From an uncultured Bacteroidia bacterium (GTDB lineage: Bacteria; Bacteroidota; Bacteroidia; Bacteroidales; F082): a DNA stretch of 62,456 bases. The DNA is taken from the NCBI GenBank assembly GCA_902801625.1, contig CADCJI010000019.1, positions 1-62,456 on the forward strand, in the 5' to 3' direction. Under the pieces are notes generated by a model. That model was not told the DNA's origin. It ran no database searches and saw nothing but the letters and a program-made list of their open reading frames with translations. Of this stretch, positions 1 to 62,456 are shown in pieces; the first letter of the stretch is position 1, and every line of letters begins with the position of its first letter. A program made the translations under genes and the position numbers.

Positions 1-2892
1 AATCACCGCAATTTCTTCAGGAGAAAGGTCATAAAGCTCATATACTTTTTGGTCTATTTCTTGCTCTAAAGAAGAAGTGTCGGCATAAGGGCTATTCTTC
101 TTTAATTGTATGATTTTCTTTGCATTTGATGAAATAAGCTCCTGAGTAGCACTATCTGCTTTAACAAATGGAAGCTGCTCGATGGTTGATTTGTTTATCG
201 CCAAATACCCACCAGCAAGGTGTTTGTCTTTAAATTTACTACGCAGATAGTATGACGTATATTTTGAATTCAGCAATCCCGTTATATAATAAGGGCTATA
301 ATTATTGAATGCAGTAATTGCATATGCACCAACTCCAAGAGCAAGAGGAGTGTCAACGTATGTTGCTTCTATTACTTTTGTCATTCCTGCAATTACTATC
401 TTAGGAGACATCCACATTCTTAGCTTACTATTTGCGACATTACAATCCTTTCTGATGTATGCTTTATGGTATTTTGATTTCATATATCGAACATCAGTAT
501 TATTATATTGATACCTATCAATATTACCACTTACTGTAAATGGAATAACATTCTCCCTTTCTCCATCTACAACATATTCCTTAATTATTTGGGCCTCAAA
601 TCCTGTAGCCCCAGAGCACACTTCTATTCCACATTCTTTTAATATAGAAGAAGCTGTCATTTCATTAATTGGCTTGGCCTTATTGAGTAACAAATCATCG
701 TATTTATCCAGCGCATATTTACAAAAATCTTTATCTAATAGTTTTGAACCGCTCAAAATAATAGGATAAACGCTTGCGTTTTTAAAAACCTTAAACACAG
801 AAACATCAACACTTGAATAAAGTCCTTTTTGCTCCAATAAATCCTTTGTCTTTTTTGCATAATCTGCAATCAAAAACTTGTTGGGGATAATCCAAAAGAA
901 AACATTCTTAGTTATCATCAACCCTCTGAGCAAAAACAATACATATATATCATAAGCGCCTGTTGCTTGTGGATAATTTTTCTTGTAAATCAACTTCTCA
1001 TATTCTGTTCTTGCCATTTCCACGGCACTGACATAAGGCGGATTCCCAATCACAATATCAAACCCACCCTTATCAAAAATATCCTTAAACCAAGTGTGCC
1101 AGAGGAAGAAGTCTTGGTTGGCGGAGGGGTCGAGTTGCTCCAACTTGGCGAGGAAGGTCGAGGTGCCGCCAACACTTTCGCGGATGAGGGTCTTCACCTC
1201 AGCATTGATGGCGCTTCGCATGGTTGCTTTCTTTTGATGGTCGGTGATGGAAAAATATTCGCGCAACAGGCGTTGCAAGTTCTTCTGGCTCAAATCGCTG
1301 TCGAGACCTATTATATACTGCGTGGAGGTGGATGGACGGCCAACGGTCTTGCCCGCAATACGGCTGAGGTCGAAACCGCCATAACTCTCAATCAAGCTGT
1401 TACCTTGCATGAACTTGTAGTCGAAGTTGGGCAGCGGCTCCGCCTTTTCGCTGTCCACCACGATGCTCAACCAGAAACGCAAACGGGCGATGTCGATGGC
1501 ACCACGCTCGATGTCCACGCCATAGATGTTGTTTTCAATGATTTCCTTTTTCAGTTGTAGGCGCGACATCTGCGTCCCTAAAGCTTCGCGACAACGCCAC
1601 AACTCATTCAGCAAGCCCATGGGGAATGCGCCTGAGCCAATGGCAGGGTCGCAGATTTTCACTTCGCGAAGGGCATTTGAGAGTGTGTCGCGGAAAGGCT
1701 CCAATTCGGGCTGCATCTCGTGGCTTTCCACAAAGGCACGAACAACGCCATCGGCAACATAGGGCAGTTTGGATGCAAGATGGGCTATCAACGACTCCTT
1801 GCACATATAGCGCACAATCTCCTTGGGGGTGTAGAAAGCGCCTTTGGCCTTGTTGTCCTCCAAAAGGCTCTCGAAGATTTTGCCCAACATCTCGGGGTCA
1901 ACACCAATCTCGGCATCATCGGGGTCGTTCTCGTCGACGGTGAAGTTGTAGGAAGCCAAGAAAGCGAAAAGATTGCTGAAGATGGATTCGGGCAGAACAA
2001 TCCTCAGGTTGTCAACGTCATCACGTTCAAACAGACCTCCGTTGAGGTAAGGGATGCTCGCCCATTTTACCACTATACTTTGTTGCCAGCCATTCCTGTT
2101 GAAAACCTGCTCGCGTTTGGCGGGTTCGGTGTTGAGAATGCCAAAGAAAAGCGGTTCAAGCACGCATTCCAGATAGTCGCTCCTACGATTGCTTTGGCTG
2201 AAAGTGTTGAGCATGAAGTTGGTATCGCCACAAAGCCAGCCTTTCTTTTGCAGGAAATGAAGAAAGACGATGCGCCCCATCAATTTCTTCACATAATCGT
2301 GATAGACGGCTCCCGTCTTTCCTTGTCGGGCTAATTCAGCCACAATGCGGTCGTAGTGGATGTGATACTCGTCGAAGAATTCGTCACTGAGTGCATCGAC
2401 GGAGAAAGCTTCGCGCAAGTCGTTTAAGACGAACCTTCCTCTTTTGGCGTATATGGTATCAAGTCGCTCCAAGGGTGTCTTATACTGTCCCTGCTCGTCG
2501 CCTAAGATGTACGAGAACCGCTTCGCGTTGGTGACACCTTCTTTCATGTCGCAGATGTACGACAAACGCCAGTGGCTTTCGTCGGCAAAAACGGCAATGG
2601 CAGCATCGACATCGTATTTCAGGTAAGGGGCAATCATCTTGCGCAATCCTACACGCTTACGACGCACATCGCTGCCTTGGGCAACACGGGTGTAGAAAAA
2701 GCCGAGTTCACGACCATCGGCATCGGTTTGGCGACCCATGTAATAACTGTTGTCGCCATCTGCTGTGGTATCAAGCAATTCGGGACGGGTGGAAATATCG
2801 TTGCAACCAAAAACGTTGTGGACTATTTCGTTGCAGTAAGTTGGGTAATCGAACTTCGCTTGGAAGATTTGTCGTATGATGGAGGTATTCAT
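1..2892 (-). CDS. Eco57I-type class I DNA methyltransferase (3' end cut by window edge)
   Basis: An open frame of 964 codons starts with ATG at 2892 and runs off the left edge without a stop. Its last visible residues (ELYDLSPEEI) are typical of the C-terminus of this family, so little is missing. SAM-binding motif I is DPAIGSGAF (around residues 414-424) and the adenine-N6 catalytic motif is NPPY (around residue 620), as in the Eco57I methylase family. Residues 640-950, the expected target-recognition part, are encoded by visibly AT-rich DNA (1-1000) compared with the first half, which suggests exchange of the specificity domain. It begins 11 nt after the helicase stop, in one operon with it. 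It should methylate DNA as the modification half of a restriction or defence locus. No nuclease motif was recognised in it. Family assignment is confident; the system name is not. Confidence 0.9.
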   Translation of the reverse strand, partial: MNTSIIRQIFQAKFDYPTYCNEIVHNVFGCNDISTRPELLDTTADGDNSYYMGRQTDADGRELGFFYTRVAQGSDVRRKRVGLRKMIAPYLKYDVDAAIAVFADESHWRLSYICDMKEGVTNAKRFSYILGDEQGQYKTPLERLDTIYAKRGRFVLNDLREAFSVDALSDEFFDEYHIHYDRIVAELARQGKTGAVYHDYVKKLMGRIVFLHFLQKKGWLCGDTNFMLNTFSQSNRRSDYLECVLEPLFFGILNTEPAKREQVFNRNGWQQSIVVKWASIPYLNGGLFERDDVDNLRIVLPESIFSNLFAFLASYNFTVDENDPDDAEIGVDPEMLGKIFESLLEDNKAKGAFYTPKEIVRYMCKESLIAHLASKLPYVADGVVRAFVESHEMQPELEPFRDTLSNALREVKICDPAIGSGAFPMGLLNELWRCREALGTQMSRLQLKKEIIENNIYGVDIERGAIDIARLRFWLSIVVDSEKAEPLPNFDYKFMQGNSLIESYGGFDLSRIAGKTVGRPSTSTQYIIGLDSDLSQKNLQRLLREYFSITDHQKKATMRSAINAEVKTLIRESVGGTSTFLAKLEQLDPSANQDFFLWHTWFKDIFDKGGFDIVIGNPPYVSAVEMARTEYEKLIYKKNYPQATGAYDIYVLFLLRGLMITKNVFFWIIPNKFLIADYAKKTKDLLEQKGLYSSVDVSVFKVFKNASVYPIILSGSKLLDKDFCKYALDKYDDLLLNKAKPINEMTASSILKECGIEVCSGATGFEAQIIKEYVVDGERENVIPFTVSGNIDRYQYNNTDVRYMKSKYHKAYIRKDCNVANSKLRMWMSPKIVIAGMTKVIEATYVDTPLALGVGAYAITAFNNYSPYYITGLLNSKYTSYYLRSKFKDKHLAGGYLAINKSTIEQLPFVKADSATQELISSNAKKIIQLKKNSPYADTSSLEQEIDQKVYELYDLSPEEIAVI

Positions 2893-2903
2893 GTTTTTGA
2901 GTG

Positions 2904-5900
2904 TTAAATGAATGTTTCGGAAAGAATGATGTCGGCAGTGGTGAGTGCCACTTGTTTGGTGGCAGTTGGCGTTTCTGGTTGGCTGTAGCGTTTGTCCAAC
3001 TCCTCAAGTTGTTCCAGGATTTTTATGGATGGCGAAGGCTCTTTCTTCTGCTTTTTTGAAATGCGGTTCAAGGCATCGGCCAGTTGGTTGTAGGTTCCGC
3101 GTTCCACTATCTGTTTCAAGCGGTCAACGGTATGGCGACCTTCATCATCAAACAAGGGGCGTATCTCACGCAGGAAAGCTGCGGCTTTCTTGGCATCGTT
3201 GTCCTTGCTACCGATTTTGAGCTTTTCTTCTTGAGCCTCGCTCTGCTGGTCGAGGGTGTATTGCGCCAAAGCTTTCTGCACCTGCTCATAGTGGAGTTGC
3301 AAGCTGTCCCCAAATGGTACAGATTTTTCATCTGGTTCTGCATGGAAGAGGTCGGCAGCTTCAAGGAAAGAGAGTTCTCGGGTGGTGTCGCTAACGAGGT
3401 AGTAAGCCTTTTTATAAGGCGATGACAAATAAGAAATCGTGTGTGAAGAAGGAGCCGCTTGTGTAGCGAGACGGGCGCAACGGCTCTTTGGAGGCAACTG
3501 CTTGATTTTACGGTATAGTGCGGAATTGGTTTCGTGAAGTGCACGTACTTCGCTCAACAGTTCCAGGCTGCGGTCGGTTTCGTCGCGGACATCGGCATTG
3601 AAGAGTTTGAACTCATGCACCATTTCATCATGTGAATAGATTCTGGTGTCCTCGCCAAGGGCGGAATGGAAACTCTGCAACTTGATGAGGGAGTTTTTCT
3701 TCAGGCTGATGATGGCATCACCTGGGTCGGAAGGATAGAACATATAGTTGTGAATCGCGTTGGCGGTGGAGCCGATACGGTTCACACGGCCGATGCGTTG
3801 CATCAGACGGGTGGCGTTCCACGGGCTGTCGTAGTTGACAATCACATTGGCCCGATGCAGATTGACGCCCTCGGCCAACACATCGGAAGTGATGATGATG
3901 TTATAGTCGTTGCGCCATTCTTTCTTATACTTTGCGTCAAAGTTGGCTTTGATGGTGTCGCGCAGACGGTTGCGACTTTTGGCGCAAACATGTCGCTGCG
4001 ATTCAAGCGTTGTTTCAACTCCTTTTCCAAATAATTGACGGTATCCACGCTTTCGCTAAACACCACGAGCTTGCCGCCAGGGTTCTTCTTCTTGTCGAAC
4101 AATTCGCCTTGCAACATGGTGATGAAGAGTTCCAGTTTGGGGTCAGATTTCACTTTCTCCCATCGTTTGCACAATTTGTCCAATACATCGGCATCGTATT
4201 CCAACATGGGCAGGAAATCGGGCAGGAAGTCAGCAGCATGGAAGAGAATCTCTTTTTGGTCGAGTCCCTTGCCGATGGCCAGTTCAATGATTTCGTCCAA
4301 CTCTATGCCGTCAGCTTGCAACTTTTTCACATTCAAATCTGGCGCAATGATGACCTTGTCTTCCTCGAACATCTTAATCATTCCTTTAGTGGCATCAAGT
4401 AGGGTGTGAAGCGATTTCTTGAAAGCATCGAAACTACTTTCCAAGCGTTTGACCATGTGTGTCTGATAGATGGAGGCCAACGAATCGGCCATGTGCTTTG
4501 CCATTTTCCCAGAAGTAACTTTGTAGGACGGGCAATACTCTATGGCACGATAACGGGCATAACGCAAACCGCTTCCGTCGAACATGTCCGGGTTTACCTC
4601 TTTCAGGTTAGCCGATGGCGTGTCCACTAACTTGATATAGGTGTCAATAAAGAGTTTAAGTACTTGAGGTGACATTTGATAGGTGCGGTCGGTGGGATCG
4701 AGCAACTGAGGGAAGTGTATCTCGTTGGCATAGCGGGGCTCATGCTGGATGTTGCTGCGGGTACGGCGCACCATCACCTTCTCCAGCACCTTGTGACGAA
4801 GTTCCTGATTGATGGCATCGATGCGGCTGGTAAGGAACTCGGCACTCAAGGTTCGGCGTTGCGACATGAGGCTCTTGAATTCCTTAATCCAAGGGGCAAA
4901 GGTGTCGGCGATGTTGGAAACACCATCAATCGTGCAACGGGCGGTGTCCTGGAACAACAACAGTTGGTTCTTGATGTCTTCTGGCGTGTTATTGAGTGGC
5001 GTGGCCGAAAGCAGCAGCACACGCTTGTTGCCTTTGACATTACCTTTGTTCAATCGTGTCGACTTGCAGATGCGTTGAAGCAGGTCGTAATTGCCTGTGC
5101 TGTCGTGACGGAAGTTGTGCGCCTCATCAACGATGATGAGGTCGTAGTAACCAGGCTGGCTGTAGTTGTTGGTGCCCTCAATGACCTTATCCAAGCTACC
5201 GTTGCTGACAAACTGGCTATAGTTGTTCTTGATTTGGAAATCGCGGAAAGTGTCTTCCCAATTGCTTTGCACCGCAGGAGGAAAGATGACAAGAATACGG
5301 GTGTTGTTGCCGTTGGCGGCGATAAACCGCTGGGCAATCATGGCAGCCACCACGGTTTTGCCCAGACCCACCACATCGGCAATGAAACAACCACCATGCT
5401 GCATCATGATATTGTACCCTTGCACTACGGCGTCACGTTGGTAGGTGAGGTTGTCGTAATTGTCGGGCAGATGAGGAATGAAATCGTCTTCGACCTGATC
5501 GCCGAAATGGTCGATGAGCATCCGCATATAAAGTTCGTAGGGTGTGGGCTGATGTTCTTCTGGGGTCAGATGGGTTTTGCCAACGATAGGATTCACATCG
5601 TCCATGGTCACTGGGATGGCATCTTTCCAAAGGCTTTGAAACTCTTCCTCGCAGTACTGCACATCGTCGTAGTCCTTCATGGCCACGTTCAATTCGTAGC
5701 GTGGCGGTTCGGTGGTGCCGAGCCCCTGTGCGCTGAGGTTGCTGCTACCCATGATGACCCAGCCGTCGCTATGTTCATTATGGCTTTTCGGCAGACAGAG
5801 ATAGAATTTCGCGTGAAGGTCTTTGGTGGGATGGATGCGCAACTGCAACCGATTGTTGGCAATGTCAGCGCAGAACTGCCGGATGCCTTCATCGACTTCT

Positions 5901-6208
5901 GACGAATATTCGGAGTGGTAGACATCACGAAGGAAGTCCTCGCAATACTGTTCAAGCGTTGCTTCTTTGTTTTCGAAGAAAAACTTACCAGTGAGTTGCG
6001 ATTGGCGGAAGAGATTGTCGATATTGATGCCAACGAGAATCCGTATCTCAGTGACATTTTCCAATTCCTTGCGCAGTTTGAAGTAGCCGCTGGAACGAAA
6101 ATAGCCAACCACGGCATGAAAGATGTCGAAGTTGGCCATGGCTGAGGCGATGCCGTGGAACTTGTCCATCAGCGTCGATTCGATATTATTGAAGAACTTG
6201 GTGCTCAT
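2904..6208 (-). CDS. PLD-nuclease / SNF2-family helicase, interrupted by a frameshift
   Basis: Two frames on the minus strand form one protein. The upstream frame carries an N-terminal PLD-like domain (HAKFYL then GSSNLSAQGL) and helicase motifs VVGLGKT (Walker A), VDEAH and SATPLNN. The downstream frame carries motifs V-VI (DVLAEGVNLHRANVIVNYDSPWNATRLMQRIGRVNRIG, given here as two adjacent blocks: DVLAEGVNLHR and QRIGRVNRIG). They join at an A-run (T4 on the plus strand, 3977-3980); one extra A would read straight through FAPK-SRNRLRDTIKANF. The start at 6208 (MSTKFF) is chosen because the 37 upstream residues look non-coding and are low in family character. With the following methyltransferase it forms a PLD-helicase plus Eco57I-methylase defence-type operon. 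Whether the shift is a sequencing error, a mutation or programmed slippage cannot be told from one sequence. Confidence 0.82.
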
Positions 6209-6274
6209 GATGTATCTCGGTCGGGCGCTTCGCCTTTCCGAGACATCACAAAAAGAATCCGTGAACTTCTGTCT

Positions 6275-6382
6275 GGACCGAGGTTCTCGACTACCTACAC
6301 TACAAACAAGAAAGCCCACGGATATACCGTGAGCGTTCTGCTTTCTTGAGTAGTGTAGTTGAAATTGTCGAGATTTCGGTCC
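6275..6382. repeat. long imperfect inverted repeat in the leader of the restriction-type operon
   Basis: The left arm (6275-6315, starting GGACCGAGGTTCTCGAC, with TACACTAC and CAAGAAAGC inside) pairs with the right arm (6340-6382, GCTTTCTTGAGTAGTGTAG to CGAGATTTCGGTCC). A second small palindrome, CACGGATATACCGTG, fills the loop at 6317-6331. It lies between the promoter-like box at 6469-6476 and the helicase start at 6208, so it would be in the 5' leader. It could be an attenuator, an operator or a small mobile palindrome. Confidence 0.7.
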
Positions 6383-6468
6383 ACTTGAAAAGCAAAAACG
6401 CTTTATATCAATATGTTATCTAATCGGTTGTCTTCTGTGTTGGTATGTTCTTTTTGGGTTGATGAGGG

Positions 6469-6476
6469 CAAAGATA
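6469..6476 (-). promoter_or_regulatory. -7 box for the helicase/methylase operon
   Basis: TATCTTTG on the minus strand matches the Bacteroidota -7 consensus. It would give a leader of about 255 nt containing the long inverted repeat. A well-placed TTG -33 is not obvious. Confidence 0.5.
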
Positions 6477-6873
6477 GACAAACTTTGGAAAATGTTGAAC
6501 AAAAAAGTTCAAATCCTTATAAACAATTGGCATTGTGCGGCTCGGGAGACTGTTTTTGTTCGGAAAAAATGGGAAAAAGTATCAAAAAGATAACATCAAA
6601 ACAAAAATCCATTTTCACCTCACCATCCCCAAAATCACCTCGGGCGCGATGGTCATTTCAGTGACGGCACAAAGGCCTGCACCGATGTGCATGAAGTGCC
6701 AATTTGGCACTTCAAACTCTTATGTTTTTCTTTCGTCAAATTCCATTACGCCAGATTAAGATTTAAATTAATAAGAGTTTTTTTGCAGCAGTTTCGCTCC
6801 CGTCCGTTGGCGACTAAATATAACCTTCGGATGTGTAGGCCAAAAGCAGCACTAATCTGGTTTGGTACATCGA
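6477..6873. other. non-coding stretch between divergent units
   Basis: No convincing gene was found. The stretch holds a perfect small palindrome AAGTGCCAATTTGGCACTT (6696-6714) and a short minus-strand frame (6615-6692) with a hexapeptide-transferase-like look that is too short to call a gene. It ends in the terminator at 6874-6933. Confidence 0.5.
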
Positions 6874-6933
6874 AATAAAAACACTCCGACGAGAAAGACC
6901 TTTAGGGATCACTTATCGTCGGAGTTTTTATTT
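6874..6933. terminator. bidirectional intrinsic terminator
   Basis: The stem ACTCCGACGA (6882-6891) pairs with TCGTCGGAGT (6916-6925), flanked by an A-run on the left and a T-run on the right, so it could work on both strands. It is orphaned now: no recognisable gene ends just before it on either strand. Confidence 0.75.
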
Positions 6934-6998
6934 GCTTCCAGCCCGTCAACAACCAGTTTACTTTATCGCCATTCCAGAGCGACACATTGGTGAAAGAA

Positions 6999-7029
6999 TT
7001 GGATTAACTGCCATAAATTTGTAATTTTG
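6999..7029 (+). promoter_or_regulatory. promoter of the LD-carboxypeptidase gene
   Basis: TTG at 6999-7001 and TAATTTTG at 7022-7029 are 20 nt apart, a textbook Bacteroidota -33/-7 arrangement. It sits 42 nt before the ATG. Confidence 0.75.
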
Positions 7030-7071
7030 CAGCTCGAACAATGTTGAAAAACAAAATAAAAGCATAAAAAC

Positions 7072-8178
7072 ATGAAAAATCAGACTTCATGCTGGGTGCT
7101 TGCCGCCATCCTTACCCTCTGCGGCGCAATGACATCATGCCATAAGGCACCTGTCAACCCTGAGAGCGAAACGATAGTGTTGGATTGCACGAAACCAGAC
7201 TACCTGAAGGCGGGTGACACAGTGGCACTCATATCGCCTTCGTACTACACGCCGATGGAGAATGTAGAACTCACTGCCGAAGTGCTCCGCAACTGGGGAT
7301 TGACACCCATCATCGGCCCCAATGTGGGCAAGATCTACCAAGGCAAGTATGCCGGCACGGTTGAGGAACGAGTGAGCGACCTTCGCTGGGCCTTCAACCA
7401 ACAGTCTGTCAAGGCCGTCCTCTGCAACCGAGGCGGATATGGCACCATTCAACTTATCAACCGACTGTCGCTCGACGAACTCAAGACCCACCCAAAATGG
7501 CTCGTGGGCTTCAGCGATATCACCACACTTCATGGACTGCTAAACCGTGCCGAAGTGATGGGCATACATGGAACGATGAGCTCATTCCTTGCCGCCGGCG
7601 GCACAGACCCCACCAGCACGCTGATGCGCGACTTGTTGATGGGCCAAGTTCCCCGCTACGAACTTCCCGCGCACCCTCAAAACATTGAAGGACAAGCCCA
7701 AGGCGTGTTGGTAGGTGGCAACCTCTGCACTTTCGCCCCCAACCTCGGCACCCAAGCCGATGCCACGCTGGCCAACGACCTCATCTTGTTCATCGAGGAG
7801 GTGGGAGAATCCATGCACAACATCGACCGGCAGTTTAACATGCTGATCATGAACGGCGTACTCGACCGATGCAAAGGTGTCATCCTTGGAGAATTCGTCA
7901 GCTGCGGCAACGAATTTGAGTATGAGAGTGTTGAAGCGATGCTTTGCTCCTACTTGTCCGCCTATCACATTCCTGTGCTGTGCGGTTTCCCCGCTGGACA
8001 TGACGACGTCAATCTTCCCCTCGTATTGGGCGCTCCTGTCACCCTTGACGTGCGTGCCGATGGCGCCTCGCTTCAATTCGACATCGAAGGCCAACAAACC
8101 ATGGTTCATACTGCCGACCTCTCCTCCACAAGGACTTCTCTGGAGCATCGCCTTCAAAGTGCTGGAAAGCTGGAATAA
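7072..8178 (+). CDS. LD-carboxypeptidase, S66 family, lipoprotein form
   Basis: This 368-aa serine peptidase of the S66 family cleaves the L,D bond of the terminal D-Ala of murein tetrapeptides in peptidoglycan recycling. The nucleophile is Ser148 in GFSD. The acidic partner lies in LFIEEVGE (about 240-246) and the histidine is H310 in AGHDDVNLPL. Unlike the classical cytosolic enzyme it begins with a signal peptide and lipobox (AMTSC, Cys23), so it is predicted to be anchored in the envelope. It has its own promoter and is monocistronic. The family is clear; the periplasmic location is inferred from the signal. Confidence 0.93.
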   Translation: MKNQTSCWVLAAILTLCGAMTSCHKAPVNPESETIVLDCTKPDYLKAGDTVALISPSYYTPMENVELTAEVLRNWGLTPIIGPNVGKIYQGKYAGTVEERVSDLRWAFNQQSVKAVLCNRGGYGTIQLINRLSLDELKTHPKWLVGFSDITTLHGLLNRAEVMGIHGTMSSFLAAGGTDPTSTLMRDLLMGQVPRYELPAHPQNIEGQAQGVLVGGNLCTFAPNLGTQADATLANDLILFIEEVGESMHNIDRQFNMLIMNGVLDRCKGVILGEFVSCGNEFEYESVEAMLCSYLSAYHIPVLCGFPAGHDDVNLPLVLGAPVTLDVRADGASLQFDIEGQQTMVHTADLSSTRTSLEHRLQSAGKLE

Positions 8179-8378
8179 CCACGACTAAGCGAGCCTTTTG
8201 AGAGCTGGGAATCGTCCCTTTTTTCACCAACGCCATACTAGGCTATTCCAACAAGGAACTCACCCAGCCGAGGTTTTGGTTTGACGGCGAAGAGGACTCG
8301 CGAACTGATGAACATCCGCCGCGCCACAACAATGCTTTGAATCATATTCTAATCTGTTCAAAATATCTTCAAAAATAC

Positions 8379-8386
8379 TACTTTTG
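8379..8386 (+). promoter_or_regulatory. -7 box of the DUF5714 gene
   Basis: TACTTTTG lies 17 nt before the ATG at 8404, supporting the lipoprotein start rather than the internal Met at 8494. Confidence 0.6.
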
Positions 8387-8403
8387 CAGCAAATCCAATT
8401 CAA

Positions 8404-9207
8404 ATGAAGAAGGTATTAATCATCGTGGCAGGCGTTCTGGGTTTCATCCTCGCGGCTTGCACGGAAAATGAACCTAAAAAAGAGACAACCGTTATGAGTA
8501 ATGAAGAATGTTTGATTTGTGGTGCGCCATTGGAATACCTTGAACAGGACACGCTGATGGAGTGCGTAGTATGCCATAAAAAAGAGCCTAGCAAGACCTG
8601 TTGTGTCAAGGGACATTACGTTTGCTCCAACTGCCATACCGCCGGCATGGACTCCATCATCGCCTTGTGTTTGGAAGAGACTTCCAAAGACCCTATCGCC
8701 ATTCTGGAGAAGATGATGTCGCAACCGTTCTGCCACATGCACGGTCCTGAACACCACGTGCTGGTAGGAGCCGCTTTGCTGACAGCCTACAACAATGCCG
8801 TACCAGCTGATACGATGAAGATAGACCTGCAATCAGGTCTCTTGGAAGTGATGAGTCGCGGAAGACAAGTGCCTGGTGGTGCTTGCGGTTATATGGGTGC
8901 TTGTGGCGCTGCCATCAGCACGGGTATCTTTATGTCGGTGGTCACTTGCAACACGCCACTCTCCACTGAGACCTGGCAACTTTGCAACCTGATGACTGCC
9001 AAAGCTCTTGAACAAGTGGCTTTGAACGGTGGCCCACGTTGCTGCAAGCGTGATTCCTATCTGTCGATACTCACGGCTGTGGATTTCGTGAAGGAACACC
9101 TCGGCGTAGAGATGGAGAAACCCGTAGTGAAATGCTCGCGCAGCCAAATCAACAACCAATGCATCGGCAAGAAATGCCCTTTCTCGCCCGTACAAGATGA
9201 AAACTAA
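8404..9207 (+). CDS. DUF5714-family Cys-rich protein with lipoprotein signal
   Basis: The 267-aa product has paired-cysteine motifs near the N-terminus (CLICG, CVVCHK, CCVKGHYVCSNCH), a His-rich segment (CHMHGPEHH) and a glycine-rich CGYMGACGAA stretch, all typical of DUF5714, a family of unknown function often linked to metal or thiol chemistry. The first 20 residues form a signal peptide with a lipobox (ILAACTE). Because the promoter box is just upstream, this start looks real, which would make it an exported member of a family usually read as cytosolic. The next gene, an alcohol dehydrogenase, begins 36 nt downstream in the same direction. The biochemical role is unknown. Confidence 0.8.
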   Translation: MKKVLIIVAGVLGFILAACTENEPKKETTVMSNEECLICGAPLEYLEQDTLMECVVCHKKEPSKTCCVKGHYVCSNCHTAGMDSIIALCLEETSKDPIAILEKMMSQPFCHMHGPEHHVLVGAALLTAYNNAVPADTMKIDLQSGLLEVMSRGRQVPGGACGYMGACGAAISTGIFMSVVTCNTPLSTETWQLCNLMTAKALEQVALNGGPRCCKRDSYLSILTAVDFVKEHLGVEMEKPVVKCSRSQINNQCIGKKCPFSPVQDEN

Positions 9208-9243
9208 CAAACTAAACTACAATCGTTTAATACTTTGACAAAA

Positions 9244-10428
9244 ATGGAAAAAATCAACGATTTCATCTACGACATTCCCGTAAGGATCTACTTCGGGCGC
9301 GACCAACTGAAACACCTTGGCGCAGAACTCAAGAAATACGGCACACGCGTGCTGATGACCTACGGTGGCGGCTCCATCAAGAAGATGGGACTCTACGACC
9401 GTGTAGTTACAGCAATCAAGGAAGCCGGACTCGAGTTGTTCGAGCTCTCGGGCATCGAGCCCAACCCGCGCATCGACTCCGTGCGTAAGGGTGTGCAACT
9501 CTGTAAGGAACACAATATCGACGTGCTTTTGGCTGTGGGCGGCGGATCCACCATCGATGCCACCAAGATCATGGCCGCCGGTGCCTGCGTCGACCACGAC
9601 CCTTGGGACTTCCTCGACCTCAGCAAACGCGCCCCCATCGAGCGCGCCCTGCCTATCGTCAGCATCCTGACACTCGCGGCCACAGGTTCGGAGATGGACA
9701 CGGCTGCCGTCATCAGCAACCCCGTGACCAATGACAAGATCGGCCGGCTGGACCCTGCCATGTTGCCCAAGGCTTCCTTCCTCGACCCGAGCCTCACCTT
9801 CAGCGTCAGCCCTTATCAGACTGCTTGCGGCTCGGCCGACATCCTTTCGCACCTCTTCGAGGTCTATTTCACCATGGACCAGGACCTCTACATGCTCGAT
9901 TGCTTCATGGAAGGCTTGATGAAGACCGTCATCCGCTTCGCCCCTATCGCCATGCGAGAACCTGACAACTATGAGGCACGTGCCAACCTGATGTGGGCCT
10001 CCTCATGGGCCATCAACGGCTTCGTGAACGGCGGCAAACGCAAAGCCTGGAGTTGCCATCCAATGGAACACGAACTGTCGGCCTTCTACGACATCACACA
10101 CGGCCTCGGCCTCGCCATCCTCACTCCACGCTGGATGGAGTATTGCCTGGACGAGACCACCGTTTCAAAATACGTCCAGTTCGGCACCAATGTCTTCGGT
10201 ATCGACCCGACCTTGCCTCCAATGGACATCGCCCATCAAGCCATTGACAAGTTGAGCGACTTCCTCTTCAACACCTTGCAGCTGAAACGCACCTTCCCCG
10301 AGGTAGGCATCGACCGCACCCACTTCGACGTCATGGCCAAGAAAGCCGTTGGCGGTGGTACCATGCCCGGCTTCAAGCCCTTGCAGCAGGCCGACGTGGA
10401 GAAGATCTTTGAGATGTGTATGAAATGA
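9244..10428 (+). CDS. iron-containing alcohol dehydrogenase (butanol dehydrogenase type)
   Basis: This 394-aa group III dehydrogenase reduces aldehydes to alcohols (or the reverse) with NAD(P)H, in the BdhA/YqhD branch. The nucleotide-binding GGGSTIDATK segment (about 99-108) is present, as are the metal-ligand segments SADILSHLFE (Asp and His) and HPMEHELSAFYDITHG (His residues). The start is ATG 9244; a TTG three codons upstream is less likely. It is followed 18 nt later by the glutathione peroxidase gene, so an operon concerned with aldehyde or peroxide detoxification is plausible but inferred. Confidence 0.93.
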   Translation: MEKINDFIYDIPVRIYFGRDQLKHLGAELKKYGTRVLMTYGGGSIKKMGLYDRVVTAIKEAGLELFELSGIEPNPRIDSVRKGVQLCKEHNIDVLLAVGGGSTIDATKIMAAGACVDHDPWDFLDLSKRAPIERALPIVSILTLAATGSEMDTAAVISNPVTNDKIGRLDPAMLPKASFLDPSLTFSVSPYQTACGSADILSHLFEVYFTMDQDLYMLDCFMEGLMKTVIRFAPIAMREPDNYEARANLMWASSWAINGFVNGGKRKAWSCHPMEHELSAFYDITHGLGLAILTPRWMEYCLDETTVSKYVQFGTNVFGIDPTLPPMDIAHQAIDKLSDFLFNTLQLKRTFPEVGIDRTHFDVMAKKAVGGGTMPGFKPLQQADVEKIFEMCMK

Positions 10429-10446
10429 ACTTAAATCCTATTCAAT

Positions 10447-11121
10447 ATGAAAAAACTATTCTTTCTCGCAGCAGTGGCACTGATGATGGCTACGGGCTGC
10501 AACAATCAGAATAACAAGACCGCACAAGTTGCGCCCGAACCAGAGCCCGTGGTCGAGCAGACCAGTGGCATCTACGACATCACAGTCAAAGACATGGACG
10601 GAAGCGATGTATCGCTAGCCAACTACAAAGGCAAGGTGCTGCTCATCGTTAATGTGGCCAGCAAATGCGGCTTGACCCCGCAATACGAAGGCCTTGAAGC
10701 CCTTTATCAGAAGTACAAGGACCAAGGTTTGGAGATTTTGGCCTTCCCCTGCAACCAATTTTTGGGTCAAGAGCCTGGCACCAACGAGGAAATCCAGAGC
10801 TTCTGCTCGCTGAACTACAATGTCACCTTCCCGCTGTTCGACAAGATTGACGTCAACGGCGAGGCGGAGAGTCCGCTCTACACCTACCTCAAGAAACAAG
10901 CGCCTTTCAAGGGCTATCCCGAGGGCACCGAGGAGTTTGCCGCACAACTCGACCAGATTCATCAAAAGACTGGCACGGGCTTCGACCAAGGCGACGCCAT
11001 CCGCTGGAACTTCGGCAAGTTCCTGGTCTCCAAAGACGGCAAGACCATCCTTCGCTTCGAGCCCATGGTGACGCCCGACATGATGGAGGAAGCCATACAA
11101 AAGATGCTGGAAGACAAATAA
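10447..11121 (+). CDS. glutathione-peroxidase-family thiol peroxidase, lipoprotein
   Basis: This 224-aa protein has a lipobox (MATGC, Cys18) followed by a GPx fold. Peroxidatic Cys lies in [12 protein letters not shown] (Cys, not selenocysteine), the glutamine in FPCNQF and the tryptophan in RWNFGKFLV, giving the usual Cys-Gln-Trp set. It reduces hydroperoxides, probably with thioredoxin-type reductants as in other bacterial Cys-GPx. Lipidation places it at the envelope. It lies 18 nt after the alcohol dehydrogenase and 22 nt before the DUF454 gene. Confidence 0.93.
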
Positions 11122-11143
11122 GGAGTAAACCTTTTTAGCGTAA

Positions 11144-11518
11144 GTGAAACGCATCGTTTACATCGTTTTGGGCTTGCTTTGCGTAGGCCTTGGAGCCTTA
11201 GGTGTGGTGGTGCCGGGATTGCCCACCACGCCTTTCCTGCTGTTGGCCTCGTGGCTTTTTTACCGCTCCTCGCCACGCTTGCAAGAATGGCTATTGCAGT
11301 CGTGGTTAGGGACTTACATCCGCAGTTATCGCCGTCGAGGTGGAATGACCGTTGCACAAAAAGCCGGCGCTTGTGGGATCATGGTGGCGATGGTGCTTCT
11401 TTCCACATTCATATTCATTTCCAAAGGTTCTGTTGCTCGCATCATTGTGCCCATCGTCGGAGCCATCGGCGTGTTGACGGTCATTTTTGCAGTGCCTAAT
11501 GCAAAGGAAGAAGAATAA
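11144..11518 (+). CDS. DUF454 / YbaN-family inner-membrane protein
   Basis: This 124-aa protein contains the family signature VVPGLPTTPFLLLASWLFYRSSPR and two more hydrophobic segments near the C-terminus. Its function is unknown. It starts with GTG at 11144, preceded by an AGGAG sequence at 11121-11125, and follows the peroxidase gene by 22 nt. Confidence 0.9.
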   Translation: MKRIVYIVLGLLCVGLGALGVVVPGLPTTPFLLLASWLFYRSSPRLQEWLLQSWLGTYIRSYRRRGGMTVAQKAGACGIMVAMVLLSTFIFISKGSVARIIVPIVGAIGVLTVIFAVPNAKEEE

Positions 11519-11533
11519 TCGTAGCGTTTTTTG

Positions 11534-11541
11534 TATTTTTG
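11534..11541 (+). promoter_or_regulatory. -7 box of the flavodoxin-family gene
   Basis: TATTTTTG lies 17 nt before the ATG at 11559 and fixes that start against a longer upstream frame. Confidence 0.65.
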
Positions 11542-11558
11542 CAGTAAATTTGATTGAA

Positions 11559-12176
11559 ATGAAAGCACTCCTCATTAACGGCAGCCCACACGCTAACGGC
11601 TGCACCTTCACCGCCTTGAGCATCGTGGCGGAAGAACTACAGAAAAACGGCATAGAAACCGAAATCGTCCACATTGGCAACAAGGACATCCGTGGCTGCA
11701 TCGCCTGCGGAAAATGCGCTGAATTGGGGCATTGCGTGTTCAACGATATGGTGAACGAAGTGGCACCCAAGTTTGAGCTGGCCGACGGACTCGTGGTTGG
11801 CTCGCCAGTATATTACGCCGGTCCCAACGGAACGCTCACCAACCTGCTCGACCGCCTGTTTTTCAGCACACCGTTCGACAAGCGAATGAAAGTGGGCGCG
11901 GCCGTCGTCTCGGCACGACGTGGCGGCACCACAGCCGCCTTCGATAGGTTGAACAAGTATTTCACCATCAGCGAGATGCCCATCGCGAGCAGCCGTTATT
12001 GGAATATGGTTCACGGTCACACGCCCGAAGACGTGATGAAAGACGAAGAAGGCGTGCAAATTATGCGCATCTTGGGCCGCAATATGGCTTTCCTCATGCG
12101 CGCCATCGCCACCGAACGTGAGCGCAACGGACTGCCCGAAAAAGAAGTGACACGGTACACGAATTTCATCCGATAA
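11559..12176 (+). CDS. NAD(P)H-dependent FMN reductase / flavodoxin-family protein
   Basis: This 205-aa flavoprotein has the FMN-phosphate loop NGSPHANGCT (8-17), a Cys cluster CIACGKCAELGHC that resembles the iron-sulfur-flavoprotein group, and the flavin-binding GSPVYYAGPNGTL segment. It probably transfers electrons or reduces small substrates using FMN. The Cys cluster could bind an Fe-S centre or be a redox thiol set. A second paralogue with a similar Cys cluster is at 13427. Confidence 0.9.
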   Translation: MKALLINGSPHANGCTFTALSIVAEELQKNGIETEIVHIGNKDIRGCIACGKCAELGHCVFNDMVNEVAPKFELADGLVVGSPVYYAGPNGTLTNLLDRLFFSTPFDKRMKVGAAVVSARRGGTTAAFDRLNKYFTISEMPIASSRYWNMVHGHTPEDVMKDEEGVQIMRILGRNMAFLMRAIATERERNGLPEKEVTRYTNFIR

Positions 12177-12223
12177 AACGCTATTTGGCAAAGTGCCTCA
12201 AATAATCTGCAAAATTGGGAATT

Positions 12224-12871
12224 ATGGAAATAAAAAACCGACCCAACCCCAACGAGGCTTTCCCCAATCCCAACATTCCAAGCCTCTGCTTCATCAAGAA
12301 CGTGGTGAAGAGCCCGCGTATCATCATTGGCGACTATACCTATTATGATGACGTGGATGGTGCAGACCAATTCGAGAAGCACGTCACTCATTTCTACGAC
12401 TTCATTGGCGACCGGCTGATTATCGGCAAGTTTTGCGCTATCGCCAAAGGGGTAGAGTTTGTGATGAATGGTGCCAATCACAGGATGGACGGCGTGACGA
12501 CTTATCCGTTTTATGTCATAGGCGGTGACTGGGGCAGCGCAATTGCTCCAGTGAAAGATGAATTGCCTCTGAAAGGCGATACCATTGTGGGCAACGACGT
12601 TTGGATTGGTCAGCATGTAACCATCATGCCAGGTGTCCATATTGGCGACGGAGCCATTATCGGTGCCAACTCGGTGGTTGCCTCGGACATTCCTCCATAC
12701 GCTGTCGCCGTGGGTAACCCTTGCCGTGTGGTCAGAAAGCGCTTCGACGACGAATTCATCGCTTATCTGCTGGAACTGAAATGGTGGGATTGGAACATTG
12801 AGAGGATTGAGGCCAATTTCGAGGCCTTGTCAAGTGGCGATTTATCGCTGATTAGAAAGATTGATCAATAG
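12224..12871 (+). CDS. Vat/CatB-type hexapeptide acetyltransferase
   Basis: This 215-aa left-handed beta-helix acyltransferase carries the xenobiotic-acetyltransferase signature GANHRMDGVTTYPF with the catalytic His, followed by hexapeptide repeats (IVGNDVWIGQHVTIMPGV). The closest named relatives acetylate streptogramin A or chloramphenicol, but many members have other substrates and a resistance role is not supported by context. ATG 12224 is preferred over TTG 12215. Confidence 0.88.
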   Translation: MEIKNRPNPNEAFPNPNIPSLCFIKNVVKSPRIIIGDYTYYDDVDGADQFEKHVTHFYDFIGDRLIIGKFCAIAKGVEFVMNGANHRMDGVTTYPFYVIGGDWGSAIAPVKDELPLKGDTIVGNDVWIGQHVTIMPGVHIGDGAIIGANSVVASDIPPYAVAVGNPCRVVRKRFDDEFIAYLLELKWWDWNIERIEANFEALSSGDLSLIRKIDQ

Positions 12872-12881
12872 TTTGTCATCC

Positions 12882-13403
12882 ATGGTTATACTGATAGCAG
12901 GTGCATCACATACGGGTAAAACGCTTTTGGCGCAGCGGATGCTTGAAAAATACAAGTATCCTTATATGTCTATGGATCATTTGAAGATGGGCTTGATCCG
13001 CAGTGGCAACACCACCCTGACACCGGAAGATGATGATGCCTTAACGGAATACCTTTGGCCCATTGTCCGCGAGATCATCAAGACAGCGATCGAAAATCAT
13101 CAGAATCTCATAATAGAAGGCAGCTATGTTCCATACAACTGGAGAGAATGCTTTGAAGAACCGTATTTGAACGCTATCCGTTTCATTTGTCTTGCCTTGA
13201 CAGACGAATACATTGACCAACACTTTTCCGAAATAAAAGGACACAGCTTGGATATTGAAAAGCGGCTGGAAGACAGTTGCACTGTTGCCACTTTAAAGAA
13301 TGACAACAAGAACTATATTGATGGTTTTAAGAAGGTTGGAGAAAAGGTCTGTATGATCAACTCCGATTATGAACAAGTGATTCAGTCTATTTTGGACATT
13401 TAA
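12882..13403 (+). CDS. P-loop small-molecule kinase-like ATPase
   Basis: This 173-aa protein starts MVILIAGASHTGKT, a Walker A motif at residues 7-14, and continues with a Walker B-like segment NLIIEGSYV. It resembles the broad AAA_33/2-phosphoglycerate-kinase-like group. The substrate is unknown. It follows the acetyltransferase by 10 nt and is probably co-transcribed with it. Confidence 0.75.
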   Translation: MVILIAGASHTGKTLLAQRMLEKYKYPYMSMDHLKMGLIRSGNTTLTPEDDDALTEYLWPIVREIIKTAIENHQNLIIEGSYVPYNWRECFEEPYLNAIRFICLALTDEYIDQHFSEIKGHSLDIEKRLEDSCTVATLKNDNKNYIDGFKKVGEKVCMINSDYEQVIQSILDI

Positions 13404-13426
13404 TTCAATTTTCACGAAATAATACA

Positions 13427-13963
13427 ATGAAAAAAGTAATCGTAATCTCAACCAGTCTCCGCCCCGGCTCGAACAGCCAAGCTTTAGCGGAGCAATTTGC
13501 CAAAGGCGCAGAAGCCGCTGGGCATCAAGTGGAACTCGTCTCGCTGAGAGGCAAGGAAATCAAGTTTTGCATCGGCTGTCTGTCGTGCCAAAAGACGGGC
13601 ACCTGCGTATTCAAGGATGATGTGCCGGCCATTATGGAGAGCGTCTTATACGCCGACGTGGTCTGCTGGGCTACGCCGATTTACTACTACGAAATGAGCG
13701 GCCAGATGAAAACCCTCATCGACCGCATGAACGCGATGTATCCCAAAGATTACAAGTTCCGCGAAGTCTATCTGCTGACCACAGCTGCCGAGAACGAGGA
13801 ATTCGTCCCGAAGCGCGCCGAAAGCGGTCTCACCGGATGGATCGACTGCTTCGGCAAGTCTGCCCTCAAAGGCCATATCTTCTGCGGTGGCGTAGGCGGC
13901 CCAAAAGAGATTGAAGGCAACGCCAAGTTGCAGGAGGCATACGAATTAGGCAAACAAGTGTGA
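13427..13963 (+). CDS. flavodoxin-family NAD(P)H oxidoreductase
   Basis: This 178-aa FMN-binding protein has the phosphate loop STSLRPGSNS, a Cys cluster CIGCLSCQKTGTC and the flavin segment WATPIYYYEMSGQMKTLIDR. It is a paralogue of the protein at 11559. It lies 23 nt after the P-loop kinase gene. A strong terminator follows immediately. Confidence 0.92.
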   Translation: MKKVIVISTSLRPGSNSQALAEQFAKGAEAAGHQVELVSLRGKEIKFCIGCLSCQKTGTCVFKDDVPAIMESVLYADVVCWATPIYYYEMSGQMKTLIDRMNAMYPKDYKFREVYLLTTAAENEEFVPKRAESGLTGWIDCFGKSALKGHIFCGGVGGPKEIEGNAKLQEAYELGKQV

Positions 13964-13988
13964 CTCTTTTAAGGAATGAGACTGTATG

Positions 13989-14023
13989 CCGCCGCAAAGG
14001 CTATCTTTTGCGGCGGTTTTTTA
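13989..14023 (+). terminator. intrinsic terminator
   Basis: Perfect stem CCGCCGCAAA / TTTGCGGCGG (13989-13998, 14007-14016) is followed by six T. It ends the plus-strand unit and abuts the stop codon of the convergent NifX-like gene. Confidence 0.9.
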
Positions 14024-14383
14024 TTCGTGGTGATGTCCCTCGCAGTGGTGGTGGCAGCTGGGGTCACCGTAAACGATGGTGCCGTTGAGAAACATCGCCA
14101 GCACCTGCTCCACAGGAAGCTCGGGTGCACCAGCATGGATACTTATACCCAACTGGTTCAGTAGATTAACAGCACCCTGGCCTATTCCGCTACAAAGCAC
14201 ATCGGTGCAACCTTGTTCTGCCAAAAACCTCGGCATGGCACCATGCTCATGCTCTGGCGCTTGCAGTACCTGTTGATCAACAATCTTTCCGTCTTCAACA
14301 TTAACAATAGTGACTTGTGGTGCCTTCCCGAAGTGCTGCCACAGTTTGCCCTCATTGGTGGGTATGGCTATTCTTTGATTCAT
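14021..14383 (-). CDS. NifX/NifB-type (dinitrogenase iron-molybdenum cofactor) domain protein
   Basis: This 120-aa protein (MNQRIAIPTNEGK…) has the NifX-like core with HFGKAPQVTIV, CSGIGQGAVNLLNQLGI and a His-rich tail CHHHCEGHHHE that may bind metal. Such stand-alone domains occur widely in anaerobes without nitrogenase and are linked to Fe-S or metal handling. The start at 14383 is preferred over 14437 because a -7 box lies between the two. The gene downstream of the C_GCAxxG_C_C gene on the same strand fits a redox role. Confidence 0.88.
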   Translation of the reverse strand: MNQRIAIPTNEGKLWQHFGKAPQVTIVNVEDGKIVDQQVLQAPEHEHGAMPRFLAEQGCTDVLCSGIGQGAVNLLNQLGISIHAGAPELPVEQVLAMFLNGTIVYGDPSCHHHCEGHHHE

Positions 14384-14408
14384 AATCGAATGGTTTTGGA
14401 ATTTTCGG

Positions 14409-14416
14409 CAAAGATA
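14409..14416 (-). promoter_or_regulatory. -7 box of the NifX-like gene
   Basis: TATCTTTG on the minus strand, 25 nt before the ATG at 14383. A plus-strand TACTTTTG (14418-14425) is immediately adjacent, back to back. Confidence 0.6.
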
Positions 14417-14437
14417 GTACTTTTGCAGCAAATTCAA

Positions 14438-14842
14438 CTACAACTGCTCCTCCAAGAGCTCAGCTGCATCGGCCACACAGCCGGAGCATTGGCGGAGGAC
14501 AACGCCCGTGCCGACACCCTTGAGCATCTTGCATTGGGTGGCTCCATTGCGTTGATAGAATTGGGTCATGATTTGCCTCATGGCTTTTCTTGCCGTTGCT
14601 TTGTCTTTGGTGGCCAGTCCCAATACGATGCCCGCCCCGACGAGTGCGCCACAGGTGCCTTCCATGTTGCCCATGCCCGAGCCAAAGGCGTTGCCTAAGT
14701 TACGGCTTGTTTCTTCATCGATTCCAATCAAGTCGGCATAAGTGCAAATGATGGCTTGGGCGCAGTTGTGCGTGCCATTCTCCAGCTTCTCTGCTGCTAT
14801 GTGTTTTCTGGTTTCCATGAGGTATGAATATGTTTGCATCAC
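14438..14842 (-). CDS. C_GCAxxG_C_C family redox protein
   Basis: This 134-aa protein carries the spaced cysteines that name the family: NCAQAI, GTCGALVGA and the C-terminal QCSGC pair. It is a probable redox or metal-binding protein of unknown partner. Starts at 14842 or, more like other family members, at METRKH (14818) are possible. It is transcribed towards the NifX-like gene, 54 nt away. Confidence 0.88.
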   Translation of the reverse strand: MMQTYSYLMETRKHIAAEKLENGTHNCAQAIICTYADLIGIDEETSRNLGNAFGSGMGNMEGTCGALVGAGIVLGLATKDKATARKAMRQIMTQFYQRNGATQCKMLKGVGTGVVLRQCSGCVADAAELLEEQL

Positions 14843-14887
14843 ACGTAATAATGACTGTTAATCGCTAAAATGAAATGCGAAATTACA

Positions 14888-14895
14888 CAAAAATA
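14888..14895 (-). promoter_or_regulatory. -7 box of the C_GCAxxG_C_C gene
   Basis: TATTTTTG on the minus strand, about 45 nt before the upstream ATG. It is divergent from the promoter at 14919. Confidence 0.45.
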
Positions 14896-14918
14896 AGACA
14901 CCTTTACACCTTTTTCCC

Positions 14919-14926
14919 TACTTTTG
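14919..14926 (+). promoter_or_regulatory. -7 box immediately upstream of an ATG
   Basis: TACTTTTG ends only 5 nt before the ATG at 14932. With the usual distance from box to first base the transcript would start at or next to the start codon, so it may be leaderless. Confidence 0.6.
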
Positions 14927-14931
14927 CACCC

Positions 14932-15402
14932 ATGAAAAAACGATTGTTGCAGATCGGCTCATTTTTAATGGCACTCGTGGTACTGTTTGTCTCGGTCGGA
15001 TGGGATGTGAAGTTCCATTACTGCACTGAAGACCATCAGCTGACGGGCAGCTTCGGTACAGTGGCAGACTATTGTCTGCATTGCCTCGACCATGAACTTG
15101 AGCACGCAGAAACCGAAGCTCATCTTTGGCAACACGATCCACTCCAATTCAGCGCCAAATGCTGCTGCGACGATTTCGACAGCAAAATCCAATTCACCGA
15201 CAACTTTGTTTTTTCTCTTGAAAAACAACTGGTTATCAGTTTGCAATCTTTTGTTTTGCCACATCTTGACTTGAATGAAGTCCTCGTTCAAGTGCGACAA
15301 ATCTTCGACAACCATTCACCGAAAAAAGCACTCAAGTTTCTTTCCGGACAAGAACGGATTGTTTTCTTTTCTTCGTTGAAGATTAATCCTTTGGTTTTCT
15401 GA
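14932..15402 (+). CDS. HYC_CC_PP-type exported protein
   Basis: This 156-aa protein has an N-terminal signal/anchor, then KFHYCTEDHQLTGSFG and a KCCCDDFD cluster, the hallmarks of the HYC_CC_PP family of exported Bacteroidota proteins. Members are commonly found next to TonB receptors and are thought to relate to metal uptake, but the role is not established. Here the next gene is a TonB-dependent receptor, separated by repeat copy A. Cys and His residues could bind copper or a similar metal; that is inference. Confidence 0.82.
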   Translation: MKKRLLQIGSFLMALVVLFVSVGWDVKFHYCTEDHQLTGSFGTVADYCLHCLDHELEHAETEAHLWQHDPLQFSAKCCCDDFDSKIQFTDNFVFSLEKQLVISLQSFVLPHLDLNEVLVQVRQIFDNHSPKKALKFLSGQERIVFFSSLKINPLVF

Positions 15403-15412
15403 GACAATTAAG

Positions 15413-15564
15413 AGATTCCCCTTTCGGGGAATGGAGTTAAGCATTATTTATTAGGCGGCGGTTGATAATGCTACAATTAGGTAACAAGTTCTTTCCGCCG
15501 CGGTTAACTAAATAAAAAGTTCTCCATTAACTCCGTTGAATCTTCGATTTCCCGAAGGGAATCT
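15413..15564. repeat. palindromic intergenic element, copy A
   Basis: A 152-bp copy: AGATTCCC-CTTTC-GGGGAATGGAG at the left end, GCGGCGG at 15454-15460, CCGCCGC at 15495-15501, and TTTCCCGAAGGGAATCT at the right end. It begins 10 nt after the HYC_CC_PP stop. Other copies are at 46151, 59244 and 60408. Copies A and B share CCGCCGCGGTTAAC. This copy is the longest and its right arm is split by about 25 extra bases. Confidence 0.85.
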
Positions 15565-15611
15565 CCACTACAAACCCAATTTTGAATTTTGAATCTTAAA
15601 TTTTGAATCCA

Positions 15612-17849
15612 ATGAAAACCAACAAAATAACCCTAATCACCCTAATATTATTCGCCTTCGCCACAAGCGCCTTTGCCCAAGGCTTTATCGAAGGCACCGT
15701 ATATGAAGAAGCCGAAAACGGCCAACGCACTCCATTGCCAGGCGTGAATGTGTACTGGAAAATCGTCAACGAAGGCACCATGACCGATGCCAACGGACAC
15801 TATAAAATACCACTGCACGAGCGCATCGGTTGCCTCGTGTTTAGCTGCATCAGCTATGAGAACGACACGGTTCACCACATGGTGGAACCTGCTCATTACG
15901 ACCATGTCTTCCAAGCCATCCACATGCTCAACGAGGTAGAAATCGCAGCCCGACAAAAAGCTACTTACATTAATCCTATCAAGGCGATTGCCGTCCAGGA
16001 AATTACTTCCGAGAACCTTAAACGAGCAGCTTGCTGCACCCTTGCGGGCAGTTTTGAGAACAATGCATCAGTAGATGTGAATTACAGCGATGCCGTCACG
16101 GGTGCCAAACAAATCCAACTACTCGGTTTGAGTGGCATCTATACCCAGATGATGACTGAAATCATCCCTAATTTCCGTGGTCTAGCTTCGACATTCGGCT
16201 TGAATTATGTACCTGGCAACTGGATGAACGGCATTCAAGTCTCCAAAGGAACTTCCTCGGTAAGAAACGGCTACGAGTCCATCACGGGACAAATCAATGT
16301 GGACTATAAAGAACCCTTGCCCAACAAAAGTGAGAAAGTGTTTTTCAACCTCTATGCCAATTCAATGGCCATGACGGACTTCAACTTCAATGTTAGAACC
16401 AAGGTGGGAAAGCAGGACGGTATTATGCTTTTCGGCCATGTGAGCCATAACCACATGAAGATGGACGGCAACGGCGACTCCTTTATGGATGACCCCATGA
16501 CCACACAATACAATGTCTTCCTGCGCTATAACCATCCTCACACAGGACATTTCGGTTGTAAGTTGGGCATCAAAGCGTTGAAGGAGAATCGACTCGGCGG
16601 ACAAATGGACTTCGACCCAAAACATCGACTCGATGAAGGCTATAATCTCTTTGGCATCGGTATCAACACTGAACGCTATGAAGCTTTCGCCAAATGCGGC
16701 TACCATTTTGACCGTAAGGATACCAGTATCGGACTTCAGCAACAGATGACTTACCATAAAATGGACTCCTACTACGGCCTCACCGACTACAACGCCAACC
16801 AACTTTCCTATTATGCCAATCTGCTTTTCGACTCGTACATTGTCAATGACCATCATACCTATTCCGTGGGTGCCAGTTATACCTACGACAAGTATGATGA
16901 ACACTTGAACGACAGCACTTTACAGCGTGTTGAGCAAGTCCCTGGTGCTTTCGCTGAGTATGTCTTCAACGACAATCACCACTGGAGCGTGATTGCAGGT
17001 TTCCGTACCGACTACAATACCTATTACCAAAAGATGCTCTACACACCCCGCCTGCATGTGCGCTTCAAGACCCACGACGACTTTGCGCTGCGTCTTTCGG
17101 CAGGCAAGGGCTACCGCTCACCTAACATCCTGGCTGAAAACTCCACTATGCTGGCCTCGGCGAGGGTCATCCGTTTCCTTGACACACCGAAGATGGAAGA
17201 CGCTTGGAACTATGGCATTAACCTAACCAAAAGCATCACCTTCGGCTGGCGCGAACTCATCCTTCAAGCAGATTTCTACCGCACCGACTTCATCAACCAA
17301 ATCGTCCTCGACCGCGATGCCGATGCCCATGAAATCCGCATCTATAATTTGGATGGAAAGTCATATTCCAATAGTGCCCAAATCGAGGCCAACTGTGAGA
17401 TTTTCAAAGACTTTGACCTGACCTTGGCTTTCCGCTACAACGATGTGAAAATGACCATCAACGACACCTTGCGTGAGAAGCCTTTCGTCAACCGCTACAA
17501 GGGTTTGATTTCGATGTCGTATGCGCCTGGCACTTGGCAGTTCGACTTCACGACCCAGTTCAATGGCGATAGCCGCGTACCCGACCTGAGTGACAATGCA
17601 ACCGCTATGGCTAACCACCAGAACATCGGTCGCTCGCCATTCTATGTCATCATGAACGCTCAGGTTACGAAGAAGTTGGGCGAACATTGGGAGCTTTATG
17701 TCGGCGGTGAGAACCTGACCAACTACAAGCAGGACTATCCCATCATCTCAGCCAATAACCCGACCAGCGAAGATTTCGATGCCTCAATGGTTTGGGGACC
17801 GCTGAGCGGCATCAGGGGCTATTTGGGCGTTCGGTTCCAAATCAAGTGA
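15612..17849 (+). CDS. TonB-dependent outer-membrane receptor
   Basis: This 745-aa protein has a signal peptide, a CarboxypepD_reg-like beta-sandwich domain (about 25-105, IEGTVYEE to VFSCISYENDT), a plug domain and a C-terminal barrel ending in aromatic-rich strands (GYLGVRFQIK). It imports a ligand across the outer membrane using TonB energy. No SusD partner follows, so a glycan system is unlikely; together with the HYC_CC_PP neighbour, a metal or small chelate is the likelier ligand (inference). The start is ATG 15612. Confidence 0.93.
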   Translation: MKTNKITLITLILFAFATSAFAQGFIEGTVYEEAENGQRTPLPGVNVYWKIVNEGTMTDANGHYKIPLHERIGCLVFSCISYENDTVHHMVEPAHYDHVFQAIHMLNEVEIAARQKATYINPIKAIAVQEITSENLKRAACCTLAGSFENNASVDVNYSDAVTGAKQIQLLGLSGIYTQMMTEIIPNFRGLASTFGLNYVPGNWMNGIQVSKGTSSVRNGYESITGQINVDYKEPLPNKSEKVFFNLYANSMAMTDFNFNVRTKVGKQDGIMLFGHVSHNHMKMDGNGDSFMDDPMTTQYNVFLRYNHPHTGHFGCKLGIKALKENRLGGQMDFDPKHRLDEGYNLFGIGINTERYEAFAKCGYHFDRKDTSIGLQQQMTYHKMDSYYGLTDYNANQLSYYANLLFDSYIVNDHHTYSVGASYTYDKYDEHLNDSTLQRVEQVPGAFAEYVFNDNHHWSVIAGFRTDYNTYYQKMLYTPRLHVRFKTHDDFALRLSAGKGYRSPNILAENSTMLASARVIRFLDTPKMEDAWNYGINLTKSITFGWRELILQADFYRTDFINQIVLDRDADAHEIRIYNLDGKSYSNSAQIEANCEIFKDFDLTLAFRYNDVKMTINDTLREKPFVNRYKGLISMSYAPGTWQFDFTTQFNGDSRVPDLSDNATAMANHQNIGRSPFYVIMNAQVTKKLGEHWELYVGGENLTNYKQDYPIISANNPTSEDFDASMVWGPLSGIRGYLGVRFQIK

Positions 17850-17872
17850 TTGTTTCACGTGGAAAAAAACTG

Positions 17873-17880
17873 TATTTTTG
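17873..17880 (+). promoter_or_regulatory. -7 box of the Sel1 lipoprotein gene
   Basis: TATTTTTG lies 20 nt before ATG 17901, just after the TonB receptor stop. It decides the start against an upstream in-frame ATG at 17850. Confidence 0.65.
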
Positions 17881-17900
17881 CAGTCCAAAACACTCATGAA

Positions 17901-18806
17901 ATGAAAAAATACCTTTTCCTATTCGCTGCGGCCCTGACGATGGTGGCCTGCGGTCAGAAAGACGACAAAAAACAAGAGCAACCCACAGATAAAGACAAAG
18001 AAGTCTATATCCCTCAAGGTGTGCCCGTTGCCCCGATGCAAGAAATCATAGTGCCGGAAAAGGGTGGAGTAGACCCAACCGCTTTAGGCGACCCCAATGC
18101 ACCTGTCTTGAAACTGGAAGAAGGCAAGCCTCTCGATTTCAGCCAACTGCAAGGTGGGGGCATGTCGGTAGGTGACCAAGTGGCCGCACAAATAGATTCC
18201 ATCCGTTACAAGGCCGAGCATGGCGATGCCAAGTACCAGTATGCCTACGGCGTATGCTACGAAAAGGGTTGGGGCGTGGAGCAGGATACGAAAGAGGCTT
18301 TGGCGTGGTACAGAAAAGCGGCTGCACAGGAGAATGGCCCCGCTTATAACTCCATCGGCAATTATTACAGAGAGGGTACTGGGGTGAAAGCCGACGCAAA
18401 CAAGGCCTTTGAGTACTACCAAAAAGGAGCTGAAGTGAAGGATGCTCAGGCTATGCTGAATTTGGGTAACTGTTACTATTTCGGCATGGGAACGGAGAAG
18501 GATACAAATACAGCCGTCAAATGGTGGAAAGAGGCCGCTGAAGCTGGCAATGCCTACGCCATGGCGCAAATGGGCGACTGTTATTATCACGGCCTCGGTG
18601 TGGAAAAAGACTTGGCCAAAGCCATCGAGTACTACACTCCAGCTGCCGACAAGAACATCACGAGCGCTTTATATCAGCTTGGCATCTTGTATTATACAGG
18701 CAACGGTGTTGAGCAAGACCAGACCTACGCTGAGTTGCTCATGCGCAAAGCCAGCGACGGTGGCATGAAAGAAGCGCAGGATTTTTTGGATAGAATCAAG
18801 AAATAA
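17901..18806 (+). CDS. Sel1-repeat lipoprotein
   Basis: This 301-aa protein has a lipobox (TMVACG, Cys17), a charged and proline-rich linker, then five or so Sel1/TPR-like repeats of about 36 residues (for example YAYGVCYEKGWGVEQDTKEA and ALYQLGILYYTGNGVEQDQT). Sel1 repeats form a solenoid for protein binding. The partner is unknown. Confidence 0.9.
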   Translation: MKKYLFLFAAALTMVACGQKDDKKQEQPTDKDKEVYIPQGVPVAPMQEIIVPEKGGVDPTALGDPNAPVLKLEEGKPLDFSQLQGGGMSVGDQVAAQIDSIRYKAEHGDAKYQYAYGVCYEKGWGVEQDTKEALAWYRKAAAQENGPAYNSIGNYYREGTGVKADANKAFEYYQKGAEVKDAQAMLNLGNCYYFGMGTEKDTNTAVKWWKEAAEAGNAYAMAQMGDCYYHGLGVEKDLAKAIEYYTPAADKNITSALYQLGILYYTGNGVEQDQTYAELLMRKASDGGMKEAQDFLDRIKK

Positions 18807-18846
18807 TGGTCAAATTTCATTTGTTAAACATAAAATCTAAACAGCC

Positions 18847-20466
18847 ATGAAGAAAATAGCATTACTTTTCGTTGGACTTGCAGCTTTGCTCTATGGCACT
18901 AAAGCATTTCCTCAGCAGCCTGATTTCCTCTTCGAACAACAATATCCTTTCGAGTGGTCGTACGCGGGCACGCATTCCATTGAAATATGCAATGAGAAGG
19001 GTGGTACGGAGTGCTATTTTGTAACTGCTTGCGACCTTAACACTATTGGATATACGACTGGAGGTAAGGATCTAATGATAAGGGATGATATTCAACCAGC
19101 CAAAGTACTGAAATTATCGCCCGAAGGCGAGTTGCTTGGCGAAATGGCAATGAGCGAAGAAGGCAGGTACTCATCCATCATCAGGCTCTATCACGACCCG
19201 TCCAATCCCAAGTTTTGTCTTGCTGTTGGGACAGTTTTGGACAGCACCTTAAGTTGTATCAAACCTTATTTGGCCAAATTTGACACCAACTTGAATATGA
19301 TTTGGTTGAAGATAATAGAACTTCCCGAAGATTACTGTAATATATTGGGCGGAAGAAGCCTTATGGACAGCCAGGGCGACATTGTCTTCTGTTCTTGGCC
19401 ATTCCATTTTGATCCAAATGGCTATTCCGAATGGTCCAATATGTTGTATCTTCGTCTTTCGTCCGACGGGGAATTGCTAGCAATGGGCGATTCGCCATAC
19501 TACAGTAACTTGTATTGTTTAGCTCAGGGCGACTTGTTTGAGTATACAGATGGCACTGGCGACTATGGGCAGGCCTTTGTAGGCCAGCCTGAAGGATATA
19601 ACGACCCCCCGGTCTTTATTGTTAGGATGAACAGAGACTTTACGGATTTCCAAACAAGAGATTTGGTTGAGAACATAACCCTAGATACAACAGAAGGTAT
19701 CTTAATTAATGACTATTATGCGGAATCGTTTGCGGTTTCGTTGCATGACGGAACAATATACTTGAGTACCAGAGGAGTGCGTTGGGATGGTTGGAGTCCT
19801 GGTTTATATGATGAAGTGATTGTCTCCATGAAATTAGACCAAAACGACAGTATCGTTGCTTTTTCGTTTATTCCTCATGACAACGACAGTGTTCGAACAT
19901 TAGCTTTCTGCCACGGAATGGATGCATCAGACAATGGAGATTTTTTCCTCTGCAATGGTGTTTATGACTCAGAGGCATGGCAGTATCAGGGCGAAATAGA
20001 TGGGCTGAATCGTTTTACCGTGACTAAAACGGATGCCAATACCAACATCATTTGGTCTCGGTCTTATGAGGACGGAGAGCATGTGTTTCAGCCATGCTCA
20101 GTAATGGCAACAAGCGATGAAGGTTGTTTGGTAACAGGACGCTATTGGACATTGGACCAAACAGAGGCTAAATTATTTGTCCTCAAGTTTTTCGCTGACG
20201 GGTCTCTTTCTGTCTCGGAAAAGGAATCGTTTGTGCGCCCCTTTACCTATTATCCCAACCCCGCGAAGGAACAACTGCATATGCAGTTCTCCCCAGATGT
20301 TCAACCCAAGCAAATCGAGCTCTACGACCTGCAAGGCCGCCTAGTGCGCACGCAAAGCAAGGCTTTCGAGAACATCGACATGAGCCAGTTGCCTGTTGGA
20401 ACCTACACGATGCGCGTCACTTTGGAGGACGGGAAGACCTATTCGGACAAGGTGGTGAAGGAATGA
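18847..20466 (+). CDS. large exported protein with T9SS type A sorting domain
   Basis: This 539-aa protein has a signal peptide and a C-terminal sorting domain (YYPNPAKEQLHMQF … IELYDLQGRLV … LPVGTYTMRV … KVVKE) that targets it through the type IX secretion system to the cell surface. The central ~430 residues look like a beta-propeller with repeated SxDGE-type turns, but no named domain was recognised. The substrate or role is unknown. Confidence 0.85.
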   Translation: MKKIALLFVGLAALLYGTKAFPQQPDFLFEQQYPFEWSYAGTHSIEICNEKGGTECYFVTACDLNTIGYTTGGKDLMIRDDIQPAKVLKLSPEGELLGEMAMSEEGRYSSIIRLYHDPSNPKFCLAVGTVLDSTLSCIKPYLAKFDTNLNMIWLKIIELPEDYCNILGGRSLMDSQGDIVFCSWPFHFDPNGYSEWSNMLYLRLSSDGELLAMGDSPYYSNLYCLAQGDLFEYTDGTGDYGQAFVGQPEGYNDPPVFIVRMNRDFTDFQTRDLVENITLDTTEGILINDYYAESFAVSLHDGTIYLSTRGVRWDGWSPGLYDEVIVSMKLDQNDSIVAFSFIPHDNDSVRTLAFCHGMDASDNGDFFLCNGVYDSEAWQYQGEIDGLNRFTVTKTDANTNIIWSRSYEDGEHVFQPCSVMATSDEGCLVTGRYWTLDQTEAKLFVLKFFADGSLSVSEKESFVRPFTYYPNPAKEQLHMQFSPDVQPKQIELYDLQGRLVRTQSKAFENIDMSQLPVGTYTMRVTLEDGKTYSDKVVKE

Positions 20467-20468
20467 TG

Positions 20469-20566
20469 AAGGGGATTGCAAATCCCCAACTCAAAGCCGG
20501 CAGATTGCAAATCCGCCGGAACGAAAACGGAAAAAATGAATGCCGTCAGTCATTGGCGGCATTCAT
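20469..20566. repeat. cluster of three small palindromes after a stop codon
   Basis: GGGGATTGCAAATCCCC (20472-20488) and the similar GGCAGATTGCAAATCCGCC (20501-20519) share the core GATTGCAAATC. The hairpin ATGAATGCCG / CGGCATTCAT (20536-20545, 20557-20566) follows. It has no clear T-run, so it is only a weak terminator candidate between convergent genes. Confidence 0.6.
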
Positions 20567-20607
20567 CATATTCACGAAAGATTTGTGTCAGATTTGTTTC
20601 CTTTACA

Positions 20608-21555
20608 CTACGCCTTCACCAAAGCCGCAGCACCAAGGATGGCCGCGTCGTTGTCGGGCAGTTCGGAAACGCGAACGTCAACGCTGCCGTCGTAAACGAA
20701 GCACAGATGCTTCTTGAACGACTCGCGAGCAGGTTTCAACAACACTTCGCCAGCCTTCACGGGACCGCCCATCAGGAAGATGGCTTCGGGTCCGCTGAAG
20801 GCCACGGCATTAGCCATGGCGATGCCAAGCCAATAGCCCGTCTTTTCAAAGACCTTGATGGCCAAAGGGTCGCCATATTTGGCAGCATCACCCACCATCT
20901 TGCTCGTCAACTCCTCGGGCGGCACTTGTGATAGCGCACCGACATAATCAGGGGTACCTTGTATCATCTCTAGTGCGGTGCGGCGGATGCCCGTAGCGGA
21001 GGTATAGGTCTCCAGACAGCCTTTGCGTCCGCAGCCGCAAGGACGGCCTTCAGGAATGAGGATGGCGTGGCCGAGTTCACCAGCGCCACCCGTCTTGCCG
21101 TGTACCAGCTTGCCGTCAACGACAATGCCGCTACCCACGCCCGTGCCGAGGGTGAACATCACAAAATGCTTCATGCCTTTGGCACCACCGTAGACGAGTT
21201 CGCCGTAAGCCGCGGCGTTGGCGTCGTTGGAGACGACGACAGGCACATCGATATGCGAGTGGAATTCCGAGCCAAGATTGACGATACCCTTGAAGTTGAG
21301 GTTGGTGGCGTTCTCGATGCAGCCCGTATAGTAGTTGCCTGCCGGTGCCGCAATGCCGATGCCCTCGATGGTGTCAACGTGGTTTTCGGCCATTAAGTAT
21401 TTGATTTGTTCGCAGATATCCGCCACATAAAGGGAGGCATCGAAATATTTGTTGGTGGGAAGATTTTTCTTGGTCATCACACGGCCGTCGTCGCGCACCA
21501 GTCCAATGTCGGTGTTGGTGCCGCCAATGTCGATTCCTATGGAATAAGTGTTCAT
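20608..21555 (-). CDS. ROK-family sugar kinase (glucokinase type)
   Basis: This 315-aa protein has the ATP-binding DIGGTNTDIGLV motif (9-20), the catalytic Asp in VVSNDANAAAYGE, the TLGTGVGSGIVVDG phosphate loop and the ROK zinc motif CGCGRKGCLE. It phosphorylates a hexose, most probably glucose. It stands alone on the minus strand. A weak -7-like TATTTTAG lies at 21579-21586. Confidence 0.92.
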   Translation of the reverse strand: MNTYSIGIDIGGTNTDIGLVRDDGRVMTKKNLPTNKYFDASLYVADICEQIKYLMAENHVDTIEGIGIAAPAGNYYTGCIENATNLNFKGIVNLGSEFHSHIDVPVVVSNDANAAAYGELVYGGAKGMKHFVMFTLGTGVGSGIVVDGKLVHGKTGGAGELGHAILIPEGRPCGCGRKGCLETYTSATGIRRTALEMIQGTPDYVGALSQVPPEELTSKMVGDAAKYGDPLAIKVFEKTGYWLGIAMANAVAFSGPEAIFLMGGPVKAGEVLLKPARESFKKHLCFVYDGSVDVRVSELPDNDAAILGAAALVKA

Positions 21556-21618
21556 TTATTTAGTGTTTTTTGATGGTGCTAAAATACAGTATTTCGTGTT
21601 ATGGGAAGGAAAAAAAAC

Positions 21619-21626
21619 TATATTTG
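21619..21626 (+). promoter_or_regulatory. -7 box of the two-gene T9SS cargo operon
   Basis: TATATTTG gives a leader of about 85 nt before the ATG at 21715. Confidence 0.6.
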
Positions 21627-21714
21627 CAACAAAATTAATCCATATATTGTATCGTCCATGTAAAATAATAACACTTTAAATAATTCATTATTAACAAATT
21701 AAATCCTAAATCTT

Positions 21715-22515
21715 ATGAAAAAGTTATTTACAATCTTAATGTTAATGCTGGTCATGGCATCATTCAATGTAAACGCCCAGGAAAGGGATGAAGCTTGGTT
21801 GGAATATGATAACGGCACCTTTTTGACCGACATCGGACTTCTGACCGGCGACCCTATCTACTGGGGCAACATGTTCACACCAAGCCAATTAGCCGATTAT
21901 GACGGCTATCAGTTGACACAAGTCAAGATATGGGACCATACCCCATATAATGGTTATCTGATTATCTATCAAGACAATAGTACAACAGGTCCTCTTGACA
22001 TGGTATACACGCAGCAATACAGTGTTTCGGGAACAAACGATTGGATTGAAATCAAACTCGACACACCTGTCGTTTTGGATGTAACAAAGAACCTGTGGAT
22101 CACTTTCAACAACACCGATGGTATGTACACCATCCCGGCCGCCGACGATTGTGGCGATGCCAATAGCCGTTGGATTTCTGAAGATGGCCGCGAATGGTCC
22201 GATGCTTCTACCGTAGGCATGCCTCCTTTCACTTGGTTGATTCGTGGTTTGATTTCAAACGATGGTGTCTCAGTTGTTGAACTTGGCGCAGAAAATGCTC
22301 AGATTCATCCAAATCCAGCATCAAATATCCTGAATGTTTCAGCAAATAATATTCTGAATGTCAGTGTCTTCGATTTGACAGGCAGAGAAGTTTGCCGTCA
22401 TGAAGCCATAGGCAATGAGCTTGTAATTGATATTGCTGGATATCAGCCAGGGTTGTATCTGGTTCGCATCGAAACTGAAGCAGGCATCATCGTGAAGAAA
22501 GTCGCAATTCAATAA
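21715..22515 (+). CDS. T9SS-sorted exported protein
   Basis: This 266-aa protein has a signal peptide cut after VNAQ, a beta-sandwich middle (YQLTQVKIWDHTPYNGYLII…) and a sorting domain (IHPNPASNILNV … VFDLTGREV … YQPGLYLVRIET … KKVAIQ). It shares an operon with the Omp28-like gene 9 nt downstream. The function is unknown. Confidence 0.85.
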   Translation: MKKLFTILMLMLVMASFNVNAQERDEAWLEYDNGTFLTDIGLLTGDPIYWGNMFTPSQLADYDGYQLTQVKIWDHTPYNGYLIIYQDNSTTGPLDMVYTQQYSVSGTNDWIEIKLDTPVVLDVTKNLWITFNNTDGMYTIPAADDCGDANSRWISEDGREWSDASTVGMPPFTWLIRGLISNDGVSVVELGAENAQIHPNPASNILNVSANNILNVSVFDLTGREVCRHEAIGNELVIDIAGYQPGLYLVRIETEAGIIVKKVAIQ

Positions 22516-22523
22516 GTAACAAG

Positions 22524-24545
22524 ATGAAAAAGTGTTTTTTACTTGTCTTACCCTTGCTTTTCGCAATGGTTTTGCAAGGCCAAAACAGGGCTTTGTTGCT
22601 TAGCGAGTCATTTGACGGCAGCAACATCCCTTCAGGTTGGACCATTGCTGGCATGGGACAAAACAACTGGTCGATTAGCGAGACACGCAATGCTGGGGGC
22701 GAGAAGAACGAGTTGATGCTTCAACACAACCCGACTTTTATCGGGACAAGTCGTTTTGTCTCGCCTGCCATTGACTTGACTGGAAAAAGCAATGTTGTTG
22801 TCTCTTTCAAGCATTATCTCGACAACTATTCTAGTTCGCATACCTTAGGCATTGCCACGACTTCCGATGGTGGTGCTACTTGGAACGACGCATGGTCAGA
22901 CACCTATAATGCCGATGGCAGGTATGAAGTCCGCCAAATGATAGAAACTTCCGACATTGGACAAGCCAATGTGCAGTTTTGCATTTATTACAGCGGCAAC
23001 TGCTTGAACATCGATTATTGGTATTTTGATGATATTGTCATTTACAATCTCGAAGACTCCGATGGCGATTTGGATGCCATAGAAGTGCCCGATTTGGTGA
23101 CCGTTGGCTACAACGCTGTGTCTTTCAGGCTCATCAACAAGGGAAGCAATGTCATCACATCACTTGAGGCATCTTATCAGTTTGAAGGACACGAAGTGGT
23201 TACCGAGACCTTCGAAACCAACATGGAACCTCTTGCTGCCGAGACCTTCACTTTCAACACACCGACTTTCCTTGAAGCTGACAACTATCTGTTGACCGTC
23301 AATTTATTGAAAATCAACGGAACGATTGATGATGATCCTGAAAACAACATCCTTTCAAAGACCGTTTCAGTTAATATCAGCCTAACGGAGCGCATTCCCA
23401 TGATTGAACATTTCTCGGCTTCAACATGCGGTCCGTGTGTCAATGTCAACAATCTGATGCTTCAGTTCACGCAAGACAACCCCGGCAAGTTCACCTATAC
23501 GAAATATCCAGAGAGTTTTCCTGGTAATGGCGACCCATATTACTATTCAGAGGTGGGCGTGAGAGACATTTATTACGATGTGCCTTGGGTGCCCTATGTC
23601 CTGCTTGACGGCGTGCCACAAGACGGAGCCTTGACCCAAGAGGCTTTTGATGCTGAACTTGAAAAGCAGGCACTGGCTGAGATCAGAGGTGCTTTTGATG
23701 TTGAAGGCAATCGCATCATTGTCACTGCAGACCTGATGGCCTATGCCAAGCTTGAAAATATCGTTGCTTATGTAGCGGTGAACGAAAAGACCACTACGGG
23801 AAATGTGGGCACCAATGGCGAGACTTCATTTCATCACATTCTCATGAAGATGTTACCCAATGCCAGTGGAAACACGCTCACCATCAATGCGGGCGAATAT
23901 GAGCGCTTGGAATTCGATGTTGACCTCTCTTCAACCCATGTCGAAGAGATGAACGACCTCGAAGTAGCGGTGTGGCTGCAACAATACAACACGAAAGATG
24001 TGTATAACAGCCATTTTCTGTATGAGTACACGACCCATCCTTATCCCGTTGAGAATTTGCTGCTTTCAGCAAATGGAAATACGGTAACCGCCACATGGGA
24101 AGCTCCCGCTGCAGGCAGTCCAACGGGCTATAATGTGATGGTCAATGGCGAATTGGTCGTCGAAAACCAACCAGCCTTGACCTATACCTTCACTCCGACT
24201 GAAAACGATTACAATGTCGTTGAAGTTTGTGCCGTCTATGAGGGTGAAAAAACCTCGGTGAAAGCTGTCACGGGTTTGTTTGTTCCTCTGTCGGTCAGCG
24301 AACAAGTCATCCAGACTGTCAGATTGTATCCCAACCCATCCGATGAAAGCGTGTTTGTTGCATCTGATGCCGATTTGCAAGCCATCAAGCTTTACGACAT
24401 CGCAGGCCGTTTGGTTCTTCACATGACGATTTGTGGTACTACTACAGAATTGTATGTCAAAGATTTAGACAGTGGAATCTATTTCTTACAAGCAATTTGT
24501 TCAGACGGAAACACCACGACCCAGAAATTAGTCGTGACGCATTGA
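22524..24545 (+). CDS. Omp28-related, choice-of-anchor protein with T9SS sorting domain
   Basis: This 673-aa protein begins with a signal peptide, then a cleaved-adhesin/choice-of-anchor J jelly-roll (about 20-170, with ESFDGSNIPSGW and YWYFDDIVIYNLE). An Omp28-like thioredoxin-fold domain follows (about 290-490) with HFSASTCGPCVNVNN, a CxxC that could be redox active. After a fibronectin-like segment it ends in a sorting domain (RLYPNPSDESVFV to QKLVVTH). It would be secreted to the surface. A role in oxidative folding or attachment is possible but inferred. Confidence 0.87.
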   Translation: MKKCFLLVLPLLFAMVLQGQNRALLLSESFDGSNIPSGWTIAGMGQNNWSISETRNAGGEKNELMLQHNPTFIGTSRFVSPAIDLTGKSNVVVSFKHYLDNYSSSHTLGIATTSDGGATWNDAWSDTYNADGRYEVRQMIETSDIGQANVQFCIYYSGNCLNIDYWYFDDIVIYNLEDSDGDLDAIEVPDLVTVGYNAVSFRLINKGSNVITSLEASYQFEGHEVVTETFETNMEPLAAETFTFNTPTFLEADNYLLTVNLLKINGTIDDDPENNILSKTVSVNISLTERIPMIEHFSASTCGPCVNVNNLMLQFTQDNPGKFTYTKYPESFPGNGDPYYYSEVGVRDIYYDVPWVPYVLLDGVPQDGALTQEAFDAELEKQALAEIRGAFDVEGNRIIVTADLMAYAKLENIVAYVAVNEKTTTGNVGTNGETSFHHILMKMLPNASGNTLTINAGEYERLEFDVDLSSTHVEEMNDLEVAVWLQQYNTKDVYNSHFLYEYTTHPYPVENLLLSANGNTVTATWEAPAAGSPTGYNVMVNGELVVENQPALTYTFTPTENDYNVVEVCAVYEGEKTSVKAVTGLFVPLSVSEQVIQTVRLYPNPSDESVFVASDADLQAIKLYDIAGRLVLHMTICGTTTELYVKDLDSGIYFLQAICSDGNTTTQKLVVTH

Positions 24546-24571
24546 CGAAGGATAATTGTTCATAATAATAA

Positions 24572-24602
24572 GCGTGCGATAATCTTATCGTGCGCTTTTT
24601 TT
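24572..24602 (+). terminator. intrinsic terminator
   Basis: Stem GCGTGCGATAA / TTATCGTGCGC (24572-24582, 24585-24595, two G-T pairs) followed by seven T. Confidence 0.85.
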
Positions 24603-24623
24603 GTTCCTGAAGAGAAAAAGTTT

Positions 24624-24631
24624 TACTTTTG
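24624..24631 (+). promoter_or_regulatory. -7 box of the small lipoprotein / MBOAT unit
   Basis: TACTTTTG lies 18 nt before the ATG of the 38-codon lipoprotein gene. Confidence 0.65.
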
Positions 24632-24649
24632 TACCTTAATTCTTGTTGC

Positions 24650-24766
24650 ATGAAGAAATACACTTATTTATCCATCTTATGCTTATTCCTAATGGTCGCT
24701 TGCAGCAAGTTACAAAACGGTATTAGCCTCTTGATGAACCGATTGGAGCCCGAGATATACAAATAG
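24650..24766 (+). CDS. 38-aa small lipoprotein
   Basis: ATG 24650 to TAG 24766 encodes MKKYTYLSILCLFLMVACSK and 18 more residues ending EPEIYK. It has a perfect lipobox (LMVACS, Cys18), which leaves a mature peptide of 21 residues. A good -7 box precedes it and it lies 27 nt ahead of the MBOAT gene. It may work with that O-acyltransferase, like other tiny membrane partners of this class, but this is inference from position. Confidence 0.65.
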   Translation: MKKYTYLSILCLFLMVACSKLQNGISLLMNRLEPEIYK

Positions 24767-24793
24767 ATTTCCCCTCCATAAACCATAACAGCC

Positions 24794-26257
24794 ATGCTCT
24801 TCAACTCCATCCAGTTCGCAATATTCCTTCCGATAGTTTTCCTACTTTATTGGTTTGTGTTTGACCGCTTTATCAGCAAGTCGAAGCACCAATTGCAGTT
24901 GCAAAACATTTTCATAGTTGTGTCAAGCTATATTTTCTATGGCTGGTGGGACTGGCGTTTCCTGTTGCTTATCGCATTCACTTCGTTCTGTTCATGGGGA
25001 AGTGGGGTGCTTACCGGGAATGCACAAACAAAGAAAAGAGCCAAGACTTGGATGTGGCTCAATATCATCCTTAATTTGGGTATTTTAGCCCTTTTCAAGT
25101 ATTACGACTTTTTTGTCGTCGAGTTTGCGCAACTTTTCCATCTCCCTACGGAGGGACTGTTGATGAAGGTAATACTTCCCGTGGGCATCTCGTTCTACAC
25201 GTTTCAGGCCTTGAGTTATTCCATCGACATTTACCGAGGGAAAATAGAACCCACCAAGGACATTGTCGCCTTTTTTGCCTTTATTTCTTTCTTCCCACAG
25301 CTGGTGGCGGGTCCTATTGAAAGAGCATCGAATCTTTTGCCCCAATTTCTGAAAAAGAGAGAATTCAACTACGATACAGCCATGGAGGGCATGCGCCAGA
25401 TTTTGTGGGGCTTGTTCAAAAAACTGTTGATTGCCAACAATTGTGCTTATGCGGTGGACTCAGTATTCTATTTGCATAGTCGTACAACAATACCAGGAAG
25501 CGACCTTCTACTGGCGGCTATTTTGTTTTCGTTTCAGATTTATGCTGATTTTTCGGGTTATTCCGACATTGCAATTGGAACGGCCAAACTGTTTGGCATC
25601 AAATTGAGCAGAAATTTCAACAATCCTTATTTCAGTCGAAATGTTTCTGAATTTTGGAGAAGATGGCACATTTCATTGATGAGTTGGTTCCGCGATTATG
25701 TTTATATTCCTCTTGGCGGTAATCAGGGAAGCAAACTTAGAACCATTATTAATGTATTTGTTGTTTTTCTACTAAGCGGTATGTGGCATGGTGCCAATTG
25801 GACCTTTATAGTCTGGGGGTTATACCATGCAGCGTTGTTTTTACCAACTGTGTTAATGGGTAAGAAATCACAATCTGATATTGTGGCAAAAGGTCACATC
25901 CTCCCCTCGTTGAAAGAAATGGGTCAAATGTTTTTTACGTTTTGTTTGGTTTTATTTGGTTGGATACTCTTTCGTTCGGAGAGTATTTCTGATTTTGTCC
26001 AATACTGCGAAGAAATGTGTCAAATGGGCACACTGCGTGCTTGTTACCGTCTTTTCATCCAGTCAGATATATGGCCAAAGATGGTCTTTATCATCATTAT
26101 GCTTGTGGTAGAATGGCTACAGAGAGATAAGGAGCACGGTTTGGTTTTGGATAAAATGAAACCTTGGCTTAGATGGGTTATCTGCTTTATGATAGTATTG
26201 ATGATTTCTTGTTTTACCGACAACGAAATCGGGTCGTTTATTTATTTTCAATTCTAA
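24794..26257 (+). CDS. MBOAT-family O-acyltransferase (DltB/AlgI type)
   Basis: This 487-aa polytopic membrane protein has the MBOAT signatures: FWRRWHISLMSWFRDYVYIP with the conserved histidine, and the catalytic-site segment LLSGMWHGANWTFIVWG. It moves acyl groups across the membrane onto an exported polymer. It is followed 6 nt later by a membrane-anchored SGNH-like protein, the usual pairing for polysaccharide O-acetylation. The polymer is unknown. DNA is more AT-rich than flanking genes. Confidence 0.93.
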   Translation: MLFNSIQFAIFLPIVFLLYWFVFDRFISKSKHQLQLQNIFIVVSSYIFYGWWDWRFLLLIAFTSFCSWGSGVLTGNAQTKKRAKTWMWLNIILNLGILALFKYYDFFVVEFAQLFHLPTEGLLMKVILPVGISFYTFQALSYSIDIYRGKIEPTKDIVAFFAFISFFPQLVAGPIERASNLLPQFLKKREFNYDTAMEGMRQILWGLFKKLLIANNCAYAVDSVFYLHSRTTIPGSDLLLAAILFSFQIYADFSGYSDIAIGTAKLFGIKLSRNFNNPYFSRNVSEFWRRWHISLMSWFRDYVYIPLGGNQGSKLRTIINVFVVFLLSGMWHGANWTFIVWGLYHAALFLPTVLMGKKSQSDIVAKGHILPSLKEMGQMFFTFCLVLFGWILFRSESISDFVQYCEEMCQMGTLRACYRLFIQSDIWPKMVFIIIMLVVEWLQRDKEHGLVLDKMKPWLRWVICFMIVLMISCFTDNEIGSFIYFQF

Positions 26258-26263
26258 TTGGCT

Positions 26264-27187
26264 ATGAAACGGTTTGCGCTACATATTTTCTCGTTTTTGA
26301 CATTGGTTGCTTTGATTGTGTGCATACCAGGTGTCATTTTTGAGAGATTGGCGATAAATACTACCAATGTATCACCCTATGCTGAAATCAATGAAGTCAA
26401 CGACATGAAGAATGTTGATGCAGATTTGATTATCCTGGGTAATTCTAGAGCCGAAATGGGCTACGACGATTCGTTGATGACAAGCCTTTGCGGAATGAAA
26501 TGCCTCAACCTTGCCTACAGTGGCTATTCTTTTGATTATGAGTACCACATTATGTATGAAAGTTATTTGAAGCATAACAAAAAACCTGAATACATCATTG
26601 TGGATGTTGGCCCCATTGTGTTTTTCGACCACAACAAACCTGTCTACAACATCCAAATGCTTCCCTATCTCAACCGGTCAGAATTCGAATTTTACATTGA
26701 ATTGTGCCCGCAATTGACCAAGGCGCATAAAATATTGCCAATCAAATATTTTGGGAAAATGGCTAAAGTGATGAAAGAGATAAATCGCTTGATGTATCCC
26801 GAAGAGAAGCAAACCGAAAAGAAAAGAAAGGTTCAGTGGAATAAAGAATTTTATGGGAAGCCACAACCTTTAGAGAACAACAAAACAATCATCGAACTGT
26901 TCTGCCGTTTTCTTGATGAGTGCAAGACACAAAACATTCGCGTGGTTTTAGTGTGTTCCCCCTTGCACACTAATGACGGGTCGAAATATTTCGATATGAA
27001 AGATTTTTGGAATATTGTCATGTGGTGCAACAAAGATACACAGTTTCCTATGGCAACATATCAAGACTTTTTTGGCAATGATACGCTTTGTTTTTACGAT
27101 CCTGGGCATCTCAACGAAAATGGCAAACAACTATTTACAACTAAGCTCATACATGATTTAGATTCTGTTGGAATAATAAACGAATAA
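26264..27187 (+). CDS. SGNH/AlgX-like membrane-anchored acyl-transfer partner
   Basis: This 307-aa protein has one N-terminal membrane segment and a periplasmic domain with an SGNH-like block I (IILGNSRAEMG, Ser near residue 61) and a C-terminal DPGHLNENG that supplies the Asp and His. It is probably the extracytoplasmic acyltransferase or esterase partner of the MBOAT protein encoded just upstream. ATG 26264 is preferred to TTG 26258. Confidence 0.8.
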   Translation: MKRFALHIFSFLTLVALIVCIPGVIFERLAINTTNVSPYAEINEVNDMKNVDADLIILGNSRAEMGYDDSLMTSLCGMKCLNLAYSGYSFDYEYHIMYESYLKHNKKPEYIIVDVGPIVFFDHNKPVYNIQMLPYLNRSEFEFYIELCPQLTKAHKILPIKYFGKMAKVMKEINRLMYPEEKQTEKKRKVQWNKEFYGKPQPLENNKTIIELFCRFLDECKTQNIRVVLVCSPLHTNDGSKYFDMKDFWNIVMWCNKDTQFPMATYQDFFGNDTLCFYDPGHLNENGKQLFTTKLIHDLDSVGIINE

Positions 27188-27209
27188 TAAACAATTAAAA
27201 ACAAATAAA

Positions 27210-27779
27210 ATGAACACCAAACGAACCTTCCTCGCCATCTCCATCCCATGCAGCACGGAGTTTCCGGCCATGGTCGAACGATTGAAGAAAAACCTCCAGC
27301 ATGAGAAGTATATCAACTATGTAAAAACCAACCAAATCCATCTGACTTTGAAGTTTGTCGGCGACACCCCGGCAGAAGACATCCCAGCCATTATCGAGGC
27401 CTGCCAGAAAGTGGCCAAAAAACACCAGCCCTTCACCATGGACTTCGACCGCACGGGATTCTTCGGCAGCAACAATGTGCCCCGCATCCTTTGGCTCGGC
27501 ATGAACAACCAACCCAAGGCCTTGTTTGACCTCGAAGCCGACCTCTTGGATGCCTTCGATGAGTTGGGCTACCTCCGCGACCGTCAAAACTTCGTGCCGC
27601 ACCTCACCGTTTGCCGCATCAAGCAACTGGTCGACAAGCAGTTCTTTTTGCAAATCTGCAAAGGCATCGAGCAAAAGACCTACCTCCACGCCGACGTAAA
27701 GGAATTGATTTACTTCCAAAGCTTCCTGCAACCCACTGGACCGATTTACAAAGTCCTGAAGAAAATCCCGTTGGGCTAA
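27210..27779 (+). CDS. thpR: RNA 2',3'-cyclic phosphodiesterase
   Basis: This 189-aa 2H-phosphoesterase has the two HxT motifs, HLTLKFVGD (about 45-53) and PHLTVCR (about 130-136), and the family's usual length. It hydrolyses 2',3'-cyclic phosphate RNA ends to 2'-phosphate and may have ligase activity. It starts 22 nt after the SGNH gene but is functionally unrelated to it. Confidence 0.93.
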   Translation: MNTKRTFLAISIPCSTEFPAMVERLKKNLQHEKYINYVKTNQIHLTLKFVGDTPAEDIPAIIEACQKVAKKHQPFTMDFDRTGFFGSNNVPRILWLGMNNQPKALFDLEADLLDAFDELGYLRDRQNFVPHLTVCRIKQLVDKQFFLQICKGIEQKTYLHADVKELIYFQSFLQPTGPIYKVLKKIPLG

Positions 27780-27827
27780 ATTGGCACCAATTTTGCCAAA
27801 AACACCTCGTGCAACGAAAAAAAGCAC

Positions 27828-27835
27828 TACTTTTG
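27828..27835 (+). promoter_or_regulatory. -7 box of the LRR operon
   Basis: TACTTTTG lies 46 nt before the first ATG (27882) of the four-gene exported-protein operon. Confidence 0.65.
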
Positions 27836-27881
27836 CAATTTATTAGCATTAATTGGAGTTATAGGAAAAAATTCGATAAAA

Positions 27882-28505
27882 ATGAAAAGTAAAATCACAA
27901 CCATCATGATGGTCCTTTTGGCCGCTTTCATCACGCTGGGAGGCACCACCAGTTGCAAAAGCAAGAAGAGACTTGCACGCGAAGCCGCTGAGGCTGAGTA
28001 CAAATCGAAAGTTGAACAAGCCGTGAAGGACCTGAACGCCATCCTCGACGACGAGACCCTCTGGACCCTCGAAGAGAAAGAAGCGCGCGTGAAAACCATC
28101 AAGGACTGGAACCTGCAAAATGCCGAAGTCGACGACCTGCTCTTCCAAGTGGAGAAGAAGTTGGCCCGCGAACGCGCACAGAAAGAGGAAGAGGAGCGCA
28201 ACAAGCAGGAAGCGCAAAGCGCCAATGCCACACTTGAGCGAAACTTCGCCAGCATCGCCCGTTCAGGTAGCGTCTCGCAAGCCAACCGTACCATCAACGA
28301 GACCCTTGGCCTGTTTGAGTCGCCCAATGTGCCTGTGCTCATCATCATCAACCAAAGCGCCGGATTCAACGACTACGACCGTCCGACCACCATCGAGAAA
28401 TACCTCAACTACCTGAAAGATCAGAAGATTTCGCCCAACAAGGTGCATGAAATCAAATACAACGCCAACGGAAAGATTAACGAACTTGAACTGATAAAGA
28501 AATGA
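27882..28505 (+). CDS. exported lipoprotein, gene 1 of the LRR operon
   Basis: This 207-aa protein has a lipobox (GTTSCKSK, Cys25) and a highly charged helical region (about 30-120) that may be a coiled coil. The C-terminal part, ANRTINETLGLFESPNVPV to KYLNYLKD, resembles a block in the next protein (ANRVIDRAEELFMSDAEIGV to KYFEHLMR). No database family was recognised. Its stop overlaps the next start as ATGA. Confidence 0.7.
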   Translation: MKSKITTIMMVLLAAFITLGGTTSCKSKKRLAREAAEAEYKSKVEQAVKDLNAILDDETLWTLEEKEARVKTIKDWNLQNAEVDDLLFQVEKKLARERAQKEEEERNKQEAQSANATLERNFASIARSGSVSQANRTINETLGLFESPNVPVLIIINQSAGFNDYDRPTTIEKYLNYLKDQKISPNKVHEIKYNANGKINELELIKK

Positions 28506-29077
28506 AAAAGATCATTGCCACTTTAGTGATTGCCTTATGCGTTGTGGGAAGCGCCATGGCACAGGACGAACTGAGTTATGAACGCAAGCAGGCCATCGAC
28601 AGCCTTGCCTTGGAGAAGGTGAGAGACCTAAGCAAATACATCAAAATCGTTGGATCGAAGGAAACGCCTTTCAGCGAGGCCAACCGCGTCATCGACCGCG
28701 CAGAGGAACTCTTCATGAGCGATGCTGAAATCGGTGTCTCGTCGCTGGGTTCCAACCAAATTACTTATTATCGTGTCCGCAAGTACTTTGAGCACCTGAT
28801 GCGCCTCAATTACGACCGCGTCGAGATTGAATGGTACAACATTGAGTATGTCAGCGACTTGCAACGCCAGCCCGACGGCACCTATGTGGGTGTCATCACC
28901 ATCTTCCAGACCTTTAGAGGCTACGACAAGGAAGGCAACCTGACCTACAAGGACACCACCAAGAAAGACATCACCGTCTACGTGAAGCGCAAAGAGACCC
29001 AAATCGGAGGCCGCACCATCGGTTTCTGGGATGTGTTGCTCGGCGACATGCGTGTGAAGGAAACTACCAATAGATGA
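28502..29077 (+). CDS. exported protein, gene 2 of the LRR operon
   Basis: This 191-aa protein has a signal peptide (cut after SAMA) and a domain of one helical block followed by beta strands (EIEWYNIEYVSD, GTYVGVITIFQTFRGYD, DITVYVKRKE). The same order of elements appears in the N-terminal region of the LRR protein at 29904 and part of it in gene 1. Function is unknown. It is translationally coupled on both sides by ATGA overlaps. Confidence 0.7.
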   Translation: MKKIIATLVIALCVVGSAMAQDELSYERKQAIDSLALEKVRDLSKYIKIVGSKETPFSEANRVIDRAEELFMSDAEIGVSSLGSNQITYYRVRKYFEHLMRLNYDRVEIEWYNIEYVSDLQRQPDGTYVGVITIFQTFRGYDKEGNLTYKDTTKKDITVYVKRKETQIGGRTIGFWDVLLGDMRVKETTNR

Positions 29078-29907
29078 AAATAGCTAGAAATATCATCCTT
29101 CTGGCACTTACATTCGCCTTCGTCTGGCCCGTTGCGGGTCAGACGATTGGCGATTTTAAGATGGATGAGACCGAGCTTTATGCCATGACCAAGCAGATGG
29201 GGCAATTCATGCGCCGCTTCAACTACGAGGAAGACCAATATGGCGAAAAGCTCAACCCGAAAGACCCCAAATACCGCAACAACGAGATGCGCCGCAAGTC
29301 GCTGCCCATCCTCTTCGACCAACAGAAGTATGGCAAGCAGACCGACCTGCAACGCTATTTCATTGAGGACGTCACCAAGGATGATTCCACTTACATGACC
29401 TTCCTCGGCGGCAGATGGTATTCCGAAGTGTCATGTACCTTCCGCTACAATGGCAAACCCGTCAATATCAGCCTTATCCTCGCCATCGAGAAAGAAGGTT
29501 TGGGGTCGAAGTGGGTGCTTACCAATGTGTATTTCTCGGACTTCAACAAACTTTTCCCCAATGGCGAAATCGCCGAACGCGAGAAGCATTTCCTGCATCC
29601 CATGAGCCATGAGCTCGATTTCATGAACATTTACAAGGCGTTCCAAAACCCAGAAGTCATTGAATATTACGCCTCAAAAGAATTCCAACCCGACTATTTG
29701 ACCTTGTTCTTCTACGAAATCAAACAAGGTCGACTTGTGTTCCAACATGTCGATTCGGTCAAGTTCCACGTGTTTCAGATTAAAGACTGGTATTTTGAAG
29801 TGTCGTGGTTCGACCGCTCGGGGCTCAATTCCGGTTGGTTGATGTCGAACGTCATCTACATGCCGGAAAAGGAAAAAACCAACCTTATCAAATTTTACCA
29901 ACCATGA
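29074..29907 (+). CDS. exported protein, gene 3 of the LRR operon
   Basis: This 277-aa protein has a signal peptide and a mature region rich in aromatic residues and beta strands (YSEVSCTFRYNGKPVNISLIL, KWVLTNVYFSDFNKLF). It is not recognised as a named family. A short, charged segment FMRRFNYEEDQYGEKLNPKDPKY follows the signal. The stop overlaps the LRR gene start as ATGA. Confidence 0.7.
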   Translation: MKIARNIILLALTFAFVWPVAGQTIGDFKMDETELYAMTKQMGQFMRRFNYEEDQYGEKLNPKDPKYRNNEMRRKSLPILFDQQKYGKQTDLQRYFIEDVTKDDSTYMTFLGGRWYSEVSCTFRYNGKPVNISLILAIEKEGLGSKWVLTNVYFSDFNKLFPNGEIAEREKHFLHPMSHELDFMNIYKAFQNPEVIEYYASKEFQPDYLTLFFYEIKQGRLVFQHVDSVKFHVFQIKDWYFEVSWFDRSGLNSGWLMSNVIYMPEKEKTNLIKFYQP

Positions 29908-32384
29908 AAAAGATAGCCATTCTTTTCATATTGTTTTCGGGACTTGCCATTGGTGCCCAAGCCCAAAGTAAGCTCTCCAAAGATGAAGTCGCAAAGTATG
30001 AGAGCGAAATCAACAATATGATTTCGTATTTAGAGGAAACAATGAACTTCCTCGGCGACAGTACCACCTCGGCTTTGGAAAAGGAAATCGTGTTTACTGA
30101 AAGTTGGAGCAAGATTTTTATTGACGACAAAGTGCAAATCGAAGACGACCTTGACGTTAACCGCAACACACCTATTAATAAAGACGTACAGGCTTATTTA
30201 AAGGACATTGACTTTTTCTTCAAGTTGGCCAACTTCAAGCTTGACTTACAAAGCATTGCCAACAACACGAGAGACAATGGCACCATCTATTTTAAAGTCA
30301 CGCTGACACGCCATCTGACTGCCAAGACCATCAACGACGAAAAGGTCGACAATGTCAGAAACCGCTTTGTTGAAATCAACCTCGACCGTCAGAACAACAG
30401 CATCAAAATCGCCAGCATCTACACCACCAAAATCAATGAGAAAGAGGCACTTCGTAACTGGTGGAACGGTTTGTCGCAAAACTGGAAGACCCGTCTGGGT
30501 AGCGACATCATCCTCGAAGACAGCACATCCTTAGCTGAACTTAACACTAGTGCCCTCACAAAATTCACCGAATTCGATGCCAAACTGAAGCTTGTCACCC
30601 AAAAACAGCGTGTCGACCTCTCGGGCATCCGTGAAATCATCTCCTTGGAACCGCTCAGCGAAATGTCGGAACTCACTTGGTTGGATGTTTCTGGAACCTC
30701 GGTCGAAGACCTTGCTCCTGTACGTAACCTCAACAAGCTGAAAGTGTTGCGTGCCAATTCCACTTTAATCGAAGACCTCTCTGCATTGAAATACAACATC
30801 ACACTTGAGGAACTAGAAGTGGCCAACACCACCATCAATGACCTCGGCGTGCTGTCAACCCTCAGAAACCTACAGAAACTCAATATCAACAACACCCAAG
30901 TAAGCCGTATTTCCAATTTGAAGAGTTGTCCCAACCTTACATCAGTCAACTTGGGTGGCACTCGCATTGCCAACATCGGCATCCTTCAAGAACTCGAACA
31001 GCTCAAAAGCGTCGACATCAGCAATACCTCAGTCCGTGATCTTGGACCGCTCCGCAATCTGAAAGACCTGCAAAGCCTCAACATTTCGGGCTCAGCAGTG
31101 AGCAACTTGCAGGCTTTGAGCGAGATGGAGAACCTGCGTGAACTCTATTGCAGCAACACTTCCATCAGCGACTTGACTCCCTTGAATGGCAACCGTCACT
31201 TGAACAAAATCTATTGCGACCACTCTGGCATCCACGATGCTGAGGCCAGCGCCTTCACCAAGAACAACCGCTTTGCCTTAGTCATTTACGATACCGAGGC
31301 TTTGAAAACCTGGTGGCGTGATTTGCCTATCTATTGGAAAGCCGTGTTTTCCAAGCAGATCAAAGTTGATTCAGAGCCAACAACCGAGCAGTTGCATCAA
31401 ATCATCAACATGCAGGAACTCGACCTCTCGGGCAACACTTACATGCAAAACCTAATGCCTGTCAGCCGCTTGACCAACTTACGTTCACTCAATATTTCAA
31501 ACACCGAGATTGGCTACCTGCAACCCATTCAAGGTTTGGCCAACTTGGAGTCGCTCAACATTTCGCACACCTACATCAACAACCTTGGGCCTTTGCAGGA
31601 AATGGGTAACTTGAAGTACCTCAACATCATGAACACACCCGTTAATGACATCTCTGCATTGATCAACGATGACAATATCGAGGTGATTATGGCCGACAGC
31701 ACTATCATCGGCAAGAGCCAAGTCGTGGCACTGAAGGAAAAACAAAGACAGGTGACTGTAGTGTATCAAACCGAAGCACTGAAAACATGGTGGAACAGCC
31801 TTGAACCCATTTGGCAGGAAATCTTCCTCAATGCCATCGCCACCCAGTCCGAAACGCCCAATACCCTCGAGTTGCAACAAATCATGGATCTGAAAGAACT
31901 TGAAATCACGCCCGACTATCCCATCAGTTCCATCGAGCCACTTACTAATTTGATGTGGCTTGAGCGTCTTACCATCAACAATCAAGGTGTGAGTGACTTA
32001 AAGCCATTGACCGACAAGGAGTTTTTGTTGGAACTCAACGCACAAAATAACCCCATTTCCAGTTTGGATCCCATCGAAAACAGCACTTTGTTGGAATTGC
32101 TCAACATCGAGAACACCCAAATCAAAGACCTCGGACCCCTGTCGAAAATGGACAATCTGGTCACCCTCAATGCAAGTGGCACACCTGTAAAATCGCTTAA
32201 ACCGCTTTCGGGACTGATGAAGTTGGAAAACCTTTTTGTCAACAACACCAATGTGCGCAGCATCTCACCCATAGAAAACATTCCAACGCTGAAACAATTG
32301 AAAGTTTACAACACCAAGGTGAAAAAGCGCGCCGTTGAATCCTTGCAACAAAAACGACTGGATTTGAACATAATTTATTATTAA
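29904..32384 (+). CDS. large exported leucine-rich-repeat protein
   Basis: This 826-aa protein has a signal peptide (after GAQAQ), an N-terminal domain (about 20-175) with VQAYLKDIDFFFKLANFK, and then 22-residue LRRs of the bacterial internalin-like type (LxxLDVSGTSVEDLAPVRNL). Three copies of a Trp-rich helical module interrupt it: ALRNWWNGLSQNW (about 180), ALKTWWRDLPIYW (about 466) and ALKTWWNSLEPIW (about 624), each followed by a new LRR block. No sorting domain or lipobox is seen, so the final location may be the periplasm or outer face. LRRs suggest protein binding. The start is 29904, overlapping the upstream stop; the longer upstream frame has no signal. Confidence 0.85.
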   Translation: MKKIAILFILFSGLAIGAQAQSKLSKDEVAKYESEINNMISYLEETMNFLGDSTTSALEKEIVFTESWSKIFIDDKVQIEDDLDVNRNTPINKDVQAYLKDIDFFFKLANFKLDLQSIANNTRDNGTIYFKVTLTRHLTAKTINDEKVDNVRNRFVEINLDRQNNSIKIASIYTTKINEKEALRNWWNGLSQNWKTRLGSDIILEDSTSLAELNTSALTKFTEFDAKLKLVTQKQRVDLSGIREIISLEPLSEMSELTWLDVSGTSVEDLAPVRNLNKLKVLRANSTLIEDLSALKYNITLEELEVANTTINDLGVLSTLRNLQKLNINNTQVSRISNLKSCPNLTSVNLGGTRIANIGILQELEQLKSVDISNTSVRDLGPLRNLKDLQSLNISGSAVSNLQALSEMENLRELYCSNTSISDLTPLNGNRHLNKIYCDHSGIHDAEASAFTKNNRFALVIYDTEALKTWWRDLPIYWKAVFSKQIKVDSEPTTEQLHQIINMQELDLSGNTYMQNLMPVSRLTNLRSLNISNTEIGYLQPIQGLANLESLNISHTYINNLGPLQEMGNLKYLNIMNTPVNDISALINDDNIEVIMADSTIIGKSQVVALKEKQRQVTVVYQTEALKTWWNSLEPIWQEIFLNAIATQSETPNTLELQQIMDLKELEITPDYPISSIEPLTNLMWLERLTINNQGVSDLKPLTDKEFLLELNAQNNPISSLDPIENSTLLELLNIENTQIKDLGPLSKMDNLVTLNASGTPVKSLKPLSGLMKLENLFVNNTNVRSISPIENIPTLKQLKVYNTKVKKRAVESLQQKRLDLNIIYY

Positions 32385-32398
32385 TGGAAAGTTTTCTT

Positions 32399-32406
32399 TA
32401 TCTTTG
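32399..32406 (+). promoter_or_regulatory. -7 box of the DUF4160/DUF2442 pair
   Basis: TATCTTTG lies 20 nt before ATG 32427 and just after the LRR stop, so the pair is transcribed independently. Confidence 0.65.
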
Positions 32407-32426
32407 CTCCGTCAAAAATAAAAAGA

Positions 32427-32681
32427 ATGCCCGAAATTAGTAGATTTCTTGGAATCATCATTACGATGAACTTTTCGGATCACAATCCGCCTCATTTTCA
32501 TGTTAGATATAATGAATATGAAGCTTCTATAAGGATTAAGGATTTCGGTTTGATGATTGGTGATTTACCGCCTAAAACATTTGGCCTCGTGGCTGAATGG
32601 GCAAAAATGCACCAAGAAGAACTCATGTTATGTTGGGAAGAAGCTAAAAAAGGCAATCTTATCAAAATTAAACCATTATAA
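32427..32681 (+). CDS. DUF4160 protein
   Basis: This 84-aa protein has the DUF4160 core: FSDHNPPHFHVRYNEYEA followed by LPPKTFGLVAEWAKMHQEEL. It is paired, 2 nt apart, with a DUF2442 gene, a common two-gene arrangement predicted to be a toxin-antitoxin-like module. DNA is clearly AT-rich compared with its neighbours, which suggests transfer. The biochemical activity is unknown. Confidence 0.9.
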   Translation: MPEISRFLGIIITMNFSDHNPPHFHVRYNEYEASIRIKDFGLMIGDLPPKTFGLVAEWAKMHQEELMLCWEEAKKGNLIKIKPL

Positions 32682-32683
32682 TT

Positions 32684-32959
32684 ATGAATTACGATTTAAA
32701 GAATATTGAATATCAACATGATTATGTTTACAAAGTTGCCTTTGAAGACGGAACTTCGGGACTTGTTGACTTTGCCGATGTAATTAATTCTGTAAAACCG
32801 TACGATGTATTAACGAACATGAATTTGTTCAAAAATGCTTACATACATCCCGAATTGAAAACTCTTACTTGGACTGAAGATTTGGATTATGACCCAATTC
32901 TTCTTTACTACAAAGCGAATAACATTGCATTTCCAACTTCATGGGGAAAAATCAGTTAA
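32684..32959 (+). CDS. DUF2442 protein
   Basis: This 91-aa protein fits DUF2442: YKVAFEDGTSGLVDFAD and the C-terminal WTEDLDYDPILLYY segment. In other genomes DUF2442 and DUF4160 genes occur side by side and DUF2442 is the likely antitoxin-like partner. AT-rich like its neighbour. Confidence 0.9.
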   Translation: MNYDLKNIEYQHDYVYKVAFEDGTSGLVDFADVINSVKPYDVLTNMNLFKNAYIHPELKTLTWTEDLDYDPILLYYKANNIAFPTSWGKIS

Positions 32960-32997
32960 ATTTTGAATATTAAATTTTAAATCTTAAATATAGAATT

Positions 32998-33900
32998 ATG
33001 GAAATCAGAAAATTAGAGCAAATGTTCGAGGTTTTGCGCAGCAAACCCAAGAAACGCCTCGTGGCCGCTTACGCCAATGACGACCACACCATCTGTGCAG
33101 TGAACGCTGCCGTCAAGGAAGGTCTCATCGAAGCCACATTGCTTGGTGACGAGAAAGTGATTGCCGAAGTGTGCAAGGCCGAAGGCATCGACATGGCCAA
33201 CTTCCGCATCATCAACGAGCCTGTTGACGTGAAAGCCGCTGCCATGGCTTGCGACCTCATCAATGCTGGCGAAGCCGACATCCTGATGAAAGGCCTGCTC
33301 CCCACCGACAAGTATATGCGCGCCATCCTCAACAAGGAACGCGGTCTCTGCCCGCCCAACGTCACGTTGGCCCACGTCGCTGTTATCGAGAACCCCAACT
33401 ATCACAAACTGTTGGTGGCTTCCGACTGCGCCATCATCCCGTTGCCCGACATCAAGCAGAAACAGCAATTGCTCAAATATGTGACCTCAGTTGCCACCAA
33501 GTTGGGTGTCAGTTGCCCGAAGGTCGCCATGGTGACTGCCACTGAGCAGATGAGCGCTGGCATCCCCGCTTGCGTCGATGCTGCCATCATCTCCAAGATG
33601 AACGAGCGTGGCCAGATTAAAGGTTGCGTCGTTGAAGGCCCCATCAGCCTCGACCTTGCTACCGATGCCGAAACCGCTGCCATCAAGGGCATGAAGAGCC
33701 CCGTGGCTGGCGACGCCGACTGCCTCGTGTTCCCCAACCTCGAAGCATCCAACGTGTTTTACAAGTGCTGCACCAAGTTCGACAAGAGCGAAGTGGGTGC
33801 CATGCTCATGGGTGCCAAGGTGCCTTGCGTGCTCAGCTCGCGCGGCGACACATCGAAGACGAAATTGTATTCCATCGCCCTTGCAGCAATGATGGCATAA
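32998..33900 (+). CDS. ptb: phosphate butyryltransferase
   Basis: This 300-aa member of the phosphate acetyl/butyryltransferase family has ADILMKGLLPTDKYMRAILNKE and the C-terminal ADCLVFPNLEASNVFYK blocks. It converts butyryl-CoA and phosphate to butyryl-phosphate and CoA. The butyrate kinase gene follows 109 nt later, separated by a palindromic repeat. Branched-chain acyl-CoAs could also be substrates. The start is 32998, after an AT-rich TTTTGAAT-type leader. Confidence 0.93.
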   Translation: MEIRKLEQMFEVLRSKPKKRLVAAYANDDHTICAVNAAVKEGLIEATLLGDEKVIAEVCKAEGIDMANFRIINEPVDVKAAAMACDLINAGEADILMKGLLPTDKYMRAILNKERGLCPPNVTLAHVAVIENPNYHKLLVASDCAIIPLPDIKQKQQLLKYVTSVATKLGVSCPKVAMVTATEQMSAGIPACVDAAIISKMNERGQIKGCVVEGPISLDLATDAETAAIKGMKSPVAGDADCLVFPNLEASNVFYKCCTKFDKSEVGAMLMGAKVPCVLSSRGDTSKTKLYSIALAAMMA

Positions 33901-33909
33901 TATATAGGC

Positions 33910-33977
33910 GGCCCTTCGACAAGCTCAGGAACCTATGCTTTAATGGAAGCTGAGGGTGCCTGAGCCTGTCGAAGGCC
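33910..33977. repeat. CCTTCGAC-type palindromic repeat between ptb and buk
   Basis: GGCCCTTCGACAAGCTCAGG at the left and CCTGAGCCTGTCGAAGGCC at the right are inverted copies around a 28-nt centre. The same family is at 37397-37490 and inside the oxidase gene at 53492-53535. It would form a hairpin in the ptb-buk message. Confidence 0.9.
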
Positions 33978-34009
33978 CCGACTGAAAACAATAACAAAAA
34001 TTCAACAAT

Positions 34010-35083
34010 ATGGCATACAAAATATTAACCATCAATCCCGGTTCCACCTCGACGAAAATCGCCGTCTTTGAAGGTGAGGAACAAGTCTTCAAGAAGAACC
34101 TCAAGCACAGTGCCGAGGAAGTCGCAAAATTTGAGCACATCTCCGACCAAAAGCCTTTCCGCACTGAAGCCATCAAGCGTGAACTGAAAGAGGCTGGCAT
34201 CGACTTGAGCGAAATGGCTTGCGTCGTGGGTCGTGGCGGCTTGCTTCGTCCGCTCGTCTCGGGTGTTTATGAGGTGAACGAACTCATGATCAAAGACCTT
34301 ACCGAAGGTTATAGCGGCGAACACGCCTCCAACCTCGGCGGCTTGATTGCCAACGATATCGCCAAGGAGCTTGGAGTGAAAGCCTATATCGCCGACCCCG
34401 TCGTGGTCGACGAGATGGACGAAGTGGCGCGCTACTCGGGTCACCCGCTCTTCCCGCGCATCTCCATCTTCCATGCCTTGAACCAAAAGATCATCGCCCG
34501 TCAATTGGCGAAGGACCTCGGTCGCAAGTATGAGGACATGAATATCATCGCCATCCACCTCGGTGGAGGCATCTCAGTCAGTGCCCACAAGAAAGGCCGC
34601 GTGGTCGACACCAACAACGCCTTGAACGGTGATGGTCCTTTCACCCCCGAACGCGCTGGTGCATTGCCTGCCGGCTTCCTCGTTGATGCTTGCTTCAGCG
34701 GCAAATACACCAAGAAGGAAATCGGCCAGATGCTGAAAGGCAAAGGCGGCTTTGTCGCTTACCTCGGCACCAACGATGCCCTCGAAGTGGAGAACGCCGT
34801 GAAGGCAGGCAACAAGGAATGGGAGAAGGTCTACAAAGCCATGGCCTATCAAGTGGCTAAGGAAGTCGGTGGTCTCGCAGCCTCGGCTTTCAGCATGGAT
34901 GTTGACGCCATCTTCCTCACGGGTGGCATGGCCTACGACAAGGGCTTCTGCGCTTTGGTGAAGAGCCATGTGGAGAAGATAGCCCCCGTGTATGTCTATC
35001 CTGGCGAGGACGAGATGAAGGCCTTGGCATTGAACGGCCTGATGGTCCTCAATGGCGAGACTGATGCAAAGGTCTACCAATGA
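34010..35083 (+). CDS. buk: butyrate kinase
   Basis: This 357-aa acetokinase-family enzyme has the N-terminal INPGSTSTKIAVF motif (6-18), HLGGGISVSAHKKGRVVDTNNA and GGMAYDKGF. It transfers phosphate from butyryl-phosphate to ADP, giving butyrate and ATP. With ptb it forms the last two steps of butyrate (or branched-chain acid) production by substrate-level phosphorylation. Confidence 0.95.
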   Translation: MAYKILTINPGSTSTKIAVFEGEEQVFKKNLKHSAEEVAKFEHISDQKPFRTEAIKRELKEAGIDLSEMACVVGRGGLLRPLVSGVYEVNELMIKDLTEGYSGEHASNLGGLIANDIAKELGVKAYIADPVVVDEMDEVARYSGHPLFPRISIFHALNQKIIARQLAKDLGRKYEDMNIIAIHLGGGISVSAHKKGRVVDTNNALNGDGPFTPERAGALPAGFLVDACFSGKYTKKEIGQMLKGKGGFVAYLGTNDALEVENAVKAGNKEWEKVYKAMAYQVAKEVGGLAASAFSMDVDAIFLTGGMAYDKGFCALVKSHVEKIAPVYVYPGEDEMKALALNGLMVLNGETDAKVYQ

Positions 35084-35110
35084 TTGTAGAGACATTGCGT
35101 GCAATGTCTA
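35084..35110. repeat. GTAGAGAC-type palindrome after buk
   Basis: TTGTAGAGACATTGCGTGCA followed by ATGTCTA is a partial palindrome of the same family as the in-frame repeats in the gene at 39736. It starts on the base after the buk stop. Confidence 0.7.
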
Positions 35111-35112
35111 AA

Positions 35113-35153
35113 GAAAAAAACCACCGCTTTCACTAGGAAGGCGGTGGTTTTTG
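35113..35153. terminator. bidirectional terminator between convergent genes
   Basis: The stem ACCACCGC / GCGGTGGT with an A-run before and a T-run after can terminate buk and the convergent lipoprotein gene. Confidence 0.85.
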
Positions 35154-35173
35154 TTGTAGTAGAAAATTCGTGA

Positions 35174-35734
35174 TTATTCTTCGGTGTCGGTATTGAAGAT
35201 TTCGGCAATCTTGGCGTCATCAGCATAGAATACATTGGCCAATTCTTCGGGGATGATGTCGGCATATTTGGTGATTTCTTCGTAGGCACCCTTCAGTTCA
35301 TTGGTCATGTCTTCGGTGATTTCTTCGCCACCTTGGAATTTCTCATACAAGCCATTGACAATTCCGTCAAACTTGTCAATATAGGGCTTCATGATTTCAC
35401 CGCATTTGGCATACTCGACCTTATTGTACTCGGTAGCCATATCGTTGATCTTACCCATGATTTCGGCATTTTCTTCTGCGCTGAAACCAACGAATTGGTC
35501 GTCTTTCACTTCGAATTTCTCGCTGAGGGTCTTCATGAACTCATCTTTCTTGTCGCCGAAAGATTTGACGAATTCTACGAGAGCATCGGCATTGTCAATA
35601 GCTTGGATGTCAGTTTGTGCTTTGGTGAAGAAAGCACTGACTTCGTTCAGGATAGCATCTTTTGAAGGGCCAGAGCATGAAGTAAAAGCAAAGCCCATGA
35701 CCACTGCTGCAATGATAAGTGTAAGCTTTTTCAT
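35174..35734 (-). CDS. helical lipoprotein of unknown function
   Basis: This 186-aa acidic protein has a signal peptide and lipobox (AFTSCSG, Cys20) followed by a mostly helical, Glu/Asp-rich domain. No family was recognised. It is monocistronic with a clear promoter at 35784. Confidence 0.8.
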   Translation of the reverse strand: MKKLTLIIAAVVMGFAFTSCSGPSKDAILNEVSAFFTKAQTDIQAIDNADALVEFVKSFGDKKDEFMKTLSEKFEVKDDQFVGFSAEENAEIMGKINDMATEYNKVEYAKCGEIMKPYIDKFDGIVNGLYEKFQGGEEITEDMTNELKGAYEEITKYADIIPEELANVFYADDAKIAEIFNTDTEE

Positions 35735-35783
35735 AATACTGATTTTTAATGATTTGTGTTATAATTGATTGGTTATTGTGTCG

Positions 35784-35791
35784 CAAAAGTA
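35784..35791 (-). promoter_or_regulatory. -7 box of the helical lipoprotein gene
   Basis: TACTTTTG on the minus strand, 50 nt before the ATG; a TTG-like -33 (35813-35815) is 21 nt further. Confidence 0.65.
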
Positions 35792-35833
35792 GAAAATAAT
35801 GGCATTGCCTCGCAAAAAAACCGAAAAATGGCA

Positions 35834-36532
35834 TTAATTTCCTGCACATGCCGCCGTTGCTGCGCTAATTGTGATTCCAGGAATAGCTTCCAATTGGTGC
35901 GCACACGATTCAAGTGTGGCACCTGTGGTAAGCACATCGTCTATAAGAAGGACATGCTTATCTTTCAGTTCGTCGGCAAAATGCACTTCGAAGATGTCCT
36001 TCACATTCTTGAAGCGTTCCTCGGCTGTTTTGTGCGTCTGCGTTTCGGTGTAGATGCCCCTGACTAAGTATTTGTCGCCAATCGGAATGCCCGTCACCTC
36101 ATGGATGCCTTGGGCAATCATCAAGCTTTGGTTGTAGCCGCGCTGCCGCTCGCGTTTGGGATGCAAAGGTACGGGAATCAGATAGTCGATGCCTTGGAAC
36201 AATGGCGCATCCTTGAGGGTCTCACCCATTTGCTGACCCAAAAACACACCCGCTTCCTTGTTACCCCTATATTTCAGCTCGTGAATGAGATGCTGCACCT
36301 TGCCCGACTTGGCAAAAAAGAAACACGCCGTGACAGCATTAAACTTGACCCTTCCATAAAAGGATTGCGCCAAAGGATTGTCTAGGTTAAGTTCATAGCC
36401 GGTTTTGGGCAATAGATAACGGCATTTCAGGCACACGGTTTCCTCATCCTTGAGCAAAGACTCGCCACAAGCCGCACAAACGCGTGGATAGAACAAATTG
36501 AGGATGCTATGAAGCCAGTCGCGGAAGGTCAT
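35834..36532 (-). CDS. comF: ComF-family phosphoribosyltransferase-like protein
   Basis: This 232-aa protein has a double-CxxC zinc finger near the N-terminus (CAACGESLLKDEETVCLKC) and a C-terminal PRPP-binding motif LLIDDVLTTGATL. ComF proteins act in DNA uptake in competent bacteria and elsewhere in an undefined DNA-related role. It begins 8 nt after the CarboxypepD_reg gene on the same strand. Confidence 0.92.
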   Translation of the reverse strand: MTFRDWLHSILNLFYPRVCAACGESLLKDEETVCLKCRYLLPKTGYELNLDNPLAQSFYGRVKFNAVTACFFFAKSGKVQHLIHELKYRGNKEAGVFLGQQMGETLKDAPLFQGIDYLIPVPLHPKRERQRGYNQSLMIAQGIHEVTGIPIGDKYLVRGIYTETQTHKTAEERFKNVKDIFEVHFADELKDKHVLLIDDVLTTGATLESCAHQLEAIPGITISAATAACAGN

Positions 36533-36540
36533 GGTTGGTC

Positions 36541-37272
36541 TTATTGTCCTATGCGGATGTATTTCTTTCGGGGCACCATGGCCTTGGGATTGAGCGATTC
36601 ATCGTCAGAATACTTATAGTCAACAGCGAAATCGAGAGAGTCGGGGAGGAGTTCTTCGGTGCGACCTTGCTCGCGCAGCACTTCGTTATACATACGGCGA
36701 TTGCGTTGTAGTCTTGCTTGTCTACGCGCCGAAGCATTGTATTTGTCGTAAAGATACTGAATGGGATTGGCTGTGATGGTAGGCTTGCCATTGCCTGCCG
36801 GCACACGACTCAGCCAAAGGTCGTCGAGGTCGTCGTTGAGGCGTTCGATTTCATCAAGGGTCTTGATGCTTGGCATGGTGATGAGCATTTCCTTGAATGT
36901 CTCATAGTTGGTGAAAGGCAACACGGTCACCTCGCGCAAGGTAATGGTTTCGGGCCACAAACGTACGACGAGTGTATCAGCACTGGTAAGCTTCGTGTCA
37001 ATGGCAATGAGGCGACGCGCATAGCCGACACAACTCACCCAAAGCGTGTCGACCTCTCGGGCTTGGATGTGAAAATGACCATATTGGTTGCTGATGGTAC
37101 CACAATGCGCCATTTTACTGATGACGTGCGTGTTGCGAACCGGTTTCAGGCTATCGGCCGTGACCACATAGCCATAGAAATCCACACGCTTGAGTTTGTC
37201 TTCGTCATCGCTTTGCGCAAGAGCGAAAACACAACTCGAAAGCAACAATAATATGAAAAGCAGCCGCTTCAC
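36541..37272 (-). CDS. exported CarboxypepD_reg-like protein
   Basis: This 243-aa protein has a signal peptide (cut after FALA) and a beta-sandwich domain FYGYVVTADSLKPVRNTHVI to DTLVVRLWPETITLREVTVLP, as in the N-terminal region of TonB receptors. The last 90 residues are charged and rich in Arg and Asn. It may dock in the outer membrane; the role is unknown. A -7-like TATTTTAG lies at 37291-37298. Confidence 0.8.
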   Translation of the reverse strand: MKRLLFILLLLSSCVFALAQSDDEDKLKRVDFYGYVVTADSLKPVRNTHVISKMAHCGTISNQYGHFHIQAREVDTLWVSCVGYARRLIAIDTKLTSADTLVVRLWPETITLREVTVLPFTNYETFKEMLITMPSIKTLDEIERLNDDLDDLWLSRVPAGNGKPTITANPIQYLYDKYNASARRQARLQRNRRMYNEVLREQGRTEELLPDSLDFAVDYKYSDDESLNPKAMVPRKKYIRIGQ

Positions 37273-37374
37273 TCTTTACGTTTTGGGTCGCTAAAATACA
37301 ACAAATAATGAACGACAAAACGCGTTTTTTATTATTCTGCTCAGAAATCTGCACCTCAATCCAAATATAAAGCC

Positions 37375-37382
37375 TATTTTTG
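37375..37382 (+). promoter_or_regulatory. -7 box upstream of dut
   Basis: TATTTTTG on the plus strand, 130 nt before the dut ATG. The CCTTCGAC-type repeat lies in between, so it would be in the leader. Confidence 0.5.
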
Positions 37383-37396
37383 CGTTTTGATGAAGG

Positions 37397-37490
37397 TCGG
37401 CCCTTCGACCCTTCGATGGGCCTCAGGGGCCACAGGCTCAGGAACCTTTGCTCATACTATGGTTAAGGGTGCCTGAGCTCGTCGAAGGCC
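37397..37490. repeat. CCTTCGAC-type palindromic repeat in the dut leader
   Basis: GGCCCTTCGACCC at the left and GAGCTCGTCGAAGGCC at the right; inside is CAGGCTCAGGAACC and AAGGGTGCCTGAG, as in the copy at 33910. About 25 bases are expanded on the left compared with that copy. Confidence 0.85.
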
Positions 37491-37512
37491 ACATTTCAAA
37501 ATAGTAACACCA

Positions 37513-37950
37513 ATGAAAATCAACATCGTAAACACCTCAAATAACCCTTTGCCCGCCTATGAGACGAAAGCCTCGGCTGGTATGGATCTTCGCGCCTATT
37601 TGCCCGAAGGCCCCGTCACCCTCGAACCCATGCAGCGCAGCCTCGTGCCTACAGGTCTCTATATGGAAATCCCCGAAGGTTACGAAGGCCAAGTGCGTCC
37701 TCGTAGCGGTTTGGCCATCAAGAGCGGTATCACAGTACTCAACTCGCCAGGCACCATTGATGCGGATTATCGTGGACAAGTCTGTGTCATCCTTATTAAC
37801 CTGTCCGACAAGCCCTTTGTCATCAACAGCGGCGACCGTATTGCACAAATGGTTTTCGCCAAATGTGAACAGGGCGAATTGGTTCAAGTGGAGACGCTAT
37901 CGGAGACTGAACGGGGAACGGGGGGATTTGGACATACAGGGAAAAGTTGA
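37513..37950 (+). CDS. dut: deoxyuridine 5'-triphosphate nucleotidohydrolase
   Basis: This 145-aa trimeric dUTPase has all five motifs: [38 protein letters not shown] and the C-terminal [12 protein letters not shown]. It hydrolyses dUTP to dUMP and PPi, limiting uracil in DNA and feeding dTMP synthesis. Confidence 0.97.
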
Positions 37951-38010
37951 GTTTAGAGTTTAGAGTTCAGAGTTTAGAGTCTGTTGTATGTTTAGAGTTT
38001 AAAGTAGATT
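37949..38010. repeat. imperfect tandem heptamer repeat
   Basis: Several AGAGTTT/AGAGTTC units run between the dut stop and the TPR gene (GTTTAGAGTTTAGAGTTCAG and onward, then GTTTAGAGTTTAAAGTAG). It lies just upstream of ATG 38017. Confidence 0.8.
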
Positions 38011-38016
38011 GAAGTT

Positions 38017-39708
38017 ATGAAGTATAAAGTGATTTTGTTGTTTTTGGCCTTGGGCTGCACCATGTGGGGATTCGCCCAGCAGATGGAATCGGAATTCAAT
38101 GGAAAACCCGACAAGAAAAAGAATGCCATCTATTTTTCCAACGGCCTTCAAAGCAAATACCGTGAGGACAACGAGGGTGCCATCCGCAACTTCGAACAAG
38201 CCTTGCGCTACATGCCCGATGATGCCGCCTCGATGTTTGAGCTGAGCGAACAATACTACAACGCTGGACGCATCGAAGAAGCCTTCAAGATGATCCAACA
38301 AGCCACACAACTCGAACCCGAGAATAAATGGTACCAGATGCGTCTCGGGTTGTTTTACCGCAACCTAGACCAATACAACGACTTCATCAAGCTTTATGAA
38401 AGCCTGACCAAAAAATACCCCGATGACCCAGAAATGCTCAGCGATTTGATTGATGCCTATCTGGTGACGGAAAACTACAGCAAAGCCATAGAAAAGATGG
38501 ACTTGCTGGAACAAATCCTTGGGGAAAACGAGTTCCTCACAGAGCAGCGTCTCAGTATCTACAAAAGGCAAGGCAACAACAAAAAAGTGATTTCGGAACT
38601 TGAAAGACTGATAGAGCAAAACCCGGAAAATGTGCGCTATTATGGCCTGTTAGCCCAAGAGTACGCTGAAAACGGCAAGGAAAAGGACGCCTTGAAAACG
38701 TACGAGAAAATCAAAGAGATTAACCCCGAAAATCCGTATATCAACATCTCGTTGCTTGAGTTTTACGAAAAGAACGGCGACAACGACAAGGCCTTCAACG
38801 AACTTTTGGGGGCCATCCGCAACAAAAACCTCGACATCACCACCAAAGCCAACACCTACGATTATTGGATGCAGAAAAACAACCAGTCGAAGCAAATCAA
38901 CGAGCAAGTTAGGCAATGTGGCGAGGCTTTCATCGAGACCCACCCCGACAACAAACTGGGCTACCTTATCCTCGGCTCCTACTACATGGTCAACGAAAAC
39001 GCCGCGCAGGCAAAAGCATTGCACCAGCAGGCATTGGCCATCGACAGCACCGACTTCCGCGCTTGGCAAAACCTTATCGTCAGCGAGTCGCGGCTCGAAG
39101 AGAACGAGGCCGTGCGCGACCATGCCGTGGCCGCCATGAAATACTATCCCATGCAGCCCGTATTCTATTGGTATGCGGGCGTGGCCAATGCCGTGTTGAA
39201 AAACAACGAAGATGCCATCAACTACCTGGAGAAAGGTAGAAGATACACCTCCGACAAGTTGCAGATGGCCGAATTCGACGCTTTCTTGGGCGACATCTAT
39301 CACCAGCAAGGCGATGAAGAGAAAGCCTTCGATGCCTATGACCGCACCCTGCGCAATGACCCCGACAATGCCTTGGTACTCAACAATTACGCTTATTATC
39401 TTTCGCTGAAGGGTGAGCGACTGGAAGAAGCCTTGCAGATGGCCATCCATGCCAACGAGTTGGTGCCCGACAATGTCTATTATTTAGACACATACGCCTG
39501 GGTGCTCTACAAGCTCGGGCGTTACAAGGAGGCCGAGAAAGAGATGAAGAAATGCCTTGGTCTCGACAAGAACCCTTCGGGCGCCAATTTGGAACACTAT
39601 GGCGATATCCTGCACAAGCTCGGCAAGGAAAGCGAAGCCAAGGAATATTGGAACAAAGCCCAACAAGCCGGTGGCGGATCCAAGGATTTGGAACAGAAAT
39701 TGAAATAA
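38017..39708 (+). CDS. exported TPR protein
   Basis: This 563-aa protein has a signal peptide (after WGFAQ) and about ten tetratricopeptide repeats (for example ALRYMPDDAASMFELSEQYYN and ALQMAIHANELVPDNVYYLD). TPRs make a superhelical scaffold for partners. It could be a periplasmic assembly factor; no partner is visible. It follows dut by 66 nt, with the heptamer repeat between them. Confidence 0.9.
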   Translation: MKYKVILLFLALGCTMWGFAQQMESEFNGKPDKKKNAIYFSNGLQSKYREDNEGAIRNFEQALRYMPDDAASMFELSEQYYNAGRIEEAFKMIQQATQLEPENKWYQMRLGLFYRNLDQYNDFIKLYESLTKKYPDDPEMLSDLIDAYLVTENYSKAIEKMDLLEQILGENEFLTEQRLSIYKRQGNNKKVISELERLIEQNPENVRYYGLLAQEYAENGKEKDALKTYEKIKEINPENPYINISLLEFYEKNGDNDKAFNELLGAIRNKNLDITTKANTYDYWMQKNNQSKQINEQVRQCGEAFIETHPDNKLGYLILGSYYMVNENAAQAKALHQQALAIDSTDFRAWQNLIVSESRLEENEAVRDHAVAAMKYYPMQPVFYWYAGVANAVLKNNEDAINYLEKGRRYTSDKLQMAEFDAFLGDIYHQQGDEEKAFDAYDRTLRNDPDNALVLNNYAYYLSLKGERLEEALQMAIHANELVPDNVYYLDTYAWVLYKLGRYKEAEKEMKKCLGLDKNPSGANLEHYGDILHKLGKESEAKEYWNKAQQAGGGSKDLEQKLK

Positions 39709-39722
39709 TCGATTTATTTTCC

Positions 39723-39730
39723 TATCTTTG
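39723..39730 (+). promoter_or_regulatory. -7 box immediately upstream of an ATG
   Basis: TATCTTTG ends 5 nt before ATG 39736, as at 14919. The transcript may be leaderless. Confidence 0.65.
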
Positions 39731-39735
39731 CAGGC

Positions 39736-41793
39736 ATGAAACGTTGCTGCTGGATAGGGATTTTGGTTTGGCTGGCCATGGCGGCCTGCACCCGACCTAA
39801 CACCGACCCTGTAGAAACGCGGCGCGCCACGTCTCTACCCACAACCATTGCATCCCCCGAATTGTCCGCCATCGACAGCCTGATGTGGCACCAGCCCGAC
39901 AGCGCCTTGGCATGCCTGATACCCTATTTCGACACCTGTTGTAGAGACGCAATGATTGCGTCTCCCGATGATGCAACCGATTTTCAAAAAAGACGCATGC
40001 AATGCGTCTCTACAGCGGAATTCAATCGCTATTACGCCCACCTCCTGTTGGCCGAATTGCTCTACAAGAACGACTACGCCCAAACCAACCGCCCGGCCTT
40101 GTTGCAGGCCGTGCGTTATTTTGACAGCCTCGTGCGAGAGGCTCCCCCTTTTAAGGGGGCTGGGGGGATTAAAAAAGACCTCTCTCAAACTTCCAACCTC
40201 TCCTTCCTCACCGCCCGCGCCCACTACATCAACGGCGTTGGCTACTACGAACACGACAGCCTCGTGCCCGCCTGTGCAGAATACCTGAAAGCCTTGGAAC
40301 TGATGGAAAGCCGTTTTGGGGAAAAAGACCTGGTGGGGAAAAAGGCGAGGTTTATGACTTATATCTACAACCGCCTTGGGGAATTGTTTGAAGAGCATTT
40401 TATAATGGAGCCCGCCATTGACTGTTATAAGCATTCATGTGATTATTCCGTCATCTCGCCCATTTCATCCTATAGTGTATCCATAACCCTGTATCACATT
40501 GGTAAGCACTATGACATGAAAGGCGACAAGGATAGTGCAGACTATTATTACTCGCAAGCTTTAGTTAACATTCCAGACTCGGCAAATATTAATTACAGGG
40601 ACATAGTCTCTACAAAAGCACTTTTGTCCTATCAATTGGCACACCAAGCTGAAGCGCCTCTAAGGCGCTTGAAACAGATGGCTGTTTTGGCTGAAGACGA
40701 TGATGAAAGGCTGACACGTTATTTACTTATTGGTGGAATTTATTTTGAGGAAAATCTTTATGATTCTGTACTTTTGTATTTGGAACCTGTGTTTGAAAAC
40801 AAAGTAGACAAGTTCTTAAAGATTAAAGTGGCCAATTATCTGCGAATTATCTATGACAGTCTTGGGAACCAGAAAAAGTCCAACGAGTGCATGCGCTATT
40901 TGGCTCTTCATAATGAGACGGGGGCTGAAAACAGTGCTTTGGTTTCACAACTCAGTGACATGTACAAGATGTATTTGACCCGAAAACAGGAAAAAGAAGC
41001 TGGGATGAAACGAGAGTTAGCAGTCAAAAAAGCGATAGAGATTATTGTTCCCATTGCTATTGCGCTAGCTTTAGCTATCATAGTTGTAGCGAAATGGAGG
41101 AGCAAGAAGTTGTTGAAGCGACAACAAGAGGAAGCGGACAGAAGGCTTGGTGAAACAGAGCAACAGCACAAGGAGGAGTTGAGACAGAGGCAGGACGAAG
41201 CGGAAAGGATGCTGGAAGACAAGGAAAAACGCCACCAATGGGAATTGGAAGCGAAAGACAAGCAGTATTCAGAAACTGTAGAAGCCGAGCGACAGGCACA
41301 TCGCATGGAACAGGCCGCCATATCAGGCAGATTGAAACGAAAAAACGAAGAGGTACGTGTATTGAAAGACCAAATCAAACGGCAGGAAGAGTTGAATGCA
41401 ACACCCAAGCATGCCGAATCGTTCGCAGATGAGCCCATCTGCCGCCTTATTTTGGAAAGTGTGAAAGAAGGGCAATTTCTGTCACAGATAGACTGCAAGA
41501 TATACAAGGACTACGCCTTGAGCAAGGAGCAGGTAATCTCCCTGCGCGAAGCTGCCGATTATCATTTCGATCTTTTCACTATCCGTCTCTCCAAAACTTA
41601 TCCTAAACTCACTAACAGCGACCTCGACTATTGTTGTCTCTATTTGCTCGGACTAAGCGATGCCGATATTTCCGCATTGATGCAAAAGGCCTATCCTACA
41701 GTTTCGCAACGTTCCAGAAAAATAAAAGCCATTTTAGGGAATGATTCACCGCTTCCTATAACCCTTAGAGGCATTGCTAACAACGACTTATAA
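39736..41793 (+). CDS. membrane TPR / HTH-type regulator-like protein with in-frame repeats
   Basis: This 685-aa protein has a lipobox-like N-terminus (AMAACTRP, Cys19), TPR-type helices up to about residue 410, one membrane segment (IIVPIAIALALAIIVVAKW, about 436-454), a long coiled coil (about 458-550) and a C-terminal LTNSDLDYCCLYLLGLSDADISAL to SQRSRKIKAILG segment resembling a LuxR-like helix-turn-helix. The order is that of Bacteroidota membrane sensors with cytosolic DNA-binding ends. The lipobox and the internal membrane segment sit awkwardly together. Three palindromic repeats are inserted in frame between residues 26 and 147. The helix-turn-helix call is tentative. Confidence 0.75.
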   Translation: MKRCCWIGILVWLAMAACTRPNTDPVETRRATSLPTTIASPELSAIDSLMWHQPDSALACLIPYFDTCCRDAMIASPDDATDFQKRRMQCVSTAEFNRYYAHLLLAELLYKNDYAQTNRPALLQAVRYFDSLVREAPPFKGAGGIKKDLSQTSNLSFLTARAHYINGVGYYEHDSLVPACAEYLKALELMESRFGEKDLVGKKARFMTYIYNRLGELFEEHFIMEPAIDCYKHSCDYSVISPISSYSVSITLYHIGKHYDMKGDKDSADYYYSQALVNIPDSANINYRDIVSTKALLSYQLAHQAEAPLRRLKQMAVLAEDDDERLTRYLLIGGIYFEENLYDSVLLYLEPVFENKVDKFLKIKVANYLRIIYDSLGNQKKSNECMRYLALHNETGAENSALVSQLSDMYKMYLTRKQEKEAGMKRELAVKKAIEIIVPIAIALALAIIVVAKWRSKKLLKRQQEEADRRLGETEQQHKEELRQRQDEAERMLEDKEKRHQWELEAKDKQYSETVEAERQAHRMEQAAISGRLKRKNEEVRVLKDQIKRQEELNATPKHAESFADEPICRLILESVKEGQFLSQIDCKIYKDYALSKEQVISLREAADYHFDLFTIRLSKTYPKLTNSDLDYCCLYLLGLSDADISALMQKAYPTVSQRSRKIKAILGNDSPLPITLRGIANNDL
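39811..39838. repeat. GTAGAGACGC-type palindrome inside a CDS (copy 1)
   Basis: GTAGAAACGCGGCGCGCCAC followed by GTCTCTAC is a near-perfect palindrome read in frame as VETRRATSL. Confidence 0.8.
39939..40014. repeat. GTAGAGACGC-type palindromes inside a CDS (copies 2 and 3)
   Basis: TTGTAGAGACGCAATGATTG and GCGTCTC form one palindrome; AGACGCATGCAATGCGTCTC followed by TACAG forms the second. Together they encode CCRDAMIASPDD and RRMQCVSTA. Confidence 0.8.
40139..40176. repeat. CCCCCTTTTAAGGGGG-type palindrome inside a CDS
   Basis: CTCCCCCTTTTAAGGGGGCT followed by GGGGGGATT is read in frame as APPFKGAGGIKK. The same family is at 45310-45370. Confidence 0.8.
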
Positions 41794-41872
41794 TATTGAT
41801 TGATAAGATGTTGTAAAATAATACATACAAACTCATACATGGTTTTTCTTGCCTGAAGTATCTTTACCACCC

Positions 41873-41880
41873 TACTTTTG
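41873..41880 (+). promoter_or_regulatory. -7 box of a small secreted-peptide gene
   Basis: TACTTTTG with the following GCATCGCAAACACTA…AAAGCGATGAAA leader, which resembles the leader at 42241. Confidence 0.65.
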
Positions 41881-41906
41881 CATCGCAAACACTAATTCAT
41901 AAAGCG

Positions 41907-42131
41907 ATGAAAAAAGTAAAAACTATGTTTCTGATGCTCTTCTTAATCCTTTCGGGAGCATTGTGCCATGCCAGCGGCTTGGCCAGAACGGAAAACGAGA
42001 AAGGGGAAGATGGAATATCCAGCTCTGGTGGACGGTTTTCGACAATGGCCATTGCCTATGCAAACTATCATTTGGCGTTATGCTTTTTTGCTCGGGAAGC
42101 GAAAAACCATAGACAACCCCATAGACAATGA
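41907..42131 (+). CDS. 74-aa predicted secreted peptide
   Basis: ATG 41907, 26 nt after a good -7 box, opens a frame with a signal peptide (MKKVKTMFLMLFLILSGALC) and a short Ser/Gly-rich mature part ending in HRQPHRQ. No family is recognised. It may be a small exported peptide or a degraded remnant of a larger one. Confidence 0.5.
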   Translation: MKKVKTMFLMLFLILSGALCHASGLARTENEKGEDGISSSGGRFSTMAIAYANYHLALCFFAREAKNHRQPHRQ

Positions 42132-42240
42132 AGGATGATGCGGTTTCTTAATAGTTGAAATCCAAGCATTTATATAATTCATTCATTGCTAATTGATAGA
42201 CAAGGCGGTCGAAGGGCTTGACAACGCTTCACAAGAAGCC

Positions 42241-42248
42241 TACTTTTG
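42241..42248 (+). promoter_or_regulatory. -7 box of the T9SS protein / small lipoprotein unit
   Basis: TACTTTTG; a TTGACA-like -33 (42218-42223) is 17 nt upstream. Leader of about 75 nt contains a 19-codon frame. Confidence 0.65.
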
Positions 42249-42272
42249 CATCATCTTTTAAACTACAAAGCG

Positions 42273-42332
42273 ATGAAAGACGTAGTTTTGCAACAAACAA
42301 GAACACTAACCATAAAAATACAAACACTATGA
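42273..42332 (+). CDS. 19-codon leader peptide overlapping the next start
   Basis: ATG 42273 begins MKDVVLQQTRTLTIKIQTL and ends at TGA 42330-42332, which overlaps ATG 42329 of the following gene as ATGA. The AAAGCGATGAAA start context is shared with the gene at 41907. It could be an upstream ORF for translational coupling. Coding status is unproven. Confidence 0.35.
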   Translation: MKDVVLQQTRTLTIKIQTL

Positions 42333-43075
42333 AAAAGGCAATAACATTTTTCGCATTAATCATCCTGTATATTTGCGGCAAAGCTCAACAAAGCGAAATC
42401 ATTTATGTTGACTTTCAGCCTGATTTGGTTCAAAATACTCTTAGCGACACCTTGTATTTGGATTTTGACAACGATGGGATTTGGGATATTCGTTTTCTCA
42501 TAGTTATGCAAAGTGCTGCATCTTATCCGGTGATTGCCAACCATAACAGCGACTGGTCGCTTCACTCCATGGAAAATGAGGATACCATCGCTCCTTATCC
42601 TACACTTCCGGAATTGTCAAATTGGATAGGAGCAATTCATTGGACATATCAAGATTGGTGTCCCCCATCAGAGAAAATTGCCGTCCGACATCAAAAGGAT
42701 GGCAAATACTATTATGGATGGTTTAGAGTGCTCGCCATCGACTATAAACTGGCCGTAGATAAAATGGCCTATTGCACTATTCCAGACTATCCCCTGAAAT
42801 GGGGACAGACCAATTTCACTGGGATAAAAGAGAATGACAAATTCTATGTTTTTGCTACGCTCCATCCCAACCCTACAGATGGTTTTGTCACAATTACTGG
42901 CGAGAACTTGCAACAAGCCGAAGTGTTCAACCTACTCGGGCAACGGGTGCTTAGTGCGCAAGGCAGGGACAACGAATTGCACATCGACATGGCAGGACTG
43001 CCCACAGGCATCTACTTCGTCAATGTCACCGATGAAGAAGGCCGAAAGTGCGTGCGCAAGGTGGTGAAGGAGTAA
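42329..43075 (+). CDS. T9SS-sorted exported protein
   Basis: This 248-aa protein has a signal peptide, a beta-rich middle (DTLYLDFDNDGIWDIRFLI) and a sorting domain (LHPNPTDGFVTITG … VFNLLGQRVLSAQ … LPTGIYFVNVTDEEGRK…VVKE). The start at 42329 is chosen because the signal peptide begins there. A small lipoprotein gene follows 6 nt later. Confidence 0.85.
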   Translation: MKKAITFFALIILYICGKAQQSEIIYVDFQPDLVQNTLSDTLYLDFDNDGIWDIRFLIVMQSAASYPVIANHNSDWSLHSMENEDTIAPYPTLPELSNWIGAIHWTYQDWCPPSEKIAVRHQKDGKYYYGWFRVLAIDYKLAVDKMAYCTIPDYPLKWGQTNFTGIKENDKFYVFATLHPNPTDGFVTITGENLQQAEVFNLLGQRVLSAQGRDNELHIDMAGLPTGIYFVNVTDEEGRKCVRKVVKE

Positions 43076-43081
43076 CTCGCC

Positions 43082-43315
43082 ATGAAAAGGACACCAAAAT
43101 CCCTTATCCCCTTAGTAGCAGTGGCGGCCACAGCCGCCCTGCTGCTGGCAGGATGCCAGCAGGGGAAACACGAGAAGGACAAGGCACAACCCGTGGAACA
43201 AACACAAGCCTCGGTGGACACCACCGAAGAAGACACGATGGCTGCATACTACGAACGGATGCAGCGCTGGAAGGCTCTGCACGGATGGACCGATCGCTGG
43301 GAAAGCGAAAAATGA
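43082..43315 (+). CDS. 77-aa small lipoprotein
   Basis: The product has a lipobox (LLLAGCQ, Cys25) and a short acidic mature part ending in HGWTDRWESEK. The function is unknown. It is probably co-transcribed with the T9SS protein and ends before the terminator at 43320. Confidence 0.75.
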   Translation: MKRTPKSLIPLVAVAATAALLLAGCQQGKHEKDKAQPVEQTQASVDTTEEDTMAAYYERMQRWKALHGWTDRWESEK

Positions 43316-43319
43316 ATGA

Positions 43320-43356
43320 AGAGAGCCTCTATCACTTCTTAGGGTAGAGGCTCTCT
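43320..43356 (+). terminator. terminator-like hairpin
   Basis: AGAGAGCCTCTA pairs perfectly with TAGAGGCTCTCT; the T-run after it is short. Confidence 0.7.
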
Positions 43357-43387
43357 TAGTTTCTATGGCAAACTCATATCTTTTTCT

Positions 43388-43395
43388 TAATTTTG
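43388..43395 (+). promoter_or_regulatory. -7 box of the DUF4292/EnvC operon
   Basis: TAATTTTG lies 55 nt before the GTG at 43451. Confidence 0.65.
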
Positions 43396-43450
43396 CACCG
43401 AAATAATCCATCACCTCTGTTTGGAACAAGATTTGAAGGAAAGGATAAAC

Positions 43451-44002
43451 GTGAAAAACTGGTCCACCATAGCATTTTTGGTTTTGTTGCTGGCTGCCTC
43501 CTCCTGCGCCTCGCGCAAGAAAACCATTGCGCCCACACCGCCGCAAACCTTCGAATGGCTGACCTCCAACCTCGATATCCAAGCCGAAGGCAACGGCATG
43601 GCTTTCGATGACTTGTCGGGACAGCTTAGGATGCGCAACGACAGCCTCGTGTGGCTCAGCGTCACCGCCACCATGGGCGTGGAAGTGCTGCGCGCCAAAG
43701 TCAGCAACGACTCAATTTGGATGGTCAACCGATTGGAAAAGACCTACCTGGCCGAGCCTTTGGACTCCATTGCCGTCCAAATCGGCATTCCCATCAGCCT
43801 GCCATGGATACAAACTTTGCTCTTGGACAATAATGAGGGGCTTCCGCCCGTTGAGAATCAGATTGTCCAACTGAAGACCTTCTTTTTGGGCAACCTCTCC
43901 GCGAAAGTGAAATATAAAAACATCAAATTGGACGAAAAGACGAGCTTCCCATTGAAGATTACGGATAAGATGGAACGCATGCGCTTGCCAAAGAAACCAT
44001 GA
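43451..44002 (+). CDS. DUF4292 lipoprotein
   Basis: This 183-aa lipoprotein (LLAASSCASRK, starting at GTG 43451) belongs to DUF4292, a family of LolA/LolB-like envelope proteins in Bacteroidota. The start is preceded by AAGGAAAGGA. The family's usual position before a murein-hydrolase activator is kept here, with an ATGA overlap. Confidence 0.88.
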   Translation: MKNWSTIAFLVLLLAASSCASRKKTIAPTPPQTFEWLTSNLDIQAEGNGMAFDDLSGQLRMRNDSLVWLSVTATMGVEVLRAKVSNDSIWMVNRLEKTYLAEPLDSIAVQIGIPISLPWIQTLLLDNNEGLPPVENQIVQLKTFFLGNLSAKVKYKNIKLDEKTSFPLKITDKMERMRLPKKP

Positions 44003-45279
44003 AGAGACTGCATATCATAATATTGGTATTATTGTTGTTAGCCTTGGTCAACCCTTCGTTTGCGCAAAAGACTAAAGGCAAGTCGAAGAAGCAACTGCAA
44101 AACGAAATCACTTCGTTGCAGAAGGAGATTTCGACTGCCAACCAACTGCTGACAAAAACCAAGAAAGACAAGGAGATGACCCTCAACGAGGTCAACCTTC
44201 TCGACAAGAAAATCAAACAACGCGAGCAGCTCATCACGACATATAATGAACAGATTGCGGTTCTTGACGAGGAAATCAACGCCGGACAAAAAAACATCAA
44301 GAGCCTGAACACAGACCTGGCCAACCTTCGCAAAGAATATGCGAAAATGGTGTCGTTTGCCTACAAAAACCGCAACCATTACAATAACTTGGGGTTTATT
44401 TTTGCCTCCAAGGACTTCAACCAAGCCTTCACCCGACTGCGCTACATCCGGCAATTCAACGATGCCCGTAAGATCAAGATGGAACAGATTGCCTCGACCG
44501 AAAGGCAAATCACGGGTGAGGTGGAAGCCAGCCAACAGGCCCGAGAGGAACAAGCTGCCTTGCTGAAAGACGAGAAAACCCAAAAAGAAGCCCTCCAAAA
44601 AGAAAAGAAAGAGCTCAACGGTCAGGTGAACAAGCTCAAAAAGAAAGAAGGCAGCCTGCAACAAGACATCAAGAACAAGCAACAACAGGCCAAAAAGCTG
44701 CAAAAGGCCATCGACGACATTATCGCCGAGGAAATCAGAAGAGCCAATGCCGAAGCCGAACGGAAACGCAAGGAAGAAGCCAAGAAAAATGCCAACAAAG
44801 GCAAGACCACGACCACAACAACCAAAGAAAAAGGCATGGCCCTGACTCCTGCCGAGAAAACCCTATCGACCAGTTTTGCCAACAACAAAGGCAAGCTGCC
44901 CTGGCCTGTGGAGCGCGGGGTGATTTCATCATCCTACGGCAAACATGCCTCGGTGGTGTCAGACAAGGTCACCGTGACCAACAACGGCATCGACATCGCC
45001 ACCACTGAAAACGCTCAAGCCCGTGCCGTTTTCGACGGCGAGGTGGCCAGCGTCACCAAACTGACTGGCTCAAACACGGTGGTCATCATCCGCCACGGTG
45101 AATATTTCACGGTGTATTCCAACCTCGAAAATGTCACGGTGAAACGCGGCGACAAGGTGAAAACCAAGCAAAATATTGGCACTGTGCACACCAACAAGAC
45201 CGAGAACAAAACGGAATTGCATTTTGAACTCTTGAAAGAACAAGCGCGACAGAATCCTGCTAATTGGTTATCGAAATGA
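43999..45279 (+). CDS. EnvC-like murein hydrolase activator (M23-fold)
   Basis: This 426-aa protein has a signal peptide, a long coiled coil (about 25-265) and a C-terminal LytM/M23 fold (about 300-426). The metal-binding positions are changed: GIDIATTE lacks the first His, and YSNLENV replaces the usual YAHLS. LHFELLK keeps one His. It is therefore probably inactive as a peptidase and acts, like EnvC, as an activator of cell-wall amidases at division. It overlaps DUF4292 and the next lipoprotein gene. Confidence 0.88.
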   Translation: MKRLHIIILVLLLLALVNPSFAQKTKGKSKKQLQNEITSLQKEISTANQLLTKTKKDKEMTLNEVNLLDKKIKQREQLITTYNEQIAVLDEEINAGQKNIKSLNTDLANLRKEYAKMVSFAYKNRNHYNNLGFIFASKDFNQAFTRLRYIRQFNDARKIKMEQIASTERQITGEVEASQQAREEQAALLKDEKTQKEALQKEKKELNGQVNKLKKKEGSLQQDIKNKQQQAKKLQKAIDDIIAEEIRRANAEAERKRKEEAKKNANKGKTTTTTTKEKGMALTPAEKTLSTSFANNKGKLPWPVERGVISSSYGKHASVVSDKVTVTNNGIDIATTENAQARAVFDGEVASVTKLTGSNTVVIIRHGEYFTVYSNLENVTVKRGDKVKTKQNIGTVHTNKTENKTELHFELLKEQARQNPANWLSK

Positions 45280-45545
45280 AAAGTATCATAAATAGAGAAG
45301 CGTGTTTTGAATCCCCCCTGCCCCCCTTAAAAGGGGGGGATTCCCCCTCTAAGAGGGGGGCAGGGGGAGTAAAAACAATCTTACTTCTCGCATTAATTCT
45401 TACCACAGTCTTCATATCTTCCTGCAAGACCAAGGAAGTGCCAGGCCGTCGCCGTGCACCGCGCCACTGTAACAGCTGCACCAAGTGGAGCTACACACCA
45501 CAGGAAACCATAGAATACGAACTCTTGCACAACGATGAAGGCTGA
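45276..45545 (+). CDS. small lipoprotein with a repeat-encoded N-terminal extension
   Basis: This 89-aa frame begins with ATG 45276 (ATGA overlap with the EnvC stop). A repeat-encoded segment SPLPPLKGGDSPSKRGAGG (13-31) separates the start from the real signal core VKTILLLALILTTVFISSC (lipobox SSCK). The mature region is Cys-rich (CNSCTKW). It overlaps the SprT-like gene by 11 nt. The unusually long n-region may hinder export; there is no other ATG or GTG after the repeat. Confidence 0.65.
   Translation: MKSIINREACFESPLPPLKGGDSPSKRGAGGVKTILLLALILTTVFISSCKTKEVPGRRRAPRHCNSCTKWSYTPQETIEYELLHNDEG
45310..45370. repeat. CCCCCTTTTAAGGGGG-type double palindrome inside a CDS
   Basis: CCCCCCTTAAAAGGGGGG and CCCCCTCTAAGAGGGGGG are adjacent palindromes, bounded by CCCCCCTGCC and GGCAGGGGGAG that are themselves inverted. 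Confidence 0.9.
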
Positions 45546-46152
45546 AGAACTTCAACTATTGAAACGCTACTTTCCAGAGCCGGCAGTGGCTATGGTGGGT
45601 GAGATGTTCACACAACGCCGTTTCAAACTACATTTCAAGCGACCGCGCAGCTCCAAATTGGGCGATTTCCGTCCGCCACGAACCCCCAACGGCATTTGTT
45701 CCATCACGCTCAATCTGGACTTGAATCCCTATCAAATGCTCATCACCTATGTTCACGAAGTGGCACATTATGATGTGTATCAGCAATATGGATCAAGAAA
45801 AGTGCAGCCCCATGGTCAAGAATGGCAAATGGGTTTTTCCACCTTGTTGCAACCTTTCCTGACTGAAACCATCTTCCCAAAAGAGGTTCTCGCCGCTCTG
45901 CAAAAACATTTGCAACACATCAAAGCCAGCAGCACCGCCGACCAAAACCTTCAAAGGGTATTGCACCAATACGACAAGAACCCCGAAAATGTGACCACGG
46001 TGGAGAGCCTTCCCGAGGGAGCCCGATTCGTGTTGAAAAACGGCCTCATCTTCCAAAAAGGGGAAAAGCAACACACCCGCTACAAATGCTATTGTGAAAG
46101 CAACGGACGCTGGTATTTTGTGTCAGCTTTGGCGGAAGTTCGGAGGATTTAG
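45535..46152 (+). CDS. SprT-like zinc metallopeptidase domain protein
   Basis: This 205-aa protein has HEVAHYDVYQQYGSRKVQPHGQEW, an HExxH motif with a downstream His, in the SprT-like family. The C-terminal half has a RYKCYCESNGRWYFVS segment. Family relatives act on DNA-protein crosslinks or are uncharacterised. Its TAG stop (46150-46152) is shared with the first bases of repeat copy B. Confidence 0.88.
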   Translation: MKAEELQLLKRYFPEPAVAMVGEMFTQRRFKLHFKRPRSSKLGDFRPPRTPNGICSITLNLDLNPYQMLITYVHEVAHYDVYQQYGSRKVQPHGQEWQMGFSTLLQPFLTETIFPKEVLAALQKHLQHIKASSTADQNLQRVLHQYDKNPENVTTVESLPEGARFVLKNGLIFQKGEKQHTRYKCYCESNGRWYFVSALAEVRRI

Positions 46153-46277
46153 ATTCCCTAGGGAATGGAGGTTTATCCATATTTATAAGCGGCGGTGGAT
46201 AGAGTTTACATAACATAAACGCCACAAACCGCCGCGGTTAACAAAACAAGTAATAACTCCATTCCCAAAGGGAATCT
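46151..46277. repeat. palindromic intergenic element, copy B
   Basis: AGATTCCC-TAG-GGAATGGAG at the left, GCGGCGGT at 46189-46196, ACCGCCGC at 46228-46235, CTCCATTCCC-AAA-GGGAATCT at the right (127 bp). It begins inside the stop codon of the SprT-like gene and ends 43 nt before the next promoter. Confidence 0.9.
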
Positions 46278-46320
46278 CTGACTGTTTTCTTCAATTCAAT
46301 CATTCAAAGCAACAATTTCA

Positions 46321-46328
46321 TATCTTTG
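46321..46328 (+). promoter_or_regulatory. -7 box of the nucleotidyltransferase/kinase gene
   Basis: TATCTTTG, 18 nt before ATG 46347. Confidence 0.7.
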
Positions 46329-46346
46329 CAGCCAAAACCAGGCTGA

Positions 46347-47516
46347 ATGACCAAAAAAGTATTTGTTTCAGGATGTTACGACCTCTTGCATAGTGGACAT
46401 GTGGAGTTTTTCCGCCAAGCGGCACAGTATGGCGACCTTTATGTAGGCATCGGCTCCGACGAGACCATCCTTCACTACAAAAACCATAAGACCCTTTACC
46501 CTGAACAGGAACGCCTCTTCATGGTGAAAGCCATCCGTTATGTAAAAGACGCTTTTATCAACGATGGCGACGGCGTGATGGACTTTGTGAGCACAGTTGA
46601 CAGAATAAAACCCGACATTTTTGTGGTCAACGAAGACGGAGCATCGGAGGAAAAATGCCGTTTCTGCGAAGCGCGCAACATCGAATATGTGGTGCTGCAA
46701 CGCACGCCATCGGAAGGATTGGAAGCGCGTTCATCGACGGCATTGAAACATGACCTTTGTCAGATTCCCACCCGCTTGGACCTTGCCGGAACTTGGATTG
46801 ACCAGCCTTATGTCTCATGTTTTGCGCCAGGTTGGGCCATCACCATCTCTTTGGAGCCGACTTTCGAGGTACGCGAGCGTTGCGGCCTCTCCACCTCGAC
46901 ACGCAACATGATCAAGAAGATTTGGCCTATGAAATTGCCCGACATGGATCCTGAGACGCTTGCCAAATTGGTCTTCTGCTTCGAGAATGACCCTGAACGA
47001 AGCGACGGCATCATCAGCGGGGCACAAGACAGCATCGGTATTTGTATGCCTGGATTGGTGAGGCATTATTACGACAAACTCTACTGGCCCATCAAATTTG
47101 AAACCTGCCAAGACGAAACCATCTTGAACTGGCTTGAAAATCATCTCATCATGATTCCCATGAAGCCACGCCGTCCGGGATGTTCCGTGGTGGAAGGCAA
47201 GGACATCACCGAACCGAAGGTCAAGGCCTTGGCCCAAGCTGCCGACAACTGTTGGAACGCCATCATGGCTATGGATCTAACTGCTTTTGCCTCAGCCTAC
47301 AAAGCCTCTTTTGAAGCACAAACCGCCATGTTTCCTGCTATGATTCAAGGCTCGGTACAAGATTATATTGACAAATATTCCGCTATGGACGATGTATTGG
47401 CTTGGAAGATGCCTGGTGCCGGCGGCGGCGGCTATCTGGCTTGCGTAGTCAAAGATTCGGTTGCTTTTTATCAGGCTCATCCCGAAGCAATTTGTCTTGT
47501 TATTAGAAGAAAGTAG
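46347..47516 (+). CDS. nucleotidyltransferase fused to a GHMP-kinase-type domain
   Basis: This 389-aa protein has an N-terminal cytidylyl/adenylyltransferase domain (1-130) with GCYDLLHSGHVEFF (HxGH) and SSTALK, joined to a GHMP-kinase-like domain (about 140-389) with PTRLDLAGTWID and MPGAGGGGYLA. The kinase half resembles sugar kinases of the fucokinase type but is short and its central motif is weak (GLSTSTR). With the fucose permease and mutarotase genes nearby, activation of a deoxy- or heptose sugar is plausible. The exact substrate is inferred only. Confidence 0.8.
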   Translation: MTKKVFVSGCYDLLHSGHVEFFRQAAQYGDLYVGIGSDETILHYKNHKTLYPEQERLFMVKAIRYVKDAFINDGDGVMDFVSTVDRIKPDIFVVNEDGASEEKCRFCEARNIEYVVLQRTPSEGLEARSSTALKHDLCQIPTRLDLAGTWIDQPYVSCFAPGWAITISLEPTFEVRERCGLSTSTRNMIKKIWPMKLPDMDPETLAKLVFCFENDPERSDGIISGAQDSIGICMPGLVRHYYDKLYWPIKFETCQDETILNWLENHLIMIPMKPRRPGCSVVEGKDITEPKVKALAQAADNCWNAIMAMDLTAFASAYKASFEAQTAMFPAMIQGSVQDYIDKYSAMDDVLAWKMPGAGGGGYLACVVKDSVAFYQAHPEAICLVIRRK

Positions 47517-47522
47517 TTATTT

Positions 47523-47692
47523 ATCAAGAATTTGAGAATTAGAGAAAAAATGCCGAGTCGAGTTATACAGAAGTCTTGCACCTTCGGTACGTTGAATTGG
47601 AGAACCGAAAATCGTTCACGATTTTCATCTCTAATTCAAAAAATTCAAATGAAGACCCGAAATGGAAATTCTGATATTCTCTAATTCTTGAT
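47523..47692. ncRNA. long structured element upstream of the GxxExxY gene (candidate RNA or mobile palindrome)
   Basis: ATCAAGAATTTGAGAAT (47523-47539) pairs with ATTCTCTAATTCTTGAT (47676-47692) to close the element, with one mismatch. An internal stem GAATTGGAGAACCGAAAATC / GATTTTCATCTCTAATTC (47594-47613, 47620-47637) sits inside. It is palindrome-like on the whole. A shortened version lies at 48123. Whether it is transcribed as an RNA or is a mobile DNA element is not known. Confidence 0.45.
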
Positions 47693-47710
47693 AAAACAAA
47701 ACAACATGAT

Positions 47711-48106
47711 ATGAGCGGATTAATTTACCCAACAGAGAGTGGAAAACTATTTGGCTTAGCATTGCAACTTCACAAAGAACTGGGGTGCGGTTTTAAAGAG
47801 AAAGTATATCAGGATGCTTTTGAAGTGCTTTTGCAAGAAAACAATATACCTTACGAAAGAGAAAAACACATTGAGATTGAATATCATGGAGTTGTTTTGG
47901 AACATGGATTTTTCTATGATTTCCTATGCTATGACAAAATTGGTGTTGAACTGAAAGCATTTACTGAGATTACTGGAGAATTCGAAAGTCAATTAATTAA
48001 CTATCTTCATGTAGGAAATCATCAACTAGGGTTATTACTTAATTTTGGTACTAGCAGTCTGCAATACAAATGGATTCCAAATAGAAAAGATTATAAAGGA
48101 AAGTGA
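47711..48106 (+). CDS. GxxExxY-family PD-(D/E)xK nuclease-like protein
   Basis: This 131-aa protein matches the GxxExxY family: GCGFKEKVYQDAFEVLL (the Gly, Glu and Tyr that name it), FFYDFLCYDKIGVELKA with the Asp and ExK of a PD-(D/E)xK nuclease, and LINYLHVGNHQLGLLLNFG. The family is predicted to cut nucleic acid, but no role is established. The gene is AT-rich and lies between two copies of a long palindromic repeat, in an otherwise fucose-related neighbourhood, which suggests it is a mobile or recently acquired unit. Confidence 0.9.
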   Translation: MSGLIYPTESGKLFGLALQLHKELGCGFKEKVYQDAFEVLLQENNIPYEREKHIEIEYHGVVLEHGFFYDFLCYDKIGVELKAFTEITGEFESQLINYLHVGNHQLGLLLNFGTSSLQYKWIPNRKDYKGK

Positions 48107-48122
48107 ATATAAACAAATAATA

Positions 48123-48173
48123 ATCAAGAATTTGAGAATTAGAGAAAAAATCTGAAATTCTCTAATTCTTGAT
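48123..48173. repeat. short copy of the hairpin repeat downstream of the GxxExxY gene
   Basis: ATCAAGAATTTGAGAATTAG (start) and AATTCTCTAATTCTTGAT (end) pair over 18 bp. Both arms are almost identical to those at 47523 and 47676, with the middle 100+ nt missing. Confidence 0.85.
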
Positions 48174-48199
48174 AAAAACTTGATAATAAATACTTGAAT

Positions 48200-49495
48200 A
48201 TGAATAAAGTAGTAGAAAAAAAATACCTATTGGCCTTTGTCTTGGTGACCTGTTGTTTCGCCTTGTGGGGCTTTGCCAACGACATCACCAACCCTATGGT
48301 GAAGGCTTTTTCCAAGATTTTCCGCATGAGCGTGACTGACGGCGCCTTGGTGCAACTTGCCTTCTATGGCGGCTATTTCTGCATGGCTTTGCCCGCTGCT
48401 CTGTTTGTGCAAAAACATTCCTTTAAAGCAGGTCTACTGATGGGGCTTGGATTATACGCCATAGGAGCCTTGATGTTCATTCCAGCCAAGGCAACAGGCA
48501 GTTATTATCCATTCCTCATCGCCTATTTCGTGCTGACTTGTGGTCTTTCTTTCCTTGAAACGACGGCCAATCCCTACATCCTCTCGATGGGCAGCAAAGA
48601 CACGGCTACGCGACGACTCAACCTAGCCCAAGCCTTTAATCCCATAGGCTCGTTGGCCGGCATGTTCGTGGCGATGCAGTTCATTCAAGCCAAACTCAAC
48701 CCGCTGAGCACCGAAGAACGCGCCTTGCTCAACGAAGAGCAATTCGATGCCATAAAAAATGCCGACCTCTCAGTCTTGAGCCGACCTTATGTTATTATCG
48801 GAGCCGTGTTGGTGGTGTTTTTTGTCGTCATTTTGCTTTTGGTGAAGACACAAGCCAAAACTGAGGAAAGCAACGACCAGAAATTTGGTCCTACGGTAAA
48901 ACGTTTGTGGCAAAACAAGCCTTACCGATATGGTGTGGTGGCGCAGTTCTTCTATGTCGGTGTGCAAATCATGTGCTGGACCTTTATCATCCAATACGGT
49001 ACGCGTGTCTTTATGAACGAAGGCATGACCGAACAAGCTGCCGAGGTGCTTTCACAACGCTACAATATTGTGGCGATGGCCATTTTCTGTGTGAGCCGCT
49101 TCATCTGCACCTTCTTGCTAAAATACATCCATCCGTCCAAATTGCTGACTTACTTAGGTATAGCCGGAGCAATATTGGTGTTAGGCGTTATTTTCCTTGA
49201 CGGTCGCGCAGGAATATATTGCTTGGTCGCTGTTTCGGCCTGCATGAGCTTGATGTTCCCGACCATTTATGGCATTGCTTTGACCGATACAGGTGAAGAT
49301 GCCAAAATCGGGGCAGCAGGATTGATTATGGCCATCTTGGGCGGTTCGGTGTTGCCTCCTTTGCAGGCTCGTATCATCGATGGTAGCGGCATTGGAAGTG
49401 TCGCTTCCGTGAATTTGAGCTTTGTTTTACCCTTGATTTGCTTCGTTGTCATCGTTATTTACGGACTATTCATCACTAAAACCGAAAAAAAATGA
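48200..49495 (+). CDS. fucP: L-fucose:proton symporter-type MFS permease
   Basis: This 431-aa protein has twelve membrane segments and FucP/GluP-type signatures: LWGFANDITNPMVKAF near the N-terminus, LETTANPYILSMGSKDTATRRLNLAQAFNPIGSL in the middle and MFPTIYGIALTDTG near the end. It imports L-fucose or a related sugar with protons. It overlaps the mutarotase gene by four bases. ATG 48200 is preferred to TTG 48194. Confidence 0.9.
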   Translation: MNKVVEKKYLLAFVLVTCCFALWGFANDITNPMVKAFSKIFRMSVTDGALVQLAFYGGYFCMALPAALFVQKHSFKAGLLMGLGLYAIGALMFIPAKATGSYYPFLIAYFVLTCGLSFLETTANPYILSMGSKDTATRRLNLAQAFNPIGSLAGMFVAMQFIQAKLNPLSTEERALLNEEQFDAIKNADLSVLSRPYVIIGAVLVVFFVVILLLVKTQAKTEESNDQKFGPTVKRLWQNKPYRYGVVAQFFYVGVQIMCWTFIIQYGTRVFMNEGMTEQAAEVLSQRYNIVAMAIFCVSRFICTFLLKYIHPSKLLTYLGIAGAILVLGVIFLDGRAGIYCLVAVSACMSLMFPTIYGIALTDTGEDAKIGAAGLIMAILGGSVLPPLQARIIDGSGIGSVASVNLSFVLPLICFVVIVIYGLFITKTEKK

Positions 49496-49815
49496 AACGC
49501 TACTGTCAAACGTTAGAACTCGTCAATGACCCTGAACTCATTGAGAGGTACTGCGAAATCCATGCTCATGTTTGGCCTGAAGTGGTGGCTGGACAACGGG
49601 AAGTAGGCATTCTTGACATGCAACTCTATCGTTATGATACTCATGTATTTATGATTTGTGATACGGTAGATGATTTTGATTGGAACCGCGATATGGCTCG
49701 ACTGGCCACATTGCCCCGACAAGCCGAATGGGAAGCCTACGTAGCCCAATGCCAAGGTGCCGACCCAAGCTTGCCTTCAACGGGCAAATGGCATTTAATG
49801 GAAAAAATATTTTGA
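49492..49815 (+). CDS. L-rhamnose/L-fucose mutarotase family protein
   Basis: This 107-aa protein has the rhamnose-mutarotase fold signature HAHVWPEVVAGQREVGILDMQLYRY and the end LMEKIF. It interconverts alpha and beta sugar anomers. Its overlap with fucP points to L-fucose as the substrate. Confidence 0.88.
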   Translation: MKRYCQTLELVNDPELIERYCEIHAHVWPEVVAGQREVGILDMQLYRYDTHVFMICDTVDDFDWNRDMARLATLPRQAEWEAYVAQCQGADPSLPSTGKWHLMEKIF

Positions 49816-49842
49816 ACTATATTGAAAATAGTTGTAGTTTTG
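49812..49842 (+). promoter_or_regulatory. promoter of the glycan gene cluster
   Basis: TTG 49812-49814 and TAGTTTTG 49835-49842, 20 nt apart, precede ATG 49863. The -33 sits on the stop codon of the mutarotase gene. Confidence 0.7.
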
Positions 49843-49862
49843 TCGGTTAAAACTTTCACCAA

Positions 49863-51776
49863 ATGAAAAAACTGATTATACGCTTTTGCAATTTTATATT
49901 CGGTAAACACAAAAACAACACGCTGCCTCGATATTGGATTTTAGCAGTCGACATGATAATTGTCATCGTTGCTTATATTGTGGCTCTTTTCATGTTGTAC
50001 TTTAAGGATTTCGGAGCATCATCTTTCGATTGGAGCCGTATTTGGTTGATTCCTGTAGTTTATTTAATAACATTCCTCATCAGCAGAACCTATGATGGTA
50101 TGTTGAGATACTCTGGATTCAATGATATTAGAAAGTTATTTTATGCATGTACAGCTGCATTGTCTTTCTTGATTATCAGCAAATTGATTATCCGTCAATT
50201 TTCACCTTCTTTGGCAAGAGACCTCTATCCTCGCTATGTAACCATGATTTACCATTACCTAATTACTTTGGTAGTTATGATTATTATGCGCTTTACTATC
50301 AGGCGTTTGTATAATGAGATTTACAAAAATATCCCTGACAAGATGAATACGCTCATCTACGGTGCTGGCGATGGTGGCACTGTGTTGATGCGCACTTTAA
50401 GCCAAGATACAAATTCAAAATTCAAAATCAAGGCTTTTGTGGATGATGACCCTAAACGAGCCGGAACTCAAATTAATACAATCAAGATTTACTCGCCTAA
50501 AGTTGCCATGACGCCAGAATTCATCGAAAAATTTGATATTGACGTGATAATTCTAGCGATTCCTAGCATAAGTGAAACACGTCGAAAAGAAATCATTGAG
50601 CAGGGCATGGCGCTTAACCTTATCGTGAAATCCATCCCCGCATTCGACAAATGGGTGGATGGCAAAATAGAATCCGACCAAATCAAGGATATCAAGATTG
50701 AAGATCTTTTGGGTCGTAAACCTATCATCTTGGGTAAGAGCAATGTCATTCGCGAAATCAACGAAAAAGTTGTTCTCGTCACGGGTGCTGCTGGGTCTAT
50801 TGGAAGTGAAATTTGCCGACAAGTAATGCAATACAACCCTTCCAAACTCATCATGCTCGACCAAGCAGAGTCGCCGATGTACGACTTCCAATTTGAGATG
50901 AACAACACAGAGGATTTCAAAGACAAGCGCGACAAGATGGCTTTTGTCATCACCAATGTGAAAGACCCCATCCGTATGCGGGAAGTGTTTGAGATGTATC
51001 ATCCGCAAGTGGTGTTCCATGCTGCTGCATACAAACACGTGCCTTTCATGGAAGAAAACGCTTACGAGGCTGTGTTTGTCAACGTGTTTGGTACCAAGCT
51101 AGTAGCTGATTTGGCTATGGAATATGGTGTGGAAAAGTTTGTCATGATTTCAACTGACAAAGCTGTCAACCCAACCAACGTGATGGGTGCCACTAAGCGT
51201 ATTGCTGAGATTTACACACAAAGTCGCCAAAGCAAAACCAAGTTTATCACTACTCGTTTTGGCAACGTATTGGGCAGCAATGGCTCTGTTGTGCCATTAT
51301 TCCGCAAACAAATTGAAAAAGGTGGTCCCATCACCGTCACCGACCGCCGTATCACCCGTTTCTTCATGACCATTCCAGAAGCCTGTAGCCTCGTGCTTGA
51401 GGCAGGTTCCATCGGCGAAGGCGGTGACATCTTTGTCTTTGATATGGGCGAAAAAGTCAAGATTTGGGATTTGGCCGAAAAAATGCGTAAACTCGCCCAT
51501 AAGCCTGAAATTGAAATCATCGAAACAGGTCTCCGTCCAGGCGAAAAACTCTATGAAGAGGTGTTGGCCAACGAAGAGAACACCATTAAGACCGACAATG
51601 AGAAAATCATGCACGCCATCGTCAGGAAATATGAGGCTTCAGACGTGGATGCCATGTTCAATAAACTGCACGAAGCATTGGAAACCTGTGACCCGATGAA
51701 GATTGTTGCCCAAATGAAGGTAATCGTACCCGAATTTAAGAGCAACAACAGTGTTTTCAGCCAGTTGGACAAATAA
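49863..51776 (+). CDS. membrane UDP-sugar 4,6-dehydratase (CapD/PglF type)
   Basis: This 637-aa protein has four N-terminal membrane segments (about 20-150), a CoA-binding-like domain (about 155-280) and a short-chain dehydrogenase domain with VTGAAGSIGSEICRQV and TDKAVNPTNVMGATKR. It converts UDP-GlcNAc to the 4-keto-6-deoxy sugar, a first step for surface glycans. It leads the cluster that ends in a priming sugar transferase at 58341. Confidence 0.95.
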   Translation: MKKLIIRFCNFIFGKHKNNTLPRYWILAVDMIIVIVAYIVALFMLYFKDFGASSFDWSRIWLIPVVYLITFLISRTYDGMLRYSGFNDIRKLFYACTAALSFLIISKLIIRQFSPSLARDLYPRYVTMIYHYLITLVVMIIMRFTIRRLYNEIYKNIPDKMNTLIYGAGDGGTVLMRTLSQDTNSKFKIKAFVDDDPKRAGTQINTIKIYSPKVAMTPEFIEKFDIDVIILAIPSISETRRKEIIEQGMALNLIVKSIPAFDKWVDGKIESDQIKDIKIEDLLGRKPIILGKSNVIREINEKVVLVTGAAGSIGSEICRQVMQYNPSKLIMLDQAESPMYDFQFEMNNTEDFKDKRDKMAFVITNVKDPIRMREVFEMYHPQVVFHAAAYKHVPFMEENAYEAVFVNVFGTKLVADLAMEYGVEKFVMISTDKAVNPTNVMGATKRIAEIYTQSRQSKTKFITTRFGNVLGSNGSVVPLFRKQIEKGGPITVTDRRITRFFMTIPEACSLVLEAGSIGEGGDIFVFDMGEKVKIWDLAEKMRKLAHKPEIEIIETGLRPGEKLYEEVLANEENTIKTDNEKIMHAIVRKYEASDVDAMFNKLHEALETCDPMKIVAQMKVIVPEFKSNNSVFSQLDK

Positions 51777-51782
51777 GCAGAG

Positions 51783-54700
51783 ATGTATACCATCTATACT
51801 GACCCTTTGCACCGCATCGCATACGCCACCGATGCGTCAGCTTATCGTGAAATACCGCAAGGTGTGACCTTTCCTGAAAACGAGCAGGATATTGTCTATC
51901 TGATCGAAACAGCCCACGAGCGCAACACACACCTTATCCCAAGGGCAGGAGGTACTTCCATTGCAGGCCAAGTGGTGGGAAGTGGCATTGTCGTTGACAT
52001 CAGCAAACATTTCAAGAAGATACTGGAAATCAACAAGGAAGAACGCTGGGCAAGGGTTCAACCCGGAGTCGTACTCGATGAACTGAACCTTGCTCTAGAG
52101 CCATACGGACTTTTCTTCAGCCCTGAGACCTCCACCAGTAACCGCTGTTGTATCGGCGGCATGTTTGGCAATAACTCTTGCGGTTCACATTCCTTGGTTT
52201 ATGGCAGCACGCGTCATCATGTGTTGGAAGCCCGCGGTGTGCTCTGCGATGACAGCGTTGAGGTATTCAAAACCTATACCATCAAAGAACTGGAAGAGCG
52301 TTTTGGCAACCGTTTTTGGGAAACCGACATTCAATGTCATTCCGTGCGAAGGCCTAAAGAGGAAAGGGAGGAATCTATTGAATGTCGGTTTCAAAAGGAA
52401 TCATTAATCCAAAACATCTACGCTCAACTTATCCGTTGGGCCTTGGATGAAAACACAGTTCATCTGATAGAAGAAAACTATCCCGACAAGAGCCTGCGCC
52501 GTCGTTCTTGTGGTTACGCCATCGATGAAGTCATTGAAGACCTACACAATACGGCCAAACCACTTGAAGAACGAACCATTAATCTATGCAAAGTGCTGGC
52601 GGGTAGTGAAGGTACCTTGGCTTTCATTACGGAAATCAAAGTTGACCTCGACCCTTTGCCGCCCAAGGAGAAAATGGTGGTCTGCGCCCATTGCGACACA
52701 CTGCAAAAAAGTTTTCTAGGTAACCTTGTCGCCTTGAAATTCAATCCATCAGCAGTGGAATTAATGGACCGCAACATCTTGGAACTCAGCAAACAGAATG
52801 TCGAGCAACAGAAAAACCGCTTTTTTGTCCAAGGCGACCCTGCCGCCATCCTTATCATCGAATTGCGAGGTGAAACCCGTGAAGAAATCGATGCTGTAGC
52901 TGACCAACTTGAAAAGGCATTAATCGAAAACGAGGAGCACTTGGTTTACGCTTGTTCAAGAGTTTACGGTTCAGAAATCAGCAAGGTATGGAGTCTGCGC
53001 AAGGCGGGCTTGGGTCTACTCACCGGAATGAAAGGCGATGCCAAACCTATTGGTGTTATCGAAGACACGGCTGTGACACCCGAGAAACTGCCAGCCTACA
53101 TGGCTGACTTTGCGAAAATGCTCGAAGAACTTGACCTGAGTTGTGTCTATCATGCCCATATCAGTACTGGCGAGTTGCATCTGCGGCCTATCATCAATAT
53201 TAAGGAGGAAGAAGGCAAACGCAAGTTTCGTGAAGTGGCTTATGAAACGGCCTTATTGGTCAAGAAATACAAAGGCTCGCTCAGCGGAGAACATGGAGAT
53301 GGTCGCTTGCGCGGTGAGTTTATCCAGTTGCTTTATGGCGACCAAGTCTATGCCTTGATGCAAGACCTGAAAAAGTGTTGGGATCCGCTGCAAGTCTTCA
53401 ATCTGCACAAGATTGTTGACACGTTGCCCATGGACAGCATGTTGCGCTTTGATGTTGGACAGCAATATGCTATCGAAAAGGAACTGGGAAGGTCGGCCCT
53501 TCGACAGGCTCAGGGACCTAAGGGCTCTGGAACCTATTATAACTGGAAGGCCGCATTTGATGAATGCAAGGTGGAAGGCGCTACCGGTGCCAAAAATCAG
53601 CTTCATGCCTTGATGTGCAGCATCGAGCAATGCAATGGTGCCGGCGATTGCCGCAAATCGAACCTCATTGGTGGCACACTTTGTCCAGCCTTCAAAGTGA
53701 GTGGCGATGAGACCAAGGCTACCCGTGCGCGTGCCAATGTGCTCCGTGAAATCTTGACAAGAGGGTGGGAGAGCGATGCTTTTACTCAAGCTTTAAACAA
53801 GGATAAAAGCATATTAAAATCGGAGGAGCTGGCCGAGGTTTTAGACAGCTGCCTGGCTTGCAAAGGTTGCCGCAGCGAGTGTCCCAGCAATGTCGACATG
53901 ACTCGTCTGCGTTCTGAAATCCTACAACAAAAGTACGACAAAAGCGGCATGCCTTTGCGCTCATTTGCTGTGTCGAGGATGGCTACGGTGGAACAATTTG
54001 GACATATCGTTTGGCCGCTATACAATTTGTTTGCCTCATGGAAACTCTCTTCTGACATCATCAAGCACATCATCAAGTTTGCAACCGAAAGAGACATCCC
54101 GACCCTTAGCCGCGTCACCATGCGGAAAGCCGTGCAACGGGAATGCCGCAAACAGCATGGCAAAGCCACCAAAGGTAAAGTTTATCTATTTGCTGACGAA
54201 TTCACAAACTTCCAAGAAGCGGAGCTTGGCTTGACTTTCGCAAAATTGCTTTTACGCCTAGGCTATAAAGTGGAAATCCCAAAACATGTGGAAAGCGGTC
54301 GTGCCGCCATCTCGAAAGGCAACCTGAAACTGGCCAAAAAGTTTGCCTTGAAAAATGTCAATCTGTTGAAAGACAAAATTTCAGAAGAAACACCTTTGGT
54401 CGGCATTGAGCCTTCTTGCATCCTCAGTTTCCGCGACGAGTACCCCGATTTGGTGCCTGCCGAACTTCGCTCCCAAGCCCAACAATTGGGCCGTAATGCC
54501 CTACTTTTTGATGAGTTTATCATGCGTGAATTTGCAGCAGGTCGTATTTCTTCAGATGATTTCAAAACTGATGCTGTAGAAATCTGGCTCCATGGTCATT
54601 GCCACCAGAAAGCCTTGGTGGGAACGGAGAAGACGGTACAAACTTTCAAACTACTCTCAGGCGCCAAAGTGCATGTCATCCCAAGTGGTTGTTGCGGTAT

Positions 54701-54920
54701 GGCAGGTTCATTCGGTTACGAGAAAGAGCATTACAAGACTTCGTTGGCCATTGGTGAGATGGTACTCTTCCCGACCATTAGAAAAGCCATCGAAAACAAC
54801 ACAAACATCACACCTGTGATAGTTTCAGCTCCTGGCACTTCCTGCCGTCAGCAAATCCTCGATGGCACTGGCGTTCATGCCGTCCATCCCGTTGAAATCC
54901 TCTATCGTTGGGCGAAATAA
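51783..54920 (+). CDS. large FAD-linked oxidase with Fe-S and CCG domains
   Basis: This 1045-aa enzyme has an N-terminal FAD-binding domain (PRAGGTSIAGQ, GNNSCGSHSLVYGSTRHHV), a FAD-linked oxidase C-terminal domain (YHAHISTGELHLRP, SGEHGDGRLRGEF), a ferredoxin-like part (CNGAGDCRKS, CLACKGCRSECPSNVD) and a C-terminal CCG segment (GHCHQKALVG, SGCCGMAGSFGYEKEHY). It is of the YdiJ/D-2-hydroxyacid dehydrogenase type and oxidises a D-2-hydroxy acid, passing electrons to the quinone pool. A CCTTCGAC-type repeat is inserted in frame in the linker between the FAD and Fe-S parts (about residues 570-585). It starts 6 nt after the dehydratase although unrelated to glycans. Confidence 0.92.
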   Translation: MYTIYTDPLHRIAYATDASAYREIPQGVTFPENEQDIVYLIETAHERNTHLIPRAGGTSIAGQVVGSGIVVDISKHFKKILEINKEERWARVQPGVVLDELNLALEPYGLFFSPETSTSNRCCIGGMFGNNSCGSHSLVYGSTRHHVLEARGVLCDDSVEVFKTYTIKELEERFGNRFWETDIQCHSVRRPKEEREESIECRFQKESLIQNIYAQLIRWALDENTVHLIEENYPDKSLRRRSCGYAIDEVIEDLHNTAKPLEERTINLCKVLAGSEGTLAFITEIKVDLDPLPPKEKMVVCAHCDTLQKSFLGNLVALKFNPSAVELMDRNILELSKQNVEQQKNRFFVQGDPAAILIIELRGETREEIDAVADQLEKALIENEEHLVYACSRVYGSEISKVWSLRKAGLGLLTGMKGDAKPIGVIEDTAVTPEKLPAYMADFAKMLEELDLSCVYHAHISTGELHLRPIINIKEEEGKRKFREVAYETALLVKKYKGSLSGEHGDGRLRGEFIQLLYGDQVYALMQDLKKCWDPLQVFNLHKIVDTLPMDSMLRFDVGQQYAIEKELGRSALRQAQGPKGSGTYYNWKAAFDECKVEGATGAKNQLHALMCSIEQCNGAGDCRKSNLIGGTLCPAFKVSGDETKATRARANVLREILTRGWESDAFTQALNKDKSILKSEELAEVLDSCLACKGCRSECPSNVDMTRLRSEILQQKYDKSGMPLRSFAVSRMATVEQFGHIVWPLYNLFASWKLSSDIIKHIIKFATERDIPTLSRVTMRKAVQRECRKQHGKATKGKVYLFADEFTNFQEAELGLTFAKLLLRLGYKVEIPKHVESGRAAISKGNLKLAKKFALKNVNLLKDKISEETPLVGIEPSCILSFRDEYPDLVPAELRSQAQQLGRNALLFDEFIMREFAAGRISSDDFKTDAVEIWLHGHCHQKALVGTEKTVQTFKLLSGAKVHVIPSGCCGMAGSFGYEKEHYKTSLAIGEMVLFPTIRKAIENNTNITPVIVSAPGTSCRQQILDGTGVHAVHPVEILYRWAK
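53492..53535. repeat. CCTTCGAC-type repeat inside the oxidase CDS
   Basis: GGCCCTTCGACAGGCTCAGG followed by GACCTAAGGGCTCTGGAACC, read in frame as ALRQAQGPKGSGT. It belongs to the same family as 33910 and 37397. Confidence 0.85.
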
Positions 54921-54930
54921 TCCAACAATT

Positions 54931-54960
54931 TTGGCGTTCTATGAAAAAGGACTATCTTTG
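54931..54960 (+). promoter_or_regulatory. promoter of the DUF3298 lipoprotein gene
   Basis: TTG 54931-54933 and TATCTTTG 54953-54960, 19 nt apart, lie 30 nt before ATG 54991. Confidence 0.75.
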
Positions 54961-54990
54961 CCTCGTTAAACCATAATAATATTAGTCATT

Positions 54991-55725
54991 ATGAAAAGGC
55001 TATTCTTCTCCATCACAATGCTTCTATTGGTCATTGCTGGTTGTAACACAAAAGAGTCAAATGAAGTAGACGTTGAACCATATACTTTGAATGACAGCTT
55101 GTTCATTGAAAGTGAGTATGGCGATGGGTATTCCTATTTCAACGTCAGCCTCGATTTGCCTGTCACCAACAACAAAACCTTGCGCCAAAACATCCTTCAT
55201 TGGATGCTTTCTGACGAGACAGAAGACCATGTCAGCTATCTTGAGACAATGAAAGACAATTTCTTTGAAGAAGACGGTAGCGAACCCAGGTCGAACTATG
55301 AAGAAAACTTCAGCTTGTCGGAACAAACTGATGAGTATGTCACCTATACCACCGAAGGATTCCTTTATTCGGGCGGTGCTCATGAAATGCCTTGGTACAA
55401 CGGAACGACTTTCAGCAAGATAGATGGTAGCATTGTTGGCTACGACCTGTTCGAAGATCCAGAACAACTCATTAAGATTATTGCAGAAAATATTGAAAAC
55501 CAATATTTTTCAAAATATGTAGAAGATGATTTCTACTTTGAGCACGAAGATATAACCACGCTGCCTGAGAATGAACCTTGGATAGAGACCGACAGTGTTG
55601 TGTTTTGTTACCAACCTTACGAAATCGCCGCTTTTGCCGCGGGAATGCCTTTGTGTAAGATTGCGTTATCCGACCTAAAACCCTATCTGAGCGAAAAAGG
55701 AAAAATGTTTCTCAAAGACAATTAA
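54991..55725 (+). CDS. DUF3298/DUF4163-type lipoprotein
   Basis: This 244-aa lipoprotein (VIAGCN, Cys18) has the two-part RsiV-like fold: YTLNDSLFIESEYGDG…FNVSLDLP and the GGAH motif followed by TFSKIDGSIV and the DUF3298 end. Such proteins bind cell-wall or lysozyme-like ligands in some relatives, but the role here is unknown. It has its own promoter and sits 6 nt before manC. Confidence 0.85.
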   Translation: MKRLFFSITMLLLVIAGCNTKESNEVDVEPYTLNDSLFIESEYGDGYSYFNVSLDLPVTNNKTLRQNILHWMLSDETEDHVSYLETMKDNFFEEDGSEPRSNYEENFSLSEQTDEYVTYTTEGFLYSGGAHEMPWYNGTTFSKIDGSIVGYDLFEDPEQLIKIIAENIENQYFSKYVEDDFYFEHEDITTLPENEPWIETDSVVFCYQPYEIAAFAAGMPLCKIALSDLKPYLSEKGKMFLKDN

Positions 55726-55731
55726 ACACTA

Positions 55732-56784
55732 ATGAACAACTATTGCATCATTATGGCAGGCGGCATCGGTAGCCGTTTTTGGCCCCTCAGCAAGGACAAC
55801 TATCCGAAGCAATTCCTCGATATCTTAGGTACAGGAAAGAGCTTTATCCGCAGCACTTACGAGCGATTCAGCCCAGTCATCCCCGATGAGAACTTCCTTG
55901 TGGTCACCAACAAGGCCTACAAACAACTCGTTTTGGAGCATTTACCTATGTTGCGACCCGATCAAGTGCTTTGTGAGCCTGCGCGACGCAACACGGCTCC
56001 TTGCATTGCCTATGCAGCCTACCATATCCAAAGTCGCTGCCAAGATGCCAATATTGTCGTCACACCCGCCGACCATTTGGTAACTAATGAAATGGAATTT
56101 CAGCGCATTATTCGATTAGGTTTCGACTTCTTGGCGAAAAACCAAAATTCCTTGATGACCATCGGTATCAAGCCGAGTCGACCAGAAACGGGTTATGGCT
56201 ATATTCAAGTTCCTAAACAAAACACATTGCCTGAAGTAGTAAAGGTCGAAATGTTCAAGGAAAAACCCGATTACGATACGGCCGTGAAGTTCGTTGCCGA
56301 AGGCAATTTCTTCTGGAACAGCGGCATCTTCCTCTGGACTTTGGACGGCATTATGCAGGCGTTCAAGCAATATCTGCCTGAGATGGTTGAAATCTTTGAA
56401 AAAGGCATCTATAACTTCGGCACACCCGAGGAACAAGACTTCATCAACGACCACTTTGTGGATTGCCCCAACATCAGTATCGACTACGGCGTGATGGAAA
56501 AGTCGCCCAATACCTTCACCATCCCTGCCGACTTTGGATGGAGCGACATCGGTACTTGGGGTTCGCTGTTTACTCACGCCAAAAAAGATGACAACGGCAA
56601 TGCCAAACGTGGCAAGGTGGTCTCAGTCGACAATCGGAATACCATTATTAATATAGAGGAAGGCACCGAAGCCATAGTGGAAGGTTTGGAAGACTATTTG
56701 GTGGCTTATCGCGACCATTCACTCCTCGTGTGCAAGCTCAAGGATGAGCAACAGATCAAAGTTTGGATTGAAGGATTAAAATAA
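55732..56784 (+). CDS. manC: mannose-1-phosphate guanylyltransferase
   Basis: This 350-aa enzyme has GGIGSRFWPLSKDNYPKQFL (the nucleotidyltransferase signature), TPADHLV, and the C-terminal FGWSDIGTWGSL segment. It makes GDP-mannose from mannose-1-phosphate and GTP for surface polysaccharides. It lacks the fused isomerase domain of ManC-type bifunctional enzymes. Confidence 0.95.
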   Translation: MNNYCIIMAGGIGSRFWPLSKDNYPKQFLDILGTGKSFIRSTYERFSPVIPDENFLVVTNKAYKQLVLEHLPMLRPDQVLCEPARRNTAPCIAYAAYHIQSRCQDANIVVTPADHLVTNEMEFQRIIRLGFDFLAKNQNSLMTIGIKPSRPETGYGYIQVPKQNTLPEVVKVEMFKEKPDYDTAVKFVAEGNFFWNSGIFLWTLDGIMQAFKQYLPEMVEIFEKGIYNFGTPEEQDFINDHFVDCPNISIDYGVMEKSPNTFTIPADFGWSDIGTWGSLFTHAKKDDNGNAKRGKVVSVDNRNTIINIEEGTEAIVEGLEDYLVAYRDHSLLVCKLKDEQQIKVWIEGLK

Positions 56785-56795
56785 AACTGCATCCC

Positions 56796-57551
56796 GTGGA
56801 AAATCAGCCGCTTGTATCGGTCATTATGCCATGCTACAACATGGAGAAGTTTATCGCTTACACGATAGAATCGGTGCAACGGCAAACCTATACCCATTGG
56901 GAACTTCTCATCGTTGACGATGCTTCAACCGACAAAACGGCTGATATTGTTAAAAGTCACCAAAATCAAGACGATCGGATTCAATTTTATGTCAAGCCCA
57001 AGCACTCAGGCATCGCTGACACCCGAAACCAATGCATTAAAATGGCCAAAGGCCTTTTTTTGGCTTTTCTGGATTCCGATGACCTTTGGCACCCTGAAAA
57101 ACTGGAACAGCAGTTGCAATTTATGATGGAAAGGAATATTGGCTTCAGTTACTCAAGCTACGATTGTGTGGACGAAATAGGCAATCCTTTGGAAAAAATA
57201 GTCAAGGCCATAGGCAATCTTGACTATGACGCATACATGCACAACACCATCATTGGCTGTTCAACCGTAATGATTGATACCACGATCATCAAAGAAGTCG
57301 TTGTGCCCAACTTTCGTACCAGCGAAGACTCTGCAACCTGGCTCAACATCCTGAAAAAAGGCTTCATTGCCTACGGAATAGATTCTTGTTTGACTTCCTA
57401 TCGTATCCGCCAGCATTCAGCCAGTTCCAACAAGCTGAAGGCCGCTTCCGATTTGTGGAGAGTGTATCGGAAACAAGAAAAACTGTCTCTATTCAAAGCC
57501 ATCGGTTGTTTTGTTAGTTATGCCTTCCACGCCGTAAAGAAACGCCTGTGA
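56796..57551 (+). CDS. family 2 glycosyltransferase
   Basis: This 251-aa GT-A enzyme has VSVIMPCYNMEKFIAYTIES, the DDAST loop and a DXD-like FLDSDDLWHPEK. It adds a sugar to a lipid-linked or growing polysaccharide. The start is GTG 56796. It overlaps the next gene by four bases. Confidence 0.92.
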   Translation: MENQPLVSVIMPCYNMEKFIAYTIESVQRQTYTHWELLIVDDASTDKTADIVKSHQNQDDRIQFYVKPKHSGIADTRNQCIKMAKGLFLAFLDSDDLWHPEKLEQQLQFMMERNIGFSYSSYDCVDEIGNPLEKIVKAIGNLDYDAYMHNTIIGCSTVMIDTTIIKEVVVPNFRTSEDSATWLNILKKGFIAYGIDSCLTSYRIRQHSASSNKLKAASDLWRVYRKQEKLSLFKAIGCFVSYAFHAVKKRL

Positions 57552-58354
57552 TGAACGGATATGCCCTATATCGAAAGGCCTGGCGGTCTGAAGGAGCACC
57601 TCATTGCGAAACCCGATTGGAAGAAAAGGAATGGAAGGCTCTTTTACAACAAGGCGGTTTGCTGGTCAGAAACACCTACGAGTTTGACTGTCAGGAAGAA
57701 ACCTCTTTTTGGTATGTCATCAAAGACCAATTTGAAGGCTTGGAAAACTTGCCGTCGAGAGTGCGCAACAAGATCCGTCATGCATTCAATAGTTTTGAAT
57801 ACCGACTTATTCCTTTTGACACTTTAAAGGAAAACGGTTATCAAATTATTCAAGAGACCTATGCGGATTATGCCGTTCATGATAGAGAAATGAACCAAAA
57901 GGTCTTCATGGAATACTTGGACCAATGTCAAAAACAGCACTTTGACTATTGGGGCATCTTCGACAAGGAGACACAACAAATGGTTGGGTTCTGCACCGTG
58001 ACTTTATGGGATCAATGCTGCGAATATGGTGTGACAGGCATCCTTTCAAAATACAAGAAAGGAAGCTACTATCCCTATTACGGTTTATATCAGTACTTAA
58101 ACCAGTATTATCTTGAAAAACAGCAATTTAAATATGTGAGCGACAGTGCCCGAACCATCACCGAACACTCGCAGATCCAAGAATATCTCATTCAAAACTT
58201 CAACTTTCGTAAAGCCTATTGCCAATTGGAGGTTCATTACCGTTTGTGGATGAAGTTGACAGTCAAAATGCTGTACCCATTCAGAAAAATCATACCTTTG
58301 CAGCGCGTTAAGGCAATTCTCAACATGGAGGCCATGCAGCGTGGAGAAAAATAA
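57548..58354 (+). CDS. GNAT/FemAB-like acyltransferase of unknown substrate
   Basis: This 268-aa protein (MMNGYALYRKAWRS…) has SRVRNKIRHAFNSFEYRLI and GVTGILSKYKKGSYYPYYGLYQYLNQYYLEK, a fold-like pattern of GNAT-type acyltransferases without a named family. It lies between a glycosyltransferase and a priming transferase, so it may modify a nucleotide sugar. The call is tentative. Confidence 0.55.
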   Translation: MMNGYALYRKAWRSEGAPHCETRLEEKEWKALLQQGGLLVRNTYEFDCQEETSFWYVIKDQFEGLENLPSRVRNKIRHAFNSFEYRLIPFDTLKENGYQIIQETYADYAVHDREMNQKVFMEYLDQCQKQHFDYWGIFDKETQQMVGFCTVTLWDQCCEYGVTGILSKYKKGSYYPYYGLYQYLNQYYLEKQQFKYVSDSARTITEHSQIQEYLIQNFNFRKAYCQLEVHYRLWMKLTVKMLYPFRKIIPLQRVKAILNMEAMQRGEK

Positions 58355-58943
58355 ACACAAAATAGGATTCTTCTTCAAGTGGTGCTTCGATCGTATCGTG
58401 GCACTAATTGGACTTATTGTGCTGTTTCTGCCTTTGCTGGTCATCGGCATTCTCATCAAAATTGACTCAAAAGGGCCTATGTTCTTTATGCAAAAACGCA
58501 TTGGAAAGGACGGCAAGCCATTCAGAATCTGCAAGTTCAGAACCATGCATCATCAATCGGAAGGCGATACGGTCACTACAGCCGATGACCCTCGCATCAC
58601 GCGCATGGGCCATTGGCTACGCCACAGTAAGGTTGACTGCCTTACCGAGTTGGTCAATGTTTTTATCGGACAAATGAGCTTTGTTGGTCCACGCCCCGAT
58701 GTGCCCGGCTATGCCGACCAGCTGAAAGGTGATGACCGTCGCATTCTCCAGCTCCGCCCAGGCATTACCGGCCCGGCAAGTATCAAGTACCGTGACGAAG
58801 AAGAACTGCTCGCCCAACAAACTGATCCAAAGGCTTATAACGACAATGTCATTTGGCCTGACAAAGTGAAAATCAACTTGGATTATTTGGACAACTGGAG
58901 CTTTTTCGGTGATATCAAGTTGATTTTCAAGACCGTGTTCTAA
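58341..58943 (+). CDS. priming polyprenyl-phosphate sugar-phosphate transferase
   Basis: This 200-aa protein has one N-terminal membrane segment and the family core: RICKFRTMH, a DPRITRMGHWLRHSKVD block, QMSFVGPRPDVPGY and RPGITGPASIKYRDEE. It loads the first sugar-phosphate onto undecaprenyl phosphate and starts a surface glycan. The start is GTG 58341, overlapping the previous gene by 14 bases. Confidence 0.93.
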   Translation: MEKNKHKIGFFFKWCFDRIVALIGLIVLFLPLLVIGILIKIDSKGPMFFMQKRIGKDGKPFRICKFRTMHHQSEGDTVTTADDPRITRMGHWLRHSKVDCLTELVNVFIGQMSFVGPRPDVPGYADQLKGDDRRILQLRPGITGPASIKYRDEEELLAQQTDPKAYNDNVIWPDKVKINLDYLDNWSFFGDIKLIFKTVF

Positions 58944-59032
58944 TTCCAGCCCCATAGGAAAGACAGCCTAAGAGCAGGTGATGTATGTCCTTGCTTTTTG
59001 CGTGTGGTCAGTGGCAAAACTACCGACTACAT

Positions 59033-59068
59033 AAAAAAACCCCATAGAATCGGGGAGAAACTATGAGG
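59033..59068 (-). terminator. minus-strand terminator next to the tRNA remnant
   Basis: On the minus strand CCTCATAG pairs with CTATGGGG (one mismatch), followed by a T-run (A-run 59033-59039 on the plus strand). It would end a transcript reading through the tRNA remnant at 59102. Confidence 0.65.
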
Positions 59069-59101
59069 CCAAAAAATTAATAACATGAAACATAAAAATT
59101 G

Positions 59102-59163
59102 CGCCCCCTTCAGGACTTGAACCTGAGACCCCCTGATTAACAGTCAGATGCTCTGACCAACTG
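59102..59163 (-). pseudogene. 5'-truncated tRNA-Asn(GTT) remnant
   Basis: The minus strand reads CAGTTGGTCAGAGC (D-arm 3' part), ATCTGACTGTTAATCAG (anticodon arm with GTT), GGTCTCAGGTTCAAGTCCTGA (T-arm, here split at the loop) and AGGGGGC-G (acceptor 3' strand and discriminator). The expected GCCCCCTTAGCTC 5' end is absent; unrelated sequence (AAAAGATTG) stands there. It cannot fold as a full tRNA and looks like a leftover of recombination into a tRNA gene. Confidence 0.75.
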
Positions 59164-59243
59164 CAATCTTTTTCGGATAATTTTTTTCAAATATTTTATA
59201 TCTAACTGATAATCAATATGAAAATTTAGTCACTTTTAATATA

Positions 59244-59370
59244 GATTCCCAAAGGGAATGGCGTTTTTTTCTTTTAGTTATATGCGGCGGTTAAGAACGT
59301 TTACGACCTTTACATTTTTTCAACCGCCGCTTTTTAGCTGCAAAACATTCTCCATTCCCCAAGGGAATCT
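59244..59370. repeat. palindromic intergenic element, copy C
   Basis: AGATTCCC-AAA-GGGAATGG at the left, GCGGCGGTT at 59284-59292, AACCGCCGC at 59322-59330, CTCCATTCCC-CAA-GGGAATCT at the right (127 bp). It ends 9 nt before the next -7 box. Confidence 0.9.
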
Positions 59371-59379
59371 CTTTTTTCT

Positions 59380-59387
59380 TACCTTTG
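59380..59387 (+). promoter_or_regulatory. -7 box of the PfkB kinase gene
   Basis: TACCTTTG, 41 nt before ATG 59429. Confidence 0.65.
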
Positions 59388-59428
59388 CACAAATTTTGAA
59401 TCTTGAATATTAAATCCTTGAATCCACA

Positions 59429-60403
59429 ATGAAAAAAATACTCGGAATAGGAAGCGCATTGGTCGACATCCTGACACAGATTCCCAATGAACAAATCCTC
59501 AATGAATTGAACCTGCCCAAAGGTAGTATGACTTACGTCGATGCCCAAACTTCGATTGAAATTGGCAAAAAAATAGCTCATCTTGGCAATCAAATGGCTT
59601 CAGGCGGCTCGGCAGCCAATACCATGAGCGGTCTGGCCCAACTTGGCGTCGAAGCGGGATTTCTCAGCAAGATCGGCAAGGATGAGGTAGGCGAATTCTT
59701 TGCAAAACAGATGACCGAAACCCATGTCAAGCCTCTGATGCTTACGAGTTATACCCCTTCGGGGCGCGTTCAAGCTCTTGTCACTGCCGACGGTGAACGC
59801 ACCTTTGCTACCTGCCTCGGAGCCGCAGCTGAAATGTGTGCCGATGACATCCAGCCTGAACTCCTCCAAGGTTGGGACATCTTCTATGTGGAAGGCTATC
59901 TCGTTGCCAACCCAACAATGCTCAGAAAAGCCATCGAAACTGCCAAGGCCCAAGGTATGACCATCGCTATCGACTTGGCCAGCTACAATGTGGTGGAAGA
60001 GAGCCGCGACTTCTTGCTTGAACTCATCAATAACTACGTCGACATCGTGTTTGCTAACGAAAAAGAAGCCTTTGCCCTTACAGGCATGGAACCCGAAGCC
60101 GCATTGGATTACATCGCTGAACGTTGCGACATCGCTGTAGTGAAAGTGGGAGCCAAGGGTGCCTTTGTAAAACGTGGCAACGAAATTGTCACCATCCCAC
60201 CTATGAAGGCTGATGTGGTTGACACTACTGGCGCTGGCGACATGTGGGCAGCAGGTTTCCTTGCTGGACTCGTCAAAGGCGAAAACTTGCAAAAATGCGG
60301 TATGATGGGTGCCATCGTGGCCAAAAACATCATCGAAGTGATGGGTGCCAAGATGGATGATGAAAGGTGGGGTAATATTCATGAAGCCATAGCATCACTA
60401 TAA
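59429..60403 (+). CDS. PfkB-family carbohydrate/nucleoside kinase
   Basis: This 324-aa kinase has GGSAANTMSGLAQLG (about 55-69), and the C-terminal catalytic motif DTTGAGDMWAAGFLAGL with the Asp base. It is of the ribokinase/adenosine-kinase branch. The substrate is not clear. A second promoter-linked palindrome (copy D) lies directly after its stop. Confidence 0.92.
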   Translation: MKKILGIGSALVDILTQIPNEQILNELNLPKGSMTYVDAQTSIEIGKKIAHLGNQMASGGSAANTMSGLAQLGVEAGFLSKIGKDEVGEFFAKQMTETHVKPLMLTSYTPSGRVQALVTADGERTFATCLGAAAEMCADDIQPELLQGWDIFYVEGYLVANPTMLRKAIETAKAQGMTIAIDLASYNVVEESRDFLLELINNYVDIVFANEKEAFALTGMEPEAALDYIAERCDIAVVKVGAKGAFVKRGNEIVTIPPMKADVVDTTGAGDMWAAGFLAGLVKGENLQKCGMMGAIVAKNIIEVMGAKMDDERWGNIHEAIASL

Positions 60404-60407
60404 TGGG

Positions 60408-60533
60408 AGATTCCCTCGGGAATGGAGTTTATGGTTCTGTTAATTAGCGGCGGTTTGTAGCGTTTACGGTTTGTATACGTTACATACCGCCGCATTATAC
60501 ATACTAACACGCTTCCATTCCCGCAGGGAATCT
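60408..60533. repeat. palindromic intergenic element, copy D
   Basis: AGATTCCC-TC-GGGAATGGAG at the left, GCGGCGGTTTGTAGCGTTTA at 60447-60466, and its partner TACGTTACATACCGCCGC at 60476-60493, CCATTCCC-GCA-GGGAATCT at the right (126 bp). The inner stem is 18 of 21 paired, the best of the four copies. It lies 4 nt after the kinase stop. Confidence 0.9.
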
Positions 60534-60564
60534 ACTTTAATTTTATATTTTATACCTTACTTGT

Positions 60565-60594
60565 TTGAAGGTATCATTATATTTTGTATCTTTG
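60565..60594 (+). promoter_or_regulatory. promoter of the EF-G paralogue
   Basis: TTG 60565-60567 and TATCTTTG 60587-60594 are 19 nt apart; leader of about 55 nt to ATG 60655. Confidence 0.75.
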
Positions 60595-60654
60595 CGCCCA
60601 CTATAGTGATTTTCGCGAAAAGTAAATATTTAATAATTAGCTAGTTAGATAAAA

Positions 60655-62456
60655 ATGAAGGAATTCCAGACAAAAGACATCCGTAATGTTGCCCTCATCG
60701 GCGCAGCTAAATCGGGTAAGACCATCCTTGCCGAAAACATGCTTTTCGAAGGCAAGCTCATCAACAGAAAAGGTAGCACCGAAGAGAAAAACACCGTTTC
60801 CGACTACCGTCCCATCGAAATGGAACGTCAGATTTCGGTGAACGCTTCCATGATGTACACGATTTACAATGACAAAAAGATCAACATCCTGGATACCCCT
60901 GGTTTCAGTGATTTCTCTGGTGACATCGTTTCGTGCCTCACTGCTGCCGACATCGCTGTCTGCACCGTAAACGCCCAGTCGGGTGTTGAAGCCACCACCG
61001 AAAATGCTTGGCGCCATGCTGCCAACACCAACAAGCCCGTGGTGTTCTTCATGAACCAACTCGACCACAGCAACGCCAACTTTGACAACACGGTCCGCGA
61101 ACTGAAAGAATACTTTGGCGACAAGGTTACGCCTATCCAATATCCCGTCAACGCCGGTGAAGACTTCAACGCCGTCATCGACTTGATCATGATGAAGATG
61201 TTGGTCTTTAAGAACGGCAATGGCGCTCCTGAAGTGCAGGACATCCCTGCCGCCGAGATGGCCAAGGCTGAAGAGCTGCACAACAACCTCATCGAGCACG
61301 CTGCCGAAGGCGAAGAGGCTCTGATGGAGAAGTTCTTCGAAGAGATGACCCTGAGCGAGGAAGATATGGAACGCGGTATTCACCTGGGTATCGTCAACCG
61401 TGAGATGTTCCCCGTCATCTGCGGCGCTGCCAAGCGTGGTGTGGGTGTCACCCGTCTGATGGATTTCATCATCAACGCCTGCCCGTCACCTGCCGACATG
61501 CCTGCTATCAAAGCCAAGAACGGCCAAGAGTTCCACAACAGCGTCGACGACCCGACTGCCTTGTTCATCTTCAAGGTGACCACCGAGCAGAACCTCGGCG
61601 ATGTGGCCTGGATGCGCGTCTATGGTGGCACCGTGGTGAAGAGCCAAGACCTCATCAACCCGCGTACGGGCAACAAGGAGCGTCTGTCACAGCTGCTGGT
61701 GTTCCGCGGCAAGAACCGTGAAGAGGTTGAGAAAGTCAACGCTGGCGACATCATCTGCACCATCAAGTTGAAGGATGGCCGCATCGGTGATTCTTTAGTC
61801 GATGCCAAGGCTGCTGAAGCTATCTTCCCAGAGATTCCGTTCCCGAACCCGATCTTCTCGATTGCCGTCAAGGCCGTCAACTCACAAGAAGACGAAAAGC
61901 TCGGCAGCATCCTCAACGACATCCACAAGACCGACCCGACCGTCATCGCCGGTATGTCGCGCGAACTGCGCCAGAACATCCTGCAATGCCAGGGCGAATA
62001 TCACTTCAACACCCTGAAGTGGTACTTCGACAACGTCTATAAGATCGCCATCGAGACAGCTTCGCCGAAGATCCCGTATCGTGAGACCATCACCAAGAGC
62101 GCAAGCGCCAGCTACCGTCACAAGAAACAATCCGGTGGTAGCGGTCAATTCGGTGAGGTGCACATGCAACTGGCTCCTTACTTCGAGGGTTACACCGACC
62201 CGAGCGAACTGCAGGTGCGCGACAAGCAAGAGTACGAACTGCCTTGGGGCGGTAAGCTCATCTTCGCCAACTGCGTCGTCGGTGGTGCCATCGATGCCCG
62301 CTTCATGCCCGCCATCCTGAAGGGTGTCAACGAGCGTCTCGAGCAAGGCCCGCTGACGGGTTCCTATGCCCGCGACATCATCGTCTACATCTACGATGGT
62401 AAGATGCACCCGGTCGACTCCAACGAAATGGCCTTTAAGATCGCCGGTCGTATGGC
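60655..62456 (+). CDS. elongation factor G paralogue (EF-G2 type), 3' end cut by window edge
   Basis: At least 600 residues of a translational GTPase related to EF-G: P-loop GAAKSGKT (16-23), DTPGFSDF (80-87) and NQLD (134-137) in the G domain, then the EF-G domains II-IV. The residue at the catalytic His position of EF-G (DTPGHVDF) is Phe84 here. The N-terminal P-loop and this change match the EF-G2-type paralogue known from Bacteroides, which was reported to support translocation without GTP hydrolysis. It probably accompanies a housekeeping EF-G elsewhere. It runs off the right edge. Confidence 0.9.
   Translation, partial: MKEFQTKDIRNVALIGAAKSGKTILAENMLFEGKLINRKGSTEEKNTVSDYRPIEMERQISVNASMMYTIYNDKKINILDTPGFSDFSGDIVSCLTAADIAVCTVNAQSGVEATTENAWRHAANTNKPVVFFMNQLDHSNANFDNTVRELKEYFGDKVTPIQYPVNAGEDFNAVIDLIMMKMLVFKNGNGAPEVQDIPAAEMAKAEELHNNLIEHAAEGEEALMEKFFEEMTLSEEDMERGIHLGIVNREMFPVICGAAKRGVGVTRLMDFIINACPSPADMPAIKAKNGQEFHNSVDDPTALFIFKVTTEQNLGDVAWMRVYGGTVVKSQDLINPRTGNKERLSQLLVFRGKNREEVEKVNAGDIICTIKLKDGRIGDSLVDAKAAEAIFPEIPFPNPIFSIAVKAVNSQEDEKLGSILNDIHKTDPTVIAGMSRELRQNILQCQGEYHFNTLKWYFDNVYKIAIETASPKIPYRETITKSASASYRHKKQSGGSGQFGEVHMQLAPYFEGYTDPSELQVRDKQEYELPWGGKLIFANCVVGGAIDARFMPAILKGVNERLEQGPLTGSYARDIIVYIYDGKMHPVDSNEMAFKIAGRM

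Follow-up and report, generated by a model that had tools for sequence, protein, structure and literature searches.

Several families of small palindromic repeats are known from bacterial genomes. The enterobacterial ERIC, or IRU, is an intergenic palindrome of ~127 bp, and Correia, NEMIS and other bacterial MITEs are small intergenic elements with terminal inverted repeats and short target duplications. REPs and BIMEs, according to the available part of Di Nocera et al. (2013, PMC3733652), are intergenic hairpins; most inverted pairs are separated by 20-100 bp, and their spacers can have complementary ends. They are found just past the 3' ends of ORFs, their termini supplying TAG stops, and show tandem reiteration and a patchy distribution. 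In Bacteroidetes, Y1 enzymes of TnpA-REP subclass 2.6 and their relatives are flanked by atypical secondary structures (Quentin et al. 2018, PMC6006769).

The window analyzed here, a stretch of 62,456 nucleotides from one Bacteroidales genome, contains four copies (A to D, Table 1) of a palindromic element of ~126 bases, in each of which two inverted hairpins AGATTCCC-n-GGGAATGG flank a spacer of ~90 bases with a GCGGCGG/CCGCCGC stem. The element has terminal inverted repeats, and its REP-like end hairpin reads 5'-CC-ATTCCC-loop-GGGAAT-CT-3', with feet of AG (5') and GG, often GGAG (3'), in an alignment of 30 copies. The inner GC stem is near-constant among copies and the interior as a whole is near-palindromic. 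The pattern GCGGCGGT-n-ACCGCCGC matched three times in the window, in copies B, C and D, as compared to no match in 100 shuffles. The ends and inner stem described in a sequence-only reading were recovered at all four places; the supposedly conserved GTTTA-type centre, however, is missing from copy A and variable genome-wide. The same reading had put every copy right after a stop codon, which applies to copy A (starting 10 nt past the stop), copy B (overlapping it by 2 nt, as its first two bases finish the TAG of the upstream ORF 45535-46152) and copy D (4 nt past the pfkB stop, with an EF-G-like gene, 60655-, 121 nt further on) but not to copy C, whose nearest upstream stop is 299 nt away. 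The right end of copy C is followed 9 nt on by the promoter-like motif TANNTTTG and the start of pfkB lies 58 nt downstream; this gene was used as an anchor for the ortholog comparison. Copy A, the right end of which is broken up by ~22 extra nt, scores lowest in the window (57–70 bits in the covariance model search).

Table 1. Positions of the element copies and of the gene between two of them in the window
Feature	Position	Strand	Details
Copy A	15413..15564		left hairpin 15413-15434; inner GC stem arms about 15455-15461 and 15495-15501
Copy B	46151..46277		inner stem region 46189-46235
Copy C	59243..59370		inner stem region 59284-59330; flanked by a truncated tRNA-Asn-like stretch and pfkB
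Copy D	60408..60533		inner stem region 60447-60493
Putative PfkB-type sugar kinase gene	59429..60403	+	between copies C and D; outside the element

The sequence-only reading had proposed a covariance model search of the genome and of other Bacteroidales, and this revealed a family far larger than the window. A model built from 30 copies gave 90 both-strand matches in the genome of the window (G000, a draft assembly of 84% completeness), corresponding to 45 copies, all of which span model positions 1–127. The strict two-end pattern matched 28 times forward and 30 times reverse genome-wide, and the reversed-pattern control gave 0 matches. Members were present in 48 of the 99 genomes of one Bacteroidales genus and 51 were without a match; of 393 genomes sampled across the order just two matched, and both belong to the same genus. 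Neither viral contigs (exact pattern) nor plasmids gave an element match. The family as found so far is restricted to this genus and patchy in its distribution.

With regard to genes, not one of the 45 copies (90 ends) lies inside a called ORF (minimum length 80 aa). Of the 47 ends facing a stop, 31 are at most 12 nt away from it, and of the 41 facing a start, 1 is this close (Fisher, 7e-11). Among the 43 copies that have a called gene on either side, 7 are located between divergent genes. An outward TANNTTTG motif occurs within 250 nt of 27 of the 90 ends, the reversed motif at 7 of 90. The possibility that the element is part of the downstream promoter was dropped because the distance from the end to TANNTTTG ranges from 7 to 236 nt over these 27 ends.

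Predicted RNA folds were very stable in all seven copies folded (z -7.0 to -11.3), a result to be expected of any palindrome. A catalogued family was sought in Rfam, at gathering score for the entire window and with E values of 0.1 or less for five loci, and no match was obtained. For the paired substitutions in the stems that the sequence-only reading had looked to, the outcome is mixed: locally, the end stems co-lengthen (C4/G4 co-extension; table 63, 2 / 7, 8 over 80 ends, p=8e-6), but the RNAalifold covariation term is about zero (+0.06). One inner-stem pair shows a C-G/U-A exchange in seven sequences. The core palindrome was rejected as a covarying stem: besides the RNAalifold value, its self-pairing is only slightly above that of shuffled partners (6.80 vs 6.17, sd 0.29) and in orthologs the rate of the inner GC stem is not significantly below that of the interior. 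The evidence for covariation is limited and confined to end-stem co-lengthening. A structured cis-acting RNA of non-mobile origin (attenuator, leader or terminator) would fit the stable folds, the frequent position past a stop and ahead of a promoter-like motif, and the slow end stems described below. The 51 genus genomes without a match, the tandem arrays and in-place inversions, the seven copies between divergent genes and the lack of an Rfam match all speak against such an origin, which we regard as very doubtful.

The flank search for orthologs covered 26 of the 45 copies; copy B, for example, has an ortholog in both G123 and G021. At two sites altogether the element is inverted in place, with interior and flanks scoring on opposite strands: interior identity is 0.93–0.94 inverted vs 0.58–0.60 direct at C1:337550 and 0.91 vs 0.54 at C15:52109, both inverted values exceeding 0.75, the 99th percentile of unrelated copies. 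This amounts to 2 of the 25 compared orthologs in G123 and 1 of 11 in G021. A solo hairpin is all that G021 retains where G000 has the copy at C1:328310, and tandem arrays differ in length between the two species represented by G000 and G123. Among 20 named relatives, the model detected the element at the site of copy C in 8, and reading by eye showed solo or half hairpins there in 6; the site of copy D is occupied in 5. Decay is seen in copies A and C and in several orthologs of the latter, some relatives holding a degenerate hairpin alone at the C site.

Other palindromes were also seen in the genus. One post-stop site compared in 20 relatives carries several distinct palindrome families. 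In a second family, F2, the apical segment is inverted between L080 and L091; between L169 and L175, with the flanks in register, its orientation is identical.

As the ends of the element are palindromes in themselves, each is at once an inverted and a direct repeat of the other, from which inversion or deletion down to one hairpin may follow. Such rearrangements could also be programmed, the end hairpin being the site of a dedicated recombinase and F2 sharing the enzyme. The in-place inversions at two sites, the solo-hairpin allele in G021, the flip of the F2 segment in L080 vs L091 and the slow end stems would agree with such a cassette. Inversion is rare at the divergence compared, however, no recombinase gene is linked and the F2 site of L169 vs L175 is not flipped. 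At short inverted repeats, inversion can also result from generic slippage or template switching, and could have done so here. In addition, the interior is near-palindromic and therefore flipping it would alter little. On balance we hold a recombination-site cassette to be quite improbable.

End stems change ~5 to 10 times more slowly than spacers. In detail, 22 orthologs in G123 show 8/704 substitutions in end stems vs 87/1654 in linkers plus interior, and 10 orthologs in G021 show 3/320 vs 73/738; in both, stems change at less than half the rate of spacers (p=0.005 and 8e-5, respectively). This main test leaves out three inverted pairs and copy A; in the fuller set of 24 (G123) and 11 (G021) pairs, stem substitutions are 10/769 and 5/353. 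Ascertainment in G000 may explain up to a factor of two in the contrast. Under a stricter filter, which admits pairs from 0.85 interior identity upward, G123 is left with a smaller contrast (7/576 vs 39/1363, p=0.03) that does not pass below the half-rate bound (p=0.42); that of G021 (1/256 vs 35/591, p=0.004) is still under it. Between paralogs, linker identity is near random (0.51–0.52 vs 0.45–0.46 shuffled; 6 of the 45 copies, for which segmentation was impossible, are left out).

These rates bear on the suggestion that the copies are neutral remnants of an extinct element, with an apparent constraint produced by ascertainment or hairpin-templated correction. The decay of A and C and the degenerate hairpin standing alone at the C site in some relatives would be expected of remnants, and the stricter-filter contrast of G123 falls within the factor of two that ascertainment is worth. 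The main test, with stem rates less than half those of the spacers, nevertheless argues against them, and templated correction keeps pairing, not specific letters. We consider neutral remnants unlikely. A speculative combination, to which we give very little weight, would take the hairpin as a non-polar recombination site of a dedicated genus enzyme, pairs of which flip or delete the intervening DNA; several palindrome families (F1, the one described here, and F2 among them) would share the site, the host would depend on the transcript-end hairpins, and selection would keep the site as the cargo drifts.

As to mobility, target-site duplication in 45 copies was close to that of shuffled controls, shifted ends included, which upholds the earlier statement that none is obvious. 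When positions are compared by eye, all 69 exact ends of G000 fall inside the 45 short copies: no lone exact single end was found in G000 and, by the exact end pattern, no larger parent element in this 84%-complete draft. The MITE-like option of the sequence-only reading accordingly keeps its terminal inverted repeats but lacks both target duplication and, in G000, a parent. A classical MITE, derived by deletion from a DDE transposon, bearing terminal inverted repeats of ~22 bp and mobilised in trans by a full-length relative, would explain defined ends, near-fixed length and patchy copy number; there is, however, no more target duplication than chance at the tested junctions, no parent with exact ends in G000 and no burst of near-identical dispersed copies, the paralogous linkers being near random. 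This makes a MITE rather unlikely.

A REP-associated tyrosine transposase had been suggested as a possible partner, and Y1_Tnp genes were searched for in G000 and the 99 genus genomes. Of the five matches in G000 four were full-length, and these proteins reached 21–32 bits against NCBIfam REP_Tyr_transpos (cutoff 80). None of 53 Y1 loci (51 distinct places, part of the genus Y1 matches) carries the element, nor does an ATTCC-n-GGAAT hairpin lie within 350 nt of the Y1 gene at any of them; they carry other hairpins or none. The covariance model gave 11 weak matches at Y1 loci (15–21 bits, best E 0.0013), spanning 48–75 nt vs ~126, those at L226 and L232 overlapping other hairpins. No RAYT partner could be tied to the element among the Y1 genes examined. 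In the matches listed, Y1 genes occur in all 24 genomes having 12 or more element matches and in 26 of the 51 that have none; this co-occurrence may have its cause in shared ancestry or in genome size.

Among the options of the sequence-only reading, a REP/BIME-like element is the best: the inverted hairpin pair, structured spacer, lack of target duplication, post-stop position, tandem arrays and patchy distribution all fit, but no transposase could be tied to it among the Y1 loci examined. We somewhat favour a genus-restricted, non-autonomous REP-dimer (BIME)-like family. It would have been mobilised in trans in the form of a single-stranded hairpin, probably by an HUH/Y1-type enzyme. Inversion, or deletion down to one hairpin, may then have arisen when the ends recombined or replication slipped from one to the other. 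Copies would persist mainly at transcription-unit ends. The end hairpins are retained there, most simply because they would serve transcript ends from whichever strand is read, by protecting the mRNA 3' end, by attenuation or by insulation.

In this family, inversion, one-hairpin reduction, array expansion and decay of a bacterial palindromic repeat can be traced from ortholog to ortholog, and the retained part, the end hairpins, can be separated from the drifting spacer. Whether REP-like repeats are selfish debris or do work at transcript ends is an old question that genome comparison can now test, in this case in uncultured and poorly known Bacteroidales.

No published description of the family was recognised in the literature searched, including the available parts of PMC3733652, PMC6006769 and PMC12306157. 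ERIC/IRU, from an unrelated lineage, is similar in being palindromic, intergenic and of about the same length. Correia and NEMIS resemble the element in size, terminal inverted repeats and location, but the element shows no target duplication. As for the Bacteroidetes TnpA-REP/Y1 enzymes (PMC6006769), the Y1 genes of the genus are diverse and many have flanking hairpins of their own; unlike in that setting, 0 of the 53 examined loci bear the element hairpin. The element resembles known REP/BIME repeats, but without their signature tags (GTAG or CGTC at the hairpin foot) or known transposase, and differs in its near-constant inner GC stem, a length close to 126 nt and the absence of lone exact ends from G000; in-place inversion is not mentioned for REPs/BIMEs in the available part of PMC3733652. 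As in the REPs and BIMEs described there, it is an intergenic inverted hairpin pair which follows stop codons, forms tandem arrays and is patchily distributed.

All four palindromic repeats that the sequence-only reading had placed in the window were found in place, and a covariance model built from 30 copies recovered 45 copies, each spanning the whole model, in the 3.58-Mb draft genome that includes the window as its contig C19 (G000; 84% complete). In this genome a strict pattern for both ends gave 28 forward and 30 reverse matches, and its reversed control gave none. A comparison of positions by eye puts all 69 exact ends of G000 within the 45 copies; a lone hairpin of the searched pattern was not found there in exact form. 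The four repeats are members of a real family, known so far from one genus.

Of 99 genomes of this genus, 48 gave a match at an E-value of 0.001 or below, in some of them one weak match only, and 51 gave none in the model search; of the good-quality genomes, 20 of 46 had a match. The covariance model found no match in 24 genomes belonging to other genera of this order. A wider sample, 393 genomes representing 206 genera across the order, in which the best 8 candidates per genome were scored under stricter filters that weak or decayed copies could escape, gave matches only in G000 and G111, both among the 5 sampled members of the element's genus, and none in the 388 others. Neither an exact-pattern search of viral contigs nor a plasmid search gave a match. 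Copy number is patchy, with 45 in G000, about 25 in its congener G021 and at least about 75 (at least 150 both-strand hits) in another, G123. Twenty relatives located via pfkB, the gene between copies C and D, are labelled as uncultured Bacteroidales or Bacteroidia; the labels of four mention ruminant stomachs, and RUG names denote rumen genomes.

Locations of the features discussed
Feature	Location	Strand
Copy A	window 15413-15564	
Copy B	window 46151-46277	
Copy C	window 59243-59370	
Copy D	window 60408-60533	
pfkB	window 59429-60403	+
tRNA-Asn-like stretch	window 59099-59163	-
Segment compared with L086	window 60380-60680	
Inversion site 1	C1:337550	
Inversion site 2	C15:52109	
Solo-hairpin site	C1:328310	
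F2 palindrome	L169:253	
F2 palindrome	L175:248	
F2 palindrome	L139:3747	
F2 palindrome	L015:797	
F2 palindrome	L080:5997	
F2 palindrome	L091:5996	

Each end of the element is an ATTCCC-loop-GGGAAT hairpin with AG and GG feet, followed inwards by a linker of about 20 nt. In the alignment of 30 copies the ends and the inner GC stem hardly vary; linkers and core interior are near random among copies of one genome (identity 0.51–0.53 vs 0.45–0.47 shuffled, 39 copies). The search for paired changes in the stems had a divided outcome: end stems extended to four C are often also extended to four G (counts 63, 2 / 7, 8 over 80 ends, p=8e-6), but RNAalifold detected almost no covariation. The core is also self-complementary only weakly above chance, so it is the end stems that carry the argument for structure. 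All 7 copies that were folded gave stable predicted structures (z -7.0 to -11.3), which is expected of any palindrome.

The end stems are also constrained between orthologous copies, compared with inverted pairs and copy A left out. They differ at 8/704 positions vs 87/1654 in linkers and interior for G123 (22 pairs, p=5e-7), and at 3/320 vs 73/738 for G021 (10 pairs, p=6e-9). Copies were ascertained in G000, which can conceal as much as half of the divergence; allowing for this, spacers still change more than twice as fast as stems (p=0.005 and 8e-5, respectively). Under a stricter filter, which in itself biases the spacer rate downward, the G123 contrast weakened to 7/576 vs 39/1363 (p=0.03; stems not slower than half the spacer rate) and that of G021, at 1/256 vs 35/591, was not weakened. 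In the main comparison, loops adjoining the stems showed 13/133 (G123) and 8/64 (G021) changes, and the inner GC stem did not differ from the interior.

At some sites the interior has been inverted in place. At inversion site 1 the G000 interior matches that of G123 with identity 0.94 inverted and 0.60 direct, and that of G021 with 0.93 and 0.58; at site 2 G123 is flipped relative to G000 (0.91 inverted vs 0.54 direct) and G021 is oriented as G000. For comparison, the 99th percentile of identity between interiors of unrelated copies is 0.75, and the mean for an interior against its own reverse complement is 0.58. In a separate scoring, flanks and interior lie on opposite strands at both inversion sites; in two controls they share a strand. 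The tally is therefore two sites altogether, found in 2 of 25 G123 and 1 of 11 G021 comparisons.

None of the 45 copies lies inside an ORF of at least 80 aa (simple ORF finder). The 43 copies flanked by called genes on each side stand between co-directional (26), convergent (10) or divergent (7) genes. Of 47 stop-facing ends, 31 are at most 12 nt from the stop codon, 10 of them overlapping it, as against 1 of 41 start-facing ends. Promoter-like TANNTTTG motifs pointing outward accompany 27 of 90 ends at distances up to 250 nt (reversed motif, 7 of 90). Together, post-stop placement and outward motifs suggest that copies lie at transcription-unit boundaries.

For 26 of the 45 copies the flank pairs served as queries against both congeners; hits and model matches, read manually, place the element at 23/26 orthologous sites in G123 and 9/26 (one degenerate) in G021. 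At the solo-hairpin site G021 has only AGATTCCC-TA-GGGAATCC between conserved flanks; further G021 sites have different palindromes or small indels instead. Such a solo hairpin could be a deletion product or a pre-insertion state, and a single pair cannot tell; its wide occurrence at the copy-C site, where 20 named loci carry the full element (8, by model), a solo or half hairpin (6, by eye) or neither (6), favours deletion. The copy-D site is occupied at 5 of the 20. One G123 site holds four units of about 162 nt where G000 has one copy, and the adjoining site one copy vs two in G000.

Between pfkB and the EF-G-like gene (L078-L097), relatives differ in the palindrome that they carry just after the pfkB stop, or carry none: the element, F2, a CACAAAAC...GTTTTGTG type or a GAATGC(T/A)GAAT type. 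F2, a second family in the genus, has a long stem specific to each locus and, at its apex, an ATGTC-ATTCC-n-GGAAT-CTAT hairpin similar to the element's end; downstream of pfkB this apical part has opposite orientation in L080 vs L091 and the same in L169 vs L175. The tRNA-Asn-like stretch, recognised by eye, is apparently truncated, and ARAGORN reported no tRNA over the window; L078 and similar relatives have longer sequence there, and the truncation appears to be a deletion or assembly collapse. Between L086 and the window the pfkB proteins are 84% identical, while the copy D interior is 93% identical and that of copy C unrelated (0.57), which suggests that the EF-G-side segment recombined between species. 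The pfkB loci L080 and L084 differ in their flanks but belong to the same MAG bin (SRR12081298_bin.45), which may therefore be mixed.

Y1 transposase genes occur in 70 of the 99 genus genomes. The REP-associated (RAYT) partner that had been envisaged did not emerge: neither the element nor its hairpin was present at any of 53 Y1 loci examined (51 distinct places, part of the genus total). Y1 genes are found in every one of the 24 genomes that gave 12 or more element hits and in 26 of the 51 that gave none, a co-occurrence confounded by ancestry and genome size. NCBIfam scores of four Y1 proteins favour IS200-type TnpA (one above its cutoff), and none of the four passes the REP-transposase cutoff. 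The Y1 genes at L028, L030, L219, L224, L226, L238 and L251 are diverse, many with their own flanking hairpin (GCATCCC-n-GGGATGC, GCGTGTC-n-GACACGC and GAACCGC-n-GCGGTTC among them), and look like several RAYT/REP-type pairs.

The new facts are in-place inversion and end-stem constraint; a mobilising enzyme and a host role we infer. Bacteroidetes Y1 subclass 2.6 is reported to have atypical structures at its flanks (PMC6006769). REP dimers as described in PMC3733652 pair inverted units, have structured spacers, lie just after stops and can supply stop codons. All four traits are common to the element, so this much of the proposed REP/BIME-like nature holds, but the GTAG or CGTC tag given there is absent from it. 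We accordingly describe the element as behaving like a REP dimer, by likeness rather than proven membership.
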